A stretch of DNA of 64,000 nucleotides from Hypomyces perniciosus (lineage: Eukaryota; Ascomycota; Sordariomycetes; Hypocreales; Hypocreaceae), in NCBI GenBank assembly GCA_008477525.1, contig SPDT01000003.1, forward strand, positions 3,038,001-3,102,000. The letters are read 5' to 3'. The translations under genes were made by a program, and so were the position numbers. The notes beneath the pieces were generated by a model. The model searched no databases. It saw only the letters and a list, made by a program, of their open reading frames with translations, and had not been told where the DNA came from. Positions 1-64,000 of the stretch are shown piece by piece (within the stretch, counting starts at the first letter, position 1; every line of letters begins with the position of its first letter).

Positions 1-1390
1 TCAGGTGCGTAGCTTTATGGATATTGTTATCCTCAGCTTCCAAGTTAACCCCAAAGCCAAAATACCTAAAGATAAATTTTAGTCTGCCAGCTTAAAGCCA
101 AGCACCTATCCAGGGTCCCTTACAGGGATTATAAGCCGCAGCATTATTTATTATTCTTTTATGTTTATTAATCCACTATAAAGACTAGCCCCACCCAGCC
201 ACTGGGTTACATACGAAGTAAGTGGGTCAAATAGCCTGCCAGCGCTTTACTACTTTAGGATGGTAATAATAAACACAAGTCCATATCATCCCCTTATCCC
301 CATACACTTCTCGATTCTCTGCGCTTCGTCTTTTATCCTGTTATTCAATGCTTTTTCATCCTTTATATATACTATATGGCGAACTATATAAGGGCCATAT
401 TGTAACAGGCTTTGCCTTCCACGTGGAATTTGGCTATGATAATCCAGGTCCCTGGGATTTGCTTGAAACCTTGATAGGTATAGTTATTGACTGAACCCGA
501 CCAATAAGTGAATTCATTCTCTTTTGCAATTTTGGCTGAGCTGGGAAAGCCTGCAGACAGCGGCAATAGACCTGCAATCTTGCCACGACTAAAGCCCTGG
601 TATAGCTAAACCATTGCAGCTATACTGGTAAACTAGCTATAGCCACTTCAAGATAAACTGGTGGTATTCATTTTTCTATACTAATCCTGATTATGAATTA
701 TTAACTTAGCTCTTTATATTATAATATTAATATAAATGAGAAAATTTCAAGTCTTGTTTATATTGTTAGGTAAGTGCAAGCCTACCTTTTAACCTAATAT
801 ACAGGACTCTTTCCCGCTAAGGGACAAGACTGTTCAACCCCAGGGGACGAGATTCTTTAACCCCAAGTAACAAAATTCTTTACCCTTAAGTAAAAAAATT
901 CTTATACCCCAGGGGACGAAATTCTTTACCTTTAAGTAATAAAATTCTTCACAAGATTCTTTAACCCTAATATATAAGACTATTTAACCCCAGGGTATAA
1001 GGGTATAAAAGCTAAAAACATAGGCTTAACTATATAGCTAAACAGGAGGTTAGCCTTAACTATGCTAATAGTTTTAGATACTATATTATTTATAGCGAAT
1101 TCAGCTAATCGTAGCCAGTAAACTTAATTATCTTAGTAAAAGTTAATAAAAGCTTATAGGTATTCTTTTATACTTATATTAATTCTTTTAGTTTAGCTAT
1201 TAGTTTTAAAGTAAAGGCTAATAACTGTTTTAATATAACTCCTAATTGTTTTAAAAGTGATTCCTAGAATTCTAATATAAACTATATACTGCAGTTTAAT
1301 ATAATATTATTAAGTATATTATAAAGGCAGTAAATCCTGCTAATAAATATATTAGCAAGCTCCTCTACTAATAATAAAGTAATAGGTATA
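1..1390. other. AT-rich, RIP-like repeat-derived DNA without a recognisable gene
   Basis: The stretch is AT-rich with many TA dinucleotides, as expected of RIP-altered repeats. A less AT-rich patch at about 384-566 stays open for 60 codons on the minus strand, but I recognise no domain in it and it has no splice context, so I do not call a gene. A degenerate minisatellite lies at about 790-1,010. The stretch ends where the first solo LTR begins. Confidence 0.5.
790..1010. repeat. Degenerate minisatellite, unit about 23-28 bp
   Basis: A unit of the form 'aag(t)aacaaaattctttaacccc' alternating with 'aggggacgagattctttaa' recurs about seven times with C/T differences between copies. The differences look like RIP or ordinary decay of an ancestral tandem array. 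No protein reading is suggested. Confidence 0.6.
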
Positions 1391-1970
1391 TGTTAAAAAG
1401 GAGGGCTAAAAAGCAAGGATTTCTGTGTAATTGGGTAACCTTCCTATTCTGGCTAGACCCGGAATTAGGCCCGACGCTAGGACCGAGTTCCGGAGGAACT
1501 TCGGTGTAAGTCTGGAAATTTCTGTTATCCTCAACGATAACAATTGAGCTAGGATCAGCTACCCCGCCTACCCTAGACTCAATACAATGGGCATAATGGC
1601 CATTGTGAAAAATCTGACCAAAATGGTTTCCTGTTTGTATGGCCGTGAGTCGATTTGACCGATTTTACATACAAATGAATTTTGCGGAAAATAGGAATGC
1701 GGCCACGAACCCAATTCTGCCACCGCACACCTATTGTTAGGTCGGAGGACTGTTGTAGAAGACAAAGCTATTGTTCATACAATCACTTCTACACCAGCCG
1801 CACATCACTAGATATTCTATAGCTTTCTAGCTATTAGTTCAGTTACAATTCAATTGTTCATCCATTGTTAACCCAACTAGACTCTCAGTCGTTTCCTCAT
1901 TGCTGCGTTGGGTGCACCTTCCTAGAAGCTGCACTTAAATGAGGTTCAGTATAACCTTGTTATTTTAACA
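1391..1970 (+). mobile_element. Solo LTR, family A (copy 1)
   Basis: The 580-bp segment starts TGTTAAAAAGGAGGG and ends with TTTTAACA, the TG...CA ends of a retrotransposon LTR. Four further copies of the same sequence are in this window (11,463-12,033; 28,024-28,602; 30,408-31,571; 30,543-31,120). No internal retroelement body adjoins this one, so it is a solo LTR. The flanking five bases (gtata / ataat) do not match, so its duplication is lost or altered. A roughly 65-codon open frame inside it recurs in the other copies but shows no domain. Confidence 0.8.
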
Positions 1971-2748
1971 ATAATTAACCTCTATTTGCAACTTTTAGTA
2001 AAAGTTAATCTTTTCCCTAGTTTACAAGTTAAGTCTAAATTCCTAATAGGTAAAGCTAACTAAACTATAATAGACTAAAAGTTAATAAAGCAACGCTGCC
2101 TTTATTATCTTTATTAATACTTAAAGAGGGTATATTATTTAAGGCCTAAATTTATAGGTTAACTAGGCATTACAGGTAGTATTAGCGCGCTACTAGGGTT
2201 TAATCGTTATACTTTACTAGGCTATTCTATTATTAGCTTTAAGGTACTGCTAAGTTAAGGCATAACTAATATAGCTAGACTTAGCGGTTTTAGTTTTATA
2301 TCTAATATAGATTTCTTTAATATATATCGGATTACTTCTTTTTATTGTATTTATTAAAGCTATAGCCTGCTTTTTTATAGTAAAAGTAAAATCCTTTAAT
2401 AATATATTCCTTATAAAAGACTTAAAGATAAAGTAGCAGGGTATATATAGTATTTAGCTATATTAGGTCGCTAGCTAGCGCTAGGGCAGCAGCTTAGTTA
2501 TTCTGCTAGCATTAATAGTATTACTAATACTGCTGCTATTAGCTTTATTAATATTAGCCTATTTAAGCAATATAGAGGGTATTATAATAGGCGCCCTTTT
2601 AAAGTCTATTATAAATAGTCTAGTAAAGTTAATATTATTTAATAAAGTTAAACTTATCTAGCTTAATTATTTAAGTCCTTATAGCGTCAGCAAGCTCTTA
2701 AAAGACCTTTATCTTTAAGGTCTTTACTATTTACTTAATAGTCTTACT
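1971..2748. other. AT-rich RIP-like spacer
   Basis: No intact reading frame or RNA gene was seen. Base composition and TA richness match the other RIP-degraded blocks. It ends at the 3' LTR of the Gypsy element. Confidence 0.5.
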
Positions 2749-2974
2749 TGTAACGGGTGTAGCCTAACTGGAAAGCACGCAGTTAGGGCACCTCTGTATT
2801 GTCTATCTATAGCTGAAGGAAGGAAGCTCTATACTAGCTATGTATGCGTTATATAGTTGTGCGTATAGGGTTGTGGCCGAGGTGGTTTCCTAATTAGGTA
2901 AGCGGTCTAGTATTGGTCGTATTTCCGGATTCGGCGTAGTCGTGATTCCGGGAGACATGGCCTAGCCTGTGACA
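2749..2974 (-). repeat. 3' LTR of the Gypsy element
   Basis: It begins TGTAACGGGTG and ends CCTGTGACA on the plus strand, and matches 6,649-6,874 along its full 226 bp by eye. In element orientation it reads TGTCACAGG...GTTACA. The polypurine tract lies immediately inside it. Confidence 0.92.
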
Positions 2975-2987
2975 TTACCCCCCCTTC

Positions 2988-4025
2988 TTACGGTGGCTCT
3001 CTCCTTGGGCGCCGTTGCTTCGCTGGCGCATAGCTGTTAAGTGGCCCGTCGTTAGATTCGATTGGGCCATATTTAGATATATAGTCGTCGAGGGCTGCTG
3101 TGTCTTCAAGTACGTGTATCGGTTCCCAGGTTGGCTCTATATATCCTTTCCACTGTATTAATGCTTCGCGGAAAGAGCCGCGACCTCGCCGCTTAGTCCT
3201 CGCGCAGAGGACCTCTTCAACTTCCCATTCATCCTCGCCATCCACTCGTATCGGTGGTGGTTGGGGGTCGTCTGAAATCTGGCCCGGAAGGGGGTCATCG
3301 GCCGCTCTTCTTAGCAGGTCAACGTGAAATCGCGGGTATATACCAGTTGGTACGCCCAGTTCCACTACATGAGGGCTAATGACCTTTGTTACTGTATACT
3401 TATGATGTAGGGCATCAAGCTTCTTGGAAGGCCGGGGAGTATTGTAGTTGCCGAGGTGTAGCCAGACTTTATCTCCCACCTCATATCTCTCAGAGGGGCC
3501 TCGCCGCTGGTTCGCGGAGTCCTCGTAGCGTTGTTGCGTAGCGGCAAGTGCTGCTTGGGCAAAGGCGGTTACTCCTTCTAGTCTCTCAACTATTTCTTTT
3601 GCGGCCTTCTCCTCCGGGTCCTTTAATCCAATAGCTTCGTTTTCTTTCGTATATAGCTGGAGGGGTTCCACATGGTAGCCGTGCTCAAGGAAAAAGGGGC
3701 TCATTTGGATAGCCGTGTGTTCGCGGTTATTTAAAGCTAGTTGCGCTGCCGGGAGGAGGTCTCCCCAATCGCTCTGGGAGTAGTCTATATATGCTCTAAG
3801 GTATGCTTGGATCTCTTGGTTGCTCCTCTCTGGTCCGCCGTCAGTCTGTGGGTGATACGCCGTGCTTAGGCGTTGCTGGGTTCCTGCTAGTTTACAGAAA
3901 GCTCTCCAGAAGCGGCTGGTCCAATTAGATCCTCGGTCGCTGACTATAGACCGGGGCATCCCGTGGAACCGATAGTGGCATTGGAGGAACCTCTTTGCAC
4001 ATGCTTCTGCCTCCATACTCTCCAT
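2988..4025 (-). CDS. Gypsy integrase core (partial) with chromodomain
   Basis: The 345-codon open frame carries the integrase catalytic core from V-S-D-R-G-S-N-W through the A-Y-H-P-Q-T-D-G-G-P-E-R-S-N-Q-E segment, so the second Asp and the Glu of the DDE triad are present. The GPY/F-type linker follows, with the Y-E-V-G-D-K-V-W-L and P-R-F-H-V-D-L-L-R motifs. The chromodomain near the C-terminus has E-E-V-L...F-R-E-A-L-I-Q-W-K-G-Y-I-E-P-T-W-E-P. The zinc-binding N-terminus and the first catalytic Asp region are lost through the internal deletion. Coding capacity extends upstream of the first ATG (4,025) to the junction near 4,072, so this frame was once part of the longer Pol polyprotein and probably has no start of its own. 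Confidence 0.9.
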   Translation of the reverse strand: MESMEAEACAKRFLQCHYRFHGMPRSIVSDRGSNWTSRFWRAFCKLAGTQQRLSTAYHPQTDGGPERSNQEIQAYLRAYIDYSQSDWGDLLPAAQLALNNREHTAIQMSPFFLEHGYHVEPLQLYTKENEAIGLKDPEEKAAKEIVERLEGVTAFAQAALAATQQRYEDSANQRRGPSERYEVGDKVWLHLGNYNTPRPSKKLDALHHKYTVTKVISPHVVELGVPTGIYPRFHVDLLRRAADDPLPGQISDDPQPPPIRVDGEDEWEVEEVLCARTKRRGRGSFREALIQWKGYIEPTWEPIHVLEDTAALDDYISKYGPIESNDGPLNSYAPAKQRRPRREPP

Positions 4026-5419
4026 TACCTCGAGGGTAATATTCTTAGTAAGCCGGTCGATAATAACCCAAAGTATTTAATCTCTTTCTGTGCGAACGCG
4101 CACTTCCTAGGATCTAGGTGTAGCCCAGCATCAGCGAGGGCGCGTAAAACTCGCCGGACCTTCTTCATATGGTCCTTTCGTGACCCGTCGGTATAGATCA
4201 GGATATCGTCGAGGTATGCGGACGCGAAGTCGTCCAAAAAGGGGCGTAGTACCTGGTTGATATACCGTTGGAACGCTGCTGGTGCGCCGGTAAGTCCGAA
4301 TGGAACTACCCGCCACTCATATAGGCCATAGCGTGTACGGAATGCAGTCTTGTGTTCTTCTCCTTTCGCGACCCTGATTTTATGGAACGCAGCTACTATA
4401 TCTAGCTTCGTGAACCACTTCGCTTTCGTTAAGCTGTTAAGGGTTTCAGAAAAAAGGGGGAGGGGGTAGCGATCTCGCTGCGTTATTGCGTTTAAGGCGC
4501 GGTAGTCTACGCAGAAGCGAATTCCTCCTCCAGGTTTCCGAACAAAGAGGACAGGGGCTGCGGCGGCTGAGCTGCTAGCTCGAATGAATCCCTTATCGAG
4601 TAAGTCGAGGAGGGTCTTCCGTAACACTAATAGTTCCTCGCGTGACATGCTGTAAAGGGGGCCCCAAGGGAGTTCCGGTTCTTTGCCGTGTTCATCGGCT
4701 TTCAGGGGAATCTGCAAATCGACTCCGGGGCGGCGTGGTGGAAGCTTAGTAGCTTCTTTTATAGAGAATAGCGAACAGAACTCTTTGTATAGTTCGGGGG
4801 GGATATATTCCCGGGGATCTATAGGTTTCTCAGGCTGGAGTGCTTTTTCAATGTCGGATAAGCTGATTGCTCGGAGGAAGTACGCTTCCTTTTCGCTGTT
4901 CCTTTTAGTGCGGCGGTATTCTGCTTGCAATATCGAGGCTGGTATAAGCCGGGCTCTTCGTATGGCCTTAATATTCCCGGGCTCCTCCTCATCTGCGAAT
5001 CGTAGCTGTAGGCCGGCTTTTCCGTGGCTAACTTCCTTCTTGGCTGCATTATATACTACCTGGTTAGCCTCAGCCCAAGGCTTACCGAGGATTAGGTCAT
5101 GATCTAGTTTATCCACTATATAGGCGTATTGACGTTCAATATAGCCGCATAGATCCAGGTAAATAACAGCGACACGGCTGGTTTCTACCTTCTCGTGGAT
5201 CTCGGTAAACGTCCCAATCTTCCTTTTAGTGATCTTGATCTGCGGGAGGTGTAACTTCCGGGCAAGGGAGGAGTTTATAACAGCATAAAGGTCACAGCCA
5301 GTATCGAATAGTGCTGTAATAGGTATATTCTCTATTCTGGCTTGTAACGTTGCTGATTCGCCGGTCATTCGCTCCTTGAACTCCTTCCATCCCTTCAGTT
5401 CTTCCTTTGTGGGCTCCAA
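4025..5419 (-). CDS. Gypsy Pol: aspartic protease and reverse transcriptase (truncated)
   Basis: The 464-codon frame begins with a retropepsin domain (active site A-L-F-D-T-G-C-D, about residues 35-42). It continues into a reverse transcriptase with F-C-V-D-Y-R-A-L-N, the K-L-D-I-V-A-A-F-H-K-I catalytic segment, F-G-L-T-G-A-P and the Y-L-D-D-I-L-I-Y active site. It stops soon after the K-Y-F-G strand, where the deletion shifts the frame, so RNase H is absent. There is no ATG at the 5' end of this frame: the first in-frame codon after the upstream stop region is not Met and the listed boundary is a TTG. Pol lies in the -1 frame relative to Gag, so it was presumably made by recoding at the Gag stop, where a strong hairpin is found. 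Confidence 0.88.
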   Translation of the reverse strand: MEPTKEELKGWKEFKERMTGESATLQARIENIPITALFDTGCDLYAVINSSLARKLHLPQIKITKRKIGTFTEIHEKVETSRVAVIYLDLCGYIERQYAYIVDKLDHDLILGKPWAEANQVVYNAAKKEVSHGKAGLQLRFADEEEPGNIKAIRRARLIPASILQAEYRRTKRNSEKEAYFLRAISLSDIEKALQPEKPIDPREYIPPELYKEFCSLFSIKEATKLPPRRPGVDLQIPLKADEHGKEPELPWGPLYSMSREELLVLRKTLLDLLDKGFIRASSSAAAAPVLFVRKPGGGIRFCVDYRALNAITQRDRYPLPLFSETLNSLTKAKWFTKLDIVAAFHKIRVAKGEEHKTAFRTRYGLYEWRVVPFGLTGAPAAFQRYINQVLRPFLDDFASAYLDDILIYTDGSRKDHMKKVRRVLRALADAGLHLDPRKCAFAQKEIKYFGLLSTGLLRILPSR

Positions 5420-5440
5420 CGCCCGACTTTGCGTTGGAGC
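5413..5440 (-). promoter_or_regulatory. Stem-loop at the gag stop codon (candidate gag-pol recoding signal)
   Basis: On the minus strand GCTCCAACGC (5,440-5,431) pairs perfectly with GCGTTGGAGC (5,422-5,413) around an 8-nt loop. The first G is the last base of the Gag TAG stop. The Pol frame is -1 relative to Gag and is open only from about 5,459, so the overlap is about 20 nt. No classical X-XXY-YYZ heptamer is visible in the overlap. A hairpin in this position is consistent with stop-codon-associated recoding; that role is inferred. Confidence 0.6.
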
Positions 5441-6588
5441 TAATCTTTTGACTCGTCGCTAGAGTTACTGTTTTCCTCGCCGTTGGTATGCTGGTTGTTA
5501 TCATCAGACTCGCGGTCGGCGATCTGGACCTGATGCGCCCGGGCTCTGTGGCCTTTCTTGCAAAACCGGGCAATATGTCCCTCCTTCCCGCAACGGTAAC
5601 ATGTGGCCTCCCGGGCAGTGTCTGCCTCGCTCGGTAAGGAGCTGCGTCGGCGCTGGTTCTTCATGCGGTTCACGCCCCCCATCCGGGTATCGCCCTCCTC
5701 GTCGACTGCTCGTGTATAGTCCTTCGAAGTGCGATGTGGTTGGGGCTTATTATGTTTTTTCTGCCGGGAGTGGCCTATCGAGGCGGCTCCCGCGTTCCGT
5801 CGGTCTGGATCTAATCGTTCGACGCGGCTAGCGATATCCTGGACCTTAGCAAGCCATTCGCTATAGGTAAGCGGCAGGTCCACCGTTGCTAAGCGGAATC
5901 GTAGTTCTGGAGATAACGCTCCCTCGAGGAAGATGATCTTGGCTTGGTCAGCCCAGTCGTCGCCGCCTGCCTCAGAGAGCTTCTGTTCGAAGCGGGGAAG
6001 GAAAGATGAGAGCGAAGTCTTATCTCCTTGCTTGAGAGTGCGCAGCTCTTGCGCAGCTCGGTTCCGGAGTCCTTGATCCTTGTAGGTACGGTCCAGGTAT
6101 CGCATAAATTCCGCTGGGTCGTAGTTCCTGTTGGTTCCTCCTGACGCATAGAAGGTAGCGACTACCTGCTTAGGTGTAGCGTCTAAGCAGGAGTTAATAA
6201 GGTACCACCGTTCTCTGTTGCTGTTATAGAACTCTTTGTCGAGTTCGAGCTTTTCGCGCATATCTTGCGCCCATGCGGCGTACTCCCTTCGCTTTCCCGA
6301 GAATTTAGATGGGTTGGGGAGTGGCTTCCTCTTGACCCTGGGAGCTTGTGTAAACTCTATCGTAGAGGTCGATGCAGGCTTCATGGTTGCGGCCTGCGCG
6401 GGTTCTTGCTCAGGTTGCGGAAGGAATGACATCTCGTCTTCCTGGCTATCTAGCCCCTGAGTCGCTGGTGCTATGGAGTCCAGCTTTCTCATCAGTGCAG
6501 CTATTTGTTCCTGTAAAGGTAGAACAGCTTGCTCGATCCGCGACTGTACGTCGTCGCCCTCGGAGGCTTGGTCTCCGAAATTCGCCAT
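5440..6588 (-). CDS. Gypsy Gag with CCHC zinc knuckle
   Basis: The 382-aa intact frame starts with M-A-N-F-G-D-Q. It has a heptad-like N-terminal segment, a retrotransposon gag capsid region (around residues 95-260, with W-Y-L-I-N-S-C-L-D and L-S-S-F-L-P-R-F-E) and a C-terminal zinc knuckle C-Y-R-C-G-K-E-G-H-I-A-R-F-C. The acidic tail ends S-S-D-E-S-K-D before TAG. It lies just inside the 5' LTR and upstream of Pol, the normal arrangement. The frame has no stops or RIP-like changes, so this part of the element could still be expressed. Confidence 0.9.
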   Translation of the reverse strand: MANFGDQASEGDDVQSRIEQAVLPLQEQIAALMRKLDSIAPATQGLDSQEDEMSFLPQPEQEPAQAATMKPASTSTIEFTQAPRVKRKPLPNPSKFSGKRREYAAWAQDMREKLELDKEFYNSNRERWYLINSCLDATPKQVVATFYASGGTNRNYDPAEFMRYLDRTYKDQGLRNRAAQELRTLKQGDKTSLSSFLPRFEQKLSEAGGDDWADQAKIIFLEGALSPELRFRLATVDLPLTYSEWLAKVQDIASRVERLDPDRRNAGAASIGHSRQKKHNKPQPHRTSKDYTRAVDEEGDTRMGGVNRMKNQRRRSSLPSEADTAREATCYRCGKEGHIARFCKKGHRARAHQVQIADRESDDNNQHTNGEENSNSSDESKD

Positions 6589-6648
6589 TTTCCTTCTGCA
6601 GTGAGAGTTCCGTTACTCACTGGCTAGGTAGTAGCTGAGCTATAGATA

Positions 6649-6874
6649 TGTAACGGGTGTAGCCTAACTGGAAAGCACGCAGTTAGGGCACCTCTGTATT
6701 GTCTATCTATAGCTGAAGGAAGGAAGCTCTATACTAGCTATGTATGCGTTATATAGTTGTGCGTATAGGGTTGTGGCCGAGGTGGTTTCCTAATTAGGTA
6801 AGCGGTCTAGTATTGGTCGTATTTCCGGATTCGGCGTAGTCGTGATTCCGGGAGACATGGCCTAGCCTGTGACA
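6649..6874 (-). repeat. 5' LTR of the Gypsy element
   Basis: The 226-bp sequence matches the 3' LTR. In element orientation it ends GTTACA and is followed by TATCTATAGCTCAGC, where a primer-binding site would be expected. I could not match that sequence to a specific tRNA 3' end from memory. Confidence 0.92.
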
Positions 6875-8550
6875 AATAGTAGTGAAAGAGTTTGCTTAAT
6901 TGAAAGCAATTTAAAGGTTTAAGCGATTTAAGTTTTGGCGGTAATACTGTTTATTTACTGTAAACTTTTTCTGTTTGCTTTTTAGCTGGGCTTAACTTTT
7001 ATTGTATTAATATAAGGTTCTTTTTATATTAAATTTATAGTAGTGCTATTATAGACTAGGTTTTTATTAGCTGCTATTATATAATAAAGAAGTAATATTA
7101 AAGTATTTATTTTATTAATAGGGGACTTTTAGGAATATTAAACTAATACTTTAACATTATTAATAAATTAATAGGCAATTAGGTTATATAATTTATTATT
7201 TAAAAAATAATAAAAATATTTCTTAAAAGCAGTTAATATAATATAAATTAATATAGAAAGTTTTATTTTTTAATTATATAAAACTTATATTTATTATTAT
7301 AATATTAAAAAGGGTTTTTTTTTAACTTTATATTTTATTTAATTAAAAGGTTAAAATAATAATAGTATAAGGCAGGGCATTTATAGTAAGTTAGTAGTAG
7401 GTAATAGTTATATTTATATAAAAATATTTATTAGGTTAAATTACTAGCGGCTTTATAGCGTTTTGCTGGCGAAGGCATAGCAATTTTAAGGGGAGGGTAT
7501 TTTAATAGAGATGCAACTGAAATAGCATTAGCTGTAAGCGAAGATAGGCTTGCTATATTAAGGTTCTCGGATACTGTAAGATTGCTGTTGTTTTCTAAAA
7601 CTAGGCTATAAGTGTATTAAATAAGAAGCTATAGTAAGGAATTAGCTATAGAAATTTATAAAATAGCGATATTTATTGTAAAAAGAAAAAGATAATTTAT
7701 AGTAGTAGGTTAAATTAAGAGAAAAGAACTATGATTATATAATAGGTTAGCTGGTAATAAGAAATAAAAGGAAGGAATATTTATAGAGAAGGCGTTTATA
7801 AAGAGAGAGAGGGCGAGAGAGAGGGCGAGAGAGAGGGAGAGATAAAAAGGAAAAAAAAAAGGAAAAAAGAAAAGTAAATAGGAATTAAAGTTATAAGAAA
7901 AAAGAAAAGTAAAGTAAGAATATATATAGTATATTTATATATAGTAGTAAATTAAAAAAAGAAAAATAAAGTAAATTACTTATATATTAACAGTAAAGGG
8001 TTAGCTTATTATATAGGATTTCTCTGCTACCTTTTAAGTTTAATTATATAAAAGTATACTTTTAAACTATAAAGTTAAAAAATTTTTAGGCTATTAAATG
8101 TATATTAAAGTATTTAAGTTTAGGGCTTAAAGAAATGTTTATATAAGAAATAGTTACTGTTTAATATAGTAATAGGGTATGAAAAGCCGGAAAGGAGCTA
8201 GTTAAATATAGGGTCTTTGCTGGTATTAAGGTTAATGCTATAAAAGGGGGGGCAGCCTATTAGGAGACTGGAAGCTTTAGAGCTTTTATAATATTATATA
8301 AGCTGGAATATATATATAAGAGTAACTGTAGTCTTTAAAGATATAGAACTTTTAAGACTAGTAAACTACTGCTGCTATACTTAACTACTAGTTTCTGGCT
8401 TATTACCTGCTTATTAGTACTTATCTCTCCTTTAAGTGACTGCTCTTTAACCTCCTTTACTTTTCCCTAGGGTCGCAGCCCCTTGCCCAATCTGTCTGCC
8501 CCAAAAAGGGTCTCTAACATTATAACTATATCTTTATCTTTAACTTTTTA
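6875..8550. other. AT-rich RIP-like block
   Basis: No intact frame was seen. It probably holds the degraded gag and 5' pol part of the Gypsy relic that follows, but stops are too dense for a domain call. It contains a purine-rich simple repeat at 7,801-7,874. Confidence 0.45.
7801..7874. repeat. Purine-rich simple repeat (GA)n/(GAGAGGGC)n then A/G tract
   Basis: The plus strand reads almost only A and G here: repeats of gagagagagggc followed by an A-rich stretch with scattered GG. It is a simple-sequence tract with no coding reading. Confidence 0.75.
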
Positions 8551-10783
8551 TATATAGTACTCCCTTTATTTATTTAATAAAAAAAGGGTTTTTTTTCTAA
8601 TAAAAAGATAATAAAAAAGCTACTTTTAGGGAATTAAAGTACTGCTTTTATTAAGCTTTAATGCTTTAAATATAGGATTTAGGTAAAAAGATATTTATTA
8701 AACTTAACTATTTTAAATATATATTTAAGGGTATATTATTATAAAAGGATAAATAGGGAAAATATACTACTATTATATATTATTTATAAAAATTAAGCCT
8801 GGCTAAATATAATTGCTTAATTTATAATAAAGATATATTGGCTGCTATTTGCTGCTTAAAAGAATAAAGGGCTAAATTACAAAGCTGTAAACCTTTTACT
8901 GTAATTTTAGATTATAAAAATCTGCAGTATTTTATAATATACTAAAAGCTTTTAAAGAGCCAGACTTATTAGGCCAAATTCCTTTTATAATTTAATATAA
9001 TAATATAATACTAGCCTAGCAGTAAAGCAGTTATCTTTAATACTTTTAGTCGCTAAAAATAAAATTAACTGGAAAATAAAAATAATAAGTAGGAGTAAAG
9101 CTATTATATATAGCTACTCCTTATAACCTTAAAAGTAATTTACTAGCTAAAAGTTATTAATATTTTAATCCTTTAAATATAAGTATTTAATAATAACCTA
9201 AAACTGCAGTAATTTTAAAACTAGTAAATATAAGTTAATTTTAACAATTAAAGGGCCTATATAGCAGTAAAGCTGAAAGAATATAGCTTCCCCTTTAACC
9301 TTTATTTAAAGGTTTAAATTATAGAATGCGCGATTAATAAACAATCCTGTTTTACTTTCTATAACTAAATTAGGTTCCAGCAGGAGTAAATAAAGTACAG
9401 ACTATACTATATATATATATTATATAAACTAAATATAATACAGTAATAGCCAGTTACTTTAATTAAAATAGTACTTTTATAATTATAGCTTAAAGATTCT
9501 ACTAGCCTGGGCTTTTTTAAACTATATAGCAATTTATAAAAAATTACAATATCTATAAAAGAGGGTATATTTAAAGGACCTAAAAGCGCAGCCTTTTTAA
9601 ACCTTTACTAATCCCTTTATATATATAAAGCGACTTAGCGATAGATTTTATTATTAAGCTTTCTTTAACTAATCCCTTTAATGCTTAGTGTTTATAGGTA
9701 ATAGTAGACTGGCTTATTAAAGCCGTTATACTAGAAGCTATAAAGAGTATAGAAGTAGAGGCTTATATATAGCGCTTCCTTTAATACTACTATTAATTTT
9801 ACAATATACCTAAATTTATAATAAATAATAAAGGGTTTAATTAAATTAATAAATTTTAAAAAGTATTTTATTAATTAGCGGGAGTAAAGCAATAATTTAA
9901 TACTATATATTACCTATAGACTAATAGTAGCCTAGAATAAGTAAATTAAAACATTTAAATATACCTGCAAATATATATTAACTATAGTTAAAGGGATTAA
10001 AGGAATTAGCTCCTAGCAGCTTAACTAGCATTAAATAACTATATAAGCTCTGCAATTTAATTAAGCCCCTTTTTTTTAAGTACAGCTATTATATTAAAGT
10101 ATTTCAATTATATTACAGTTAATATATAAAGTAAAAAACTATAAATCTAGATAAGCGTTAAATAAAAAACTACTTTAATTCTTAAAAGATATTACTTTTT
10201 TATATAAGCTAATTTAGCAGTAATATAGCAGTAATATAAAAATACTGCTAATAAATATAAAGGACCTGCTAAAAGGTTTAAGGTTAAAGATAAAGTATAA
10301 CTCTACTTTAGTAATTATAAGTCCCTGCGCCCCAGTAAAAAGCTAAATACTTTTTACTATAAATGTTTAATAGTAAAAGTATTTAACCTTTATATAGTTA
10401 AGTTAAATATACTTATAAGAATCTATTTACACTTTTATATTAACTTACTATAATAAGCAGTAGATAACCTTTTTCCTAGGTAGTAGAATAATAACTTTTA
10501 ACCCCTTTTTATATATATTAAAGGTAAAGATAAATAAAAAGTAAAAAAGATCTTTTGCGCTAAGATAAAGAAATAAGGCCGCAGCTTTTTCTGTAAAGTA
10601 TTTATATATTTGAAGGGATATATAAAGCTAATTTAAAAGCCTGCTATCTCTTTAAAAGATATAGCTGCTTTAAACGCTTATATAAAAGAATATAGGCTTA
10701 TTAAGACTATAAATAAGCCCTTTAAGGAATACGCCCCCGCGAAAAAGAAATATAGGAAATAACTAGCTTAATAGGGGGGGTAA
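8550..10783 (+). pseudogene. RIP-degraded Gypsy pol relic (RNase H, integrase, chromodomain)
   Basis: Read on the plus strand through many stops, the block still shows Gypsy landmarks. An RNase H segment near 8,880-9,000 keeps the L-D-Y-K-N-L-Q-Y-F pattern of the usual T-D-H-K-N-L-x-Y-F. An integrase core near 9,640-9,960 keeps D-F-I and the I-I-N-N-K-G echo of I-S-D-R-G. A chromodomain-like tail lies near 10,530-10,700. The sequence ends in a G-rich polypurine tract just before an LTR at 10,784. Stops are mostly TAA/TAG where CAA/CAG or TGG would be expected, the RIP signature. Confidence 0.7.
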
Positions 10784-10990
10784 TATTATAGGTTAAACCT
10801 AATTAAAAAAGACTTTAGCTATACTAAGCCTGGCACTATAATTCCCTATATCTCCTGGACCAGCTAATATAGATATATATATATTAGGCACTGCATATAA
10901 GCCTTAGGCCTATGCGCATATATACCACTGCCCTATAAATCGATATATATAGCTAGATAGCTCCCTTTTCTATTCTCTCGCTCTTTAGCT
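10784..10990 (+). repeat. LTR, family B (RIP-degraded)
   Basis: This segment aligns with 35,445-35,649 along its length, differing mainly by C-to-T and G-to-A changes. Shared stretches include 'atatataccactgccctaya' and 'tagctagatagctccctttt'. It follows the polypurine tract of the preceding relic, so it is that relic's 3' LTR. The right end is uncertain. Confidence 0.7.
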
Positions 10991-13715
10991 TTAAATAAAT
11001 AATTCTACGGCGCCCTATTATTAGCTACTATAATAGACTACGCCTATTATAAAGTAGACTGTTTAGGATATACTTTAAAAGGAGTCCTTTTATAAAAGAA
11101 TAAAAAAGGAGAATACTATATTATAGTTTACTATTTATAAAAGTTAAGCTTTATTAAATATAATTATTTTATTTATAAGAAAGAAATACAAGCAGTAATT
11201 TACTATTTAAAAGAGTAAAAAGTAAAGCTATATAGCTGTAACCCCTTTATAGTTATTTTAGACTATAAGAATTTATAGTTTTTTATAATATATAAGAAAC
11301 TCTTTAAATAATAAATATATTAGGCAGAGTTTTTTTTTTAGTTTGATTTTATAATTTAATATAGGCCAGGCAGTAAAGTAGCTGCTCCCGATATATTAAG
11401 CTATAGGGAATAAAACCTTTTATTTAATAAAGGTAATAAGCGCAAATTAAGCCGCTATATATTGTTGAAATAACAAGGTTATACTAAACCTCATTTAAGT
11501 GCAGCTTCTAGGAAGGTGCACCCAACGCAGCAATAAGGAAACGACTAAGAGTCTAATTGGGTTAACAATGGATAAACAATTGAATTGTAACTAAACTAAT
11601 AGCTAGAAAGCTATAGAATATCTAGTGATGTGCGGCTGGTGTAGAAGTGATTGTATAAACAATAGCTTTATCTTCTACAATAGTCCTCCGACTAGATAAT
11701 AGGAATGCGGCGGCAGAATTGGGTTCGTGGCCCCGTTCCTATTTTCCGCAAAATTCATTTGTATGGGAAATCGGCCAAATCGACTCACGGCCATACAAAC
11801 AGGAAACCATTTTGGTCAGATTTTTCACAATAGCCATTGTGGCCATTGTATTGAGTCTAGGGTAGCTGGTCCTAGCTCAATTGTTATCGTTGAAGATAAC
11901 AGAAATTTCCTGACTTACACCGAAGTTCCTCCGGAACTCGGTCCTAGCGTCGGGCCTAATTCCGGGTCTAGCCAGAATAGGAAGGTTACCCAAATACACA
12001 GAAATCCTTGCTTTTTAGCCCTCCTTTTTAACATATATAATTTATCCTAGCTGCACTAGTAATATAGCAATTTAAAGATAGCGATATTAATCTCCTTTTA
12101 ATACGCGTATTTAATGGAAATAAAGAATTACAGGACCTATACAACCTAACGATTTAAACGGACCTAGTATATTAATAGGTATATACTACAGTTAAGAAAA
12201 AAGAGCGCTCCCTCTTTATAGACCTTTGATTTAAGGTATAGATATTAGAATATATAATTAATAAAGAATAGAGATTAATATTCTAAGACTATATCTGGAT
12301 ATTAGCTATAACTAAAGAAAAAGGTGAAATACTGTGTATTTGTGTTATATAAATAGAATATAATACTGCAGTTTTAGGCCACCTAAGTTATAATAGAACT
12401 TTAGCTATTATTTCCTATAGGTTTTTTTGGCTAGGAATTAGCAGTATAGTCTAATAATTCTTTTATAACTATAGTATATATGGAAGAGGAAAAGTGTAAA
12501 GAAGCTATAAGCAAGGACTCTTTAAACTATTACTTATTCCCTAGTATATCTGCAGTAACTTAGCTATAGACTTGATAATCAACCTATTATTTATAAAATT
12601 AATATAGGTATAATACTTTTAGGCTATTATTAACTGGCTTATTAAGAATATTACCTTTAAGGTAATAGAAAGTATAGAGGTAGAAGTATATATAAAGAGG
12701 TTCCTTTAATACTATTATTAGTTTTATAAAATACTTTAGTCTATAGTTAATAACTAAGGATTTAATTAAATTAACTGCTTTTAAAGAGCTTTCTATAAAC
12801 TAGCAGGAACCTAGTAATACTTAAATATAGTATATTACCTATAGACCGATAGCAGACTGAAGAGGAGTAACTAAGAGATTTAAGTATACTTTAAAGTATA
12901 TACAGACTACTCTTAAAGCGATTAAGGAGACCTCCTCCTAACAGTATAATTAGCTTTAAATAATTATAAATATCCAGCTATTTAAATAAGCCCCTTTTTC
13001 TTTAAGTATAGCTAGTATATAAAACCCCTTTAGCTATATATAAAAGAAAATAAAGCTATTAGATTAAAAGATTAAGAGGAGAAGGCTGTAAAAGAATTAA
13101 TTAAGAGACTAAAAGGAGTAACTGCCTTTACCTAAACAGCATTTACTGCTATATAATAATACTATAAAGACTCTATAAACTAGCGGTAAGGCCCTTTTAA
13201 GAGATATAAAGTAAGAGATAAAGTCTGGCTATACTTTAGTAACTATAATACTCCCTGGCCTTTTAAAAACCTTAATACTTTATATTATCAATATATAGTG
13301 ATAAAGGTTATTAGCCTTTCTATAATAAAACTAAGCGTATTAACTAGTATATACCCGCAATTTTATATTAACCTATTAAAAAGAGTGGCCAATAACCCTT
13401 TTCTGGGCTAGATTTTAGATGACCTTTAACTACTATTAATATAAGTAAATGGCGAGGATAAATAGGAAGTTAAAGAGGTTCTTTATATAAAGACTAAGCG
13501 GTAAGGTTACGGCTTTTTCCGCGAAGTATTAATATAGTAGAAAAGATATATAAAGCTAATCTAGGAACTAATATATATATTTAATGATATAGCAGCCCTT
13601 GACAACTATATATCCAAATATAGCCTAATTGAATTTAATGACGGGCCACTTAACAGCTATACGCCAGCGAAGTAACGGCGCCTAAAGAGAGAGCTACTGT
13701 AAAAAGGGGGGGTAA
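10990..13715 (+). pseudogene. RIP-degraded Gypsy pol relic of the same family as 2,749-6,874
   Basis: The plus strand decodes, through many stops, to the C-terminal RT and RNase H region (about 11,040-11,460, with Y-N-Y-F-I-Y-K-K-E and I-L-D-Y-K-N-L). After an inserted solo LTR it continues as integrase, linker and chromodomain (about 12,060-13,640). The end matches the preserved element closely: the segment before 13,716 corresponds to the preserved element's S-Y-A-P-A-K-Q-R-R-P-R-R-E tail and polypurine tract. It therefore retains the RNase H region that the preserved element lost. The dense TA-containing stops mark RIP. Confidence 0.75.
11463..12033 (-). mobile_element. Solo LTR, family A (copy 2), with 5-bp target duplication
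   Basis: Minus-orientation copy of the 1,391-1,970 LTR. The flanking pentamers match exactly: TATAT at 11,458-11,462 and TATAT at 12,034-12,038. It sits between the RNase H and integrase parts of the Gypsy relic and so inserted after that element. Confidence 0.85.
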
Positions 13716-13941
13716 TATCACAGGCTAGGCTATATCTCCCGGAATTATAACTACACCGAACCCGGAAATACAACCAATACTAGACCGCTTGCCCAATTAG
13801 GAAACCACCTCGGCGATAACCTTATACGCACAACTATATAATGTATATATAGCTAGTATAGAGCTTCCTTCCTTTAGCTATAGATAGACAATACAGAGGT
13901 GCCCTAACTGCATGCTTTCCAGTTAAGCTACACCCATTACA
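13716..13941 (+). repeat. RIP-altered 3' LTR of the second Gypsy relic
   Basis: It aligns along its 226 bp with the reverse complement of 2,749-2,974, starting TATCACAGG where the preserved LTR has TGTCACAGG and ending CCATTACA. Differences are mainly transitions of RIP type. It adjoins a polypurine tract on its left. Confidence 0.85.
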
Positions 13942-14019
13942 AAACCAAACACTGAATCTTGCGCCGCTGTTTAGGAATAGCATTATAAGTCGTAACACGC
14001 TTCCGCGCATTATAAATTA

Positions 14020-14945
14020 TTATTTTAAGCATATATCTAGCCTACTATATAAATTCACTGCAAATAGTAAATAGTAGGAATACTCGAAAGCGTTATTGCG
14101 ACCCCAGTTTAATTATAGCTAAGTCAGCAACCTTAACCTATAGGAAAACTATATTAAAGCCTTAATAATAGGATTAAAGCATTATATTAAATCTAATAGC
14201 TAGACAGACTTAAGAGAACTTTAAAAGCTCTTTTTCTATTTTACCTTTAACTCTATAACCGAGTTCCTTTTTAAAAAAAGCTTTAATAGCTAGTCTAAAA
14301 ACTTAAATAAATTTAATATAAAATATTTTAACTTTACCTATACCTTTAATTAACCCTAGTTAATCTTATCCCTTTTTATATATCTTAGGCTTTATTATTA
14401 AATAGCTTATAGTATAAAGTTTTATCGCTTAATAAAAGTAGTTTATAATTTTATCGACTATTTTATATAGCTTACCTTTAAGTAAAGTGCCAGTAAAAAA
14501 ATACCTGCTAAAGATAAGAAATATATTTTCTTTTATACCTTTACTAAAAAAATTTAAAATTTAATTAAGCTTTAATCTTAACTGTTTAATAATTTATTTA
14601 TAGATTAAAATATTATAGCTTTAATATTAAAATAATTCTTTTATCTACTAGCTAACCTATAATATTCTATTATTTTTTACTATCTGTAAATAATTATTTT
14701 AAAAAACTTTAAAACCTATTAATACCTTTAAGATATTATATTTAAAATAATAAAAGGCTGCCAGTATTTATATTAATACTTTAATAAATACTTATAGTTA
14801 TATTTAATTATCCCTTTTAATATTTATATAGTATATATAAACACTATACTCCGTACTAGTAAAGGACCTAATAGTAAGTCTCTGATTTATATAAAGTAAA
14901 GAATAGATATTGGCTATTCGGTATATAACAGTACTTACTATTATT
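14020..14945 (+). pseudogene. RIP-degraded cytochrome P450, CYP52-like
   Basis: One plus-strand frame, read through stops, keeps a chain of CYP52-type landmarks in the right order. These are L-L-R-P-Q-F (near 14,090), T-D-L-R-E-L, L-F-F-Y-F-T-F-N-S-I-T-E-F-L-F (near 14,235), and K-G-C-Q-Y-L near 14,755. Y-L-I-I-P-F-N then stands for the family's R-L-Y-P-x-V-P-x-N, followed by T-I-L-R-T-S-K-G-P-N-S-K-S-L-I-Y for the D-T-x-L-P-x-G-G-G-P-D-G-x-S segment, and G-Y-S-V-Y near 14,920. The frame is lost before the haem-binding cysteine loop, so the 3' end is missing. Stops are TAA/TAG at expected Gln, Arg or Trp positions, which fits RIP. CYP52-type enzymes hydroxylate alkanes or fatty acids; in this context it may have been a tailoring oxidase. 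The gene lies directly downstream of a Gypsy relic. Confidence 0.75.
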
Positions 14946-15081
14946 TATAACGTTTGAACGTTTACTAATACTTAGTTGCTAAGGTATATACCATGTATCG
15001 CCGCAAACATCTATGGGGAGACGATGCGTTCCCACCCCGAGGACGCACAATCAAGACTCGGGAGTGCCCAGTCATCCCCTG

Positions 15082-16785
15082 CTAAGAGGTACCATCCTGA
15101 TTTTGGCCGTCCTCCGGAGTATCATTATCGGCCTTAAATCTGATACTTCCAAGGATCACCGCAGCGCACACGAACATTAGCCCTGCAGCGATGAACGGCA
15201 GACCAATCCAAGAACCTCCCAAATCCAATCCGGCGCGGAAGGTAATTGCAAGTAATGGCCCCGCCACCAGAGAGCCGGCGACTTCTAGGGCATTCATACT
15301 GGTGTAGAGCACGCCAATATGTCTCCCTTTTGCAGCTAAGGCAAGTAGGCCACGGGCAATGAGATTGTAACCAGAACCGAGAGCAAGGGATCCCATACCA
15401 ATTACCAGAAGGGCCGGTACACTGGCAAGTCCTATACCAAATGCTCCCGCTGCTAGCAGAGCAATGCTTATACGTGCGAGCCATAGATCTCTGGTGATGG
15501 GTGAGAGTCCAAGCTTCGCAACAAGTAGCTGGCTCACCGCCGGAAGCAGTACAAGGAAGAGAACAAGCGTCGTGAACGAGCGGACGGACAGCAGGAGACC
15601 AGCCTGGAGGAAAAGAATTAACTTTTAGTGGGTAGGATGGGGAGAGGTGAATATCTGACCTGCGACCAGGACCATCCGTACCGCTTGGTGATATACTGCA
15701 ACAGAACAACCTGAGCATTTCTGCCCAGGGTTGTGAATAAGAGGCTAAGAAGGAGAAGTCCTAGCTGTCTGTTCTCCCAGAATAAGTATCGCGCTGTTGC
15801 AATGAATTGCTTCAGCCCAGACGAAGGCGGTCCATTTGCAGCAGATAGCTCGTTGCCGTCAGATGACGGGATGTCTGTGCTGGGGTGGCCGGAATCCTCT
15901 GTATCTTCAACTGTGCTGTTCCTACCACTGGTCTCAGGCAAGGAGAGTGCGATTAGTATCGAGAGTGCAAGACACCCGAGGCCAGTGAAAACCGAGAACC
16001 AAACACCTATCTGCATGGCAAAATACGCTAAGGGACTGGAAATAAGATCGCCTACTAGCATTGCTGCGCCAATGTAGGAAAAAGTCGTAGATCTAGAATA
16101 CGTGTCAACTTTGCGAGCACTTCTCTAAATGGGAACGGTTGGCATTTACCTCTGTTCTTGGGGTGATATGTCGGTGGCGATTGCAAAAACCATAGCACTA
16201 TACACTCCCGGCCCGCCTCCAATGAAGGAGAACGTTGAAGACAGCCATATCATACGGATAGGGAAGACAGAGGGGAATGAGCCTACATATGGTCAACTTA
16301 GCTTAGTGATACACCACTCGAGCTGTTTGAACGTAACACAGCTTACAAATAATAGCAGTAAAACCTTGCACAGAGACAATTCCTAGGATTGAGAGGGCAA
16401 GAACTACCCGCCGACCATACCTCTCGGCTGCCACGCCATAGGGAACCGCTGTCAGTAGGCCTGGAATAAGCTCGAGCGTTCCCTGCCACCCCAGTAGGAA
16501 AGAGAGCTCGGCCTGAACGTCGCGATCCTTACATCGTGGGTCTTGTGCTCCACCATCGAGATCTCGATGGTAGTTTTGGCAGATAATCGTCTCTATTATC
16601 TCATTTAGAGGAATGGAGTTAAGAGAGCCCCCCATCTCAATGACGATAAGCAAGATCAGGCAGGGAATAAGGATAGTTAACTGGCTGGAAGTGATCTGCT
16701 TCCCCGTTCGCCTTTCACTGTGGGTCTCACTTCCTCGGCGAGAAGTCAGGAGAGGAGTCTCTTCGGTCTCATGATCTGGGGTCAT
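15082..16785 (-). CDS. Major facilitator superfamily transporter, 508 aa, four exons
   Basis: Exons: 16,785-16,347, 16,282-16,150, 16,092-15,660 and 15,603-15,082, separated by introns of 64, 57 and 56 nt. Lengths sum to exactly 509 codons. The ATG at 16,785 opens a cytosolic tail (M-T-P-D-H-E-T-E-E-T-P-L-L) before the first membrane helix. The MFS signature G-V-A-A-E-R-Y-G-R-R lies between helices 2 and 3, and F-I-G-G-G-P-G-V-Y-S-A in the fourth or fifth helix region. A hydrophilic Ser/Glu-rich central loop follows, then six further hydrophobic segments. It is a multi-spanning membrane exporter or importer with unknown substrate; similar transporters often accompany fungal secondary-metabolite clusters. 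It neighbours two UstYa-family genes, which supports that context. No disabling change seen. Confidence 0.85.
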
Positions 16786-17494
16786 AGTGGGTGGCTGATG
16801 GAGTTTGAGGGGTGAATGGATAGCAAAGGAGGAGAAGAGCGGAGACGCTGGGCGACAGGCACAGGACACACATATTAATATCTGAGAAATTTTTGCGACT
16901 GAACCAACAGCCAAGACCATACAGTGTGTTAGACAGTGTGCATTTCGACGAGTCGTGTCAGTACCTATGGTGTGTACATGTCGGAACCTAGTCGGGTCGG
17001 GCCGTTAATAGGGTAGCGATAACCCTATTTCCCTCCTTAAAGCACCAAAAACCTCCCGTATAAACTGGTGAATAGCTCACTTGCCGGGGAATTTACGACA
17101 CAGTTGCAGTGAGACGAGCGTCTACTATTCTGTGGTAGTAATAGCAAACGCTAAGGAGCGGGACTAGGAGATCGGGTTTACGGGAGTAAAACTACAAAAT
17201 GGGTCCCTTTATGGTGCTACTGTGGATGGTGGGGGGAGGCCGGGGTTACACGGGTCCAGAAAAGCAAGATATTGAAGTACAGCCAATCACCATAGCAAAC
17301 TGAGAAGGAGTAGTTCGTACTGGGTGGAAAGGTTGTCGTATCGGCGGCGTGACACATAGTAATATAAGCCACGCTACCAGCTACAATCTCCGAGGTGTAG
17401 CTTCACTTCTGCTAGCCTAGTACAACTGGGTGGCACTTTGCGTAAACCGGGCCTTGCCAGACGGACCCCCGCACCCCTCCAGCCCAGCTGGAAG
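16786..17494. other. Intergenic region between MFS and UstYa gene 1
   Basis: This is the 5' side of the MFS gene and the 3' side of UstYa gene 1, both on the minus strand. It is not AT-shifted like the transposon blocks. I see no additional coding or RNA feature. Confidence 0.5.
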
Positions 17495-18663
17495 TTAGAG
17501 ATCTTCCACAGTTTTATTCCATCCCTCTGGAGCAAAAATTGAAACAGTATCTTCTGGATTGGGTCCAAAATCAGAGTAGTCTACGAGAGAGCCATTCTCA
17601 ACGTGCAATCGTTTGTTGGGGAAGTCGATCGTGCGATCACGCGCCCATTCTCGTATTTTTGAGAAATTGCGACACATATGGACATTTCCCAGTTCCGGTT
17701 CCGTAATCTTGGAAGGGAGCCATTTGTACCCGATAATACTGATATCGGAGTGGCAAATTAGGGACTGCCGAATCGACTCGATGCAGTGATCTGGAGACAA
17801 GACCAACGATTAGTAAGTGAGTTACAGCAACGGATTCATCATCAGATTGGCGATCTATTTACCAATATGTACCCATTGGGGGTAGTTTATCGTCCCATCT
17901 GCATTTGCCATAGAGGTATTATAGCGACTGGGGTAGAACCCCTTTCGAAGCGTATTCTAATGCTGTGTGTAAGTGATGTCTCAACTTTGAGTTGATAGAG
18001 GTTATAGTTAGGACATACCAGACAGTGTAACTCGTGGAAAATATCAAGTCCAACCATGTAATCTTGCTCCATGCCGGTATGGGGAGCATGTACTGAGTCA
18101 TTGATCAAGCGATGATAGGCGTCTGCGTCAATTCGCAAAGTGACTCCATCTTCAATGTTTGAGAAGTATGGGATTAGTAAGAAAAGTCCAAGTGCCATCT
18201 GATTTAGGACACTCACCGTCATACATATCGCTCCAGAGGTCGTCTTTCTCGTCATTCGGCCAGCCCTGATAAGGGGAAATATCTTTGTTAAAGGCCCTGT
18301 GAAAGACTTGAGGGATATACTCCACAGCCTCATTTGCAGGTGCTTCGTTACTCGTCAGCAGTAGGCCCGTATCTCCAACTCACAAGAAACATTGGGTTCA
18401 TACAGTACGCCTCTGGTCCATGGTCCGCATCATACATGTGCGGGCAAGACTCGGTGTGGCCTGCCGACAAAAAAAAAGAGAATGAAGGCCGCAAGGCATG
18501 CATTGATCAGCCAGGGTAGCAGAATCCAGAATCTCCAGGAGACAGATGCTTTGACTGCGAAAACAGGCTGGGCTAAGGTCAATTGCTCCGTTAACAGAGA
18601 TGCATTCTCTTCCCAGCTTTCGCTGCTCTCGCTTTTCGGGCCTTGTTCTAGTTTATCATGCAT
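17495..18663 (-). pseudogene. UstYa-family (DUF3328) oxidase, gene 1, single frameshift
   Basis: Exons by splice and frame: 18,663-18,404, 18,342-18,217, 18,149-18,019, 17,956-17,863 and 17,790-17,495. An N-terminal membrane anchor (W-I-L-L-P-W-L-I-N-A-C-L-A-A-F-I-L-F) is followed by the Y-S-P-A-N-E-A-V-E-Y motif created at the first splice junction, then S-P-Y-Q-G-W-P. Both hallmark motifs are present: H-E-L-H-C-L and D-H-C-I-E-S-I-R-Q. UstYa proteins are membrane-anchored oxidases that modify or cyclise RiPP core peptides (for example in ustiloxin formation). The five exons total 907 nt, one more than a multiple of three. The discrepancy sits at a run of nine T after the anchor (plus-strand 18,470-18,478), where eight would keep the frame. 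This may be a true frameshift or a homopolymer sequencing error. Confidence 0.88.
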
Positions 18664-20113
18664 TGTCGTTGGTCATTCGATGGTGGCTTTACAACCTGGG
18701 AGACTGTTGACAACCTTTAACAGGAAGAAAGCAGGCAATAGAGGTTGGAGAGGGGAGGGGCTGGTGCGAACATAATGAGATTGGGAATCTAATACACCTG
18801 GTAAATCTGTTGAGAAGCTCCCTGGGTGTTATTCGGCCGCAATCGTCAGAGCGCAGCTGGTATGTCCGCGTTGGAGTCCATCGGACGTGATTGAGGGTGT
18901 TGGTTGAGGCATCAGGTCTACAAGCTGGGATGCCTAGTCTCCACTCGGGGCTAAACGCCGCATACTGGAACTTCTGTATGTGAGTTCTAAAGCAGACATG
19001 AGAGATAAACATTATAGACTTTTTCACCTATGAACCAAGGGACTAAAAAAAGAGAGTACACCATGTCTGCCTTAAAGGTACATAAAAGTAAAGTTAATAT
19101 AATAAAGTTAAAATATAAAGGTAAAAGAAATAAGATATTATAAATAAGTTGCAGATAATATATATAGTACTATTATATTATGATATTAACCTTTTCAATA
19201 TGTAATATTTATTATATATTTAATTATATTTAATAAATAAACAAAATCTAGAAAATATATTATATTACTTAAATATTTAATTTCGTATATATTATATATA
19301 GATTCATCTTAAATTATCCATTGCAATAGAACAACAGTAGTACGCTTTAGGTATATTAAATATAACTGCCTAAATGGCTATCCTTTTACGGAGTACTCTT
19401 GTCCGTTACCTAGCTAGTAGCCTGGGCATCCAGTTGCTACCTGCGGAGTATGAAGTACCTAGGTGCTCAGTATTGCTGTTGGTTCTAAAATCTCAGCCAC
19501 GTTTTGTCAACTAGGATCGTTGTCTTCAACTTCGGAGTATTATGCAGGTTCTCATATGGATGTCCGAGATACCTAACCGAGGTTTTAGAGCCAACAACCC
19601 TTATGTATCTTTTGCAACTGTGCTGTTCGCTCTAAAACCTCGGCTACTTTGCCAAGTCAAAAACAGCCTCATAATGGCATACGAGTAATACTACTACTTT
19701 GTAGATACACTGCACAGCATCGGTGACTACCCACCCCACACGAAGCTCAGACCCGTAATCTCGCAATCTGCAACCTTCGCGCTCAGAAACGGAGCGTAGG
19801 AGCGGTCCGCAGTGCCGGTGGTTTTAGGTACTTCCGCAATGGACTTAGCACGACGCTGGAGAGGTAAACATGACTTCAGTGGGGACGCGACGCAACTCCC
19901 TCTGGCGATGTGGTACGCTCAAGGCTGCGCACTGCACTCCGCGGAGTATTGAGTCATGGATTGTCCCCAGCAACTTCGACTCGAGGAAATGCAAAGCAAT
20001 TTTTCGACTACCCTTCACCCGCCTTCCACAGAGAACCCTACTGCTGTCAGATAACGTACAGATATTTCACCATCACGCTTCTACACAGCATGTTTCTGGT
20101 CCGCATTGCCAAT
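18664..20113. promoter_or_regulatory. Divergent promoter region of the two UstYa-family genes
   Basis: The region lies between the minus-strand start of UstYa gene 1 (18,663) and the plus-strand start of UstYa gene 2 (20,114). About 19,080-19,330 is AT-rich; 19,380-19,950 is not and carries four CGGAGTA words and a three-copy 20-40 bp repeat, one copy inverted. A shared regulator is plausible but not shown. No coding frame is convincing here. Confidence 0.5.
19577..19643. repeat. Perfect 15-bp inverted repeat in the divergent promoter
   Basis: CCGAGGTTTTAGAGC at 19,577-19,591 is the exact reverse complement of GCTCTAAAACCTCGG at 19,629-19,643, with a 37-bp spacer. A related direct copy lies at about 19,470-19,512 (ttctaaaatctcagcc). 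The ends are CCG/CGG, the half-site type read by Zn2Cys6 regulators, but a site function is only a suggestion. Confidence 0.6.
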
Positions 20114-20618
20114 ATGGTCGATCGCTTTACTTATACTTCGATTCCGGAGAACCTCGATCACGGAGAAATACTATCTGTCAAAGCCCCGTCTCGAATGAAA
20201 CGCTGGTCCGGAGTGTGGGAGCTTCACTTTAAGGTGTTGACATTCGTACTTGTATTTTGCCTCTTTGTCTTATCTAACGGTATCTTCTTCGCCCTTGGGA
20301 GACGCTCCTGGAGTCTGGAAGACTGTGGCAAGCAGTTGTCCACTTGGTGTAGGTCACGAATCAATCTTACTCCAATCGCGGAAAACTCTAAGCTGATACA
20401 TTGGTGCAGCACCAGCACTAAGCGCGATCGAATATTACCAGACCACTTTTGAGGGAGAGTTCATGGCACCGTCAGTCTGGCGAGGTGAGCCAACACCAGA
20501 GCTGGATGCAGCATGGGAAGACATTTCTACGGGCGCAAGTTCGAGTTTTCGCATTCAAAGAGGTGATCTATATCGTCTCAACAAATCAGCAGACGCAGAA
20601 GATGCCTTAGGATTTAAC
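20114..20618 (+). pseudogene. UstYa-family (DUF3328) oxidase, gene 2, 5' part (split by a LINE)
   Basis: Exon 1 runs 20,114-20,348; a 61-nt intron (GTAGGT...GCTGATA...CAG) follows; exon 2 starts at 20,410. The protein begins M-V-D-R-F-T-Y, has one membrane segment (L-T-F-V-L-V-F-C-L-F-V-L-S-N-G-I-F-F-A-L) and acquires W-S-P-A-L-S-A-I-E-Y-Y at the splice junction, the conserved entry motif of the family. W-R-G-E-P-T-P-E-L-D-A-A-W-E-D follows, also typical. The frame runs into the insertion at 20,618, where a LINE tail of T residues begins. The target sequence is repeated at 32,643-32,658 and the same frame resumes at 32,659. An in-frame upstream ATG at 20,090 is possible but adds residues unlike the family. 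Confidence 0.88.
20603..20618 (+). repeat. Left 16-bp target-site duplication of the LINE in UstYa gene 2
   Basis: TGCCTTAGGATTTAAC occurs here and again at 32,643-32,658. It lies within coding exon 2 and directly adjoins the T run that represents the LINE 3' tail in minus orientation. A 16-bp duplication fits target-primed reverse transcription. Confidence 0.92.
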
Positions 20619-23600
20619 TTTTTTTTTTTATTACTATTTACAACCACTCTGTATCTAGGTATAACAGCCTCATCTAGGCAACAGGTCAGTAGGAGCTAAA
20701 GGTCTAGACCTCTATTCGCTATATTTCGCTAAACAAAGGAAAGTTTTAGTATATTTTCAGTCTATATCTTATAGAGGGGGGCCATATAGGTTTACCTCCT
20801 CCACCAGCTTCTAGAAAGCTTTGCTTCCTTTAAGTCTTAGTAGATATATAACTGACCTCTTGCCGCTAGGTATTTCGGGGAGGAAGCTCCTCGTTATATA
20901 GCATTTAGTAAAGTGCCCCGGCTCTTTAGGGGAGCCGCATCTGCAATAGGATTGCATATTGTGGCCAAAACGGTTATAGTAGCTTTAGAAGTCTCTATAG
21001 CTAGACCTTTCTACTAGCAGCCTATATAAAACAGGTCAAGGGAGTTTCAGTTCTAGGGGATTTATAAATACTCCTAGGCCTTATAGTTAATAGTTTTTTA
21101 AGGAGTTCGCCTTTTAATACTTTTCCTAAAGGGTTATTCTTTCTGCTTTTACCTAGCGTTTAATATATACTAAAGTGCTTTAACTTTAAAAGGGGAAATT
21201 ATAGGCTATCCTTTCTTTCACTAGTTTATCTGCTATTTTATTGCCTTATATATCTTTATAGCCTAGTACTTAAAAAATAAATACTTTATAAAAGTATATC
21301 TTTTCTGCTATATATTAAAACTATATAAACTTTTTTTATAATAAGGTTAAAGCTTTGCTTAATAGGCCTTTAACTATTAATCTATTATTAAAAAACGTAT
21401 ATTTTATTAATTCTAGGGTTATTCCTTATAAGTCTAGCTATTATTTTAATTGCCTTAGCAGCTTTTACAGCTTCTATATTATAAACCTCTATATTAGTAA
21501 ATAGCCTGTAGTCTTTATAGACTTTAACTTTATAATATACTGCTGCTCTTTATTTAGTTTTCCTATTAAGTTAAAAGCTGTTTAAATAGGCTACTGCTAT
21601 TAAGGCTGGCAATAAGTCTATTAGTTTAAAGTGCTTTTATATAGCTACCTTTTTCCTAAATATTTTAAAGCTTAGGCCAGCTTTAATAAAATAAGGTTTA
21701 TAAGTAAAAAGAGTAAGTTAAATAAACCTGCCAATAAATTTAGCTATCCTCTATAAATATATTGTAAAAAGTTAAATGTTTAGTTTATTAATCCTATTAG
21801 CTAGCAGATAAAAATAGTCTAAACCTGTAAATTAAGTAGTATGTTTTAGTCTTGCTTAGGTAAGAACTATAAAAGTAGGCGGGATATTAGACTCTTTATA
21901 AAGTACTGGGATAAAGGTAATCTTCTAAACTAAAAAGACAGCGCAAGCTATAGTTTTAAAGGCTTTATTTAGTTTTACTGTAAGGTTATTAACGCCTATA
22001 TTTATTATTTTATTAAAGTTATTCCTAGATTTTCTTTTTAAGCTAGGCCACTATGCCTCTATACTATATAAAGCGATTAATAGTATATAGGCCTTAGCTG
22101 CTATAGCTACTATATTAAAGGGGGAGCCTTTTTAGGTTTTATTAAAGCTTTTTAAAAAGTTAGCTGTCTTTAAAGCTTTACCTGCTTAGGCCTTTATATA
22201 TTTTTTAAATAACAGCTTAAAGTTAAGAATAATACCAAGCTATTTTATATACTCTTTAAGGTTAACCTATTTCCTTTTAATATTATTAAATATTAAAGGT
22301 TAAGTCTATATTTTTTATAAAAGTAAAGGAGTTTAACTTTATTTAAAGTAAAGGAGATTATATTTTCCTAGCCTTATTAAACTGCCTAGTTTAATTTATT
22401 TTATAGTATTATTAAAGTATAGCCTATATAAGGGCCTATAGCTAAGAAAGCAATATTATCTATATAGCTAAAGCATTTATTACTGGCCTATCCTATTTTT
22501 AAAAGTAAGGCAATATATAATATAAATAAGATTAGTAAAAAGGGGGATCTTTAAAGAGTTTTATATTTAAATTTACTGTAAGGGAGGGTAATACTATCCC
22601 TTTTTTAAATAAAGACTATATAGTTACTTAAAAAAGACTTTACCTATTTAATAAATTAATCTAGTTACCTTTATTCTTTAAATTATAAAGTTATATAATT
22701 CTTTATTATAATATTAAAAGCTTTTAAAATATTAAAGGTAAAGATTAATATTTCCTCTCCTTTAAAGAGTGCTAGTTTTATATTATAAATAAAGTAGGCA
22801 ACAAGGTCTATAGCGCTCCTTTTTAATAAAGCTTTAAAATATTATCTTAAAAGTATTTTATATTTAAATATATTTTTATAACCCTTTACGCTAATAGCCT
22901 TTTAAAGCCTTTGCCTATATATAATAAAAGTAAGATTAGCTGTTAAGCTTTATATATAAAGTAATTTGCCTTATTTAGTTTAAGTATATAAATTACTTTA
23001 GTGTTTTAGAAAAAGGCTAGGTAATATCTAATCTTTAAATATCCTTTAAAAAGCTTATATATAAAGTCGCAGACTACTAGCTAGGCTATTTTAAAAAGTT
23101 TTATTAAGATCTTATCTGCTTTAAAGATAGTATTCCTTACTTTAATAATAGCTTTTATTACTTTTTCCTTACTTAGTTCCTTATTTTAAAGGATATTTTT
23201 AAAGGGGCAGATTAAGTAATCTAAAAAGGCATTTACGTCTTTAAATACTTCCTTGCATTTAAAGACTATCTTCTATAAAAAGGTAACTTTATCTATTAAG
23301 TCTATAACCTAATAGTCCCTATTTATTAAAGGTAATAGTTAAAACCAGTTAATAGCCTTCTTTTATTTAACTACTTAAAATATACCTTTACTTAATCTTA
23401 CTGCAGCTATAATTAAGTTTTAATAGGCTGCTTTTTTTTATAAAATAGTTATATATAAAGTCTTTTTAGCAGTTTCTTTTTCCTTAACTATATTAATAGT
23501 CGCTATTACAGCCCTTTATACCTTTCTGTAATTATAATCCTACTATAAGGCGCTATAACTGTTTTAATGCTTTTTTTCCCCGGCCCCTGTTATAGTGGTA

Positions 23601-23805
23601 GTAAAGAGGTTTTGTAAAGCTTAGGCTGCCCTATTTTGAGTCCTTTTATATAATACTATTAAGGTTTAGGTCTGGCAGGCAAAATTTATAGCTGTATATT
23701 AATTAATTAAAGTCTAAGAGGGATTTAAATAAAATATAAAGCTTACTTTTAATAGTTAACGGGACTATTAGGTCTAGTAAAGTAATAATAAATATAAAGT
23801 AGTTT

Positions 23806-24203
23806 GTTGAGGGGGAATTGGCACTCCAAAACATATACACAACACATATACACCTATATATAATAACTGGTATTAAGCGCGGGAACCGCGCTCCTGACAG
23901 AACCACAAAGCGGCGATTAAGTAATATAGGGACTAAAAGATACTGCAGATCATTTAATCATAATGCCAGCAGCTAAAAGCAACCAACAGTTACCTTTATA
24001 CGCCTCAGCGACTATATTCTTATAGGTGGGGTTATATATATTAAACGGGGAAAAAGGTTACTTATTATTAAACTAGGTCTATCTGTATATCTTTATACTC
24101 CTGTGCTTTCCTAATCCAGTAGCTGCTTAAATAAGCGGCCAACCTTTCTCGGGTAAGCTAAAAGAAAAAAGCGGGTGCGTTAGGCATATCAGTTACCCCC
24201 AAC
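23806..24203 (+). mobile_element. MITE-like element, copy 1, perfect 10-bp target duplication
   Basis: The 398-bp segment runs from GTTGAGGGGGAATTGG to CAGTTACCCCCAAC; the ends form an imperfect inverted repeat of about 14 bp. AAAGTAGTTT occurs immediately on both sides (23,796-23,805 and 24,204-24,213). It has no coding capacity. Copies 2 and 3 are at 25,245 and 29,375. Duplications of 9-10 bp are typical of Mutator-like elements. Confidence 0.8.
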
Positions 24204-25244
24204 AAAGTAGTTTAACCCTATATCCAGTTATTTATCTACTATTATCTAAGCAGCTATATTAATAAAGACTAAGTCGATTATATTGCCGTAATAGTTAATT
24301 AATATATTAATAAAAGAAAGAAAAAGATTTACTCTTTTTACCTATTCTTTTACTTAATTTCCTGCAGTATTAATCCTACTGCTAAATTACTAGGTCTAGT
24401 ATATTATATTAAAGTCCCCTGCTATAATAGTTCTTAAAAGGGGGCACCCTTACCTTTTAAAGATATCTATTATAATAGTTTCTATTACCTTATAGTAAAT
24501 ATTAATAATAGTATAGTTATAGACCTATATCTAGTATATATTATAGTCTTTAAAGTTAACTAGTTAAAATTAAATCAGTAATAGGTTAAATAAAATCTTA
24601 ATATATATAAAACTAAAAGGGGGGCTTATACTTAATCCCTTAAAAGGTTTAAGGTTTTGTATTTTAGGTAGTTTTTTATTTATTTATATAAAGAAGTATA
24701 ATTCTACTTTGCCTATAATTCTTATATTAAAATAATATTAAAGCCGCCCTTTTATATAAGGGAGAGTGTAGTATTATAGTATTTTGGCCTTTATTTTATA
24801 TTTACCTGCAGGACTTAAAGGCTATATTTTTAGCAGTTTAATCGCTAAGGCATACTATTTATTTAGTATTTATATTAATATTATTATCGGTAACTTAAAT
24901 AGTTAACTTTAATAAAGATAAAGTATTTAATAAAATATAAATAAAGGATTTTATTAAGACTTTTAGTAGTAGTTATAATAAGGCAGGGGTTTGGCTTAAA
25001 TAAAGGTTTATAGGGCTTATAGGTTAAAGTGTAAATAAGCTCTTTACTAGGATAAAAGTAATTAACTTACCTTTATTATTATTTACGGTAGGCTTTTTAT
25101 CCTGGCGTTAAAGGGCTAAAGTAATGGTACTCTTTATATACAGGTTTTATATTACTCCTGGAGCTCCTTTAAAGTAAATATAAATGCAGGTATCTTTATT
25201 TTAAGTTATCTTTTAAAGGATTACTTTAAGTCTATTTATACTTT

Positions 25245-25645
25245 GTCGGGGGTAACTAATATACTTAACACACCAGCATTTTTTCTTATTAACTTACCTA
25301 AGAAAGGTTGGCTGCTTATTTAAGCAGCTACTGGATTAGGAAAGTACAGGAGTATAAAGATATACAGATAGACCTAGTTTAATAAATAATAACCTTCTTC
25401 CCCCTTTAATATATAACCCCACCTATAAGAATACAGTCGCTGAGGCGTATAAAGGTAACCGTTAGTTGCTTTTGGTTGCCGGTATTATAATTAAATGATT
25501 TGCAGTATCTTTTTAGCCCCTATATTACTTAATTGCCGCTTTATGGTTCTGTTAAGAGCGCGGTTCCCGCGCTCAATACTAGTCATTGTATATAGGTGTA
25601 TATATATATTGTATATATATTTTAGAGTGCCAATTCCCCCTCAAT
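25245..25645 (-). mobile_element. MITE-like element, copy 2
   Basis: Reverse-orientation copy of 23,806-24,203, starting GTCGGGGGTAACT and ending AATTCCCCCTCAAT. Flanks tttatacttt and aaaatactag share only part of a duplication, consistent with later decay. It lies about 1 kb from copy 1 inside the outer LINE. Confidence 0.78.
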
Positions 25646-28023
25646 AAAATACTAGTATTTAAATATATTTTAATAAATTTAATTGTTTTAAGTTTCTAAA
25701 TAGCCTAGAGTTAGTCTTTAATAGGCTATTTAATCCTGCTATCTTTATATTTTAAATATATTATATAGTTTAATGCTATAGATAAATAAAGCCTGTTACA
25801 GTTAATATATTATTTAGGGTTTATATACTCTTTATATAATAGCTTACTGCACTTTTTATAGTATTTTATATAGTTATAAGCCTTAAGATTATAAAAGCCT
25901 AAGCAGCAGTTATATTAAATAATCTATACCTTTAAAATTAACCATTTTGCAGGGGCAAAGTATTTAAATAGCCTAAAGCCAGGTTTAACTTTATCTTTAA
26001 ATAAAATAATCTAGTTTTAAAAGTTAATATCTTCCCTATATTATAATGGTTTATATTTAACTAAAGGGGCGCTAAATTTAGTTTAAAGCTATACTTTTAT
26101 AGTAATTAAAGGGTTAATACAGTAAATCCCTTTAATATTAATAAAGTAATAAAAGACTCTTTATACTATAAAAGTTTATTAACTTTCTATTTCTTTTAGT
26201 TTTATCCCTTTTTTAGTAAACTTTAATTTAAAGAAAAAGAGTTTATTATAGGAATTTTAATCTTTAATTTAAATAGTAAAGTTTATATATACCTTTTATA
26301 TATATATAATATTTATATAGTTAAGTTTATTAAATTAAATAATACTGCTTTTAGCTTTAATAGTAGTATTTTTTCTTTAAATATAATTTAAAGGGACTTA
26401 AAGGAAAATTTTATTATTAAAGGCTTTAAAGCTAAAGTCTTTATTAAAGGTTTTCTTTAAGTTATTTTTAATATTTTATTATCTTTTCCCTTTATTTAAT
26501 TATTATAAAAGGGGGGGGGGGATTTTAATAGGTTATATGCCTTATTTAACTGCTTTAATATAAGATACTATAAGGCCTTTACCTGGCTTACTAATAGGTA
26601 AAGGCAAGCTGTCTTTATCTAATAAAGTAAAGCTTATAGGGTTATATAGGTTAATAGGAGTTTATTTCTTTATAGCCTTAAGATATTAAATATTATTATT
26701 ATTAATGCCTGATTCTTTAAAGGTTAAGATACCCTTTAGCTTATAGTGCTAGGTAATAGTAAAGTTAATAAAAGATTTTTAAAGGGCTTTTGCAATCTGT
26801 AAAGTAGTAGCTTTATAATATTTCCCTTTAAGTATAGTAAAGTAGATATTAATAGCTTTAAAGGTACTTAATAGTATTTCCTTATAGGTATTATTAATTT
26901 CCTCTTCTTTTATATATTACTCTGCTAGGCAGCTATAGAGAGATATATTAAAGGGTTTATATAGGCTGGCTATTCCTTTAAGGCTGGGTTTAGGGGTTTT
27001 ATTGCCAAAGTCGACTTTTAAGGCTTTAGCATTTCTAAAGTAGACTCAAGCTTCCCTCCTATACCTACAGGTACCCTACCTTTTAGGTGCCTACTCACTA
27101 AAATTCATAACCTTTTAACTAGCTATTAAGAAAAACAAGCTCAATAACTCTCCCTTGCCCCTTCTAGGCACTTAGAGAAAGATAGTGAATGCTATTAGAC
27201 TTTAAGCAAACCAGGGACAACTAAACCTCGCTGCCGCTAAGCGGGCAGCAGTCCAGCAACTTAAAAAGGAAAGCACTCTTTCGCTCCCAGGATAAAGAGG
27301 GACTATAGTCCTCCCGCTTATACTTAAAAAACGCTGCATTAATAATAAATGCATTGAAACTAATATCCCTAAACTTAATTTCGGCTCTAATATAAAACCT
27401 AATGTCTCTCTTTTCCTAAAAGGGACTTAAAAAGGCCTCTTTTCCTCCCTTTAAAGCAGGCTAATAAAAGCACCTGCCTTTAATAATAGTAAACAGTTTA
27501 CTACAGTTTATAAAATCTTTACTTAAATTAAAGAAATTAATATAATTTAAAAAGCTAGATAAGAAGTTTTATTTTTAGTAGCCTAAACTATTAATAACTG
27601 CTTAGCTAAATATTAAAAAAAGTATTACCTTTTGGCTGCCCTGTAAATAAATAAAGCGTTTACTGATACTTTTAAAGGCCTCCTGTCTTTAAAGGCCTTT
27701 ATAGACCTTAAAAAGTTAAGCAGGAACCCCCCTTTAGCCTAACTAATAACTATATAGCCAGTTAGTAAAAAGATTTACTAAAACAATAAGTAATAATAAA
27801 CTAAACCCTACCCTTTAACTTAGATTAACCTAGGCGCTTTGCTGGCAATTAATAGCTTAAAGTAAGTTATATAGGCTATAATCGCAGCTAAAGGCATAAA
27901 TAAAAACCCTTTAATAGGAAAAGAAAGCAATTTTACTTTATAGAATAATAGAGGGCTAGCCCTTATTGCGAAACCTAAAACCTAAAAATAAAATGCAATA
28001 ATTAAAAAACCTAATAATAGAAT

Positions 28024-28602
28024 TGTTAAAAAGGAGGGCTAAAAAGTAAGGATTTTAGTGTATTTGGGTAACCTTCCTATTCTGGCTAGACCCGGAATTA
28101 GGCCTAACGCTAGGACCGAGTTCCGGAGGAACTTTGGTGTAAGTCAGGAAATTTCTATTATCCTCAATGATAACAATTAAGCTAGGATCAGCTACCCCGC
28201 CTACCCTAAACTCAATATAATGGGCATAATGGCCATTGTGAAAAATCTGACCAAAATGGTTTCCCGTTTATATGGCCATGAGTCGATTTGACTGATTTTA
28301 TATACAAATGAATTTTGCGGAAAATAGGAATACAGCCACAAACCTAATTCTGCTACCGCACACCTATTATTAGGTCGGAGGACTATTGTAGAAGACAAAG
28401 CATTGTTTTACAATCACTTCTACAATAGCCGCATATACATTAAATATTCTATAGCTTTCTAGCTATTAGTTTAGTTACAATTTAATTGTTTATTTATTGT
28501 TAACCCAATTAGACTCTTAGTCGTTTCCTTATTGCTGCATTGTATGCAGCTTCCTAGAAGCTACATATAAATGAGGTTTAGTATAACCTCGTTATTTTAA
28601 CA
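28024..28602 (+). mobile_element. Solo LTR, family A (copy 3)
   Basis: The 579-bp copy of the 1,391-1,970 LTR starts TGTTAAAAAGG and ends TTTTAACA. It lies in the 5' half of the inner LINE. Flanking pentamers (agaat / attat) do not match. Confidence 0.82.
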
Positions 28603-29374
28603 ATTATTATTAACGTTTACTGCAGGGCCTCCTTTAATACTATAACAGAAACCCTTAAAAGGTAGGGACAGCCCCCCTTAAACTTAATTATTGCAGGAGA
28701 CTTTAATGCATTACATTAAATATAGCAATTAAGCTAAGTCCTAGATGCTATAGGCAATAGATTAGCTGAGTAGGCGGATAAATATAACCTAGTCCCTGCC
28801 TTAATAGATACTTTTATAAAGGATTCTAGAAAGTATATTAACTTTATTTTCTTTAACTGCCTTATATTAATAATTATTGCAAGAAACTTAAATACAGGCT
28901 TAGATTACTATACAATTACTACTATACTCTTGAGCCCTATTAGGCCGACAGCTAGCGTAGGAAAGAAATATATCCCTTTTAAAAGCCTATAAGAGTTTAG
29001 CCAGCTAATATATATATATGCCTAGCTCCTCTTAAAAGTAAATATAACTAGCTTAACTAAAGAAAACCTAGACGCGGCCATATAAGTACTTTAAAGACTC
29101 TTTATAGACTATATACAGTTAGCAGGCAAAAAGAGATACTAGAATAAATATAGCGCCCCTTAGTAAGATAAAGACTGCTGGATAGCCTACTCGGCTTATA
29201 TTATAGCGCCCCCTAGGACTAATAAATAGACTAAGGCAAGGAAGATACTGCATAATATAGTTAGATATAAAAAACGCAATTATTAGGATAAAATTATAGC
29301 CGAAGCTAGCCTAGGTAAAGGAATCTGGCAGGTAGCTAAATAGCGCAAGGCTATAGATAGGTTCTAACTACTTT

Positions 29375-29775
29375 GTCGAGGGGGAATTGGCACTCCAAAA
29401 CATATACACAACATATACATACACCCATATACAACGACTAGTATTAAGCGCAGGAACCGCGCTCCTGACAGAACCATAAAGCGGCGATTGAGTAATATAG
29501 GGGCTAAAAAGATACTGCGGATCATTTAATCATAATGCCGGCAGCCAAAAGTAACCAACAGTTACCTTCATACGCCTTAGCGACTGTATTCTTACAGGTA
29601 GGGTTATATATTAAAGGGGGAAGAAGGTTATTGTTTATTAAACTAGGTCTATTTGTATATCTTTATACTCCTATACTTTCCTAATCCAGTAGCTGCTTAA
29701 ATAAGTAGCCAACCTTTCTTAGGTAAGCTAACAAGAAAAAATGCTGGTGCGTTAGGCATGTCAGTTACCCCTAAC
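29375..29775 (+). mobile_element. MITE-like element, copy 3
   Basis: The 401-bp copy starts GTCGAGGGGGAATTGG and ends TTACCCCTAAC. Flanks taactacttt and aaactacccc agree at six of ten positions, and three of the four differences are T versus C, as expected from a RIP-altered duplication. It lies inside the inner LINE. Confidence 0.8.
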
Positions 29776-30407
29776 AAACTACCCCCCTTAATGGATAGCG
29801 ATAGGAGGATCTTAGACCCCAGGGAGCAAGCGACCTTCTTTAAGGAATGCCTGCTGCAGGGAAAGGGAGCAGAAAAAGATATTAAGAACCTATAAAAACC
29901 TTAAGTATTAGAGAACCTTTAAATACTATAAGATAAAACAGTTATTAAGGAGGAGGTAAAGAAGGCTATAACTAAAGCAGGGAATACTGCGCCTAGCGCA
30001 GACAGTATATCAGTTACCCTACTACACTATATATAGTCTACTATTAAAGAGTTTATTATAAACCTCTTTAAAGGCTGCCTTAAATTAAAGTATTACCCCC
30101 TCCCTTTTAAAAATATAAAGGTTACTATTATTCCTAAGCCTAGTAAACTTAATTACTTAAACTATAAAGCTTTTAGGCCTATTTTACTGCTATCCTATAT
30201 AGGAAAAGGCTTTAAAAGACTATTTGCTAAAAGGGTATCCCTTTTAGTACTTAAATATAAAATCTTCTTAAAGTAATACTTTAAAGCCTTTTTTAAAAGA
30301 GCAGCTATAAACTTAATCGCTTGCCTAATTTACAATATTAAAGTTGCTTTAAGCAGAGGGGAAATCATAACTTTACTTACCTTTAATATCTCTAAGGCCT
30401 TTAATAT

Positions 30408-31571
30408 TGTTAAAATAACGAGGTTATATTAAACCTCATTTATGTGTAGCTTCTAGGAAGCTGCATACAACGCAGCAATAAGGAAACGACTGAGAGTCTA
30501 ATTGGGTTAACAATAGATAAACAATTGAATTGTAACTGAACTTGTTAAAAAGGAGGGCTAAAAAGTAAGGATTTCAGTGTATTTGGGTAACCTTCCTATT
30601 CTGGCTTGACCCGGAATTAGGCCCGACGCTAGGACCGAGTTCCGGAGGAACTTCGGTGTAAGTCAGGAAATTTCTGTTATCTTTAACGATAACAATTAAG
30701 CTAGGACCAGCTATCCCGCCTACCCTAGACTCAATACAATGGCCACAATGGCTATTGTGAAAAATCTGACTAAAATGGTTTCCTGTTTGTATGGCCGTGA
30801 GTCGATTTGGCCGATTTCCCATACAAATGAATTTTGCGGAAAATAGGAATAGGGCCACGAACCCAATTCCGCCGCATTCCTATTATCTAGTCGGAGGACT
30901 ATTGTAGAAGACAAAGCTATTGTTTATACAATTCACTTCTACACCAGCCGCATATACACTAGATATTCTATAGCTTCTAGCTATTAGATCGTTTACAATT
31001 CAATTGTTCATCCATTGTTAACCCAACTAGACTCTTAGTCGTTTCCTCATTGCTGCGTTAGGTGCACCTTCCTAGAAGCTGCACTTAAATGAGGTTCAGT
31101 ATAACCTTGTTATTTCAACAGAACTAATAGCTAGAAAGCTATAGAATATCTAGTGATGTGCGGCTGGTGTAGAAGTGAATTGTATGAACAATAGCTTTGT
31201 CTTCTACAATAGTCCTCCGACCTAATAATAGGTGTGTGGTGGCAGAATTGGGTTTGTGGCTGTATTCCTATTTTCTGCAAAATTCATTTGTATATAAAAT
31301 CGGTCAAATCGACTCACGGCCATACAAACGGGAAACCATTTTGGTTAGATTTTTCACAATGGCCATTATGCCCATTGTATTGAGTTTAGGGTAGGCGGGG
31401 TAGCTGATCCTAGCTTAATTGTTATCATTGAGGATAATAGAAATTTCCTGACTTACACCGAAGTTCCTCCGGAACTCAGTCCTAGCGTCGGGCCTAATTC
31501 CGGGTCTAGCCAGAATAGGAAGGTTACCCAATTACACAGAAATCCTTGCTTTTTAGCCCTCCTTTTTAACA
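30408..31571 (-). mobile_element. Solo LTR, family A (copy 4), interrupted by copy 5
   Basis: The minus-orientation LTR is in two parts (30,408-30,542 and 31,121-31,571) separated by another LTR of the same family. Outer flanks (aatat / aggtt) do not match. The LINE sequence on the left is mid-RT whereas that on the right is late RNase H, so a deletion or ectopic recombination involved this LTR. Confidence 0.82.
30543..31120 (+). mobile_element. Solo LTR, family A (copy 5), inserted in copy 4
   Basis: The 578-bp plus-orientation LTR has an exact 5-bp duplication GAACT (30,538-30,542 and 31,121-31,125). It is the youngest layer visible in this part of the nest. Its sequence keeps more C/G than copy 3. 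Confidence 0.9.
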
Positions 31572-32642
31572 AGGTTACTTAGCAAGCCCCCCTTATCTAT
31601 ATAAGGAGCATATATACACTTCCAGAAACTAGCATAAAGTATCTCGCCCTGCAAGACCTTTATCTTATAAATCCCAGGATATAAGGATATTATAAGCAAT
31701 AAACAGGCTAACTGTTTAGTTAAATAAAGCGCAGCTTTCCCTACCGCGCTATAAAACTAGGCTATAATTATATATATTAGAAGATAGATTAAAAAAGAAG
31801 TTGCAGAGGTAAAGGAGCGGGACTAGCTTAGTAAGACCCTAGAGGGCTATAAATGGTAGGGACTTAGGGCCCTAGCCTCCCCCCTAAAGCTTAAACTCTT
31901 ACGCCCTATCCTCTACAGGCTCTTAGCGGAAAGATTAAAATATAAGGACTTTTAGGAATACTATAAATACTTTAAACATAATAAAGAGTCTGTCTGTAAA
32001 TGCAGTAAACTAAAAAGGCAAGGCCACTTTATAAAATGCAAAATAGTTAGGCCCTTTTTTCCAAATATCCCTTTAAAAGAGACCCCCCTCTTTTACCTAC
32101 TTGGACTTACAGGAAGCAAGGCCTTCTAGAAATTAGTAGAGGAAGCGGACCTTTATAGTCCTCCCTCGGCGGAAATAGATTAATACTACCTAGATTAACC
32201 CTTTTTCCTTTATAAATTGAAACTTAGCGAACAGCGGCGCAAGCCGCCGGCTCCTGACATCCTATGGCCTATAAGGGATTTATGTAACTAGTTTACTTAG
32301 TGGATGTAAATAATAAAACAAACAAAAACAATTCTAAAGTAGACTTCCTTATTCGGGCGCTTCTTAGGTGTAATGGGCAGTGTAAACGGGTTCGCGATGC
32401 CCGGGAGAGCTAGGGTGGCCTCTCTTTAGTCTTAGGGGTTTATTGCCAGCCCGGCAGTAATAGTGATTTGGGTGGGTTAGGCGTCTGAGAGGATAAAGGC
32501 GGTAACCATCTTGCTTAAAGGGCCCAGGAAGGGCGAGGGGGGATTTGAGGGTGTTTTCTTAATAGCTAGTCAAGAGGTGGTGATTTTTACCGTGAGTAGG
32601 CACCTAAAGGCAGGGGTACCTGTAGATGTAGGAGGGAAGCTG

Positions 32643-32658
32643 TGCCTTAGGATTTAAC
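32643..32658 (+). repeat. Right 16-bp target-site duplication of the LINE in UstYa gene 2
   Basis: Exact second copy of the 20,603-20,618 sequence. The coding frame of the interrupted gene passes through it unchanged. Confidence 0.92.
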
Positions 32659-33157
32659 GACGGTACGACTGACATTCAAACTATGTTGGAAGTCTTCCAT
32701 CAACTTCACTGTCTGGTATGCTGACCTTATAAAACTACCGACTGTCCTTCCTTAAACTTACTATTATCTTCGCATGAAAGGGCTACACTAACAAAATTGT
32801 ACGGCTATAGAATGAACTTCGCAAGAAGACTTGGCCAGACCACTACCCCAAGCCAGAGCCAGATTACGAGGACGTGGAGAGAGCTCACACTGGTTAGCAT
32901 TCACATTCCTACACATTGCCTCGCATCACATACTTATGGAATCACTTTCAGATCATTGTATCGAGATATTGCGCATCAATCTCATGTGAACTGCCGACGT
33001 GACCCCAATCACGGCAAAACGGGTGGACTGGAGGAAGAACCCGCTCCCCGACTTCAGCACGCTGCACACATGCCGGAACTTCGATAAAGTCTTAGAGTAC
33101 GCACATAATCACGCTGAGGTAACAGGTTTGTGGGCCTCGCCGAAGCAAGGCCATTGA
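32659..33157 (+). pseudogene. UstYa-family oxidase, gene 2, 3' part
   Basis: Exon 2 continues to 32,715 with F-H-Q-L-H-C-L, the first HxxHC motif. A 95-nt intron leads to exon 3 (32,811-32,892, N-E-L-R-K-K-T-W-P-D-H-Y). A 59-nt intron leads to exon 4 (32,952-33,157) with D-H-C-I-E-I-L-R, the second motif, and H-T-C-R-N-F-D. Together with the 5' part, and counting the 16-bp duplication once, the exons total 789 nt = 263 codons, so the frame is intact across the 12-kb insertion. One extra lesion exists: TGA at 32,987-32,989, where relatives usually have Cys in L-M-C-x-A-D-V-T-P. The gene is therefore inactive twice over. Confidence 0.88.
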
Positions 33158-33507
33158 ACCCGGCGAAGTGGGAGTTGTACTCTGTTAACCCGGTAGTATG
33201 CTGCGGTAGCTTTTGAAAATCCCTGTCAAGTGTTTATTTCCCCCCTTCAACTCAGGACATCCGTACGGTATTTTGTGCCACAGGATCCATATATAGATAT
33301 ACGTAGGATGCAATAAACGAGGCCTATACCCAGGCCTCAAATACAGTGACAGACAATAAAATGCATACAGTTATCTGTTGGCTGCAGCATCCCAACTTGT
33401 TGCATTTGCAGTTGAAAGACCACCTGTGTCTGTCTAGTAGTCAGCTGTTACGACCCACCAAACAGGTCATGAAATGGGCTGGTCAAAGGCCGCATGTCAT
33501 GTATATA
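33158..33507. other. Non-coding stretch between UstYa gene 2 and the hAT element
   Basis: 3' flank of UstYa gene 2. I see no gene, only short open frames without codon structure or motifs. Confidence 0.5.
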
Positions 33508-35444
33508 GGGAATGGCAGGGCTGCATCCCGATCAAATCAAATCAAATATTCTATCAAACCAACAAATAAATAAAGCTATTCCCAATAATTAAACAGTTAA
33601 ATGTATAAGGCCTGATATTTGACTCATGTAATTAAATAATTTAGGGTAGTTTTCCTTTAAAATATTATTATTCCGGGCCTAGATATATATAAAAGAAAAC
33701 AATATATCCATATAAGCCTTAAAAGGGCTTACCTGGATATATATAGCCTACAGTAGGAATTAAACCTATAACCTCTTTATAATAGTTACTTTTAGAGATT
33801 ATACTATTATATAAGGTTTCCTATTAATTATTAACTATACCCTTTATTGTAATCTATATACTATATAGCCTAGCTAGCCTTTAATATAAATCTAGCCCAG
33901 TAATGCCGCTTTATATATATCGCGATATTATGTATATTACTGCTACTTAAATGTATTAATAATATAACTTTATTTGCATATATGCCTTTAATATAATAAG
34001 TCTTTTAATTTTTAATTTATCTCTTTATCGCAGTATCTTATTGCAATTTAAAAATGCCTTTAAAGTTATCTCTTTTTCTATTTTTCGCCTTAATAGCTGT
34101 AAAACAATTAAAGATATCTTAATAGCAATTTAGCGCGGTTGCTGCTTTATCCCTAATAAATTAGTATTATGAAAAGGATTATAAGGCTATATAAGCTGGA
34201 TTAAAAAGGAAAGGCGATTTATATAAAAAATCCTTGCCGGCAATGCTTTAAGTATATTATTTTAGATTTTTATCCTTTTCTATATTAATTTTTATAGGTA
34301 AATGCTTTTAAATTTACTGCTGCTATAATAAAAAGGGGGCTATTTTAAAGCTATTTAAAGTATTAATAATAACCTCTACAATTAATTACTTTAAAAAACA
34401 GTATAAAATATTAAAATATAATACTATTAATTCAAATATAAGTTCTGATTTTAATAATATTACCCTGCCCCCTATTAAGCAATAGCAATAAAATATTAGA
34501 TTAATTCTGCAGTTATATATATAAAGAGTTTATAAGCTTTGCGTTATATATATTATTAGTGCTAATCTACTATTCAAAGCGCCTAAAATTAAATATCTTT
34601 AATTTATTATATATTAAATAAACCTTAATTTGATATAGTAAATGTCTTAAAGTAAAATAAGTTATTGTAATTCCTTTAATATAGTATTCTCTTTTAAAAA
34701 CGGACTTATTAAAGCAGAGCTTTATACTTTATTATTATAAATTTATTTTAGTTTTAATTTATAGATTTCCTTAAATTAAAATGCAATAATAGTAGTTACT
34801 AGCCACTTCTTTAACCTATATAGTTATTAATAATAATATCTTTTTACTCTCTAATAGTAGCCTGGAAGTTATATAAAGGAGAATCTTATATATACTTTTT
34901 AGTAAATTATCAATAACTAGAATCTTACTAATCGAATTAATATAGTTATTTCTAATAATATATTAAATAATAATATATATATACAGTATTTCTTTTATAG
35001 TTTAGATTTATAGCTAACCGAAAATAATGCATTAAAGAGGCGTATATAATATTACAGGTATATTTTAAATCTTATTAGCCAGGCCTTTTTATTTAAAGAG
35101 GATTATAAAGCTTTTAAATAAAAATTACAACTTTATATTATCGCTAATCGCCTTAATAATAATCTTCGCTATTAAAAATTCCGGGGTCCTATTAATAAGC
35201 TTTATAATATTATTATATTTATTTATTCTTTTCTTTAGCGAAGTGAGCGTTTTAAGGAGCTTGCCTAGGAATCTGACAAGAATAATGACTTCCGAATCTT
35301 TAGCGAATCTGCATTTAAATTAAAGTTTATTTTTAATAACGAGACGAGATAGAATTCAATATATCTAATAATTAAACGAGTATTATTAAAGCGGCAGTAT
35401 ATCTAGAAATTCCTATATAAAGATAACTTTAAAGAAGGCTAAAT

Positions 35445-35649
35445 TGTTACGGGTCAGACCCAATTAGGAAGGACCTCGGCTATGCCGAGCCCGGCACCAC
35501 AATTCCCCACATCTCCCGGACCAGCTAATACAGATGTATATATATCGGGCACCGCGCACAAGCCCTAGGCCTACGCGCACATATACCACTGCCCTACAGA
35601 TCGATATATATAGCTAGATAGCTCCCTTTTCTATTCTCTCGCTCCTTAG
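35445..35649 (+). repeat. LTR, family B fragment
   Basis: It starts TGTTACGGGTCAGACCC and matches the RIP-altered LTR at 10,784-10,990. It is cut on the right by another LTR-like element that starts at 35,650. It lies within the hAT transposase relic. Confidence 0.7.
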
Positions 35650-36057
35650 TGTGACGATCCGGGTTGATTCTCAAGGGATAAACCGAGGCTTGTGGGTTTA
35701 TGTTGACAGAGAGGTTAGGGATAAATACTAAGTAGGGTAATGTAGTTACAATTCTATAGAATAGGCGGTTCTAGTAAATGCAATTAGTTAACAACTATTT
35801 AAATAACTATACTAAATAAGTAATAAGCCAGTTATATATATATAAAGGAAATCTATATATAATTATTGATCTTTTAGTAAACGTTGCTGCGATTACTGTA
35901 ATAATATAGTGATTGAGTAAGTAATTACACTTTTTAGTATAGTGAGTATTTAAGTGATTACTTTTAGCGCAGTGATTACTTTTTGATAATTGGTTAGTGT
36001 AACCGATATTCTCCCGTGCCCCTATGACCTGGTCTTCGATATGGTCGGGTCGTGACA
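35650..36057 (+). repeat. LTR-like element, family C (solo)
   Basis: The 408-bp segment starts TGTGACGATCCGGG and ends GGGTCGTGACA; the ends form a short inverted repeat, as LTR ends do. No second copy is in the window and the flanking pentamers (cttag / agaag) do not match. The hAT reading resumes directly after it. Confidence 0.6.
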
Positions 36058-36869
36058 AGAAGCTTAATGTTTATTATACCCAGCTTAAAGAATCGCCTCT
36101 ATTTGCAGCAGAGTTATTCTATACCTAGGCTTAAGTATTAAATAGCTAGAGAATTGTTAGAATAGCAAGGACTAGCTTATATAGCTTTATAATGCTAAAG
36201 ATAGTCTTACTATATACTAGGAGTGTTAGTATTATAACCAGGATAATAAAGGTATACCTAATTCAAATCCAATACTAAAAAACTCTTTTCTAGTATTAAG
36301 GAAAGATAAAGAAAAGAGTTGCTATTAATAATAGCTTAATTGCAAAACAGTAAAACTATCTAATAATAGCTTTAAGCTTAAGAAATATTATTGCCTTAAC
36401 TTGCCTTAAAAGGTTAATAACCTAATGTAATAGTAGATATTATATTAGTATATATTTCTAACCCTTAGTAAGCTTGCCTTTAATATATTGGCAATTCCTG
36501 CTATAGTGGCTGACTATAAACGAGCTTTTAGTCTTACTAAGTTAATATTAACCTTTTAGCGACTTTCTATAAAGCTATTCATACTTGAGAAGGTATAATG
36601 CTTAAAGAATTAGCTGCAAAAAGGTGCAATTACACTTAGAGGGAATTTTGTTTTTAAAGGGGAGAAGCAGAGTTATTAAATTAGTATTAATACTAAGGAA
36701 ATTAAAAGATAAGGGCATTAACGAATTGGGAATAGTATCACCTAATTAAATATATTAAATCAAATCAAATCTGGTTAAACAGTTAAATGTGGGATCGAAA
36801 TTCGATCAAACAGTTAAATATAGGGTCCAGATTTGCTTTGTTTGATCGGGATGCAGCCCTGGGGAATGG

Positions 36870-38232
36870 TCGGGATAAGGGAACATTTCGTCATCAGGAC
36901 CAACGTCTTGTTGCCTGCCATAGTCATATCTCATGAACAGACAGTCGAGACCGCAGGGCCCACCCAGCACATGAGTACGTCCTTCCTCATGCAGCTTCGT
37001 CTATATTCAAGATGTGATCATGAGGGTATTATTACGAATGTGCTAATTCCTTCTTATCGCGTCCCAACCTCCAATACTTAGCAGTTGATATGCTGATCGA
37101 ATATTGAGCTTCCAGCTAGCTGATGATCATCTACAGACCACAATTGTTTCAAGGAGAGAGTTCTGCTACCAGGGTAAATGAAGCTCCCACATAAGTGCCA
37201 TCGAGCCACCGCGTAGCTTCTAGAAATACACCCAGAATTACGTAAAACACGCCAGAACATATGTTACAGGCTAGTGTTGGCTCACTTCACTGGAGTATGC
37301 CAAGAGCTTTGGAAACTTTGTGGACAGATTATGAATCGGATAGAATCATGAGCTAAGGGGGGGGGCCGCGAGGGCAGATGGCCCTCATCCCTGGTGAACT
37401 TTTGCGTGTTTTTTTTGGGGTTGCGGAGACGCCGCGGTCCATCCAAAAATGACGAGATACTTCTTATGTCTATGATGATGGGACGGAATTGGAGGGTCGG
37501 TTAAGCACAGTTTCTTAAGAGCTGTTGGCTGCTGTTTACTGCGACATGCCAAGAACTGTTAGCTATCTATGCCTACGTAACTGGAAGCTACATGCAGTAA
37601 ATAATGTGATATACGGGGTTACCCTTCATGATATAGTATACAATACAGGTAATATTTTAAGTTTAAATTTCGTTTTATTATATGATTTACGTTTATTAAC
37701 TAGATTTCTATTTCATATAGCGAATTAAGATTTTATAGTTGACTGTCATTAGATGATATAAGTATATAGAGTATGTATTTAGTATAAATATGTGTTTGGG
37801 TTTAAGTAAACAACAGTAATAATGTGTCTTTATATTAATTTAAAGTTAGATTATCACTAATATTGGTATTATAATTATGATAATTATTACTAGATTTTAT
37901 TATTTAATTAAATATAATATTTACTAGAATACAAACATGTCCCTTATACATCACCTTTTTTCTAAGCTTTATTAATTAAATTAGATAATACCACCCCTAA
38001 TCCTTTACTCGTAACAGATCCAATTTTAGCCCATCATACGGTATTAAGACATTTCCATTATTAATCCATACTGCCAGCCTTAATTATGCTTTGTTAATGC
38101 AACTCAGAGCAAAGTATAAGTAGGGGCTCTCTACCCTCTTCGCCCTGGATTTCGTCAAGCTCTCTTCATAGCAGCCATCACCTTGCTCATCACTTTACTA
38201 CTTACTGTAACCACCAACCTCTATCCATAATC
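36870..38232. other. Intergenic region upstream of the repeat-peptide gene
   Basis: 36,870-37,600 has ordinary composition but no recognisable gene; short open frames on both strands have no motif or splice support. 37,640-38,000 is AT-rich. The last ~200 bp are the presumed promoter and 5' leader of the gene at 38,233. Confidence 0.5.
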
Positions 38233-38777
38233 ATAAAGTTCTCGAATTTTCTCCTGGCCGCTGCTGCTAGCGTTGCCTCTGCTGTCCCAATCACGGCTGA
38301 CGTAGATACCAACTTCTTCTCCCCTGCTACTTGGGCTATCATTGTTGCTAGCTATGAAGACAGTGATGTCGTTAAGCAATTTAAAAAGCGTGCCCTTGCT
38401 GCTGACGCGGATACCAACTTCTTCTCCCCTGCTACTTGGGCTATCATTGTCGCTAGCTACGAAGACGGTGACGTTGCTAAGCGATCTGTCAAGCGAGGCG
38501 CTGTAGTTGCCCGATCCATTGATGAAGCTGTGTCCCTTCTTAAAGAGCGTGTAAGTTTTAACATCTTTTGGCACCTTGTTGCCTGTTCATCCCAACAGTG
38601 GAATGGGAAAAATACTAATCTGTTGGGAACTAACAGGCTCCCGAAAATGCAGACATTATCCTTCCTGTTGCTTACATCCTCCTTGCGAAACCAGTAAGTT
38701 AATCATCGTATGACTATAAACCTGTTTTATATCGCTAATGTTAAATCTTCGCGAACTGGAAGGATGAGAGCGATTAA
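38233..38777 (+). pseudogene. Secreted Kex2-site repeat protein; candidate RiPP precursor, start codon lost
   Basis: Exons 38,233-38,550, 38,637-38,693 and 38,763-38,777 (introns of 86 and 69 nt with GTAAGT donors) give a 129-codon reading. It opens with a signal peptide (K-F-S-N-F-L-L-A-A-A-A-S-V-A-S-A). Two 35-residue units share the 19-residue block that begins D-T-N-F-F-S-P-A-T-W-A-I-I. Dibasic sites follow the units (K-K-R, and K-R-S-V-K-R). Secreted repeat precursors with Lys-Arg sites, cut by Kex2, supply the core peptides of UstYa-dependent RiPPs, and two UstYa genes are neighbours. The first codon reads ATA where the pattern calls for ATG (38,233-38,235), and no other in-frame ATG precedes the repeats. 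It could instead be a small secreted effector. Function is inferred. Confidence 0.7.
38299..38508 (+). repeat. Two-unit, 105-bp tandem coding repeat
   Basis: The sequence gataccaacttcttctcccc recurs at a spacing of exactly 105 bp (38,305 and 38,410). Over the shared 19-codon block the two units differ at two positions, both silent (GTT/GTC and TAT/TAC). This points to selection or conversion at protein level. Confidence 0.85.
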
Positions 38778-39554
38778 GCTCATATTTCTCTGCCAATCTC
38801 AAGACTGGGAAAGCATAGGACAAGTCGGTGGATATTCAGAGGCCAATTGCCGTGAGACAAGGTGGCTAAGATTGCCAAGTAGTGTTATAAAAGAGCACAC
38901 TCTTTTACGCTGGGAAGGGACAGTCATTACTACGGAAATACATACACTCGTTATATATTTGCTATGGTCCAGAGTGATGTACTTGTTTTACTGGGCTGAT
39001 CCCGGATGGATATGGTGTATACTCGGAACAATGTTCGGGGCAATGGACGAATCAAGGAGGGATCGTACAACTCCAAGTTGAGCTAAAGGGACAGTGATAT
39101 AATAACTGTGCTCCGTAAAAGCCGAGGGGGTGTAGTTATAGCCCGCCAAAGTTCCTCACTAGCGTAGGTACTAGCCAGTTGGAGTCCAATATTTACATTG
39201 TACGATCTACTTCGTATAATGCATCATTAATGTAACTCGATTACTCAATGACTCCATAATGTCCGACCAACAGAAGCATCATTCTTTAGTTTATCCATTT
39301 AGGAAACCGATTGAGACTGTCACAATATGGCACCAGATTGAAGATATAATGTCAGACCAAAATCCAGCAAAATATGAACCAACATCCTGTTGGAACATTA
39401 CAACGGTATTAAACGAGTGAATCAGTAAAAAATTGTAAACTTGACACAAGATTCAAGGTAGCGTGTACTAAAGCAACTCGAAAGACCTAAAAAAATCGGG
39501 TGAATAATAGCAATCTCGACATGCGATAAACACAGTCGCCGCCCCATTATCCTC
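38778..39554. other. Convergent intergenic region
   Basis: The 3' ends of the repeat-peptide gene (plus) and the ABC transporter (minus) face each other here. A 123-codon open frame on the plus strand (38,710-39,081) overlaps the last intron and exon of the peptide gene and has no motif, so I leave it out. Nothing else seen. Confidence 0.5.
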
Positions 39555-42500
39555 TCAGACCGCATCTTTTCTCATTGTTGTGCTCCCTGTCACGCCAATG
39601 ACCTTCCCAGCATGCAGCTCCACAACAAGATCCGCATCTCGAATAATATCGACTCGGTGGGCTATGACAACGGTAGTGCAGCCAGAAAACGCTTCCGTCA
39701 TTATAGTTTGCATGCATGCTTCCGTGTCACGATCCACGCTACTTGTAGCCTCGTCCATGAGAATAATCCGACTCCTAGTGCTTGTGTGGTGCAAAAGAGC
39801 ACGAGCAAGGCAAAGGAGTTGCCTTTGACCATGTGAAAGCCCGATGGTTGCCAAGTCGGCATCGAGGCCATCTCTGGCCCTAATTACTTCCCAAAGACCG
39901 ACACGGGATAGCGCAGCTATCATGTCCCCGTCTGAGACCGAACCTGAATCTTCTGGGGAGAACGGATACAGATTGGCACGAAATGATCCGGGGAGATAGA
40001 TAGCGTCCTGGGTAATGGTGGTAATGCGGGAGCGGAGGTGCTGGCGGGTAATGGCAGTGATCTCGACGTCGTCTATCAAGATAGAGCCAGAAAACTCGAT
40101 CAGGTGAAGAAGAGTCAGGATAAGTGAACTCTTCCCACTTTTAGAATGATATTGTCAGTAATCTCAAAGCCTTTGTGGGTGAATTAGAAATACAGATACC
40201 TCCCAGTTCGACCCACAATGCCGACCTTTTGGCCTGGCTGAATGACAAGAGAAACATCATCAAGTACAAACTTTTCGGCAGCATCTTGAATACTGTACAT
40301 ATATCAGCAATCGACTCTAATATACCCTTTTTCTTCAAACTTACTTGTATTTGGCACTGACATGACTAAGCTCGATCTTGCCACGTGTTGGCCAATCTTC
40401 AGGAGGTTGAGCGGGCTCATATGGCTCGTCCTCTACTGGAGTGTCAGCGACGTGTTTCTTCAGGCGGGCGATGGCACCCAGTGATGTCTCCAGCTTAGTC
40501 CAGGAGTTAATCAATTCGGATAGACTTTGGCTGAACCCAATAATATTAATCAAGGCCAAACCAACAGCACCCTGGGTCGTTGTATGTGTGAAATTCAATG
40601 CAAACGCTACCAGCAGTGTAGCAATACATAGCACAGATATGTCTAGAACCAGCGTTAGCCAGCGTTGGATACAAAACATCAAGTAGTATGGTTTCTGCGA
40701 ATAGTTGAGGAGCCGCAAACTATGAGCAAGGAACTTCGATTGCCAGTGAAAGGCACGTATATGCTGCACGCCTGTGGCTATCTCTGTGAACTGTGTATAG
40801 ATTGGTGACTTGGCTTCAAGGTCGAGATGCCGCATTTGGCGGGACGTTCGTAGGTAGTATCTCTGCAGAAAGTATAGGGCTACTAGAAAGAATGGAATAG
40901 TAGCTGCCGTATACTGAGCTCCAGAGGCAATAATAGCGACGTCGCATAAGATGACGAATGTATCTAGAGCAGTCAGTGGTCCTGTCTAAATGTGACTTCT
41001 GAGAAGAGTTATCATACAACATGTCAATTCGAAAACAGACATTGGGAGCACCTGGTTAACTAGAGTCATGTCTTGACTGAATCTGTTATACTTTCTTTTA
41101 GCAAGAGTACAGGAAGCTATCAATAGTAGCGCTTACCTATTGAGTATTGTTCCAGTATCTGTCATGGAAAAATACCACAATGACGCCCTGAACAACCATC
41201 AAAACCTCCACTATGCTTGATATATAGGGGAAGCAAACCTTATCACAGTGTCTAGCAGCAGTCGGTGGAGATTCTCAGCAGATTTGGGCACGAGCTTTAG
41301 CAAAAAGAATCTAAAAGACCATGAGCCAGTTATCATGACCTAACCGGAGAGGTCTTACCCGACTGCGGAGAATGCCGTCAGACATGACAATACTGCCCAG
41401 GCGGCATACCCAGCAAAATACCAATTATTTTCTGGATCAGTCTCAAGCCATATGCGAATCCAGATCTCTGTTATCAAGTCAGCGGCGGAATACAGGTTGG
41501 AGTTACGCAGACGAATCTGGTGGAGATGCTGACCTGGCATTTTAGTCGCAATAATGAACGCAGCTGCTAACAGCAGAAACATTGCAAACGGCAATTTTCC
41601 AATAGATTGAAGGTAGAAACCATACAAGGTCAGATCGCCAACCTGGTGCTCTAAAGCTCTGTTGTTGTCCATACCAGTAGGAGTCTTGCCTACTTGGACT
41701 TGACGCTCGGACTCCTGAACTCTTTCCGTTGGTTTGATCGTCTCGGTGACGTTTTCCGTCCGTTGAAGCCTGTCGATGTTTTTCCTTGTAGACATTCTGC
41801 CTTGAGTGTCGAGCGTAACGACTGTATCAGCCCAGGCAAGTTGCTCAACTAGACACCAAGCACTGTAAATAAGGTTGAATACTAGTAGGAAGTATTGCCT
41901 ACCAATGTGAGTAATCAAAATGACAGTAGATCGGCATTTTCGCAGAATTCCTTCCTCCCCGAGCAGCCGACTGAATGACGCGTTTGCCGTCTTACGATCT
42001 AAAGCACTGAAAACATCGTCCAGCAATACGATTTGTTTTCGAGAGTAGACGGCTCTTGCAAGTGCCTAGAAATTGTCAGCTTGTAAACGTGAATCCAAAA
42101 AGACCAATCCTCAGCCACATACAACACGTTGCCGTTGGCCACCACTCAGGTTAGAGCCGCCACTGCCAGCGTGAGATTGGTCACCTTCAGGTAGCTGTCT
42201 CATATCTTCATCTAGTAAGCAAGCATGCATTATGGTTTCGTACCAGGCCAAATCGAGTTGCTCTTGACCCAGGACGTTGTCGCGGATAGAGGTATTCTGT
42301 AGCCAAGAGGTCTGGTCACAATATGCAACGTCTGCATGCTTGACGTGTACAGAACCTTGGCACAGATAGGCCTCGCCGAGAATTGCCCTTAAGAGCGTTG
42401 ATTTCCCCGAGCCAACAGGTCCAACCACCATAGTTAAACTTGACTGTGTTAAATTGAGGTTGATGTCGTGGAGGATGGGTTCAGTCTCCTTTCCAACCGC

Positions 42501-44644
42501 AAATGATGCCCCTTGAATCTGAATCATGGAATCGCCAGGTGACAGTTCCGAAAACTTTTGCTTTGTTGTGATTCGTTGAAGTTCGTAGCCATTATGGCCG
42601 TGTCCAGAGCCTTGCGATGATGATCCTTCAGCCCGGTGTTCATCCATAATTAAACGTTGCTCAGCTCGTTCAGCCAAGAGAAGAAAGCTTTGTATCCGAC
42701 TGACGCAGCCCAATATGCTCGTAAACATCGGGTATGCCAGCAGCAAAGCAGCCAAGGGGTGGGAGACGAGGGTGATAATCGACAAGGTTGTAAATGCCTG
42801 TGTAGCAGTTATACTTCCTCCAACCTGAGTCCAAAATAGACCTCCCGCAATGATGAGAACAGGCGTTATCGCGTTGGAGAATGTTGCTGTGGGTGTGTCA
42901 GAAGTATAACCATTCATGGGATGCTAAATACCAGTCTTACCTATCGTGTGCGTTGTGACATTTAACGTCCTAAACTTTTTGGAGAATTCCATTTCAACAA
43001 CACGGAGGCCTTGAATGTGGTCAAACACTGAGGGACCTAGCCCCATCATTTTAATACCCTTGAGTTGGGCAAGCACCTCAGAGGTTGTAGATACCCGTTT
43101 CTGGATTTTCTCGTTCCAAGCCATCCGAGCCGGTCCCATCCTCTGCGCGATGTAAAATGAAGCAACGGAAGTTACTATCAAAATAATCGTTAATAGAGTG
43201 TACAAAGCATTGCTGGCGGAGATCGAAACTCACCTAAACCGGGTATAGCAACTAAAAACGATGCGCCGCTAACGATTCTCGCCAGTAGGTAGATGCCGAC
43301 CCCGAGCTCGATTATATTCGCCCAGACATCGTGGAAGTGCTCAATTCCCATCGCTATGCCGTCAATATCGGTACTCATAAGAGTAACGGCAGCAGAGGCT
43401 GCAGCTGCGCCACCCTCCAGGCTTAGAGCCTTTTTAAATATGATAGCGACAAGAGCTCCTCGCAGCATGGTTATAAACTGGAACACCAGGTGCGTGTAGT
43501 ATGCCTTTGAAAGCTAGAGAGATATCGGAACTCCGGTCGGTGCCACACATAGACGTGCGTTGCCACTTACCGCTATGCCTAAGTAGACCAGGGCCGTAGC
43601 CCCAATGAGACCACCTATGACATTTCCGGGGAGACTTGTATCGCCAACAGCATCAACGATCCTAGGGAATAGGAACGGCTGGGCAAACGAAAATCCAGTA
43701 AAGCATAGCCTAGGGAGAATCACCACTAGTATCTGGCGAGCGAAGGCAAGAAATATCGCCTTCAGGAGGCAATAAGTTGAAGTTTTATCAACTTTTAGCA
43801 ATTTCAGTATTCAATACCGCGCAGTTGATAGATATAGGACTTACTGGGTCCCCAAGCATCCTCCAGGATGGAGAGCAGATTTTCGGAATCGAACTTCGAG
43901 CCAATATCTTCAAGGTTGCCCACCGTCAGAAGAGAACGGTATCCTGCCAGAAGAGTCGAATTCAACCACCAAAAGACGGAACGGTTCCAGAATCCACTTA
44001 TTTCTTCCTGACTGATAGTGGAAGTTATGGTGTTTCCATAGAATAAGGAACGCTTAGGTACTTCTTCTAGGAACAAGATAACAAGCTTCAGGGACAGAAT
44101 TACTACCGTGAATGACCCATTGATATGCAATCCAGGTCTGATAAATAGGGAGCGGGCCTTCGCGATATCGAATAGGAGGGTAGAGGATAGGTAGATGCTG
44201 AGAAGGGTCGAAGGTCGGAGAGAATAGCGGTGTTTGGCGAGGAGCAGAACACCGATGCAGAGCGAGCTAATGCAGGAGAATACGGCGGCGGCAATGGAGG
44301 TCTTGGTTCGAGCGACCATCGGCTGGCTCCAGAAGACTAGGTTTGCAATCTGAAACGCTAGGAGAACCGTGGCCACGGCCTATCCAATTTCGCCTTGTGT
44401 TAGAGACAGCTGCTACTTGGACTTCGATGGGGTCTTCAGTTTTATGACTAACAAGCTTTATCCATAGAAGAATACCTGGCTTCGCATAAAGTGGCTTGCG
44501 CAAGAGGCGATAGATGTATAAAGGCGAGATGGAAAGCAATAAAGCAGAGGGCAGTATGGTCAGGATGGCCTCTTCGAAGAGGAGGGTGAAGTCGAATTCA
44601 TCCCTCAGCTGAGGGCCCAGCGAGTTGTCATTGGTCTCATTCAT
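39555..44644 (-). CDS. ABC-C (MRP-type) full transporter, about 14 exons
   Basis: Exons (minus): 44,644-44,453, 44,379-43,845, 43,791-43,571, 43,513-43,234, 43,174-42,942, 42,886-42,123, 42,065-41,903, 41,848-41,359, 41,310-41,239, 41,187-41,137, 41,082-~41,020, ~40,981-40,345, 40,292-40,200 and 40,137-39,555. The N-terminal five-helix TMD0 is typical of ABC-C. NBD1 has Walker A G-P-V-G-S-G-K-S-T, signature L-S-G-G-Q-R-Q-R and Walker B L-L-D-D-V-F-S-A-L-D. The second membrane domain has D-T-G-T-I-L-N-R-F-S-Q-D-M. NBD2 has Walker A assembled across an intron (G-R-T-G-S-G-K-S-S), L-S-H-G-Q-R-Q (His in place of the usual Gly) and Walker B I-I-L-M-D-E-A-T-S-S-V-D. It would export organic anions or metabolites. 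One junction (40,981-41,020) is unresolved: both intron choices form TGA across the join and reading through meets TAG, so the gene may carry a nonsense lesion. Confidence 0.85.
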
Positions 44645-45621
44645 GGCTGGCTACTAGTTGCTATTCTGGGCGCTGTTTTTCGCACTGTTCTTCGAGCTGA
44701 TATGGGTGCTGATATGTGCGCTGTCTCCTTCTGCTGCATATATGTAGCTTCAATCGACTTGAGGAAAAGTGGAAGAAGACGAACGCTTGCGTCGTCGAGA
44801 GGGGAATCCAAGGTGATAAACGTGCCAAGCCAACAGGTTGAACAGGTCCCCTACAGTGGAGTTCCCCCAACAACAGTCACGGATAATAATGGCGCCTTTT
44901 CTTGGCAATCTTTGCACAGAATATCTCCGGTTGGTTGGAGAAATGTCCGCAGCTCAGGGCAGCCAAGAGTACTCCTCAGACTCCATTTGGTCGTGATAGA
45001 CGCTCAGATTGAAGCAGCCCCTAGCTGTAGCAAGGTACAATGTAATGCTGAAATATTGAAGGGGGGGGCTGCTGGCTTCTACCTGAGTCATGCCATGATA
45101 AAGCCTACAACCGAAATAAATCCACTATATGCCTACAATTCTCACAAACGTTTACCTGGCGATTGCCTCGTTTTAGGGGCGCGTTATAATACGTACTCTT
45201 CTTGCTCCTGGCGGCCGGCCTAGGTTAAAAAGCTTGACCCAATTATAAATAAAAAAACAAAAAAACAACCCTTATTCAGTACTTCGTGCTCTTGAGTCTT
45301 GATTCTATACTTCGTATATCCTAGTCGATTTGAGTGCGCACAAGAAAACACGTGTAATTAAGCTGCGATGGCTGCGCCACTGGCTTTGCCTCGGTTGGCT
45401 ATGATTTGTTGGTTGGCAGCCCCTTGTGCATCTAGCCGTAGGCTGCCTCTTTGCTCGTTAGCGAGGCGCACTTAGAGCCAGTCTTAGTGAAATGACGAGG
45501 CAGTTTCATTGTGTGCCTCACAAAGATGAAGTGAAATAAATACCTGAAGCCATTCCTCTGCTCGACACCATGGCGCCGCAGATGGCATATTCGTTGATCC
45601 TATCGACCAAAGAGAGACAGC
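44645..45621. other. Intergenic region between ABC transporter and ankyrin gene
   Basis: Divergent: the ABC gene reads left and the ankyrin gene right. A plus-strand open frame at 44,702-45,223 has no recognisable domain and atypical composition for a gene. I treat the region as promoter sequence. Confidence 0.5.
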
Positions 45622-46824
45622 ATGGAGAAGATAAACCTGACTAAAGACGGCGACAAGCAGCTTCAGGTAACATCCGAAAATGAACACAATATCCTCACGT
45701 CTTTTTACCACTCCATCGCCAACAGACGCCCTGATATCGTCTCTGATCTCATCACGCGTGAGCTCATATCCCCCGACACACCAAATCTTCGAGGCGAAAC
45801 TCCTCTCTTAGCAGCCGTGCGCGCCAACGATCCAAACATCATACGCGCCCTTATCTCTCTCGGCGCAAATGTTGACGGCTACGGACAAGTACATCCCCTT
45901 GACCGGCTACCAACTATACAGCGCACGCCTCTGCAATTTGCCGCTGCAGAGGGCAAACTCAGTCTCGTCAAGATCCTCCGCGAGCTAGGTGCAGACGATT
46001 CCCTCGTTGCCCCGGACGGGGCCATCGCTCTCCGTCTAGCTGCTGAGAACGGCCATCGGGAGATCGTTGAGTGCCTTCCTGCTCGTCGTGCTGGGGCTTG
46101 GAAGAGATGGAAGGCGACACATGCGAAGGAGATGCGCCGCATTCGCCGCATCTTGGCGACGTTTGGCTCAATTATTAAATTCTTCGCCTGGCGTATTCCG
46201 AGGTTCTTCTGCTGGACTCTCCCTAAGGAGACCTGGGAACGTCGCCATCGTGTTGGCGGTTGGTGTCGACGACAAATCAAGGAGTTTCCTAGACGCACGA
46301 AGGAGGTAGCGAAACTTACACTTCGTGGCATAAAAAAAGTGCCCAAAATCATCAAAAAGGTACCAAGGAAAGTATGGGAAGCCATCAACCGTTTGCCACG
46401 CGCTGTATGGATTATCTTACGGTGGATCGGCAACGGGGCGAGGAGAATCGGTGGCGCGGTCGCGGAAGCCGTAAAGCGGATCTTATCATTCCTGCATACG
46501 GCCTTCACAGCCATTGTGGATGTCTTCCAAGCTATCACCTTACAAGATATCGTCAATGCGTTCCATAATGTCCTTCGGGCGGTATTTATTGCGTTTCCAA
46601 AGGCGACTTGGTGGTTCATTGCAAACTTTAGCAACAGCACCTTCGAAGCGATGAAGGCAGCGTTTGGTATGTTTGGACAGATTCTCTGGTGGCTTGGCGA
46701 TTTTCTGTTTAAGCTGGTTCTGTTCCTCCCTGTTAAATTTTGGGAGATTTTGGCAGCGTGTGGAAGGTCAACTGTCAAAGGCGTGGATGAAGTCTTGGTT
46801 TGGATCAATCCGAAGAGGATGTAG
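45622..46824 (+). CDS. Ankyrin-repeat protein with long cationic, Trp/Pro-rich amphipathic tail
   Basis: An intronless 400-codon frame starts at ATG 45,622. Residues ~25-150 form three to four ankyrin repeats (G-E-T-P-L-L-A-A-V-R-A-N-D, R-T-P-L-Q-F-A-A-A-E-G, L-R-L-A-A-E-N-G-H-R-E-I-V). From ~155 onward the sequence changes: rich in Lys/Arg and Trp, with a loose recurring Pro-Lys/Arg-x-x-Trp pattern (L-P-K-E-T-W, V-P-R-K-V-W, L-P-R-A-V-W, F-P-K-A-T-W, L-P-V-K-F-W), predicted amphipathic or membrane-associated helices. The tail resembles no family I can name. Ankyrin domains bind partner proteins; a tail like this could bind or perturb membranes, which is inference. No frameshift or RIP-like damage seen. 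Confidence 0.8.
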   Translation: MEKINLTKDGDKQLQVTSENEHNILTSFYHSIANRRPDIVSDLITRELISPDTPNLRGETPLLAAVRANDPNIIRALISLGANVDGYGQVHPLDRLPTIQRTPLQFAAAEGKLSLVKILRELGADDSLVAPDGAIALRLAAENGHREIVECLPARRAGAWKRWKATHAKEMRRIRRILATFGSIIKFFAWRIPRFFCWTLPKETWERRHRVGGWCRRQIKEFPRRTKEVAKLTLRGIKKVPKIIKKVPRKVWEAINRLPRAVWIILRWIGNGARRIGGAVAEAVKRILSFLHTAFTAIVDVFQAITLQDIVNAFHNVLRAVFIAFPKATWWFIANFSNSTFEAMKAAFGMFGQILWWLGDFLFKLVLFLPVKFWEILAACGRSTVKGVDEVLVWINPKRM

Positions 46825-47444
46825 AAAGGAGTTTTGGCCATAGGGGCACTTATATGGCCTGGTTATGGGCTCAGCTTCATGTTTACCCCTGGCCCTGGGT
46901 ATAGCGCTAATGCTTGATTAGACAGTTGTTTTGTCCTATTAGCCAGTCCCACTTCAACCCAGCTCCTCCGAGAGATGAATTATGGCGAGTGGGGGACAGA
47001 AAAAGTGAAACCGCAAAACACATGGATCCTCCGAAAGGTAACTCGTGGAATGTTAACGCTTCTGCGATTTAAGCATATGGAAGTGGCTATATTGGAGTTT
47101 GTAATAAGAGCTATCCGGTATACCTAGCCATACGAATGTGAGTGAGTTGCGGCAAGTTGGCAAGGTGTATGTTTTGCGGCCCCATGTTCATTATCACGCG
47201 CCTGCATGATGCTGGAAGAGTTGCCACTCATGATTACTCAATTCCGAGTGGGAAAAAAGTTCCCAACTACGAATATTGTACATACGGAACAGGTATCCCA
47301 GATGCAGGCCCACAGGTCATTACGTTTTACAAAACCCATTTACTATATAACCCGACTACTTCAACACCCATCTTGTCAAAATATGTCGAAAGCCATCACA
47401 GAATTGATACACATCCACGTAAGAAATCCTATACTCGTAACACC
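46825..47444. other. Promoter region of the O-methyltransferase gene
   Basis: Non-coding sequence between the ankyrin and methyltransferase genes, both plus strand. The methyltransferase frame stays open upstream of its ATG to 47,142 but the composition there is not family-like. No other feature seen. Confidence 0.5.
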
Positions 47445-48313
47445 ATGAAGGAAGACTCGCCAATTCTGTATCCAAACCAATCCGTCGGAGAGCGGATAAG
47501 TGCCTACGCGAAAGCACACACCACTGGTGTCCCCAAGCACATCATTGAATACCATGAATACGTTCGTGGGATAATGCCCGAGACGGCAAACTACATGATC
47601 TCCATCTCCCAGGCGCAGGCCATGCTGTTCCCGGCGAAGACACTTGGGGCCAAGAGGAGTGAGTACCCTTTCGAAGAGATCGATGCATGAATCGAATGAG
47701 CTAACAAATAGATCCAGTCTTGGAAGTTGGCGTCTATGTTGGTCTCTCAAGCTTGATGTGGAGCCACGCTGTTGGACCTGATGGTCAGGTCACTGGCCTG
47801 GAGTTCAATCCCTCTTTCGCCAAGCTGGCTGAGGACGCCTTTGAGAAGCATGGCGTGAAAAACGTGGAGGTACTGACCGGTGATGCTCTCGCGACGTATG
47901 TGGTTGAATCCCTTTCGTGAAAATGACTCTTTCCTAATAGTTTCGCCAGTCGTCCGACTCTTAGCCCTGCCGAGCCGTATGACATGATCTTCATCGATGC
48001 GCAGAAGTCTGGCTATCCGGAGTATCTCAGCACAATTCTCAGGTCATCCCAACCCGGATCCCAGAGCCGCCTACTCCGACCGGGCGGCCTAATAGTCGCT
48101 GACAACATCTTGAGATGCGGCCTCGTGGCGGATGACAGCGAGGATAACCCGTGGCGCCAATTCGATTTTGGACCTCAACGTCGTGAGTATTGGAAGTCTG
48201 AGGACATAAAGGCTCTGAGGAGGTGTAATGAGATTATTAATGAGTCAGGCCGACTGGAGAATTGGCTTTGCGCGTTGTGGGATGGCGTCAACATTGCTCG
48301 ACTTCTAGATTAG
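47445..48313 (+). CDS. SAM-dependent O-methyltransferase, caffeoyl-CoA OMT-like
   Basis: Exons 47,445-47,658, 47,712-47,895 and 47,950-48,313 give 254 codons (253 aa). The third exon could start at 47,941 instead, adding three residues, because two in-frame acceptors (TAG and CAG) lie 9 nt apart. Motif I is V-L-E-V-G-V-Y-V-G-L-S-S-L, formed just after the first splice. The post-I acidic residue lies in T-G-L-E-F, and motif IV is Y-D-M-I-F-I-D-A-Q-K. L-L-R-P-G-G-L-I-V-A-D-N follows, all as in Methyltransf_3 proteins. These enzymes methylate catechol-type or other hydroxyls using a divalent metal. Length is normal (about 230-260 aa). It could act on a small aromatic or a cluster product; the substrate cannot be read from sequence. 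Confidence 0.9.
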
Positions 48314-48806
48314 GGTTGCTTCATCTGGCTGATGCATAGGATAGTTATTTCATAAAGACTCTGAATGGAGAGTGGCATTCTCCTTCCATCCTTCAAAAAT
48401 TTGAAGTTTCTTCGAAATATTAACGCATATTTCAAGACTCAGTTCCTGATCAAATAATCGAAAGTGACAGAAAATACGTATTAATGCCTGCATCGTTGAA
48501 CTTAGGATGGTACAGTCACGAACGCCACTTCTACGGTCCATGTCCTGGACTAATATGACTGGGTTCGGTTATCTTTAAAGACTTCGAAGTGACCTCTGGT
48601 AGCATGACTCCTGTGCTAACAAGTAAAGTAACAAGCAGTTCTATGTGGAGGCGCAATTATCCACATCGTATATACGAACACAAGAGTGGAAGGCTTTTGG
48701 CAGGGATAAGGAACATCTAGGCTCTATCGAAACATCAATTAAAAGGTACGTCGAATGATTGCGGACGGTGTCTAGATTTGAAATGCCAAGATGCTAGCGA
48801 ATTGCC
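48314..48806. other. Convergent 3' region
   Basis: Lies between the 3' ends of the methyltransferase gene (plus) and the zinc-finger gene (minus). No gene seen. Confidence 0.5.
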
Positions 48807-51525
48807 TCACCTCTTTATCCCACCTTTTAACTCACTCAGCGGCGGATCTCGCACCGAGAGTTCAGAATCAGCAGGGAATTTCAGCTCGAGAGTAGAATAG
48901 TAGTACTCCAGCACTGCAGGATAGTGTTGGACAACGGCCTGCCATCTTTCATTGATCTCGTCCTGCAAAGGCTGTCCGTCTTGGTCCTGTTGTCCATCTT
49001 GGTGCTCCTGCTCTTCGACTTTGGAAACCTCATCTGTATCTTCTTCGTCTTTTCCCTGTTCTTGTGGACTTTCAGATCCCAGTGGCTGCTCCCAATATCC
49101 ATTGAATTCTTTTAGTATTAATCCCTGTGACTTCTCTCGTACCCAATTTCTTATGTTGTTGTATATCGGCATCATCACTTTATCCTCGGCTTGGCGCATA
49201 AACATCTCTAGAGCGCGGGCCTCACAACCGCAGGCAGTGGTAGCTAGGGAGTTGCATATAGCACAGTCCGGCTGTATCCTTATCACGGTTTCTCGAGGCC
49301 GCTGTTCGTGTTTCCCCCATTGTAGAAATGTCTGTAGGATTGGATCATCCTTAGGGTTCGCAGGCGATATCTGAGCGGTAAAGGCGAATCCCCATTCAAA
49401 AAGTCGTTGATCAACATCACGACTCCCATCAAATAGACTTTCTTCCACAAATTCAGCGGATGGATCATAAGAATCGAGTGGTCCTTCTAGAAGCCTAGGT
49501 GGAGGAAACTTGAACGGGTACGGAAATGCGGGCAAAGATGGATTGACCGTCAGGGATGAAAACCTCAGACCATCGGGGAACTTCGAAATATAGTTTCGAA
49601 ACCCTCCCCAAGCTTGATACTTTGATGAACCATCACTTTGTTGGATATGTGGTGGCCTATTGCCGAAGTCCTCAAATGTTAGATCGGTATGCCTCTCTGG
49701 GTCGTGTTTGATGGTGCTCCTGCTCTGCGGCCTTGACGCAGCTAGGCTGCCCTTTTGGCTGTCTGGATCGTCTTCCTCCTCCGTGTCTTCTTGGTAACCA
49801 GGTAGAGATTTGAGGGCCAGAAAGCGCAAGTGTCCCACAACATGGTCTTCCATTTTACCATCGACCTCCTCAACCCCACAGAGTGGACAAGACTTGAACA
49901 TGGGACCAGCCATACGGGCATTCCTGTTGGCTAAGACCTCAAGTTGAACATCTGTGAATTTTCCTGAGTGGCTGGCCTTCATGTGACTGAGATATTCACT
50001 TTTCGCGGAACCCATGAACTCGCTGTGCGACTTGGATATACAGCGCCATCGTAGGAAATGCATGCGCATGTGTTTGAGCCATGTGTCGCTATGACTGTAT
50101 AACTCCTCGGGCGAGTTGCAGTCCTCAAACAAGCAGACGTATGGATCGAGATCATTCTTGACGTGCAACCTATAGCGGTTGGTTAGTACTTTACTTAGAA
50201 GACAAGTTGATGCAGATCAACTTGGGATATTGCCATTAAAATCGAAATTCGAGTTAATGCGACGTACTTCCATTTCTTCTCGACCACAACATCCTGGACC
50301 GGCAGAGCGGAAAAACAAAAAGGACAATTGACTTCCCCTATTGCTCCGAGGCACTCACTCCAATCCTTGTCCAGTACCTCCTTGAGTTTCGACTTAAATT
50401 TCGCTTTGATTAAAATCAGGACAAGACGCTGCGGTCCATCGCTCTCGTCAAACCCCCTAAGATATTCCAGATAAACAGTGTGCTCCTCTTCTCGTTGCTT
50501 CTTTAGCTCATTATACTTCCGCATGAGACTGCCACAAGGAGCAGGAGGGAAGGGCAGCTGCTCCCCATAGTTGCTTAACGCAACGCTCTTTGATACCGAA
50601 ACCACGGACGGGCTTGAGGCCTTTTGAAAATTCTCGGGGCAGAATGTTGTCGCTGTCTGTGCCACCGATTGCACATGGCTTCGAGGGGCCATTGTAGTCG
50701 CTTGACATTCTTGGGATTGATCCTTGGCGATGGTTGCATGGCGAACCTTGGGCCGTGTTATGGAAGGCTGGGATGGCACGTCCTCAAGCTTGATGTAGGT
50801 CTTGCCATAGCGAGACCTCCGATATAGGATCCTCTTGCGACGTAGCAACATAGTGCTTGCGAGACGTTGCCGGATGCTATCACTGACCTCAGAAAATCGA
50901 TCTCGGATGTAGTTGGAAAACAGCTCTTGCAAGAACGGCTCTACATCAGTTCCGTCCTCATCTCGGATACGAAATACTTTCGCTGCTGTGGAATTTTGCG
51001 TCTCTCTGCTTGCTCTGCGAATGGTATTCGAGAATCTGTGGAGTAGACTAATCTCGTTCGCAATTCCTCGGACAGATTGGTCAAATGTCTCATCGACGGC
51101 TGCCAACAAGCCATCAGATGTCACTGGACTAAGACATTGGAGAATATTGGAGCCTGAACAATCGCAGTCAGTGGGATTGGATCTGCAGCTTTTGTGAAAA
51201 TCCGGTAGTAGGATCCTCGAGCAGACATGCACCCACAATTTTGAACACGGTAGTCCAACGCTTCTAAGAGACCTATGACAGTATCCTGAACATCAGGTGC
51301 CTCTCGCAGGCGATGATCTAGGGATCCTCGGCCCGGGGTAAAGATACCTATGTTGGCTGTCCAGAGGGAGAATCTCGCAAGCTGATCCTCAATTAATGAC
51401 AGTTCTCGAGCGTGAACAGACGCTGCCTTGGAGAGGCACTGCTGAAAAGATTCAAGACATAGGGAAGCACACTCGACGACGCTTTGTGTGGGTGTTTGCT
51501 GCTCTAGAGTAGCCTTGGCCGCCAT
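48807..51525 (-). CDS. C2H2-type zinc-finger domain protein, 858 aa, three exons
   Basis: Exons 51,525-51,233, 51,188-50,268 and 50,169-48,807 sum to exactly 859 codons. The ATG at 51,525 is the first Met in frame. The N-terminal part (S-L-I-E-D-Q-L-A-R-F-S-L-W-T-A-N-I-G, R-G-S-L-D-H-R-L-R) is a conserved helical region of large fungal proteins of this type. A C-P-F-C-F-type motif precedes the second intron, then Y-V-C-L-F-E-D-C...L-K-H-M-R-M-H, a variant finger, and C-P-L-C-G-V-E-E...H-V-V-G-H-L. The C-terminal third is acidic and Gln-rich with low complexity. Function is not established; such proteins often sit next to NLR-like or protease genes in fungi. It is divergent from the S8 gene across a ~550-bp shared promoter. 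Confidence 0.8.
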
Positions 51526-52076
51526 CTCGTTGATGATGGAGGCCAGTTGGAGACCTGTAATTGATTTTCGTGTGGATTCTGAGGCTTGGTGGTGCTCCAA
51601 GTCTATCGTTGAGACCGTACTGAACTCAGATTAATAGAAATAGTGAGCCCCCCCGCTAGCTGTCCACGATGGTCACCGTGCTTTAAGTTTGGGAGGTCAG
51701 AAAATTACGGGTGAGGATGCAAAGGCTGTGGCTCTTTGAGGTTGAACACAACGTTCCCTGAAAGCGATGCGGGGAAAAATGCATGTCTCCTCGATGTTGC
51801 TGAGCTGAGCCTGCTGTGTTGGAAAGTCACTCAGCCTTGCCTTGGCTGCATGATTATTACCCTGATATGTAGCCAAGGCAGCATTCTACCAACAGAATCT
51901 CGTGGTTTGGGACTTCGGACGTGAACACTTGTGACGCGATGATTGGTACCTTTTACGATGGATGCCCAACATCCACATTTTGCCCAACTTTTGGGTCGCT
52001 CGTAGTTATTGAATCCTGCTTCTTTACTTTAGGATACTGCCATCGGTCTGATCCAACGGTTCAACACAGTCGATTA
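51526..52076. promoter_or_regulatory. Shared divergent promoter of the zinc-finger and S8 genes
   Basis: It lies between the minus-strand ATG at 51,525 and the plus-strand start at about 52,077. The plus frame is open further up, with an ATG at 51,939, but that stretch does not resemble coding sequence of the family. Co-regulation of the pair is inferred from the arrangement alone. Confidence 0.45.
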
Positions 52077-55000
52077 ATGCACAAGATGACTCCGGTCATC
52101 ATCACTATCGAAGATATTGACACAGTTGACCTATTGCTGACCACTTGCGGGACAATCCAAGAGATCGCTAATGAATTGAGGAAAAGTGAGAAAGATGCCG
52201 AGATCAGGGCATTCTACGCCAACCTCAAGGCCTATTGCATCATAATCCGTGATTATTTGAAGCGCATAAACAAAACTGTTTTTGAAATGAGTAACAAACT
52301 CATTTCCAGGATTTTGGACCAACTAAGTTCCGCAGTCACAGCTGACATCGCACCACCTGGGAAGTCCGCTTGCAGTTTCTCAGCTAGCACGAGATTATCA
52401 GTACTTAATCAACGCTGGGATGAGATTCAAAGGCAAACTGACGGCAGTGCGAGGCTCCAACACGTCCGATCGTGCACAAATTTTGGAACGGCCCCAGAGG
52501 AACGCAATGATTTCATACAATCGCTAGCCGCGTATGAAGAAGAGCTTAGAATGCTATACCCAGAAGATCCATCCCAGTGGACGGCGGATAGTGTCATCCA
52601 TCAGAAGATAATCAGAGAGCCATCATACGCAGTGTGGAACGCAGCACAGACCATGTTCAAGGCTCTAGTAGCCTGCAAGAATTGTCAGTGTACGCCTACG
52701 CACGAATTTGGTGCTCGGCTCTGTTTGGGTACCTATCGAAAACCCAATCTGGGAGACAACGTGGAGACGGATGATGAACTTGATTTCGACATGTTTCTCT
52801 CCATGCAGCAGGATTGGCATGAGGTTCATGTCCACATGGCAAAGGAGACAGTTGTCCAGTTTTTCAATCAATGCTGAGACAGAACAGCTCCAAGCCAAGA
52901 AAAGGGAACCAAGATTTAGGCCAATGAAGGTGAAAAGACTATGCGAGCCGATCACGAAGATCAAATCCATGGCAGCACATCGCCTCGAGTTCAAAGTCAT
53001 GCGGGGTCAACTATTCAAACTGCGATCCGAGAGGATCATACCCCTTGTTGACCAGAAGAGCCCTATCTCCCTGAAGCAGTTCCTCAAGAGTGGACCACGC
53101 TCCTTCACCGAGAAGACAAAGCGTATTCTTGCTGTGATTCTCAGCTACTCGGTGCTTCATCTACACGACACGCCGTGGCTACAACCGACGTGGGGCTCGT
53201 CCAACGTCTTTTTCTTTCGCACACTCACTTCGGCCATTCCTCTTCGGCCATTCATTCAAGCTCAGATTTCAGACCTAGATCACCAACACGTCTCCAAACC
53301 AAGCAGAGGCCTTAAACACATTCCAACCCATGGTGAAGTCGATGACATCGACTCAGACGATGTTGAATGGGGCGATGATGATCCAGACGATTCGATTCCA
53401 CACCACTGTCCTGCCCTCGTTACATTAGCTGTGATGCTTATGGAAGTATACTTTGTTACCCCTTTCAACGATCTGGCCAAGAAATACGGCGTGGACTTGG
53501 GACAAGACATGGAATCGGCAGCGCGTGACGCAAATTTCGTCTTTCAGGAATGCAGAGGCGAAATTCCCGAGAACTCCCAATTTCACTACGCCATAGAAAT
53601 GTGCCTGGATCCGACAACTTGGGAGGATGAATATGGGAACAAGCTAGATAACAAGTCTTTGAGAACCAGAATCTACCAAGAGGTTGTCAGACCGTTAGAG
53701 ACCGAACTGAGTCAAGCCTATAGTTCCATCTCTATTGATGAACTAGACCAGTTCGCACAGCGTTTGGACTTGGCGAGTTGGGACCAGACCATACAGACAT
53801 GGAATCCGCAGACTCAAGCCGAGGGGTCGGGTGAGAATGCATATGACTACAGGCAAGCATACAGCAATCCACCAACTAGATCTGCATCACCATTTTGTCC
53901 TCAAAATCTCCCTGCGCTTCCGACACACTGTCAGCCTTCAGCAGCACTCTGCTGGGGTGATCATCTTGTTGCTGCCCCTTGCGTTGAGCCTACATTTAAC
54001 ACGACTCACCCAAGGTCTAATGACATCGACTACAAGGCCTCAAGATTCTTTGACGACGAGACTATCTCTGAAGCCCATACACTCAAAGCGTAAGTCATGA
54101 GTCTTTTCAACCATGCCCTTCATTATCTGTCGTAGGGCACGTTAGGGCGTGAACATGGAGGGATTATTGGCGAATGAATCCACTAACATTCCTTATCTTG
54201 CAGGCGTTTAAGCTACTCAAACTGGAAGTCCAAATACCTAGAAGTCTATACGAAGTTTATTTCGGAGTATCTAGACCAGTCCCGCTCATCCCCAGTCAAG
54301 ATTGCGATTCTCGATACGGGTATTGATGTGACACACTCAGATGTTGAAGTACGTCTTGAAAACATCAAAGATAAATACAACTGGGTCAACAAAAATCTCA
54401 GCACTGCGATCCATGACCGCAACGGCCATGGTACATTCACAGCGGGTCTGATTCTCGACTACGCGCCCGATGCCGAGCTATATATCGCCAAGATTGCTGA
54501 TAGCAAGCCATCAAGTCCTAGTATCATCGCCAAGGCAAGTAATGGCCAGGTTTCTGGCCAGTCTCTGTGGTCGTGACGGTTTGTACCCATTCTAACAATA
54601 CCACATCCAGGCCATTAACCATGCAGTTTCGACCTGGAAAGTCGATATCATCTCCATGTCCTTTGGCTTCCCGACGTGTGACATCGAGGGCTACGGCGAG
54701 CTCGAGAACTCCCTCACGAACGCCCACGCAAACAACGTGTTGCTCTTTGCCGCTGCCTCAAACAGCGGCGGCAAGCTCGGGCGCGCATTCCCAGCCCGCG
54801 AGCCAACCGTCATCGCCATTCATGCGACCGACACGAACGGTAACCGATCGGAGTTCAGCCCCACTGCAGTAGGTGACGATATCAATCTGGCAACAGTCGG
54901 CGAGGCCGTTGAGTCGGCATGGCCGGTCCATCTTTGCGACGAAGACGCGAATCTTTGTATCAAATACAAGTCCGGCACGTCGTATGCGACACCCATCGCA

Positions 55001-55240
55001 GCTGGGATTGCAGGCTTTCTCCTACTGTATGCAAGGCTGCACTTGCCGGAGAAGGCGAGTGCACTGAAGAGCCAGAAGAGGATGAAGATGCTATTAAAGC
55101 GGGTGGCCGAGAAAGGTGGAGGGCAGAAGCTGAGGGACGATTATCATTTTGTTGATCTAAGCCTGTATACGGACAGCCTGTTTGGTAAGGACAAGAAATT
55201 TATTAATCTAACAATCCAGGATATTTTGAGGAATTGTTAA
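52077..55240 (+). CDS. DUF7580-like protein with C-terminal subtilisin (S8) protease domain; one frameshift
   Basis: Exons 52,077-54,089, 54,204-54,534 and 54,611-55,240. The N-terminal ~600 residues match the helical DUF7580-type region of fungal proteins (W-H-E-V-H-V, then M-R-G-Q-L-F-K-L-R-S-E, and H-C-P-A-L-V-T-L-A-V-M-L-M-E). The last exons encode a subtilisin domain with a complete triad: Asp in A-I-L-D-T-G-I-D, His in N-G-H-G-T-F-T-A-G, Ser in S-G-T-S-Y-A-T-P, plus the oxyanion Asn in A-A-S-N-S-G-G. Exon lengths total 2,974 nt, one over a multiple of three. The break is at a run of five T near 52,860 (four would keep frame), so this is either a real frameshift or a sequencing error. 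Start is uncertain (52,077, 52,086 or 51,939). This domain pairing occurs in fungal NLR-like or immunity genes; the role is inferred. Confidence 0.78.
54535..54610 (+). other. GC-AG intron in the S8 gene
   Basis: The boundary reads AAG|GCAAGT ... ATCCAG|GCC (76 nt). It joins I-I-A-K to A-I-N-H-A-V in frame, as the subtilisin fold requires. The nearby GTAATG alternative gives a stop. GC donors with the consensus AG|GCAAGT are a known minor class. Confidence 0.75.
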
Positions 55241-55371
55241 GAATATTGTAAGTGAGGAGGGTGCAATATAGTCCTATATAAACGATGTAGCATTCATCAG
55301 ATAAGTGCGTGCCTGTTTATATATTATGCCGAACAGCCATAACGGATAATTGAGAGAAAAGACTTGTGAAG

Positions 55372-56388
55372 TTACTTCATATCGCCCTCTGGATCACTCT
55401 CCACATGCGGCACAGCGCAAGCAACCACCTCATCACCGTCCATCAATTCCTCTTTCATAAATCCCTCCTCTTCAGCGTCTGCCTCATCCTCTACCACGAT
55501 CCTCAGCTCGGGCCCATCTCTTCCCTTGACCGCACCATCCAGTATCGCCCCCAACTTGTACTCCTCCTCTTTTCTCACCATTCCGGTCTTTCTCTCCACC
55601 AAGACCTTTCGCACTCGAAACGCAAAGACAAAGTCACTCCCCCCTTCCCATGCCATATGCTCTCTGTTCTCTTTCTTCCCCCCAATCTCAGGCTGGCCAC
55701 CGAGTGGCACGCCGCCCCAAATCCTCCCGTCGACTTCGGCTTTAACGTTGGCGCCGACTGCCCGCTCCCGGAGAGATTTAGCCCTCGCACCGCTGACGGT
55801 CTTCAGCCCGGTGATGATGTAGATTGGTTTGCGGTAGCGGGACTTGTCAAGGTAGCGCCGCACTGGTTCCGCAGCGATGGCGGCCTCGATATAGCTGGGT
55901 TTAGGGAGGAATTGAGTGGTGTTGAGGCGGTCGAAGGTGAAGAAGGAGGTGTCGCTACAAGGGGAGAGGAGGGTAGGAGTTAGTCTCGGATGATCTTGAT
56001 AATATGGTGGGAAGAGATCGAAAATAGACAGACTCAAAATGTACAATAAACCCGTGATGGATGGAGAAATGCCTCCAGTAGCAAAAGAGTTGAAAATTTC
56101 GTACCTTCCATCCCATCCCACACCCACATCAATACTTGTACCTGAGGCGGCACTCAAAAACCTCGTGAATATCCCAAATCGTCCAGCACGAAGACTATCT
56201 GTCGAGAACGAAATCTGCCGCTTCTCTGTCGAGAAGACGTCTGCTTCGGCGGGCATCGGCGCTCTGTAAAGCGGTCGCTCAGGCGTCTTGACTGATGTAA
56301 TGACGCTGCCCAGCTGGATGGGGCCCAACGGTGGAGGTGGAAAGTCCCATGTCGGCACAAGGAAGAAATATGGTGTACGGTTGGCCAT
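55372..56388 (-). CDS. Conserved-looking protein of unknown function, 288 aa, one intron
   Basis: Exon 1 is 56,388-56,105 and exon 2 is 55,954-55,372; removing the 150-nt intron (AAG|GTACGA ... TTGTAG) gives 289 codons. Reading through without splicing also stays open, but the splice joins G-V-G-W-D-G to S-D-T-S-F-F-T-F-D, and the skipped part is unlike the rest. The N-terminus is P-Y-F-F-L-V-P-T-W-D-F-P-P-P-P-L-G-P-I-Q-L-G. A Gly-rich segment with G-I-F-T-R-F-L follows, and a central P-I-Y-I-I-T-G-L-K-T-V-S-G-A-R. The C-terminus is charged and acidic. There is no signal peptide or clear transmembrane helix. I do not recognise a family with a known function. It lies tail-to-tail with the S8 gene, 131 bp away. 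Confidence 0.72.
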   Translation of the reverse strand: MANRTPYFFLVPTWDFPPPPLGPIQLGSVITSVKTPERPLYRAPMPAEADVFSTEKRQISFSTDSLRAGRFGIFTRFLSAASGTSIDVGVGWDGRYEIFNSFATGGISPSITGLLYILSLSIFDLFPPYYQDHPRLTPTLLSPCSDTSFFTFDRLNTTQFLPKPSYIEAAIAAEPVRRYLDKSRYRKPIYIITGLKTVSGARAKSLRERAVGANVKAEVDGRIWGGVPLGGQPEIGGKKENREHMAWEGGSDFVFAFRVRKVLVERKTGMVRKEEEYKLGAILDGAVKGRDGPELRIVVEDEADAEEEGFMKEELMDGDEVVACAVPHVESDPEGDMK

Positions 56389-57814
56389 CGAAAAGAAAAG
56401 TCCTGGTCAAGGATCGTCTATCCTAAATGATGAACTTTAGAACTATCATTGCTGCGGCACTAGAACAGGCGAAAGAGGAGTGATGCGAGATGGACACTCT
56501 ACTACCAGCACGTGATATCATATGTGTTTTTCCCCAGTTTGAGGTCGACGATTCTGTTGGATGGTGGTGAGCCACGTGTATCATGCATTTCTTGAGCAGA
56601 GCGGGGTCAGAATAAGTTTGATATTTTAAGACCTTTTATCTGATTTTGTATTCATACAAAACCATCAGGGAATCATCCAGCAAGCCAAGCTGTTGCTAGA
56701 AAAAGCATAATCAGAGAGGCGCAATGAATGATTACCGCAGACACGCACAGTACAGAGAAGCGGATAAATTTAACCTGAAGCGGTATGGGTCCCATGACGG
56801 CCCGCGTCTTTCCTCCGGCTATTAGTACTAGTACTACATATTAGCAGCACTACCCTTTTGGGTATCTCACGCTATCGGATCCGTCGCTAAGTAGATTTGG
56901 GATTACTCCGTAGTACGGAGTTGATTTCTGTAGTATCAAGTTTCACCAGGTATATATGCCTTAGACGAGACCGATAAATAAATTACTGGCTATCCAGTCT
57001 TAGTGAAGGACTCGATTTCGTCATATAACACGGTGGTTCTGAGTACTACAATCCGAATTCTACGCTACTCTATAACGGAATAAAATTAGCGATTACCCCC
57101 TTGTCTTGGACAGTCCACGTAGTAGACGTAAAAAGCCACCATCATAGAAAAGAACAATAGGATGTCAAATTTGATGGTGCCATTGGATAGACGGATATTC
57201 TAAATATCTAATTGTTCGAATAAGACAGCAACACTTGATAAAGGGATTTAAGCGATACTGTGCATACATCGAGGTCCAACTTATATAAAACGTCGAGCAG
57301 TTCGCGGAGTGAGGTCGCGCCTACGCCTAAATGCGATTAATTGGTTACTAAAAATGCAAAACTGGGCATACGTAATATTGCGGGTGCCGATATGCAATAC
57401 ACTGGCTTGGGAAACATCAAGGACAGCCCTACCTGAGCTGAGACGCGCAGGTAATAGTGGATACTCTCCTACCATCACAATATGATTCGTATAAGAAAGT
57501 CTCAGGTCGAGTTTAGACTTAGTAATGTCATCCAGATCCTCCCAGTTCCCCGTCCGAAGATAAAAGAGGGATGAGGGGGAAAAGGGAAAAAAAGGATCAG
57601 TCGCTGGTCAGGCGATGGTGATGCTCCACCACAGCCTGGAGCATGGGTATAACAGATCTGCTCCATCTCACTACGGGCCATAGTCGCGTATCTGACTCTT
57701 AACCCCCCCTCCTACTGCCACACGAATACACATTGTTACCATTGTCTTGACCAAAGTGATAGCATTGCTCGGGTTTGACTCTTGTGATGGAGACACTCCG
57801 AGACGAATAGCCTT
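56389..57814. other. Intergenic region
   Basis: No gene seen in about 1.4 kb. A short palindrome actccgtagtacggagt lies near 56,905, a word that recurs in this window. A 65-codon minus-strand frame at 57,281-57,478 has no support. Confidence 0.5.
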
Positions 57815-57816
57815 AT

Positions 57817-59097
57817 GTGGGCCGCCAGCCCGTGAAACCATTGAAAGTCATCATAATCGGAGCAGGGATTGGTGGACTCTCTGCTGGTTTAGCATTGTCT
57901 CAAACTGGCCACTCTGTCACAATTCTTGAGAGCGTTCCCGAAATCACCGAGGTCGGCGCGGGCATACAAGTGGCACCCAATGCATCCCGTATACTTCATA
58001 GGCTTGGAGTTTTGAGAGAAGTCATGGAGTATGCGACAGTACTTACAAGGCTTAGTATAAGGCATGTATAAATTTTTAGTATGAAGCATCATACCCTGTT
58101 TGGATCTCTCTGTAACGAAGTGATCAGCTAATACGACAGTGAAGACGGTATATTAGCGACGATGAGCTCAGCACATCACCTTTGATGCCATATAATGGGC
58201 TGAAATATGGTGCGCCTATGAGCGCCATCCATAGAGGAGGCCTGTAAAGAATCCTCCTTGATGCTGCCAAAAAGAGCGGATGTCTAATATTGACAAGCCA
58301 TACAGTCATTGCGGCCGACTCGGAATTCTCACCTCGGGTTCAAGTCCAAAATCAAAGGTCAGCCGACCGAGACTGGAGACGCGGCTTACCGGCTGCTGGT
58401 TCCCCAGGAGAAGATTTAACATAACCCTGTGCTGCTAGGAATGTTGGAGCAGAATGTCGGAATGCGCTACATGGGCCCTGGCGGTCATATAATGGCTTAT
58501 CCGGTGAAGAGAAACACGGCGTACAACTTGGTTCTCCGACATCCCGCAAACCCGACCAACATGACAGGCACCGAGGACTCCTGGACAAACAAAAGCGACC
58601 GAAAAGAAATGCTTGACTTTTACAGAGTTGGTTACCAGCCATCCGTAAGTGGCTCGAACATGTAGACCAAGAAATCTTGGAGTGGAGATTATTCGTGTAT
58701 CCAAGGCAGCGTTGCCCTGCTTGGCGATGCTTGTCACCCTATGCTCCCCTATGTAACCCAAGGCGCCGCCAATGCGATAGAAGACGTGGCTGTGCTTGCC
58801 ACAGCTTTTACCTGTACCTCGAACGTGCAACTCGCCTTACGTGCATATGAAATGATGCGCAAAGACAGGGCTGAACAAATAGCTGCGAGTGCTTCTACGA
58901 CGGCGACAACACTACATCTACCCGACGGTTCCGAACAGAGAAAAAAGGATGAAGCAATCATGAAGGCCAATGAGGGAACGGAAAATCCAGACAAATGGTG
59001 CGATATGAAATGGCAGGACTTTATGTGGGGTGTTGACGTTATGAAGGACACGATAGATAACTGGGACAAGCTCGTGGAGAAGACGACATGCATGTAA
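57817..59097 (+). pseudogene. FAD-dependent monooxygenase (salicylate hydroxylase-like), decayed
   Basis: The 5' part keeps the FAD-binding Rossmann motif I-I-I-G-A-G-I-G-G-L-S-A-G-L-A-L and E-V-G-A-G-I-Q-V-A-P-N-A-S. Further on, in changing frames, come I-L-L-D-A-A-K-K-S-G, T-G-D-A-A-Y-R-L-L-V-P, M-G-P-G-G-H-I-M-A-Y-P-V, then G-D-A-C-H-P-M-L-P-Y with A-A-N-A-I-E-D, the second FAD motif. That is the right order for the salicylate hydroxylase group. Lesions: no in-frame ATG at the start (upstream TAG, then a GTG), frame changes between about 58,070 and 58,350, TAA at 58,417-58,419 and further frame loss near 58,660-58,700. The last ~120 codons (58,741-59,097) are intact. The product would have hydroxylated an aromatic substrate. 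Confidence 0.82.
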
Positions 59098-59374
59098 GAT
59101 GGCAATCGAACTGATAGTAGCGGTTCTATTGCCGTAATACGCCCGAAGGCAATAAAGGAGAGTTAACCTTAGCAGCCTATAGTTGAAAGCAACCTTTTCA
59201 TCATTCCTTCGAAATGAGCCAAACTGTCTGGGGCGTCTATGTCTTACCGCCTATCACAACATCTATATTATATAATTTAGGAACTGTAGTTGTCAATTTC
59301 GGTGCACCCGTTGCTCCATAATCATAGCGTATAGTAAAAAAAAAACTCAAGGTCTACCAAAAAGACAAGTTGCA
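59098..59374. other. Short intergenic spacer
   Basis: Separates the monooxygenase relic from the tRNA gene. A poly-A tract lies near 59,337-59,345. On the minus strand this is the 3' trailer of the tRNA gene, where its T run could serve as the RNA polymerase III terminator. Confidence 0.45.
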
Positions 59375-59456
59375 TGCGTAATCTGGGAATCGAACCCAGG
59401 GCTCCCCGACGTTGCTCGGATGGCAACGGAGAATTTTACCACTAAACCAATTACGC
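59375..59456 (-). tRNA. tRNA-Gly (GCC), with 11-nt intron
   Basis: On the minus strand GCGTAAT pairs with ATTACGC as acceptor stem, followed by discriminator A. The D-arm contains AGTGGT, and the T-arm is TGGG-TTCGATT-CCCA. The anticodon stem CTCCG/CGGGG encloses TTGCCA, giving anticodon GCC. An 11-nt intron (TCCGAGCAACG) follows base 37; its GCAAC can pair with GTTGC of the anticodon region, as in canonical pre-tRNA introns. Mature length is 71 nt, normal for tRNA-Gly. Confidence 0.93.
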
Positions 59457-60565
59457 TTTACATGTTTAGGACTTTGAGTCTTTGCATTGTCAAGGGTTTG
59501 CGGAGAAACATTGCAATGCTGGAGGTTCAATGTTTATTGGGTCTCTCTCCATCACGGGGCAACACTGCCAAATCCTGAAATTCCATATTCGCAACAAATC
59601 AAGACAAGATCATTATATATGCATTTAAATATTCAAGCATTATGCAGCTAATTATTTAATCTTCGCGAGTGCTTGTTTTTTTGGTTAGACTTGGTGCGTT
59701 GCCACTGTCGTTGAAGGATAAAGGAAAAGACATATCATCAACTTCACACCATAGAAGAAGTGACGAAAAGAGCAACACATAGTTATATGGGGGATTGAAA
59801 CGGAATTCTAAACATGAGCACATATTATGTTTCATATCAGCCAACGATTGACACCGGATTTTCCCTCGTTCACAATTCTGTACCCTATCACATCTTCATA
59901 CGGGACCATGTTAACCTGCAATCCTCTAGATAATCATGTCCAAACACATATGTATCTGCACCAGAAAGCAGATAAACACCAGCAGCTTTCAAATCAACCT
60001 TATAGACAATCCAATTGATAGCGGGCTTCTCGTCGAAGGCTCCCCAGAATTTGGCCTGCACCTTTATAAAGTTTTCTGTCGGGAGCATGGAAGAGAGAAT
60101 TATTATTTACTTAGACACTGATCTCTTTCACTCTCAGAACGTTTAAACCTGTTAGCACCGCAATACTTGCAATTAGCTGTCCCAAATCTTTGGACCCCAA
60201 AAATTGATTATATCAATAGTACTGCTTTTTGCAGTGACTGCGTTGGCCCTCTGACGATACACCATTCAAGGCGTCACAACCATCATATATTTGACAACGC
60301 TCGTACTAGTAGTATCGACTCTAGCAATCTAGCTCGACGCCATTAGTTAGTTTCCGAACGGCCCCGCGCCGGCTCTTGATGCTTTATTCCGGTTAGTGTG
60401 TGATACAGAGAAAATGCCGAGATCAGGACTCGAGCTTATACGGTAATGCTTTTACTTTAGAAAGGGTTATGAACGGTGTTATTCATATTATTTAGAGAGT
60501 CTATGCTACCAATGTTTCCGTTTCTTCCCCCTACATGGTGAGAACAACACGATACATCGTTGCTC
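59457..60565. other. Intergenic region between tRNA-Gly and the cyclase relic
   Basis: No gene seen in about 1.1 kb. Several 60-codon open frames overlap on both strands at 59,656-60,121 without motifs. Composition is moderately AT-rich but not RIP-like. Confidence 0.45.
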
Positions 60566-61993
60566 TCATTGAATCGCCATCGCATTCGCCAGACTCGCAA
60601 TCCCACCTGTATCATGTTATAGATGTGTGAATAAATCCAACCACGGAGTTGCATACCTGGAACATTAGTCGGCGTGCTCACGAAAAAGAAGGACCAACGC
60701 TGCTTCTTTTCGCACTGTTTGGCCAAAGCCTTTGTTACGTCAAAATGAGCTTGTCGACATTCAGTGACGACTTAAATGCAACTCACCTCCAGGTCGAACA
60801 TCTCACCAATTGGCATGCCCCAACAACTGAGAACGAATTCGTGCTAAAAGCCAGTCAACTAGCCTGAATTGCCCAGGCTTCAACTCTACTTTCCAGGATC
60901 CAAGGAGTTTTCGGTGGTGAGCATTCCCAAGCAGGTGCATCGCCAGCTACAGCGCTGAAATACCTAGATAGCCCGTCAGTCCCTCTGGTAGAAAGTTTAT
61001 GGACGGTGGAAACGGACGAATCGTGAAGCCAGGTTTTGATCTCCTCCGTTTGAGCCACACCAACCAAGTTTGGAAGGGGCACGGCAGCTTCCTCAAGTCT
61101 CTTGGGGTTAGTCTTCTGGTATTCGTAATACGCACTTGTGTATCCACTGCGGATCAAGAGAATATCGCCAAGTTCAAAGGTCAAATTTTGGCTCTTGGCA
61201 ACTTCAAGCAATTCCTCAAGGTGTATGGAGTGAGATGAAAAGGGATCGTACGCCTCTCCCTTCTTGATCTTCCAGCTGTAGTAGTCTAGCAGAACACCGC
61301 GACCGACAATTCCATGGTCCGAGAGGGCTTGAATACCACAACGTGTACCTGAGAGTCTTGGATCAGAAATAGAGCCTAAGTTAATCATGCGAGCATCCTA
61401 CCGGATTTCACTTCCTCAGGGGTGAGGTCATTATAAAATGTCTTCTGGGTGACGTGCCCGAAGTGACGGAAGCCATCTCACTGGCTGCCAGATTGAGTGT
61501 TCATGTCAACATAGTCATCAAAGGCCATAGGAAAATCTGGATTCTGCACGATAGTGTGCTTGCATGGATGACGGCCGAAAGATGGCTTTGCCGGTAGAGT
61601 TATTGGACAGCTTTTGTCAAAATATCAGGGTGAAAACTCCTTCTCAATTGGACATAACCTTTCTTACTTCAAAGAGACAACATCGCCCTCTTTCAATTCC
61701 TCCTCTTTAGCCGTTTGGATGCGTGTGGGCGTGAGAAGATTAATGCGGCCGAGCTTGGAAAATGTTAGAAACGTTGCCATGATCAATTAATACTAATGAT
61801 AATACGGAGTAGACTCACCTAATGGTCTTTACCCCAGATCCATGCTGTTTCGGGTGGGATGTTTTGCCCTTTATTTCGATCTTTGATCTTGTCAAGGGTT
61901 GGCAAGCCATTCGGGAATGTCTTCAATACACTATCCAGTACCGCTGATCTCGGCTTGGCTTCCGGTGCCGCGTACTCAGCAGAGGGCGCCATT
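60566..61993 (-). pseudogene. Cyclase-family protein (kynurenine formamidase-like), decayed
   Basis: The ATG at 61,993 opens M-A-P-S-A-E-Y-A-A-P-E and reaches A-W-I-W-G-K-D. Next comes L-G-R-I-N-L-L-T-P-T-R after the first intron, then F-D-D-Y-V-D-M-N-T-Q-S-G-S-Q and D-G-F-R-H-F-G-H, the metal-site region. The segment R-C-G-I-Q-A-L-S-D-H-G-I-V-G-R-G-V-L-L-D, W-L-H-D and F-S-A-V-A-G-D-A-P-A follow, and the last exons give Q-R-W-S-F-F-F-V-S-T-P-T-N-V-P. The gene order and splicing match fungal members of the cyclase superfamily. Nonsense codons: TAG at 61,819-61,821 (expected Gln) and TGA at 61,478-61,480 (expected Trp in S-G-S-Q-W-D-G), both of C-to-T/G-to-A type. Frame is also disturbed near 60,860-61,000. 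It lies 1.1 kb from the tRNA. Confidence 0.8.
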
Positions 61994-62458
61994 AGTTCAG
62001 AACAGTGAGATATTCGCGTTGCCTGTGCTCGATGTCTGACTACCTACTTCGTATGTAGATTTACGATACTATATACTATGTAGTTGTGCGAAGATGAGGC
62101 GGGTATATTACCAGGTCCTACCCTTGTTCACTGGTCAGATTCCTGAAGTTTCAGTTCGATATGGGCATTGTGGGGACAGCAGGGTATCACGACCAGGGGC
62201 CGAGGCAATGTTGTCAAGGCGGGCGATCCGCATTACCGAACATTGGAAATAGCCGAGGAAGTTGAACTTAGTTAGTATTAACATATTTATTTCCTGTCAT
62301 GAAGCTAGTAGTAGATGTTAGTACTACTCCATAACTAAACTCAATCTCACAGTAATCACTGAGTTGACTATCTCGGCATTGATCTAGGAGTGGAATGCGA
62401 CCGCTATCATTGAAATATAGGCTTCTCCACTATGAAGGGTTACGAAGTATGTACTTCG
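61994..62458. other. Upstream flank of the cyclase relic
   Basis: Non-coding stretch between the cyclase start and the 3' tail of the LINE at the window edge. No feature recognised. Confidence 0.45.
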
Positions 62459-64000
62459 TTTGTTTGTTTTGTTTGTTTTATTATTTACGTCCACTAAGTA
62501 AACTAGTTACATAAATCCCTTATAGGCAATAGGACGTTAAGAGCTGGCGGCTTGCGCTGCTGTTCGCTGAGTTTCAATTTACAAAGGAAAGAGGGTTAAT
62601 CTGGGTAGTGTCAATCTGTTTCCGCCAGGGGAGGACCATAAAGGTCCGCTTCCTCCACTAGTTTCTGGAAGGCCTTGCTTCCTATAGGTCCGAGTAGGTA
62701 AAAGAGGGGGGTCTCTCCTAGGGGGATATCTAGGAAGAAAGGCCTGACTATTCTGCATTCCGCAAAATGGCCTTGCCGCCTTAGTTCGCCGCACTTGCAG
62801 ACAGACTCTCTGTTATATCCGAAGCGTTCATGGTACTCCTGGAAGTCCCTATATCCCAATCTCTCCGCCAGGAGCCTATAGAGGATAGGGCGAGGGAGTT
62901 TAAGCTCCAGGGGGGAGGCTGGGGCCCTAAGTCCCCACCGTTCATAGCCCTCCAGGGTCTTGCCGAGCCAATCCCGCTCCCTTACCTCTGCAACTTCTTC
63001 CTTAATCCATCTTCTAATGTATATAATCGTAGCCCAGTTCTATGGCGCGGCGGGGAGGGCCGCGCCTTGTTTGGCTAAATGGTCAGCCTATTCGTTGCCC
63101 ATAATGTCCTCGTGTCCTGGGACCTACAAGATAAAGGTCTTGCAGGGCGAGATACTCTGTGCTAGTTTCTGGAAGCATATATACGCTCCTTGTATAGACA
63201 AGGGGGGCTTGCCAAGCAGCCTGTCGATAACCGATGAGTTATCCAGGAAAAGGAAGGCTGTTTAAATCATGCAGTCTTCCTCTACGCGTCTAGCCATTAG
63301 CTCTATGGCCTTCAGGGCGGCCTGTGCCTTTGCGTTGTAGACCTCTGTGTTGTTGAGGCGTCCAATATCTGTAGTTACTCTTGCTCTGTAGTAAGCGACC
63401 GCTCCCCAGCCCATATTCCCTCCAATTTAAAACCTATCGGAGTAGGCTAGGACTAAGTGGGGGGGGAGGGAGTTAACTAATTCCAGGTGTTTCCTTACTG
63501 CAGTTAATTTGCCTATACTTTTTAGGTCGGGATTAGGGAGAATATACAGGGACTTTTTAGCGAAGAGGGTGGGTCTGCTGGTTCTGCCAACTAGGGCGGC
63601 GGTGCGTTGAAGTCTGGTTTGTGGTAGTCGGGGAGGGAGTTTCTTGTTAATGCATTGACTGATCGGGTAGTCCCGATCCAGTCCCGCGAATCTCGCTGCG
63701 CACCTGAGTCGGGCCTGGGCTAAGGCGACGCTGGCTGTGGGGACCCCTGACTCTCTGTATAGGACAGGAACGCTTATAGTCTTCCAGACCGGGAGGACTG
63801 CCCTTGCCGCAGTCTTGAAGGCTTTGTCTATTTTGTCTATTAGGCCGGACACTCCCGTGTTCACCTGCTTAGTAAGGTCGGTTTGCGATTGTCGTTTATG
63901 CCCCGGCCACCACGCTTTTATCCTGTATAGGGCGATGGGGAGGACGCAGGCCTTTGCGGCTTATGCCACAGCCTCGGGAGGTGAGCCCTTCCGAGTCTTG
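62459..64000 (-). mobile_element. Tad1-type LINE, 3' part, cut by the window edge
   Basis: The 3' tail is a (TTTG)n-like tract at 62,459-62,480 (an AAAC-type tail in element orientation). On the minus strand the ORF2 C-terminus reads, from the right: the end of RT and linker (A-V-L-P-V-W-K-T-I-S-V-P-V-L-Y-R-E-S-G-V-P at ~63,780), RNase H (E-V-Y-N-A-K-A-Q-A-A-L-K-A near 63,330; V-P-G-H-E-D-I-M-G-N-E near 63,100), and the terminal C-K-C-G-E-L-R-R-Q-G-H-F-A-E-C knuckle at ~62,770. The RNase H part has RIP-like stops, for example TAG at 63,088-63,090 where Gln or Ala-preceding coding is expected and TAA near 63,262. It is far less degraded than the LINEs at 20.6-32.6 kb and is the same family. 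Confidence 0.88.

What the first reader, a model, noticed from the sequence alone, without database searches (positions are those of the whole stretch)
13942..48313. Remains of a UstYa-dependent RiPP-type gene cluster, dispersed by transposons
Within 34 kb lie an MFS transporter, two divergent UstYa-family oxidases, a secreted Kex2-site repeat protein, an ABC-C transporter, an O-methyltransferase and a CYP52-like P450 relic. Fungal RiPP clusters of the ustiloxin/phomopsin/asperipin type combine a Kex2-processed repeat precursor with UstYa proteins, tailoring enzymes and exporters. Without the 12-kb LINE nest and the 3.3-kb hAT the UstYa genes and the peptide gene are close neighbours. Nearly every biosynthetic gene is damaged (frameshift, insertion, lost start, RIP) while the MFS looks intact, so the window may record the death of a cluster. 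That these genes formed one pathway is inference.
Basis: partly seen in the sequence, partly recalled or inferred. Interest (0 to 1): 0.9.

Follow-up and report, generated by a model that had tools for sequence, protein, structure and literature searches.

The report
Broken fungal cyclic-peptide gene cluster
A stretch of fungal DNA holds what looks like a small peptide-making gene cluster that was disabled when jumping genes landed in it; the kind of cluster is already known, and this is one more, damaged, example.

Summary
Partly right. Two UstYa-family genes lie head to head (17498-18672 minus; about 20195-33154 plus), each keeping two HXXHC motifs. The second is cut by a 12-kb insertion with a perfect 16-bp duplication. 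A hAT-like element with 8-bp duplications separates it from a two-unit Kex2-site repeat protein, otherwise about 1.7 kb away. An intact MFS gene adjoins the pair.

Best support: of 7 other UstYa loci in this genome, 2 have a Kex2-site repeat ORF next door, one an intact six-unit precursor.

Not borne out: general damage (MFS and O-methyltransferase splice open); general RIP damage to genes; the P450. Membership of ABC-C and O-methyltransferase is not shown; ABC-type hits near 2 of 7 other UstYa loci are a weak hint for ABC-C. The repeat protein has 2 units where published surveys ask for 3, no homologue was found, and it weakly resembles a non-secreted repeat family.

Best reading: a disabled dikaritin-like UstYa/precursor core, probably in a Hypocreaceae fungus; a new, broken member of a known kind.

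The parts
15082..16785 (-). MFS transporter, 508 aa, open through three GT-AG introns
   Evidence: splice; PF07690 E 5.5e-18
17498..18672 (-). UstYa1: membrane segment plus UstYa domain in exon pieces; two HXXHC motifs (HELHC at 18036; HIDHC split by an intron at 17869); no intron found that joins the N-terminal piece
20195..20618 (+). UstYa2, 5' part: membrane segment and start of the domain, ending in the left copy of the 16-bp duplication; the start is read by eye and uncertain
20619..32642 (.). 12-kb RIP-marked insertion (LINE-like nest) inside UstYa2; 16-bp target duplications at 20603-20618 and 32643-32658
   Evidence: composite RIP index +0.93
32643..33154 (+). UstYa2, 3' part: HQLHC at 32698, HTDHC split by an intron at 32886, one in-frame stop in the domain
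33516..36861 (.). hAT-like element: 21-bp terminal inverted repeats, 8-bp target duplications at 33508-33515 and 36862-36869
38230..38556 (+). Kex2-site repeat protein (candidate precursor): signal-peptide-like head without start codon, two 35-aa units, KKR/KR sites
38637..38702 (+). possible second exon of the repeat protein (in frame after a GT-AG intron at 38551-38636; read by eye)
   Evidence: sequence; inference
39558..44650 (-). ABC-C transporter (membrane region and two nucleotide-binding domains in exon-like pieces); link to the pathway not shown
45622..46824 (+). ankyrin-repeat protein, 400 aa, one open frame, between ABC-C and O-methyltransferase; not obviously biosynthetic
47445..48313 (+). 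O-methyltransferase (Methyltransf_3), 256 aa, open through two GT-AG introns; link to the pathway not shown

Best explanation
The left half of the locus (about 15-38.7 kb) is the disabled core of a dikaritin-type peptide pathway. In working order, a secreted precursor with two 35-residue units would enter the ER, be cut by Kex2 after Lys-Arg in the Golgi, have its aromatic-containing core cross-linked by the two UstYa oxidases encoded head to head, and be exported with help from the neighbouring MFS. A 12-kb retroelement nest inserted into UstYa2 and a hAT element landed between UstYa2 and the precursor. The precursor has no start codon and UstYa1 is broken near its N-terminus, so the pathway should be dead although the MFS is still open. 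Shown here: genes, motifs, insertions, damage. Inferred: that they formed one pathway, the cross-link chemistry, and the order of events.
For: Both genes match PF11807 and keep two HXXHC motifs. Insertions carry perfect target duplications. Without the hAT, UstYa2 and the repeat gene are about 1.7 kb apart. The repeat gene is one of 3 stretches with a strong Kex2-site repeat (10 or more of 12 residues, a bar set after seeing the list) in the 264 kb scanned; the other two lie beside UstYa genes at 2 of the 7 other UstYa loci. One of those is a six-unit precursor about 0.85 kb from a UstYa gene, with relatives in Trichoderma and Rhypophila. Published: 22% of 7878 KEPs have a DUF3328 gene within 15 genes, at a mean distance of 3.09 genes (PMC7329392, abstract and passages). 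The unit holds Tyr, which is commoner in KEPs beside DUF3328 genes (65.6% against 38.2%).
Against: Only two units, below the 3 or more of both published surveys. No homologue of the repeat protein at E<=1, though the control with the six-unit precursor found only two relatives, so fungal cover is thin. A weak resemblance to a non-secreted repeat family. No tyrosinase on this contig. Five of 7 other UstYa loci show no such repeat ORF. The scanned DNA was chosen around UstYa genes; a random background could not be fetched. The ORF of the other pairing (L023) shows no signal peptide in the stretch seen.
Confidence: 0.6

Rival explanations
1. The UstYa pair and the repeat protein are unrelated neighbours. 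The repeat protein gave a linear secreted peptide, or is a secreted offshoot of the FFSPAQW repeat family.
For: Two units only. Resemblance to the FFSPAQW family: hhalign E 4.2e-5, probability 70%; BLAST 36.6 bits against a maximum of 30.8 in 1000 unit-preserving shuffles; E 0.02 in the genome search. That family lies at four places, none within 60 kb of a UstYa match. 78% of KEPs have no DUF3328 gene within 15 genes (PMC7329392, passages).
Against: At about 5 KEPs per ascomycete genome (PMC7329392, abstract), a chance neighbour within a few kb of a UstYa pair is unlikely. Two other UstYa loci in this genome show the same pairing. The resemblance was picked as the best of a genome-wide search, so it is biased upward.
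Confidence: 0.25
2. The UstYa genes tailored a polyketide or other non-ribosomal product; the repeat protein is incidental.
For: UstYa/DUF3328 enzymes also occur in polyketide and NRPS pathways (PMC12048977, passages). Ketoacyl-synthase pieces lie at C8:3110678-3111690, about 8.7 kb right of the window. At the C23 locus a ketoacyl-synthase lies 0.7 kb from a UstYa match.
Against: The PKS near this window is about 54 kb from UstYa1 and 39.5 kb from the 3' end of UstYa2, with ankyrin, methyltransferase, DUF7580 and subtilase genes between. No condensation-domain match on C8 lies within 290 kb of the window (78 of 115 candidates scored).
Confidence: 0.1
3. The whole 34-kb stretch, including ABC-C, O-methyltransferase and a P450 relic, was one cluster.
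For: The genes lie within 34 kb. ABC-C pieces hit ABC-type genes (30-44% identity) near 2 of the 7 other UstYa loci (L034/L035 and L039). An O-methyltransferase occurs in a lichen UstYa clan (PMC12048977, passages).
Against: No P450 found. An open ankyrin gene sits between ABC-C and O-methyltransferase. MFS and O-methyltransferase are open while the core is broken. MFS and O-methyltransferase pieces hit nothing at E<=1e-3 at the other UstYa loci, and the ABC hits may be only the general ATPase domain. [quoted passage not shown]
Confidence: 0.05

Closest known systems
Dikaritin RiPP clusters (ustiloxin, phomopsin, asperipin-2a)
   Same: UstYa-family oxidases with two HXXHC motifs, a Kex2-site repeat precursor with a signal-peptide-like head close by, an MFS neighbour
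   Different: two units only, no core of the ustiloxin/phomopsin kind, no tyrosinase on the contig, core genes broken; product unknown
Six-unit NNYPKYG precursor beside UstYa in the same genome (C23:5067226-5067687; L032)
   Same: signal-peptide-like head, Kex2 sites, UstYa next door
   Different: six near-identical 23-aa units, open with a start codon, a PKS about 7 kb away, different core; relatives in Trichoderma and Rhypophila
FFSPAQW repeat family (L010-L012; P0001-P0008)
   Same: tandem units around FFSPAxWA
   Different: no signal-peptide-like head, no Kex2-bounded units, dispersed, no UstYa match within 60 kb

Membership tests
UstYa/DUF3328 (PF11807) | matches the curated profile above cut-off | tested here: met
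   pieces at 58.2, 39.0 and 36.3 bits against 25; one UstYa1 piece at 24.0 is just under
UstYa/DUF3328 (PF11807) | two HXXHC motifs, proposed mark of RiPP-related members (PMC12048977, passages) | tested here: met
   HELHC and HIDHC; HQLHC and HTDHC, the second of each read across an ordinary intron
Kex2-processed repeat protein (KEP) | at least 3 repeats between Kex2 sites (both surveys) | tested here: not met
   two units; criteria
Kex2-processed repeat protein (KEP) | signal peptide | tested here: inconclusive
   hydrophobic head (mean hydropathy 2.15 over 13 residues) but no start codon; no signal-peptide predictor on hand
Dikaritin cluster | DUF3328 gene(s) close to a repeat precursor | tested here: inconclusive
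   UstYa2 and the repeat gene are about 5.1 kb apart, 1.7 kb without the hAT, but the repeat protein fails the three-unit bar
Dikaritin cluster | tyrosinase (older five-gene definition; PMC12048977 notes working clusters that lack one or more of the five) | tested here: not met
   4 matches in the genome, none on C8
Dikaritin cluster | transporter near the core | tested here: met
   MFS adjoining UstYa1
Dikaritin cluster | cross-linked peptide product | not testable with these tools
   needs chemistry

The most novel reading that the evidence does not exclude
The precursor's core was taken from, or copies, a conserved non-secreted repeat (FFSPAQW family): a RiPP pathway whose secreted, cross-linked product mimics one of the fungus's own (or a rival fungus's) intracellular repeat proteins.
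Probability: 0.1. Interest if true: 0.6.

Novelty: new member of a known kind. Interest (0 to 1): 0.35.

Why it matters
Fungal peptide clusters appear to turn over fast: in a Hypocreaceae comparison, 92 of 122 RiPP families were singletons (PMC10989895, passages). My one search for dikaritin-cluster decay by transposons listed 10 of 3,517 papers, none of which mentions dikaritins. Here the loss can be read in two insertions with perfect target duplications while the neighbouring transporter is still open, and the same genome keeps an open example for comparison.

Tried and rejected
Homologue search for the repeat protein: none of 21 candidates at E<=1. Search with the alignment of the repeat protein and the FFSPAQW protein: 8 hits, all of the FFSPAQW kind. 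P450 relic: not found (pattern scan for the haem motif gave only chance-like strings). LINE pieces (seven) and one hAT piece: no Pfam match at E<=1. Structure model of the FFSPAQW protein: helical, mean pLDDT 65.9, too weak to search. Literature for the cores: 'YPKYG' found one unrelated nanoparticle paper, 'FSPAQW' none. Synteny in related fungi: I had no collection of fungal genomes to scan, and the window's genome has no relatives here. In my note I wrote 6 other UstYa loci; grouping the 17 matches gives 7. The intron that splits the second HXXHC motif: of eight paralogue stretches scanned, the same split was found in L026 and L035 (plus), and in L035 (minus) beside an unsplit copy; L023 and L029 (minus) have the motif unsplit, L029 (plus) and L038 gave one motif only, and L032 none. 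So it is shared by some, not all.
Full report
Setting. The window is part of contig C8 (3038001-3102000) of a 44.0-Mb assembly in 23 contigs. NRPS frames of 9,742 to 17,037 codons look like peptaibol synthetases (recalled), and the named relatives of two of its proteins come from Trichoderma and Rhypophila, so Hypocreaceae is likely; this is inference.

What is there. On the minus strand, an MFS transporter at 15082-16785 reads open for 508 aa through three GT-AG introns (PF07690 E 5.5e-18). Next to it lies UstYa1 (17498-18672, minus), with UstYa domain pieces at E 1.4e-15 and 4e-5. About 1.5 kb away on the other strand UstYa2 starts at about 20195 (by eye). Its domain pieces lie in 20397-20696 and 32990-33154 (E 1.1e-9 and 6.9e-9). 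Between them is a 12-kb insertion bounded by identical 16-bp copies at 20603-20618 and 32643-32658, the only two in the window. Both genes hold two HXXHC motifs, the second read across an ordinary intron. The two motifs have been proposed as the mark of RiPP-related UstYa proteins (PMC12048977, passages).

The hAT-like element at 33516-36861 has 21-bp terminal inverted repeats and identical 8-bp duplications. The repeat gene follows at 38230-38556. It has a hydrophobic head, two copies of a 35-aa unit (12 differences in 87 bases compared; tandem-repeat score 314), and KKR/KR sites. There is no start codon at the head. A second exon at 38637-38702 is likely by eye. From the end of UstYa2 to the repeat gene is about 5.1 kb, or 1.7 kb without the hAT.

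Damage. UstYa2 is cut by the insertion and has an in-frame stop in its 3' part. UstYa1's membrane segment cannot be joined to its catalytic part by a GT-AG intron in the ranges tried. The repeat gene lacks a start. The MFS and O-methyltransferase are open, and the ABC-C pieces look open between intron-like gaps (by eye). The composite RIP index is +0.93 in the 12-kb nest, +0.40 in the hAT and +0.98 in the AT-rich stretch at 7-15 kb, against -0.21 to -0.83 in the eight gene stretches measured. It is +0.13 between the UstYa genes and +0.31 just upstream of the repeat gene; 9 of the 12 differences between the two units are transitions, 8 with A or T in the first unit (all). So general RIP damage to the genes is not borne out, while a light touch at the repeat gene is not excluded.

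What is not shown to belong. I found no P450: 103 genome matches, none in the window, 92 of 156 candidates scored, and 10 of 48 small open pieces scanned. An open ankyrin-repeat gene (45622-46824) separates ABC-C from the O-methyltransferase. MFS and O-methyltransferase pieces hit nothing at the other UstYa loci at E<=1e-3; ABC-C pieces hit ABC-type genes at 2 of 7 (L034/L035, L039; 30-44% identity). That is a weak hint for ABC-C, or only the common ATPase domain.

Comparison inside the genome. The 17 UstYa matches fall, by my grouping, into 8 loci: this one and 7 others. I fetched 30 kb around each of six and 20 kb around the seventh and scanned all of it and the window (264 kb; 470 ORFs of 60 aa or more with at least two KR/RR sites; single open frames only, so spliced precursors could be missed). 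With a bar of 10 of 12 repeated residues, set after seeing the list, three DNA stretches stood out (two of them also in a second frame). They are the window's repeat gene, a six-unit precursor at C23:5067226-5067687 about 0.85 kb from a UstYa gene, and an ORF with five YQWK copies at C8:2300490-2300870 about 1.7 kb from a UstYa match, in which no signal peptide is seen. Five of the seven other loci have none. The scanned DNA was chosen around UstYa genes; I could not fetch a random background. The literature gives one: about 5.25 KEPs per ascomycete strain, 22% of 7878 with a DUF3328 gene within 15 genes, and a count that peaks at the very next gene (PMC7329392, abstract and passages).

Against the reading. 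Both published surveys ask for at least three units (PMC6339444, passages; PMC7329392, section read); this protein has two. It has no sequence homologue at E<=1. The control search with the six-unit precursor found two relatives, so the database covers such fungal proteins thinly. The units resemble a small non-secreted repeat family (FFSPAQW) found at four places in this genome, in Trichoderma virens and in proteins without an organism name: E 0.02 in the genome search, hhalign E 4.2e-5 with probability 70%, and 36.6 bits against at most 30.8 in 1000 unit-preserving and 24.3 in 1000 plain shuffles. Since it was the best of a genome-wide search, I treat this as suggestive only. There is no tyrosinase on C8.

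Verdict. The left half of the finding is best read as a disabled dikaritin-like core (0.6). The right half is not shown to belong. It is a new, broken member of a known kind; by the published KEP criteria the precursor itself does not qualify.

Noticed in passing
L032:3227-3688 (-) (C23:5067226-5067687): Open six-unit NNYPKYG Kex2-site precursor next to UstYa genes, with a PKS ketoacyl-synthase at C23:5074728; relatives in Trichoderma sp. SZMC 28011 and Rhypophila sp..
   Followed up: partly
L023:6991-7371 (+) (C8:2300490-2300870): ORF with five YQWK copies at 15-aa spacing and KR/KK sites about 1.7 kb from a UstYa match; no signal peptide seen in this ORF.
   Followed up: no
L010, L011, L012; C4:1704605: FFSPAQW repeat family without a signal-peptide-like head: three copies 97-100% alike at dispersed places with similar flanks, and a fourth at 90% with a stop.
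   Followed up: partly
2988-6588: Gypsy-type retroelement (reverse transcriptase, protease and zinc-knuckle matches over cut-off; integrase and gag under it) with long open frames and little RIP marking (index +0.14) beside heavily RIP-marked DNA.
   Followed up: no
52708-54093 and 54656-55240: DUF7580 protein followed by a subtilase (Peptidase_S8) on the same strand.
   Followed up: no
59375-59456: tRNA gene on the minus strand, the only Rfam match over its gathering score in the window.
   Followed up: no
C8:3110678-3111690 (right of the window): Ketoacyl-synthase pieces of a PKS about 8.7 kb beyond the window.
   Followed up: no
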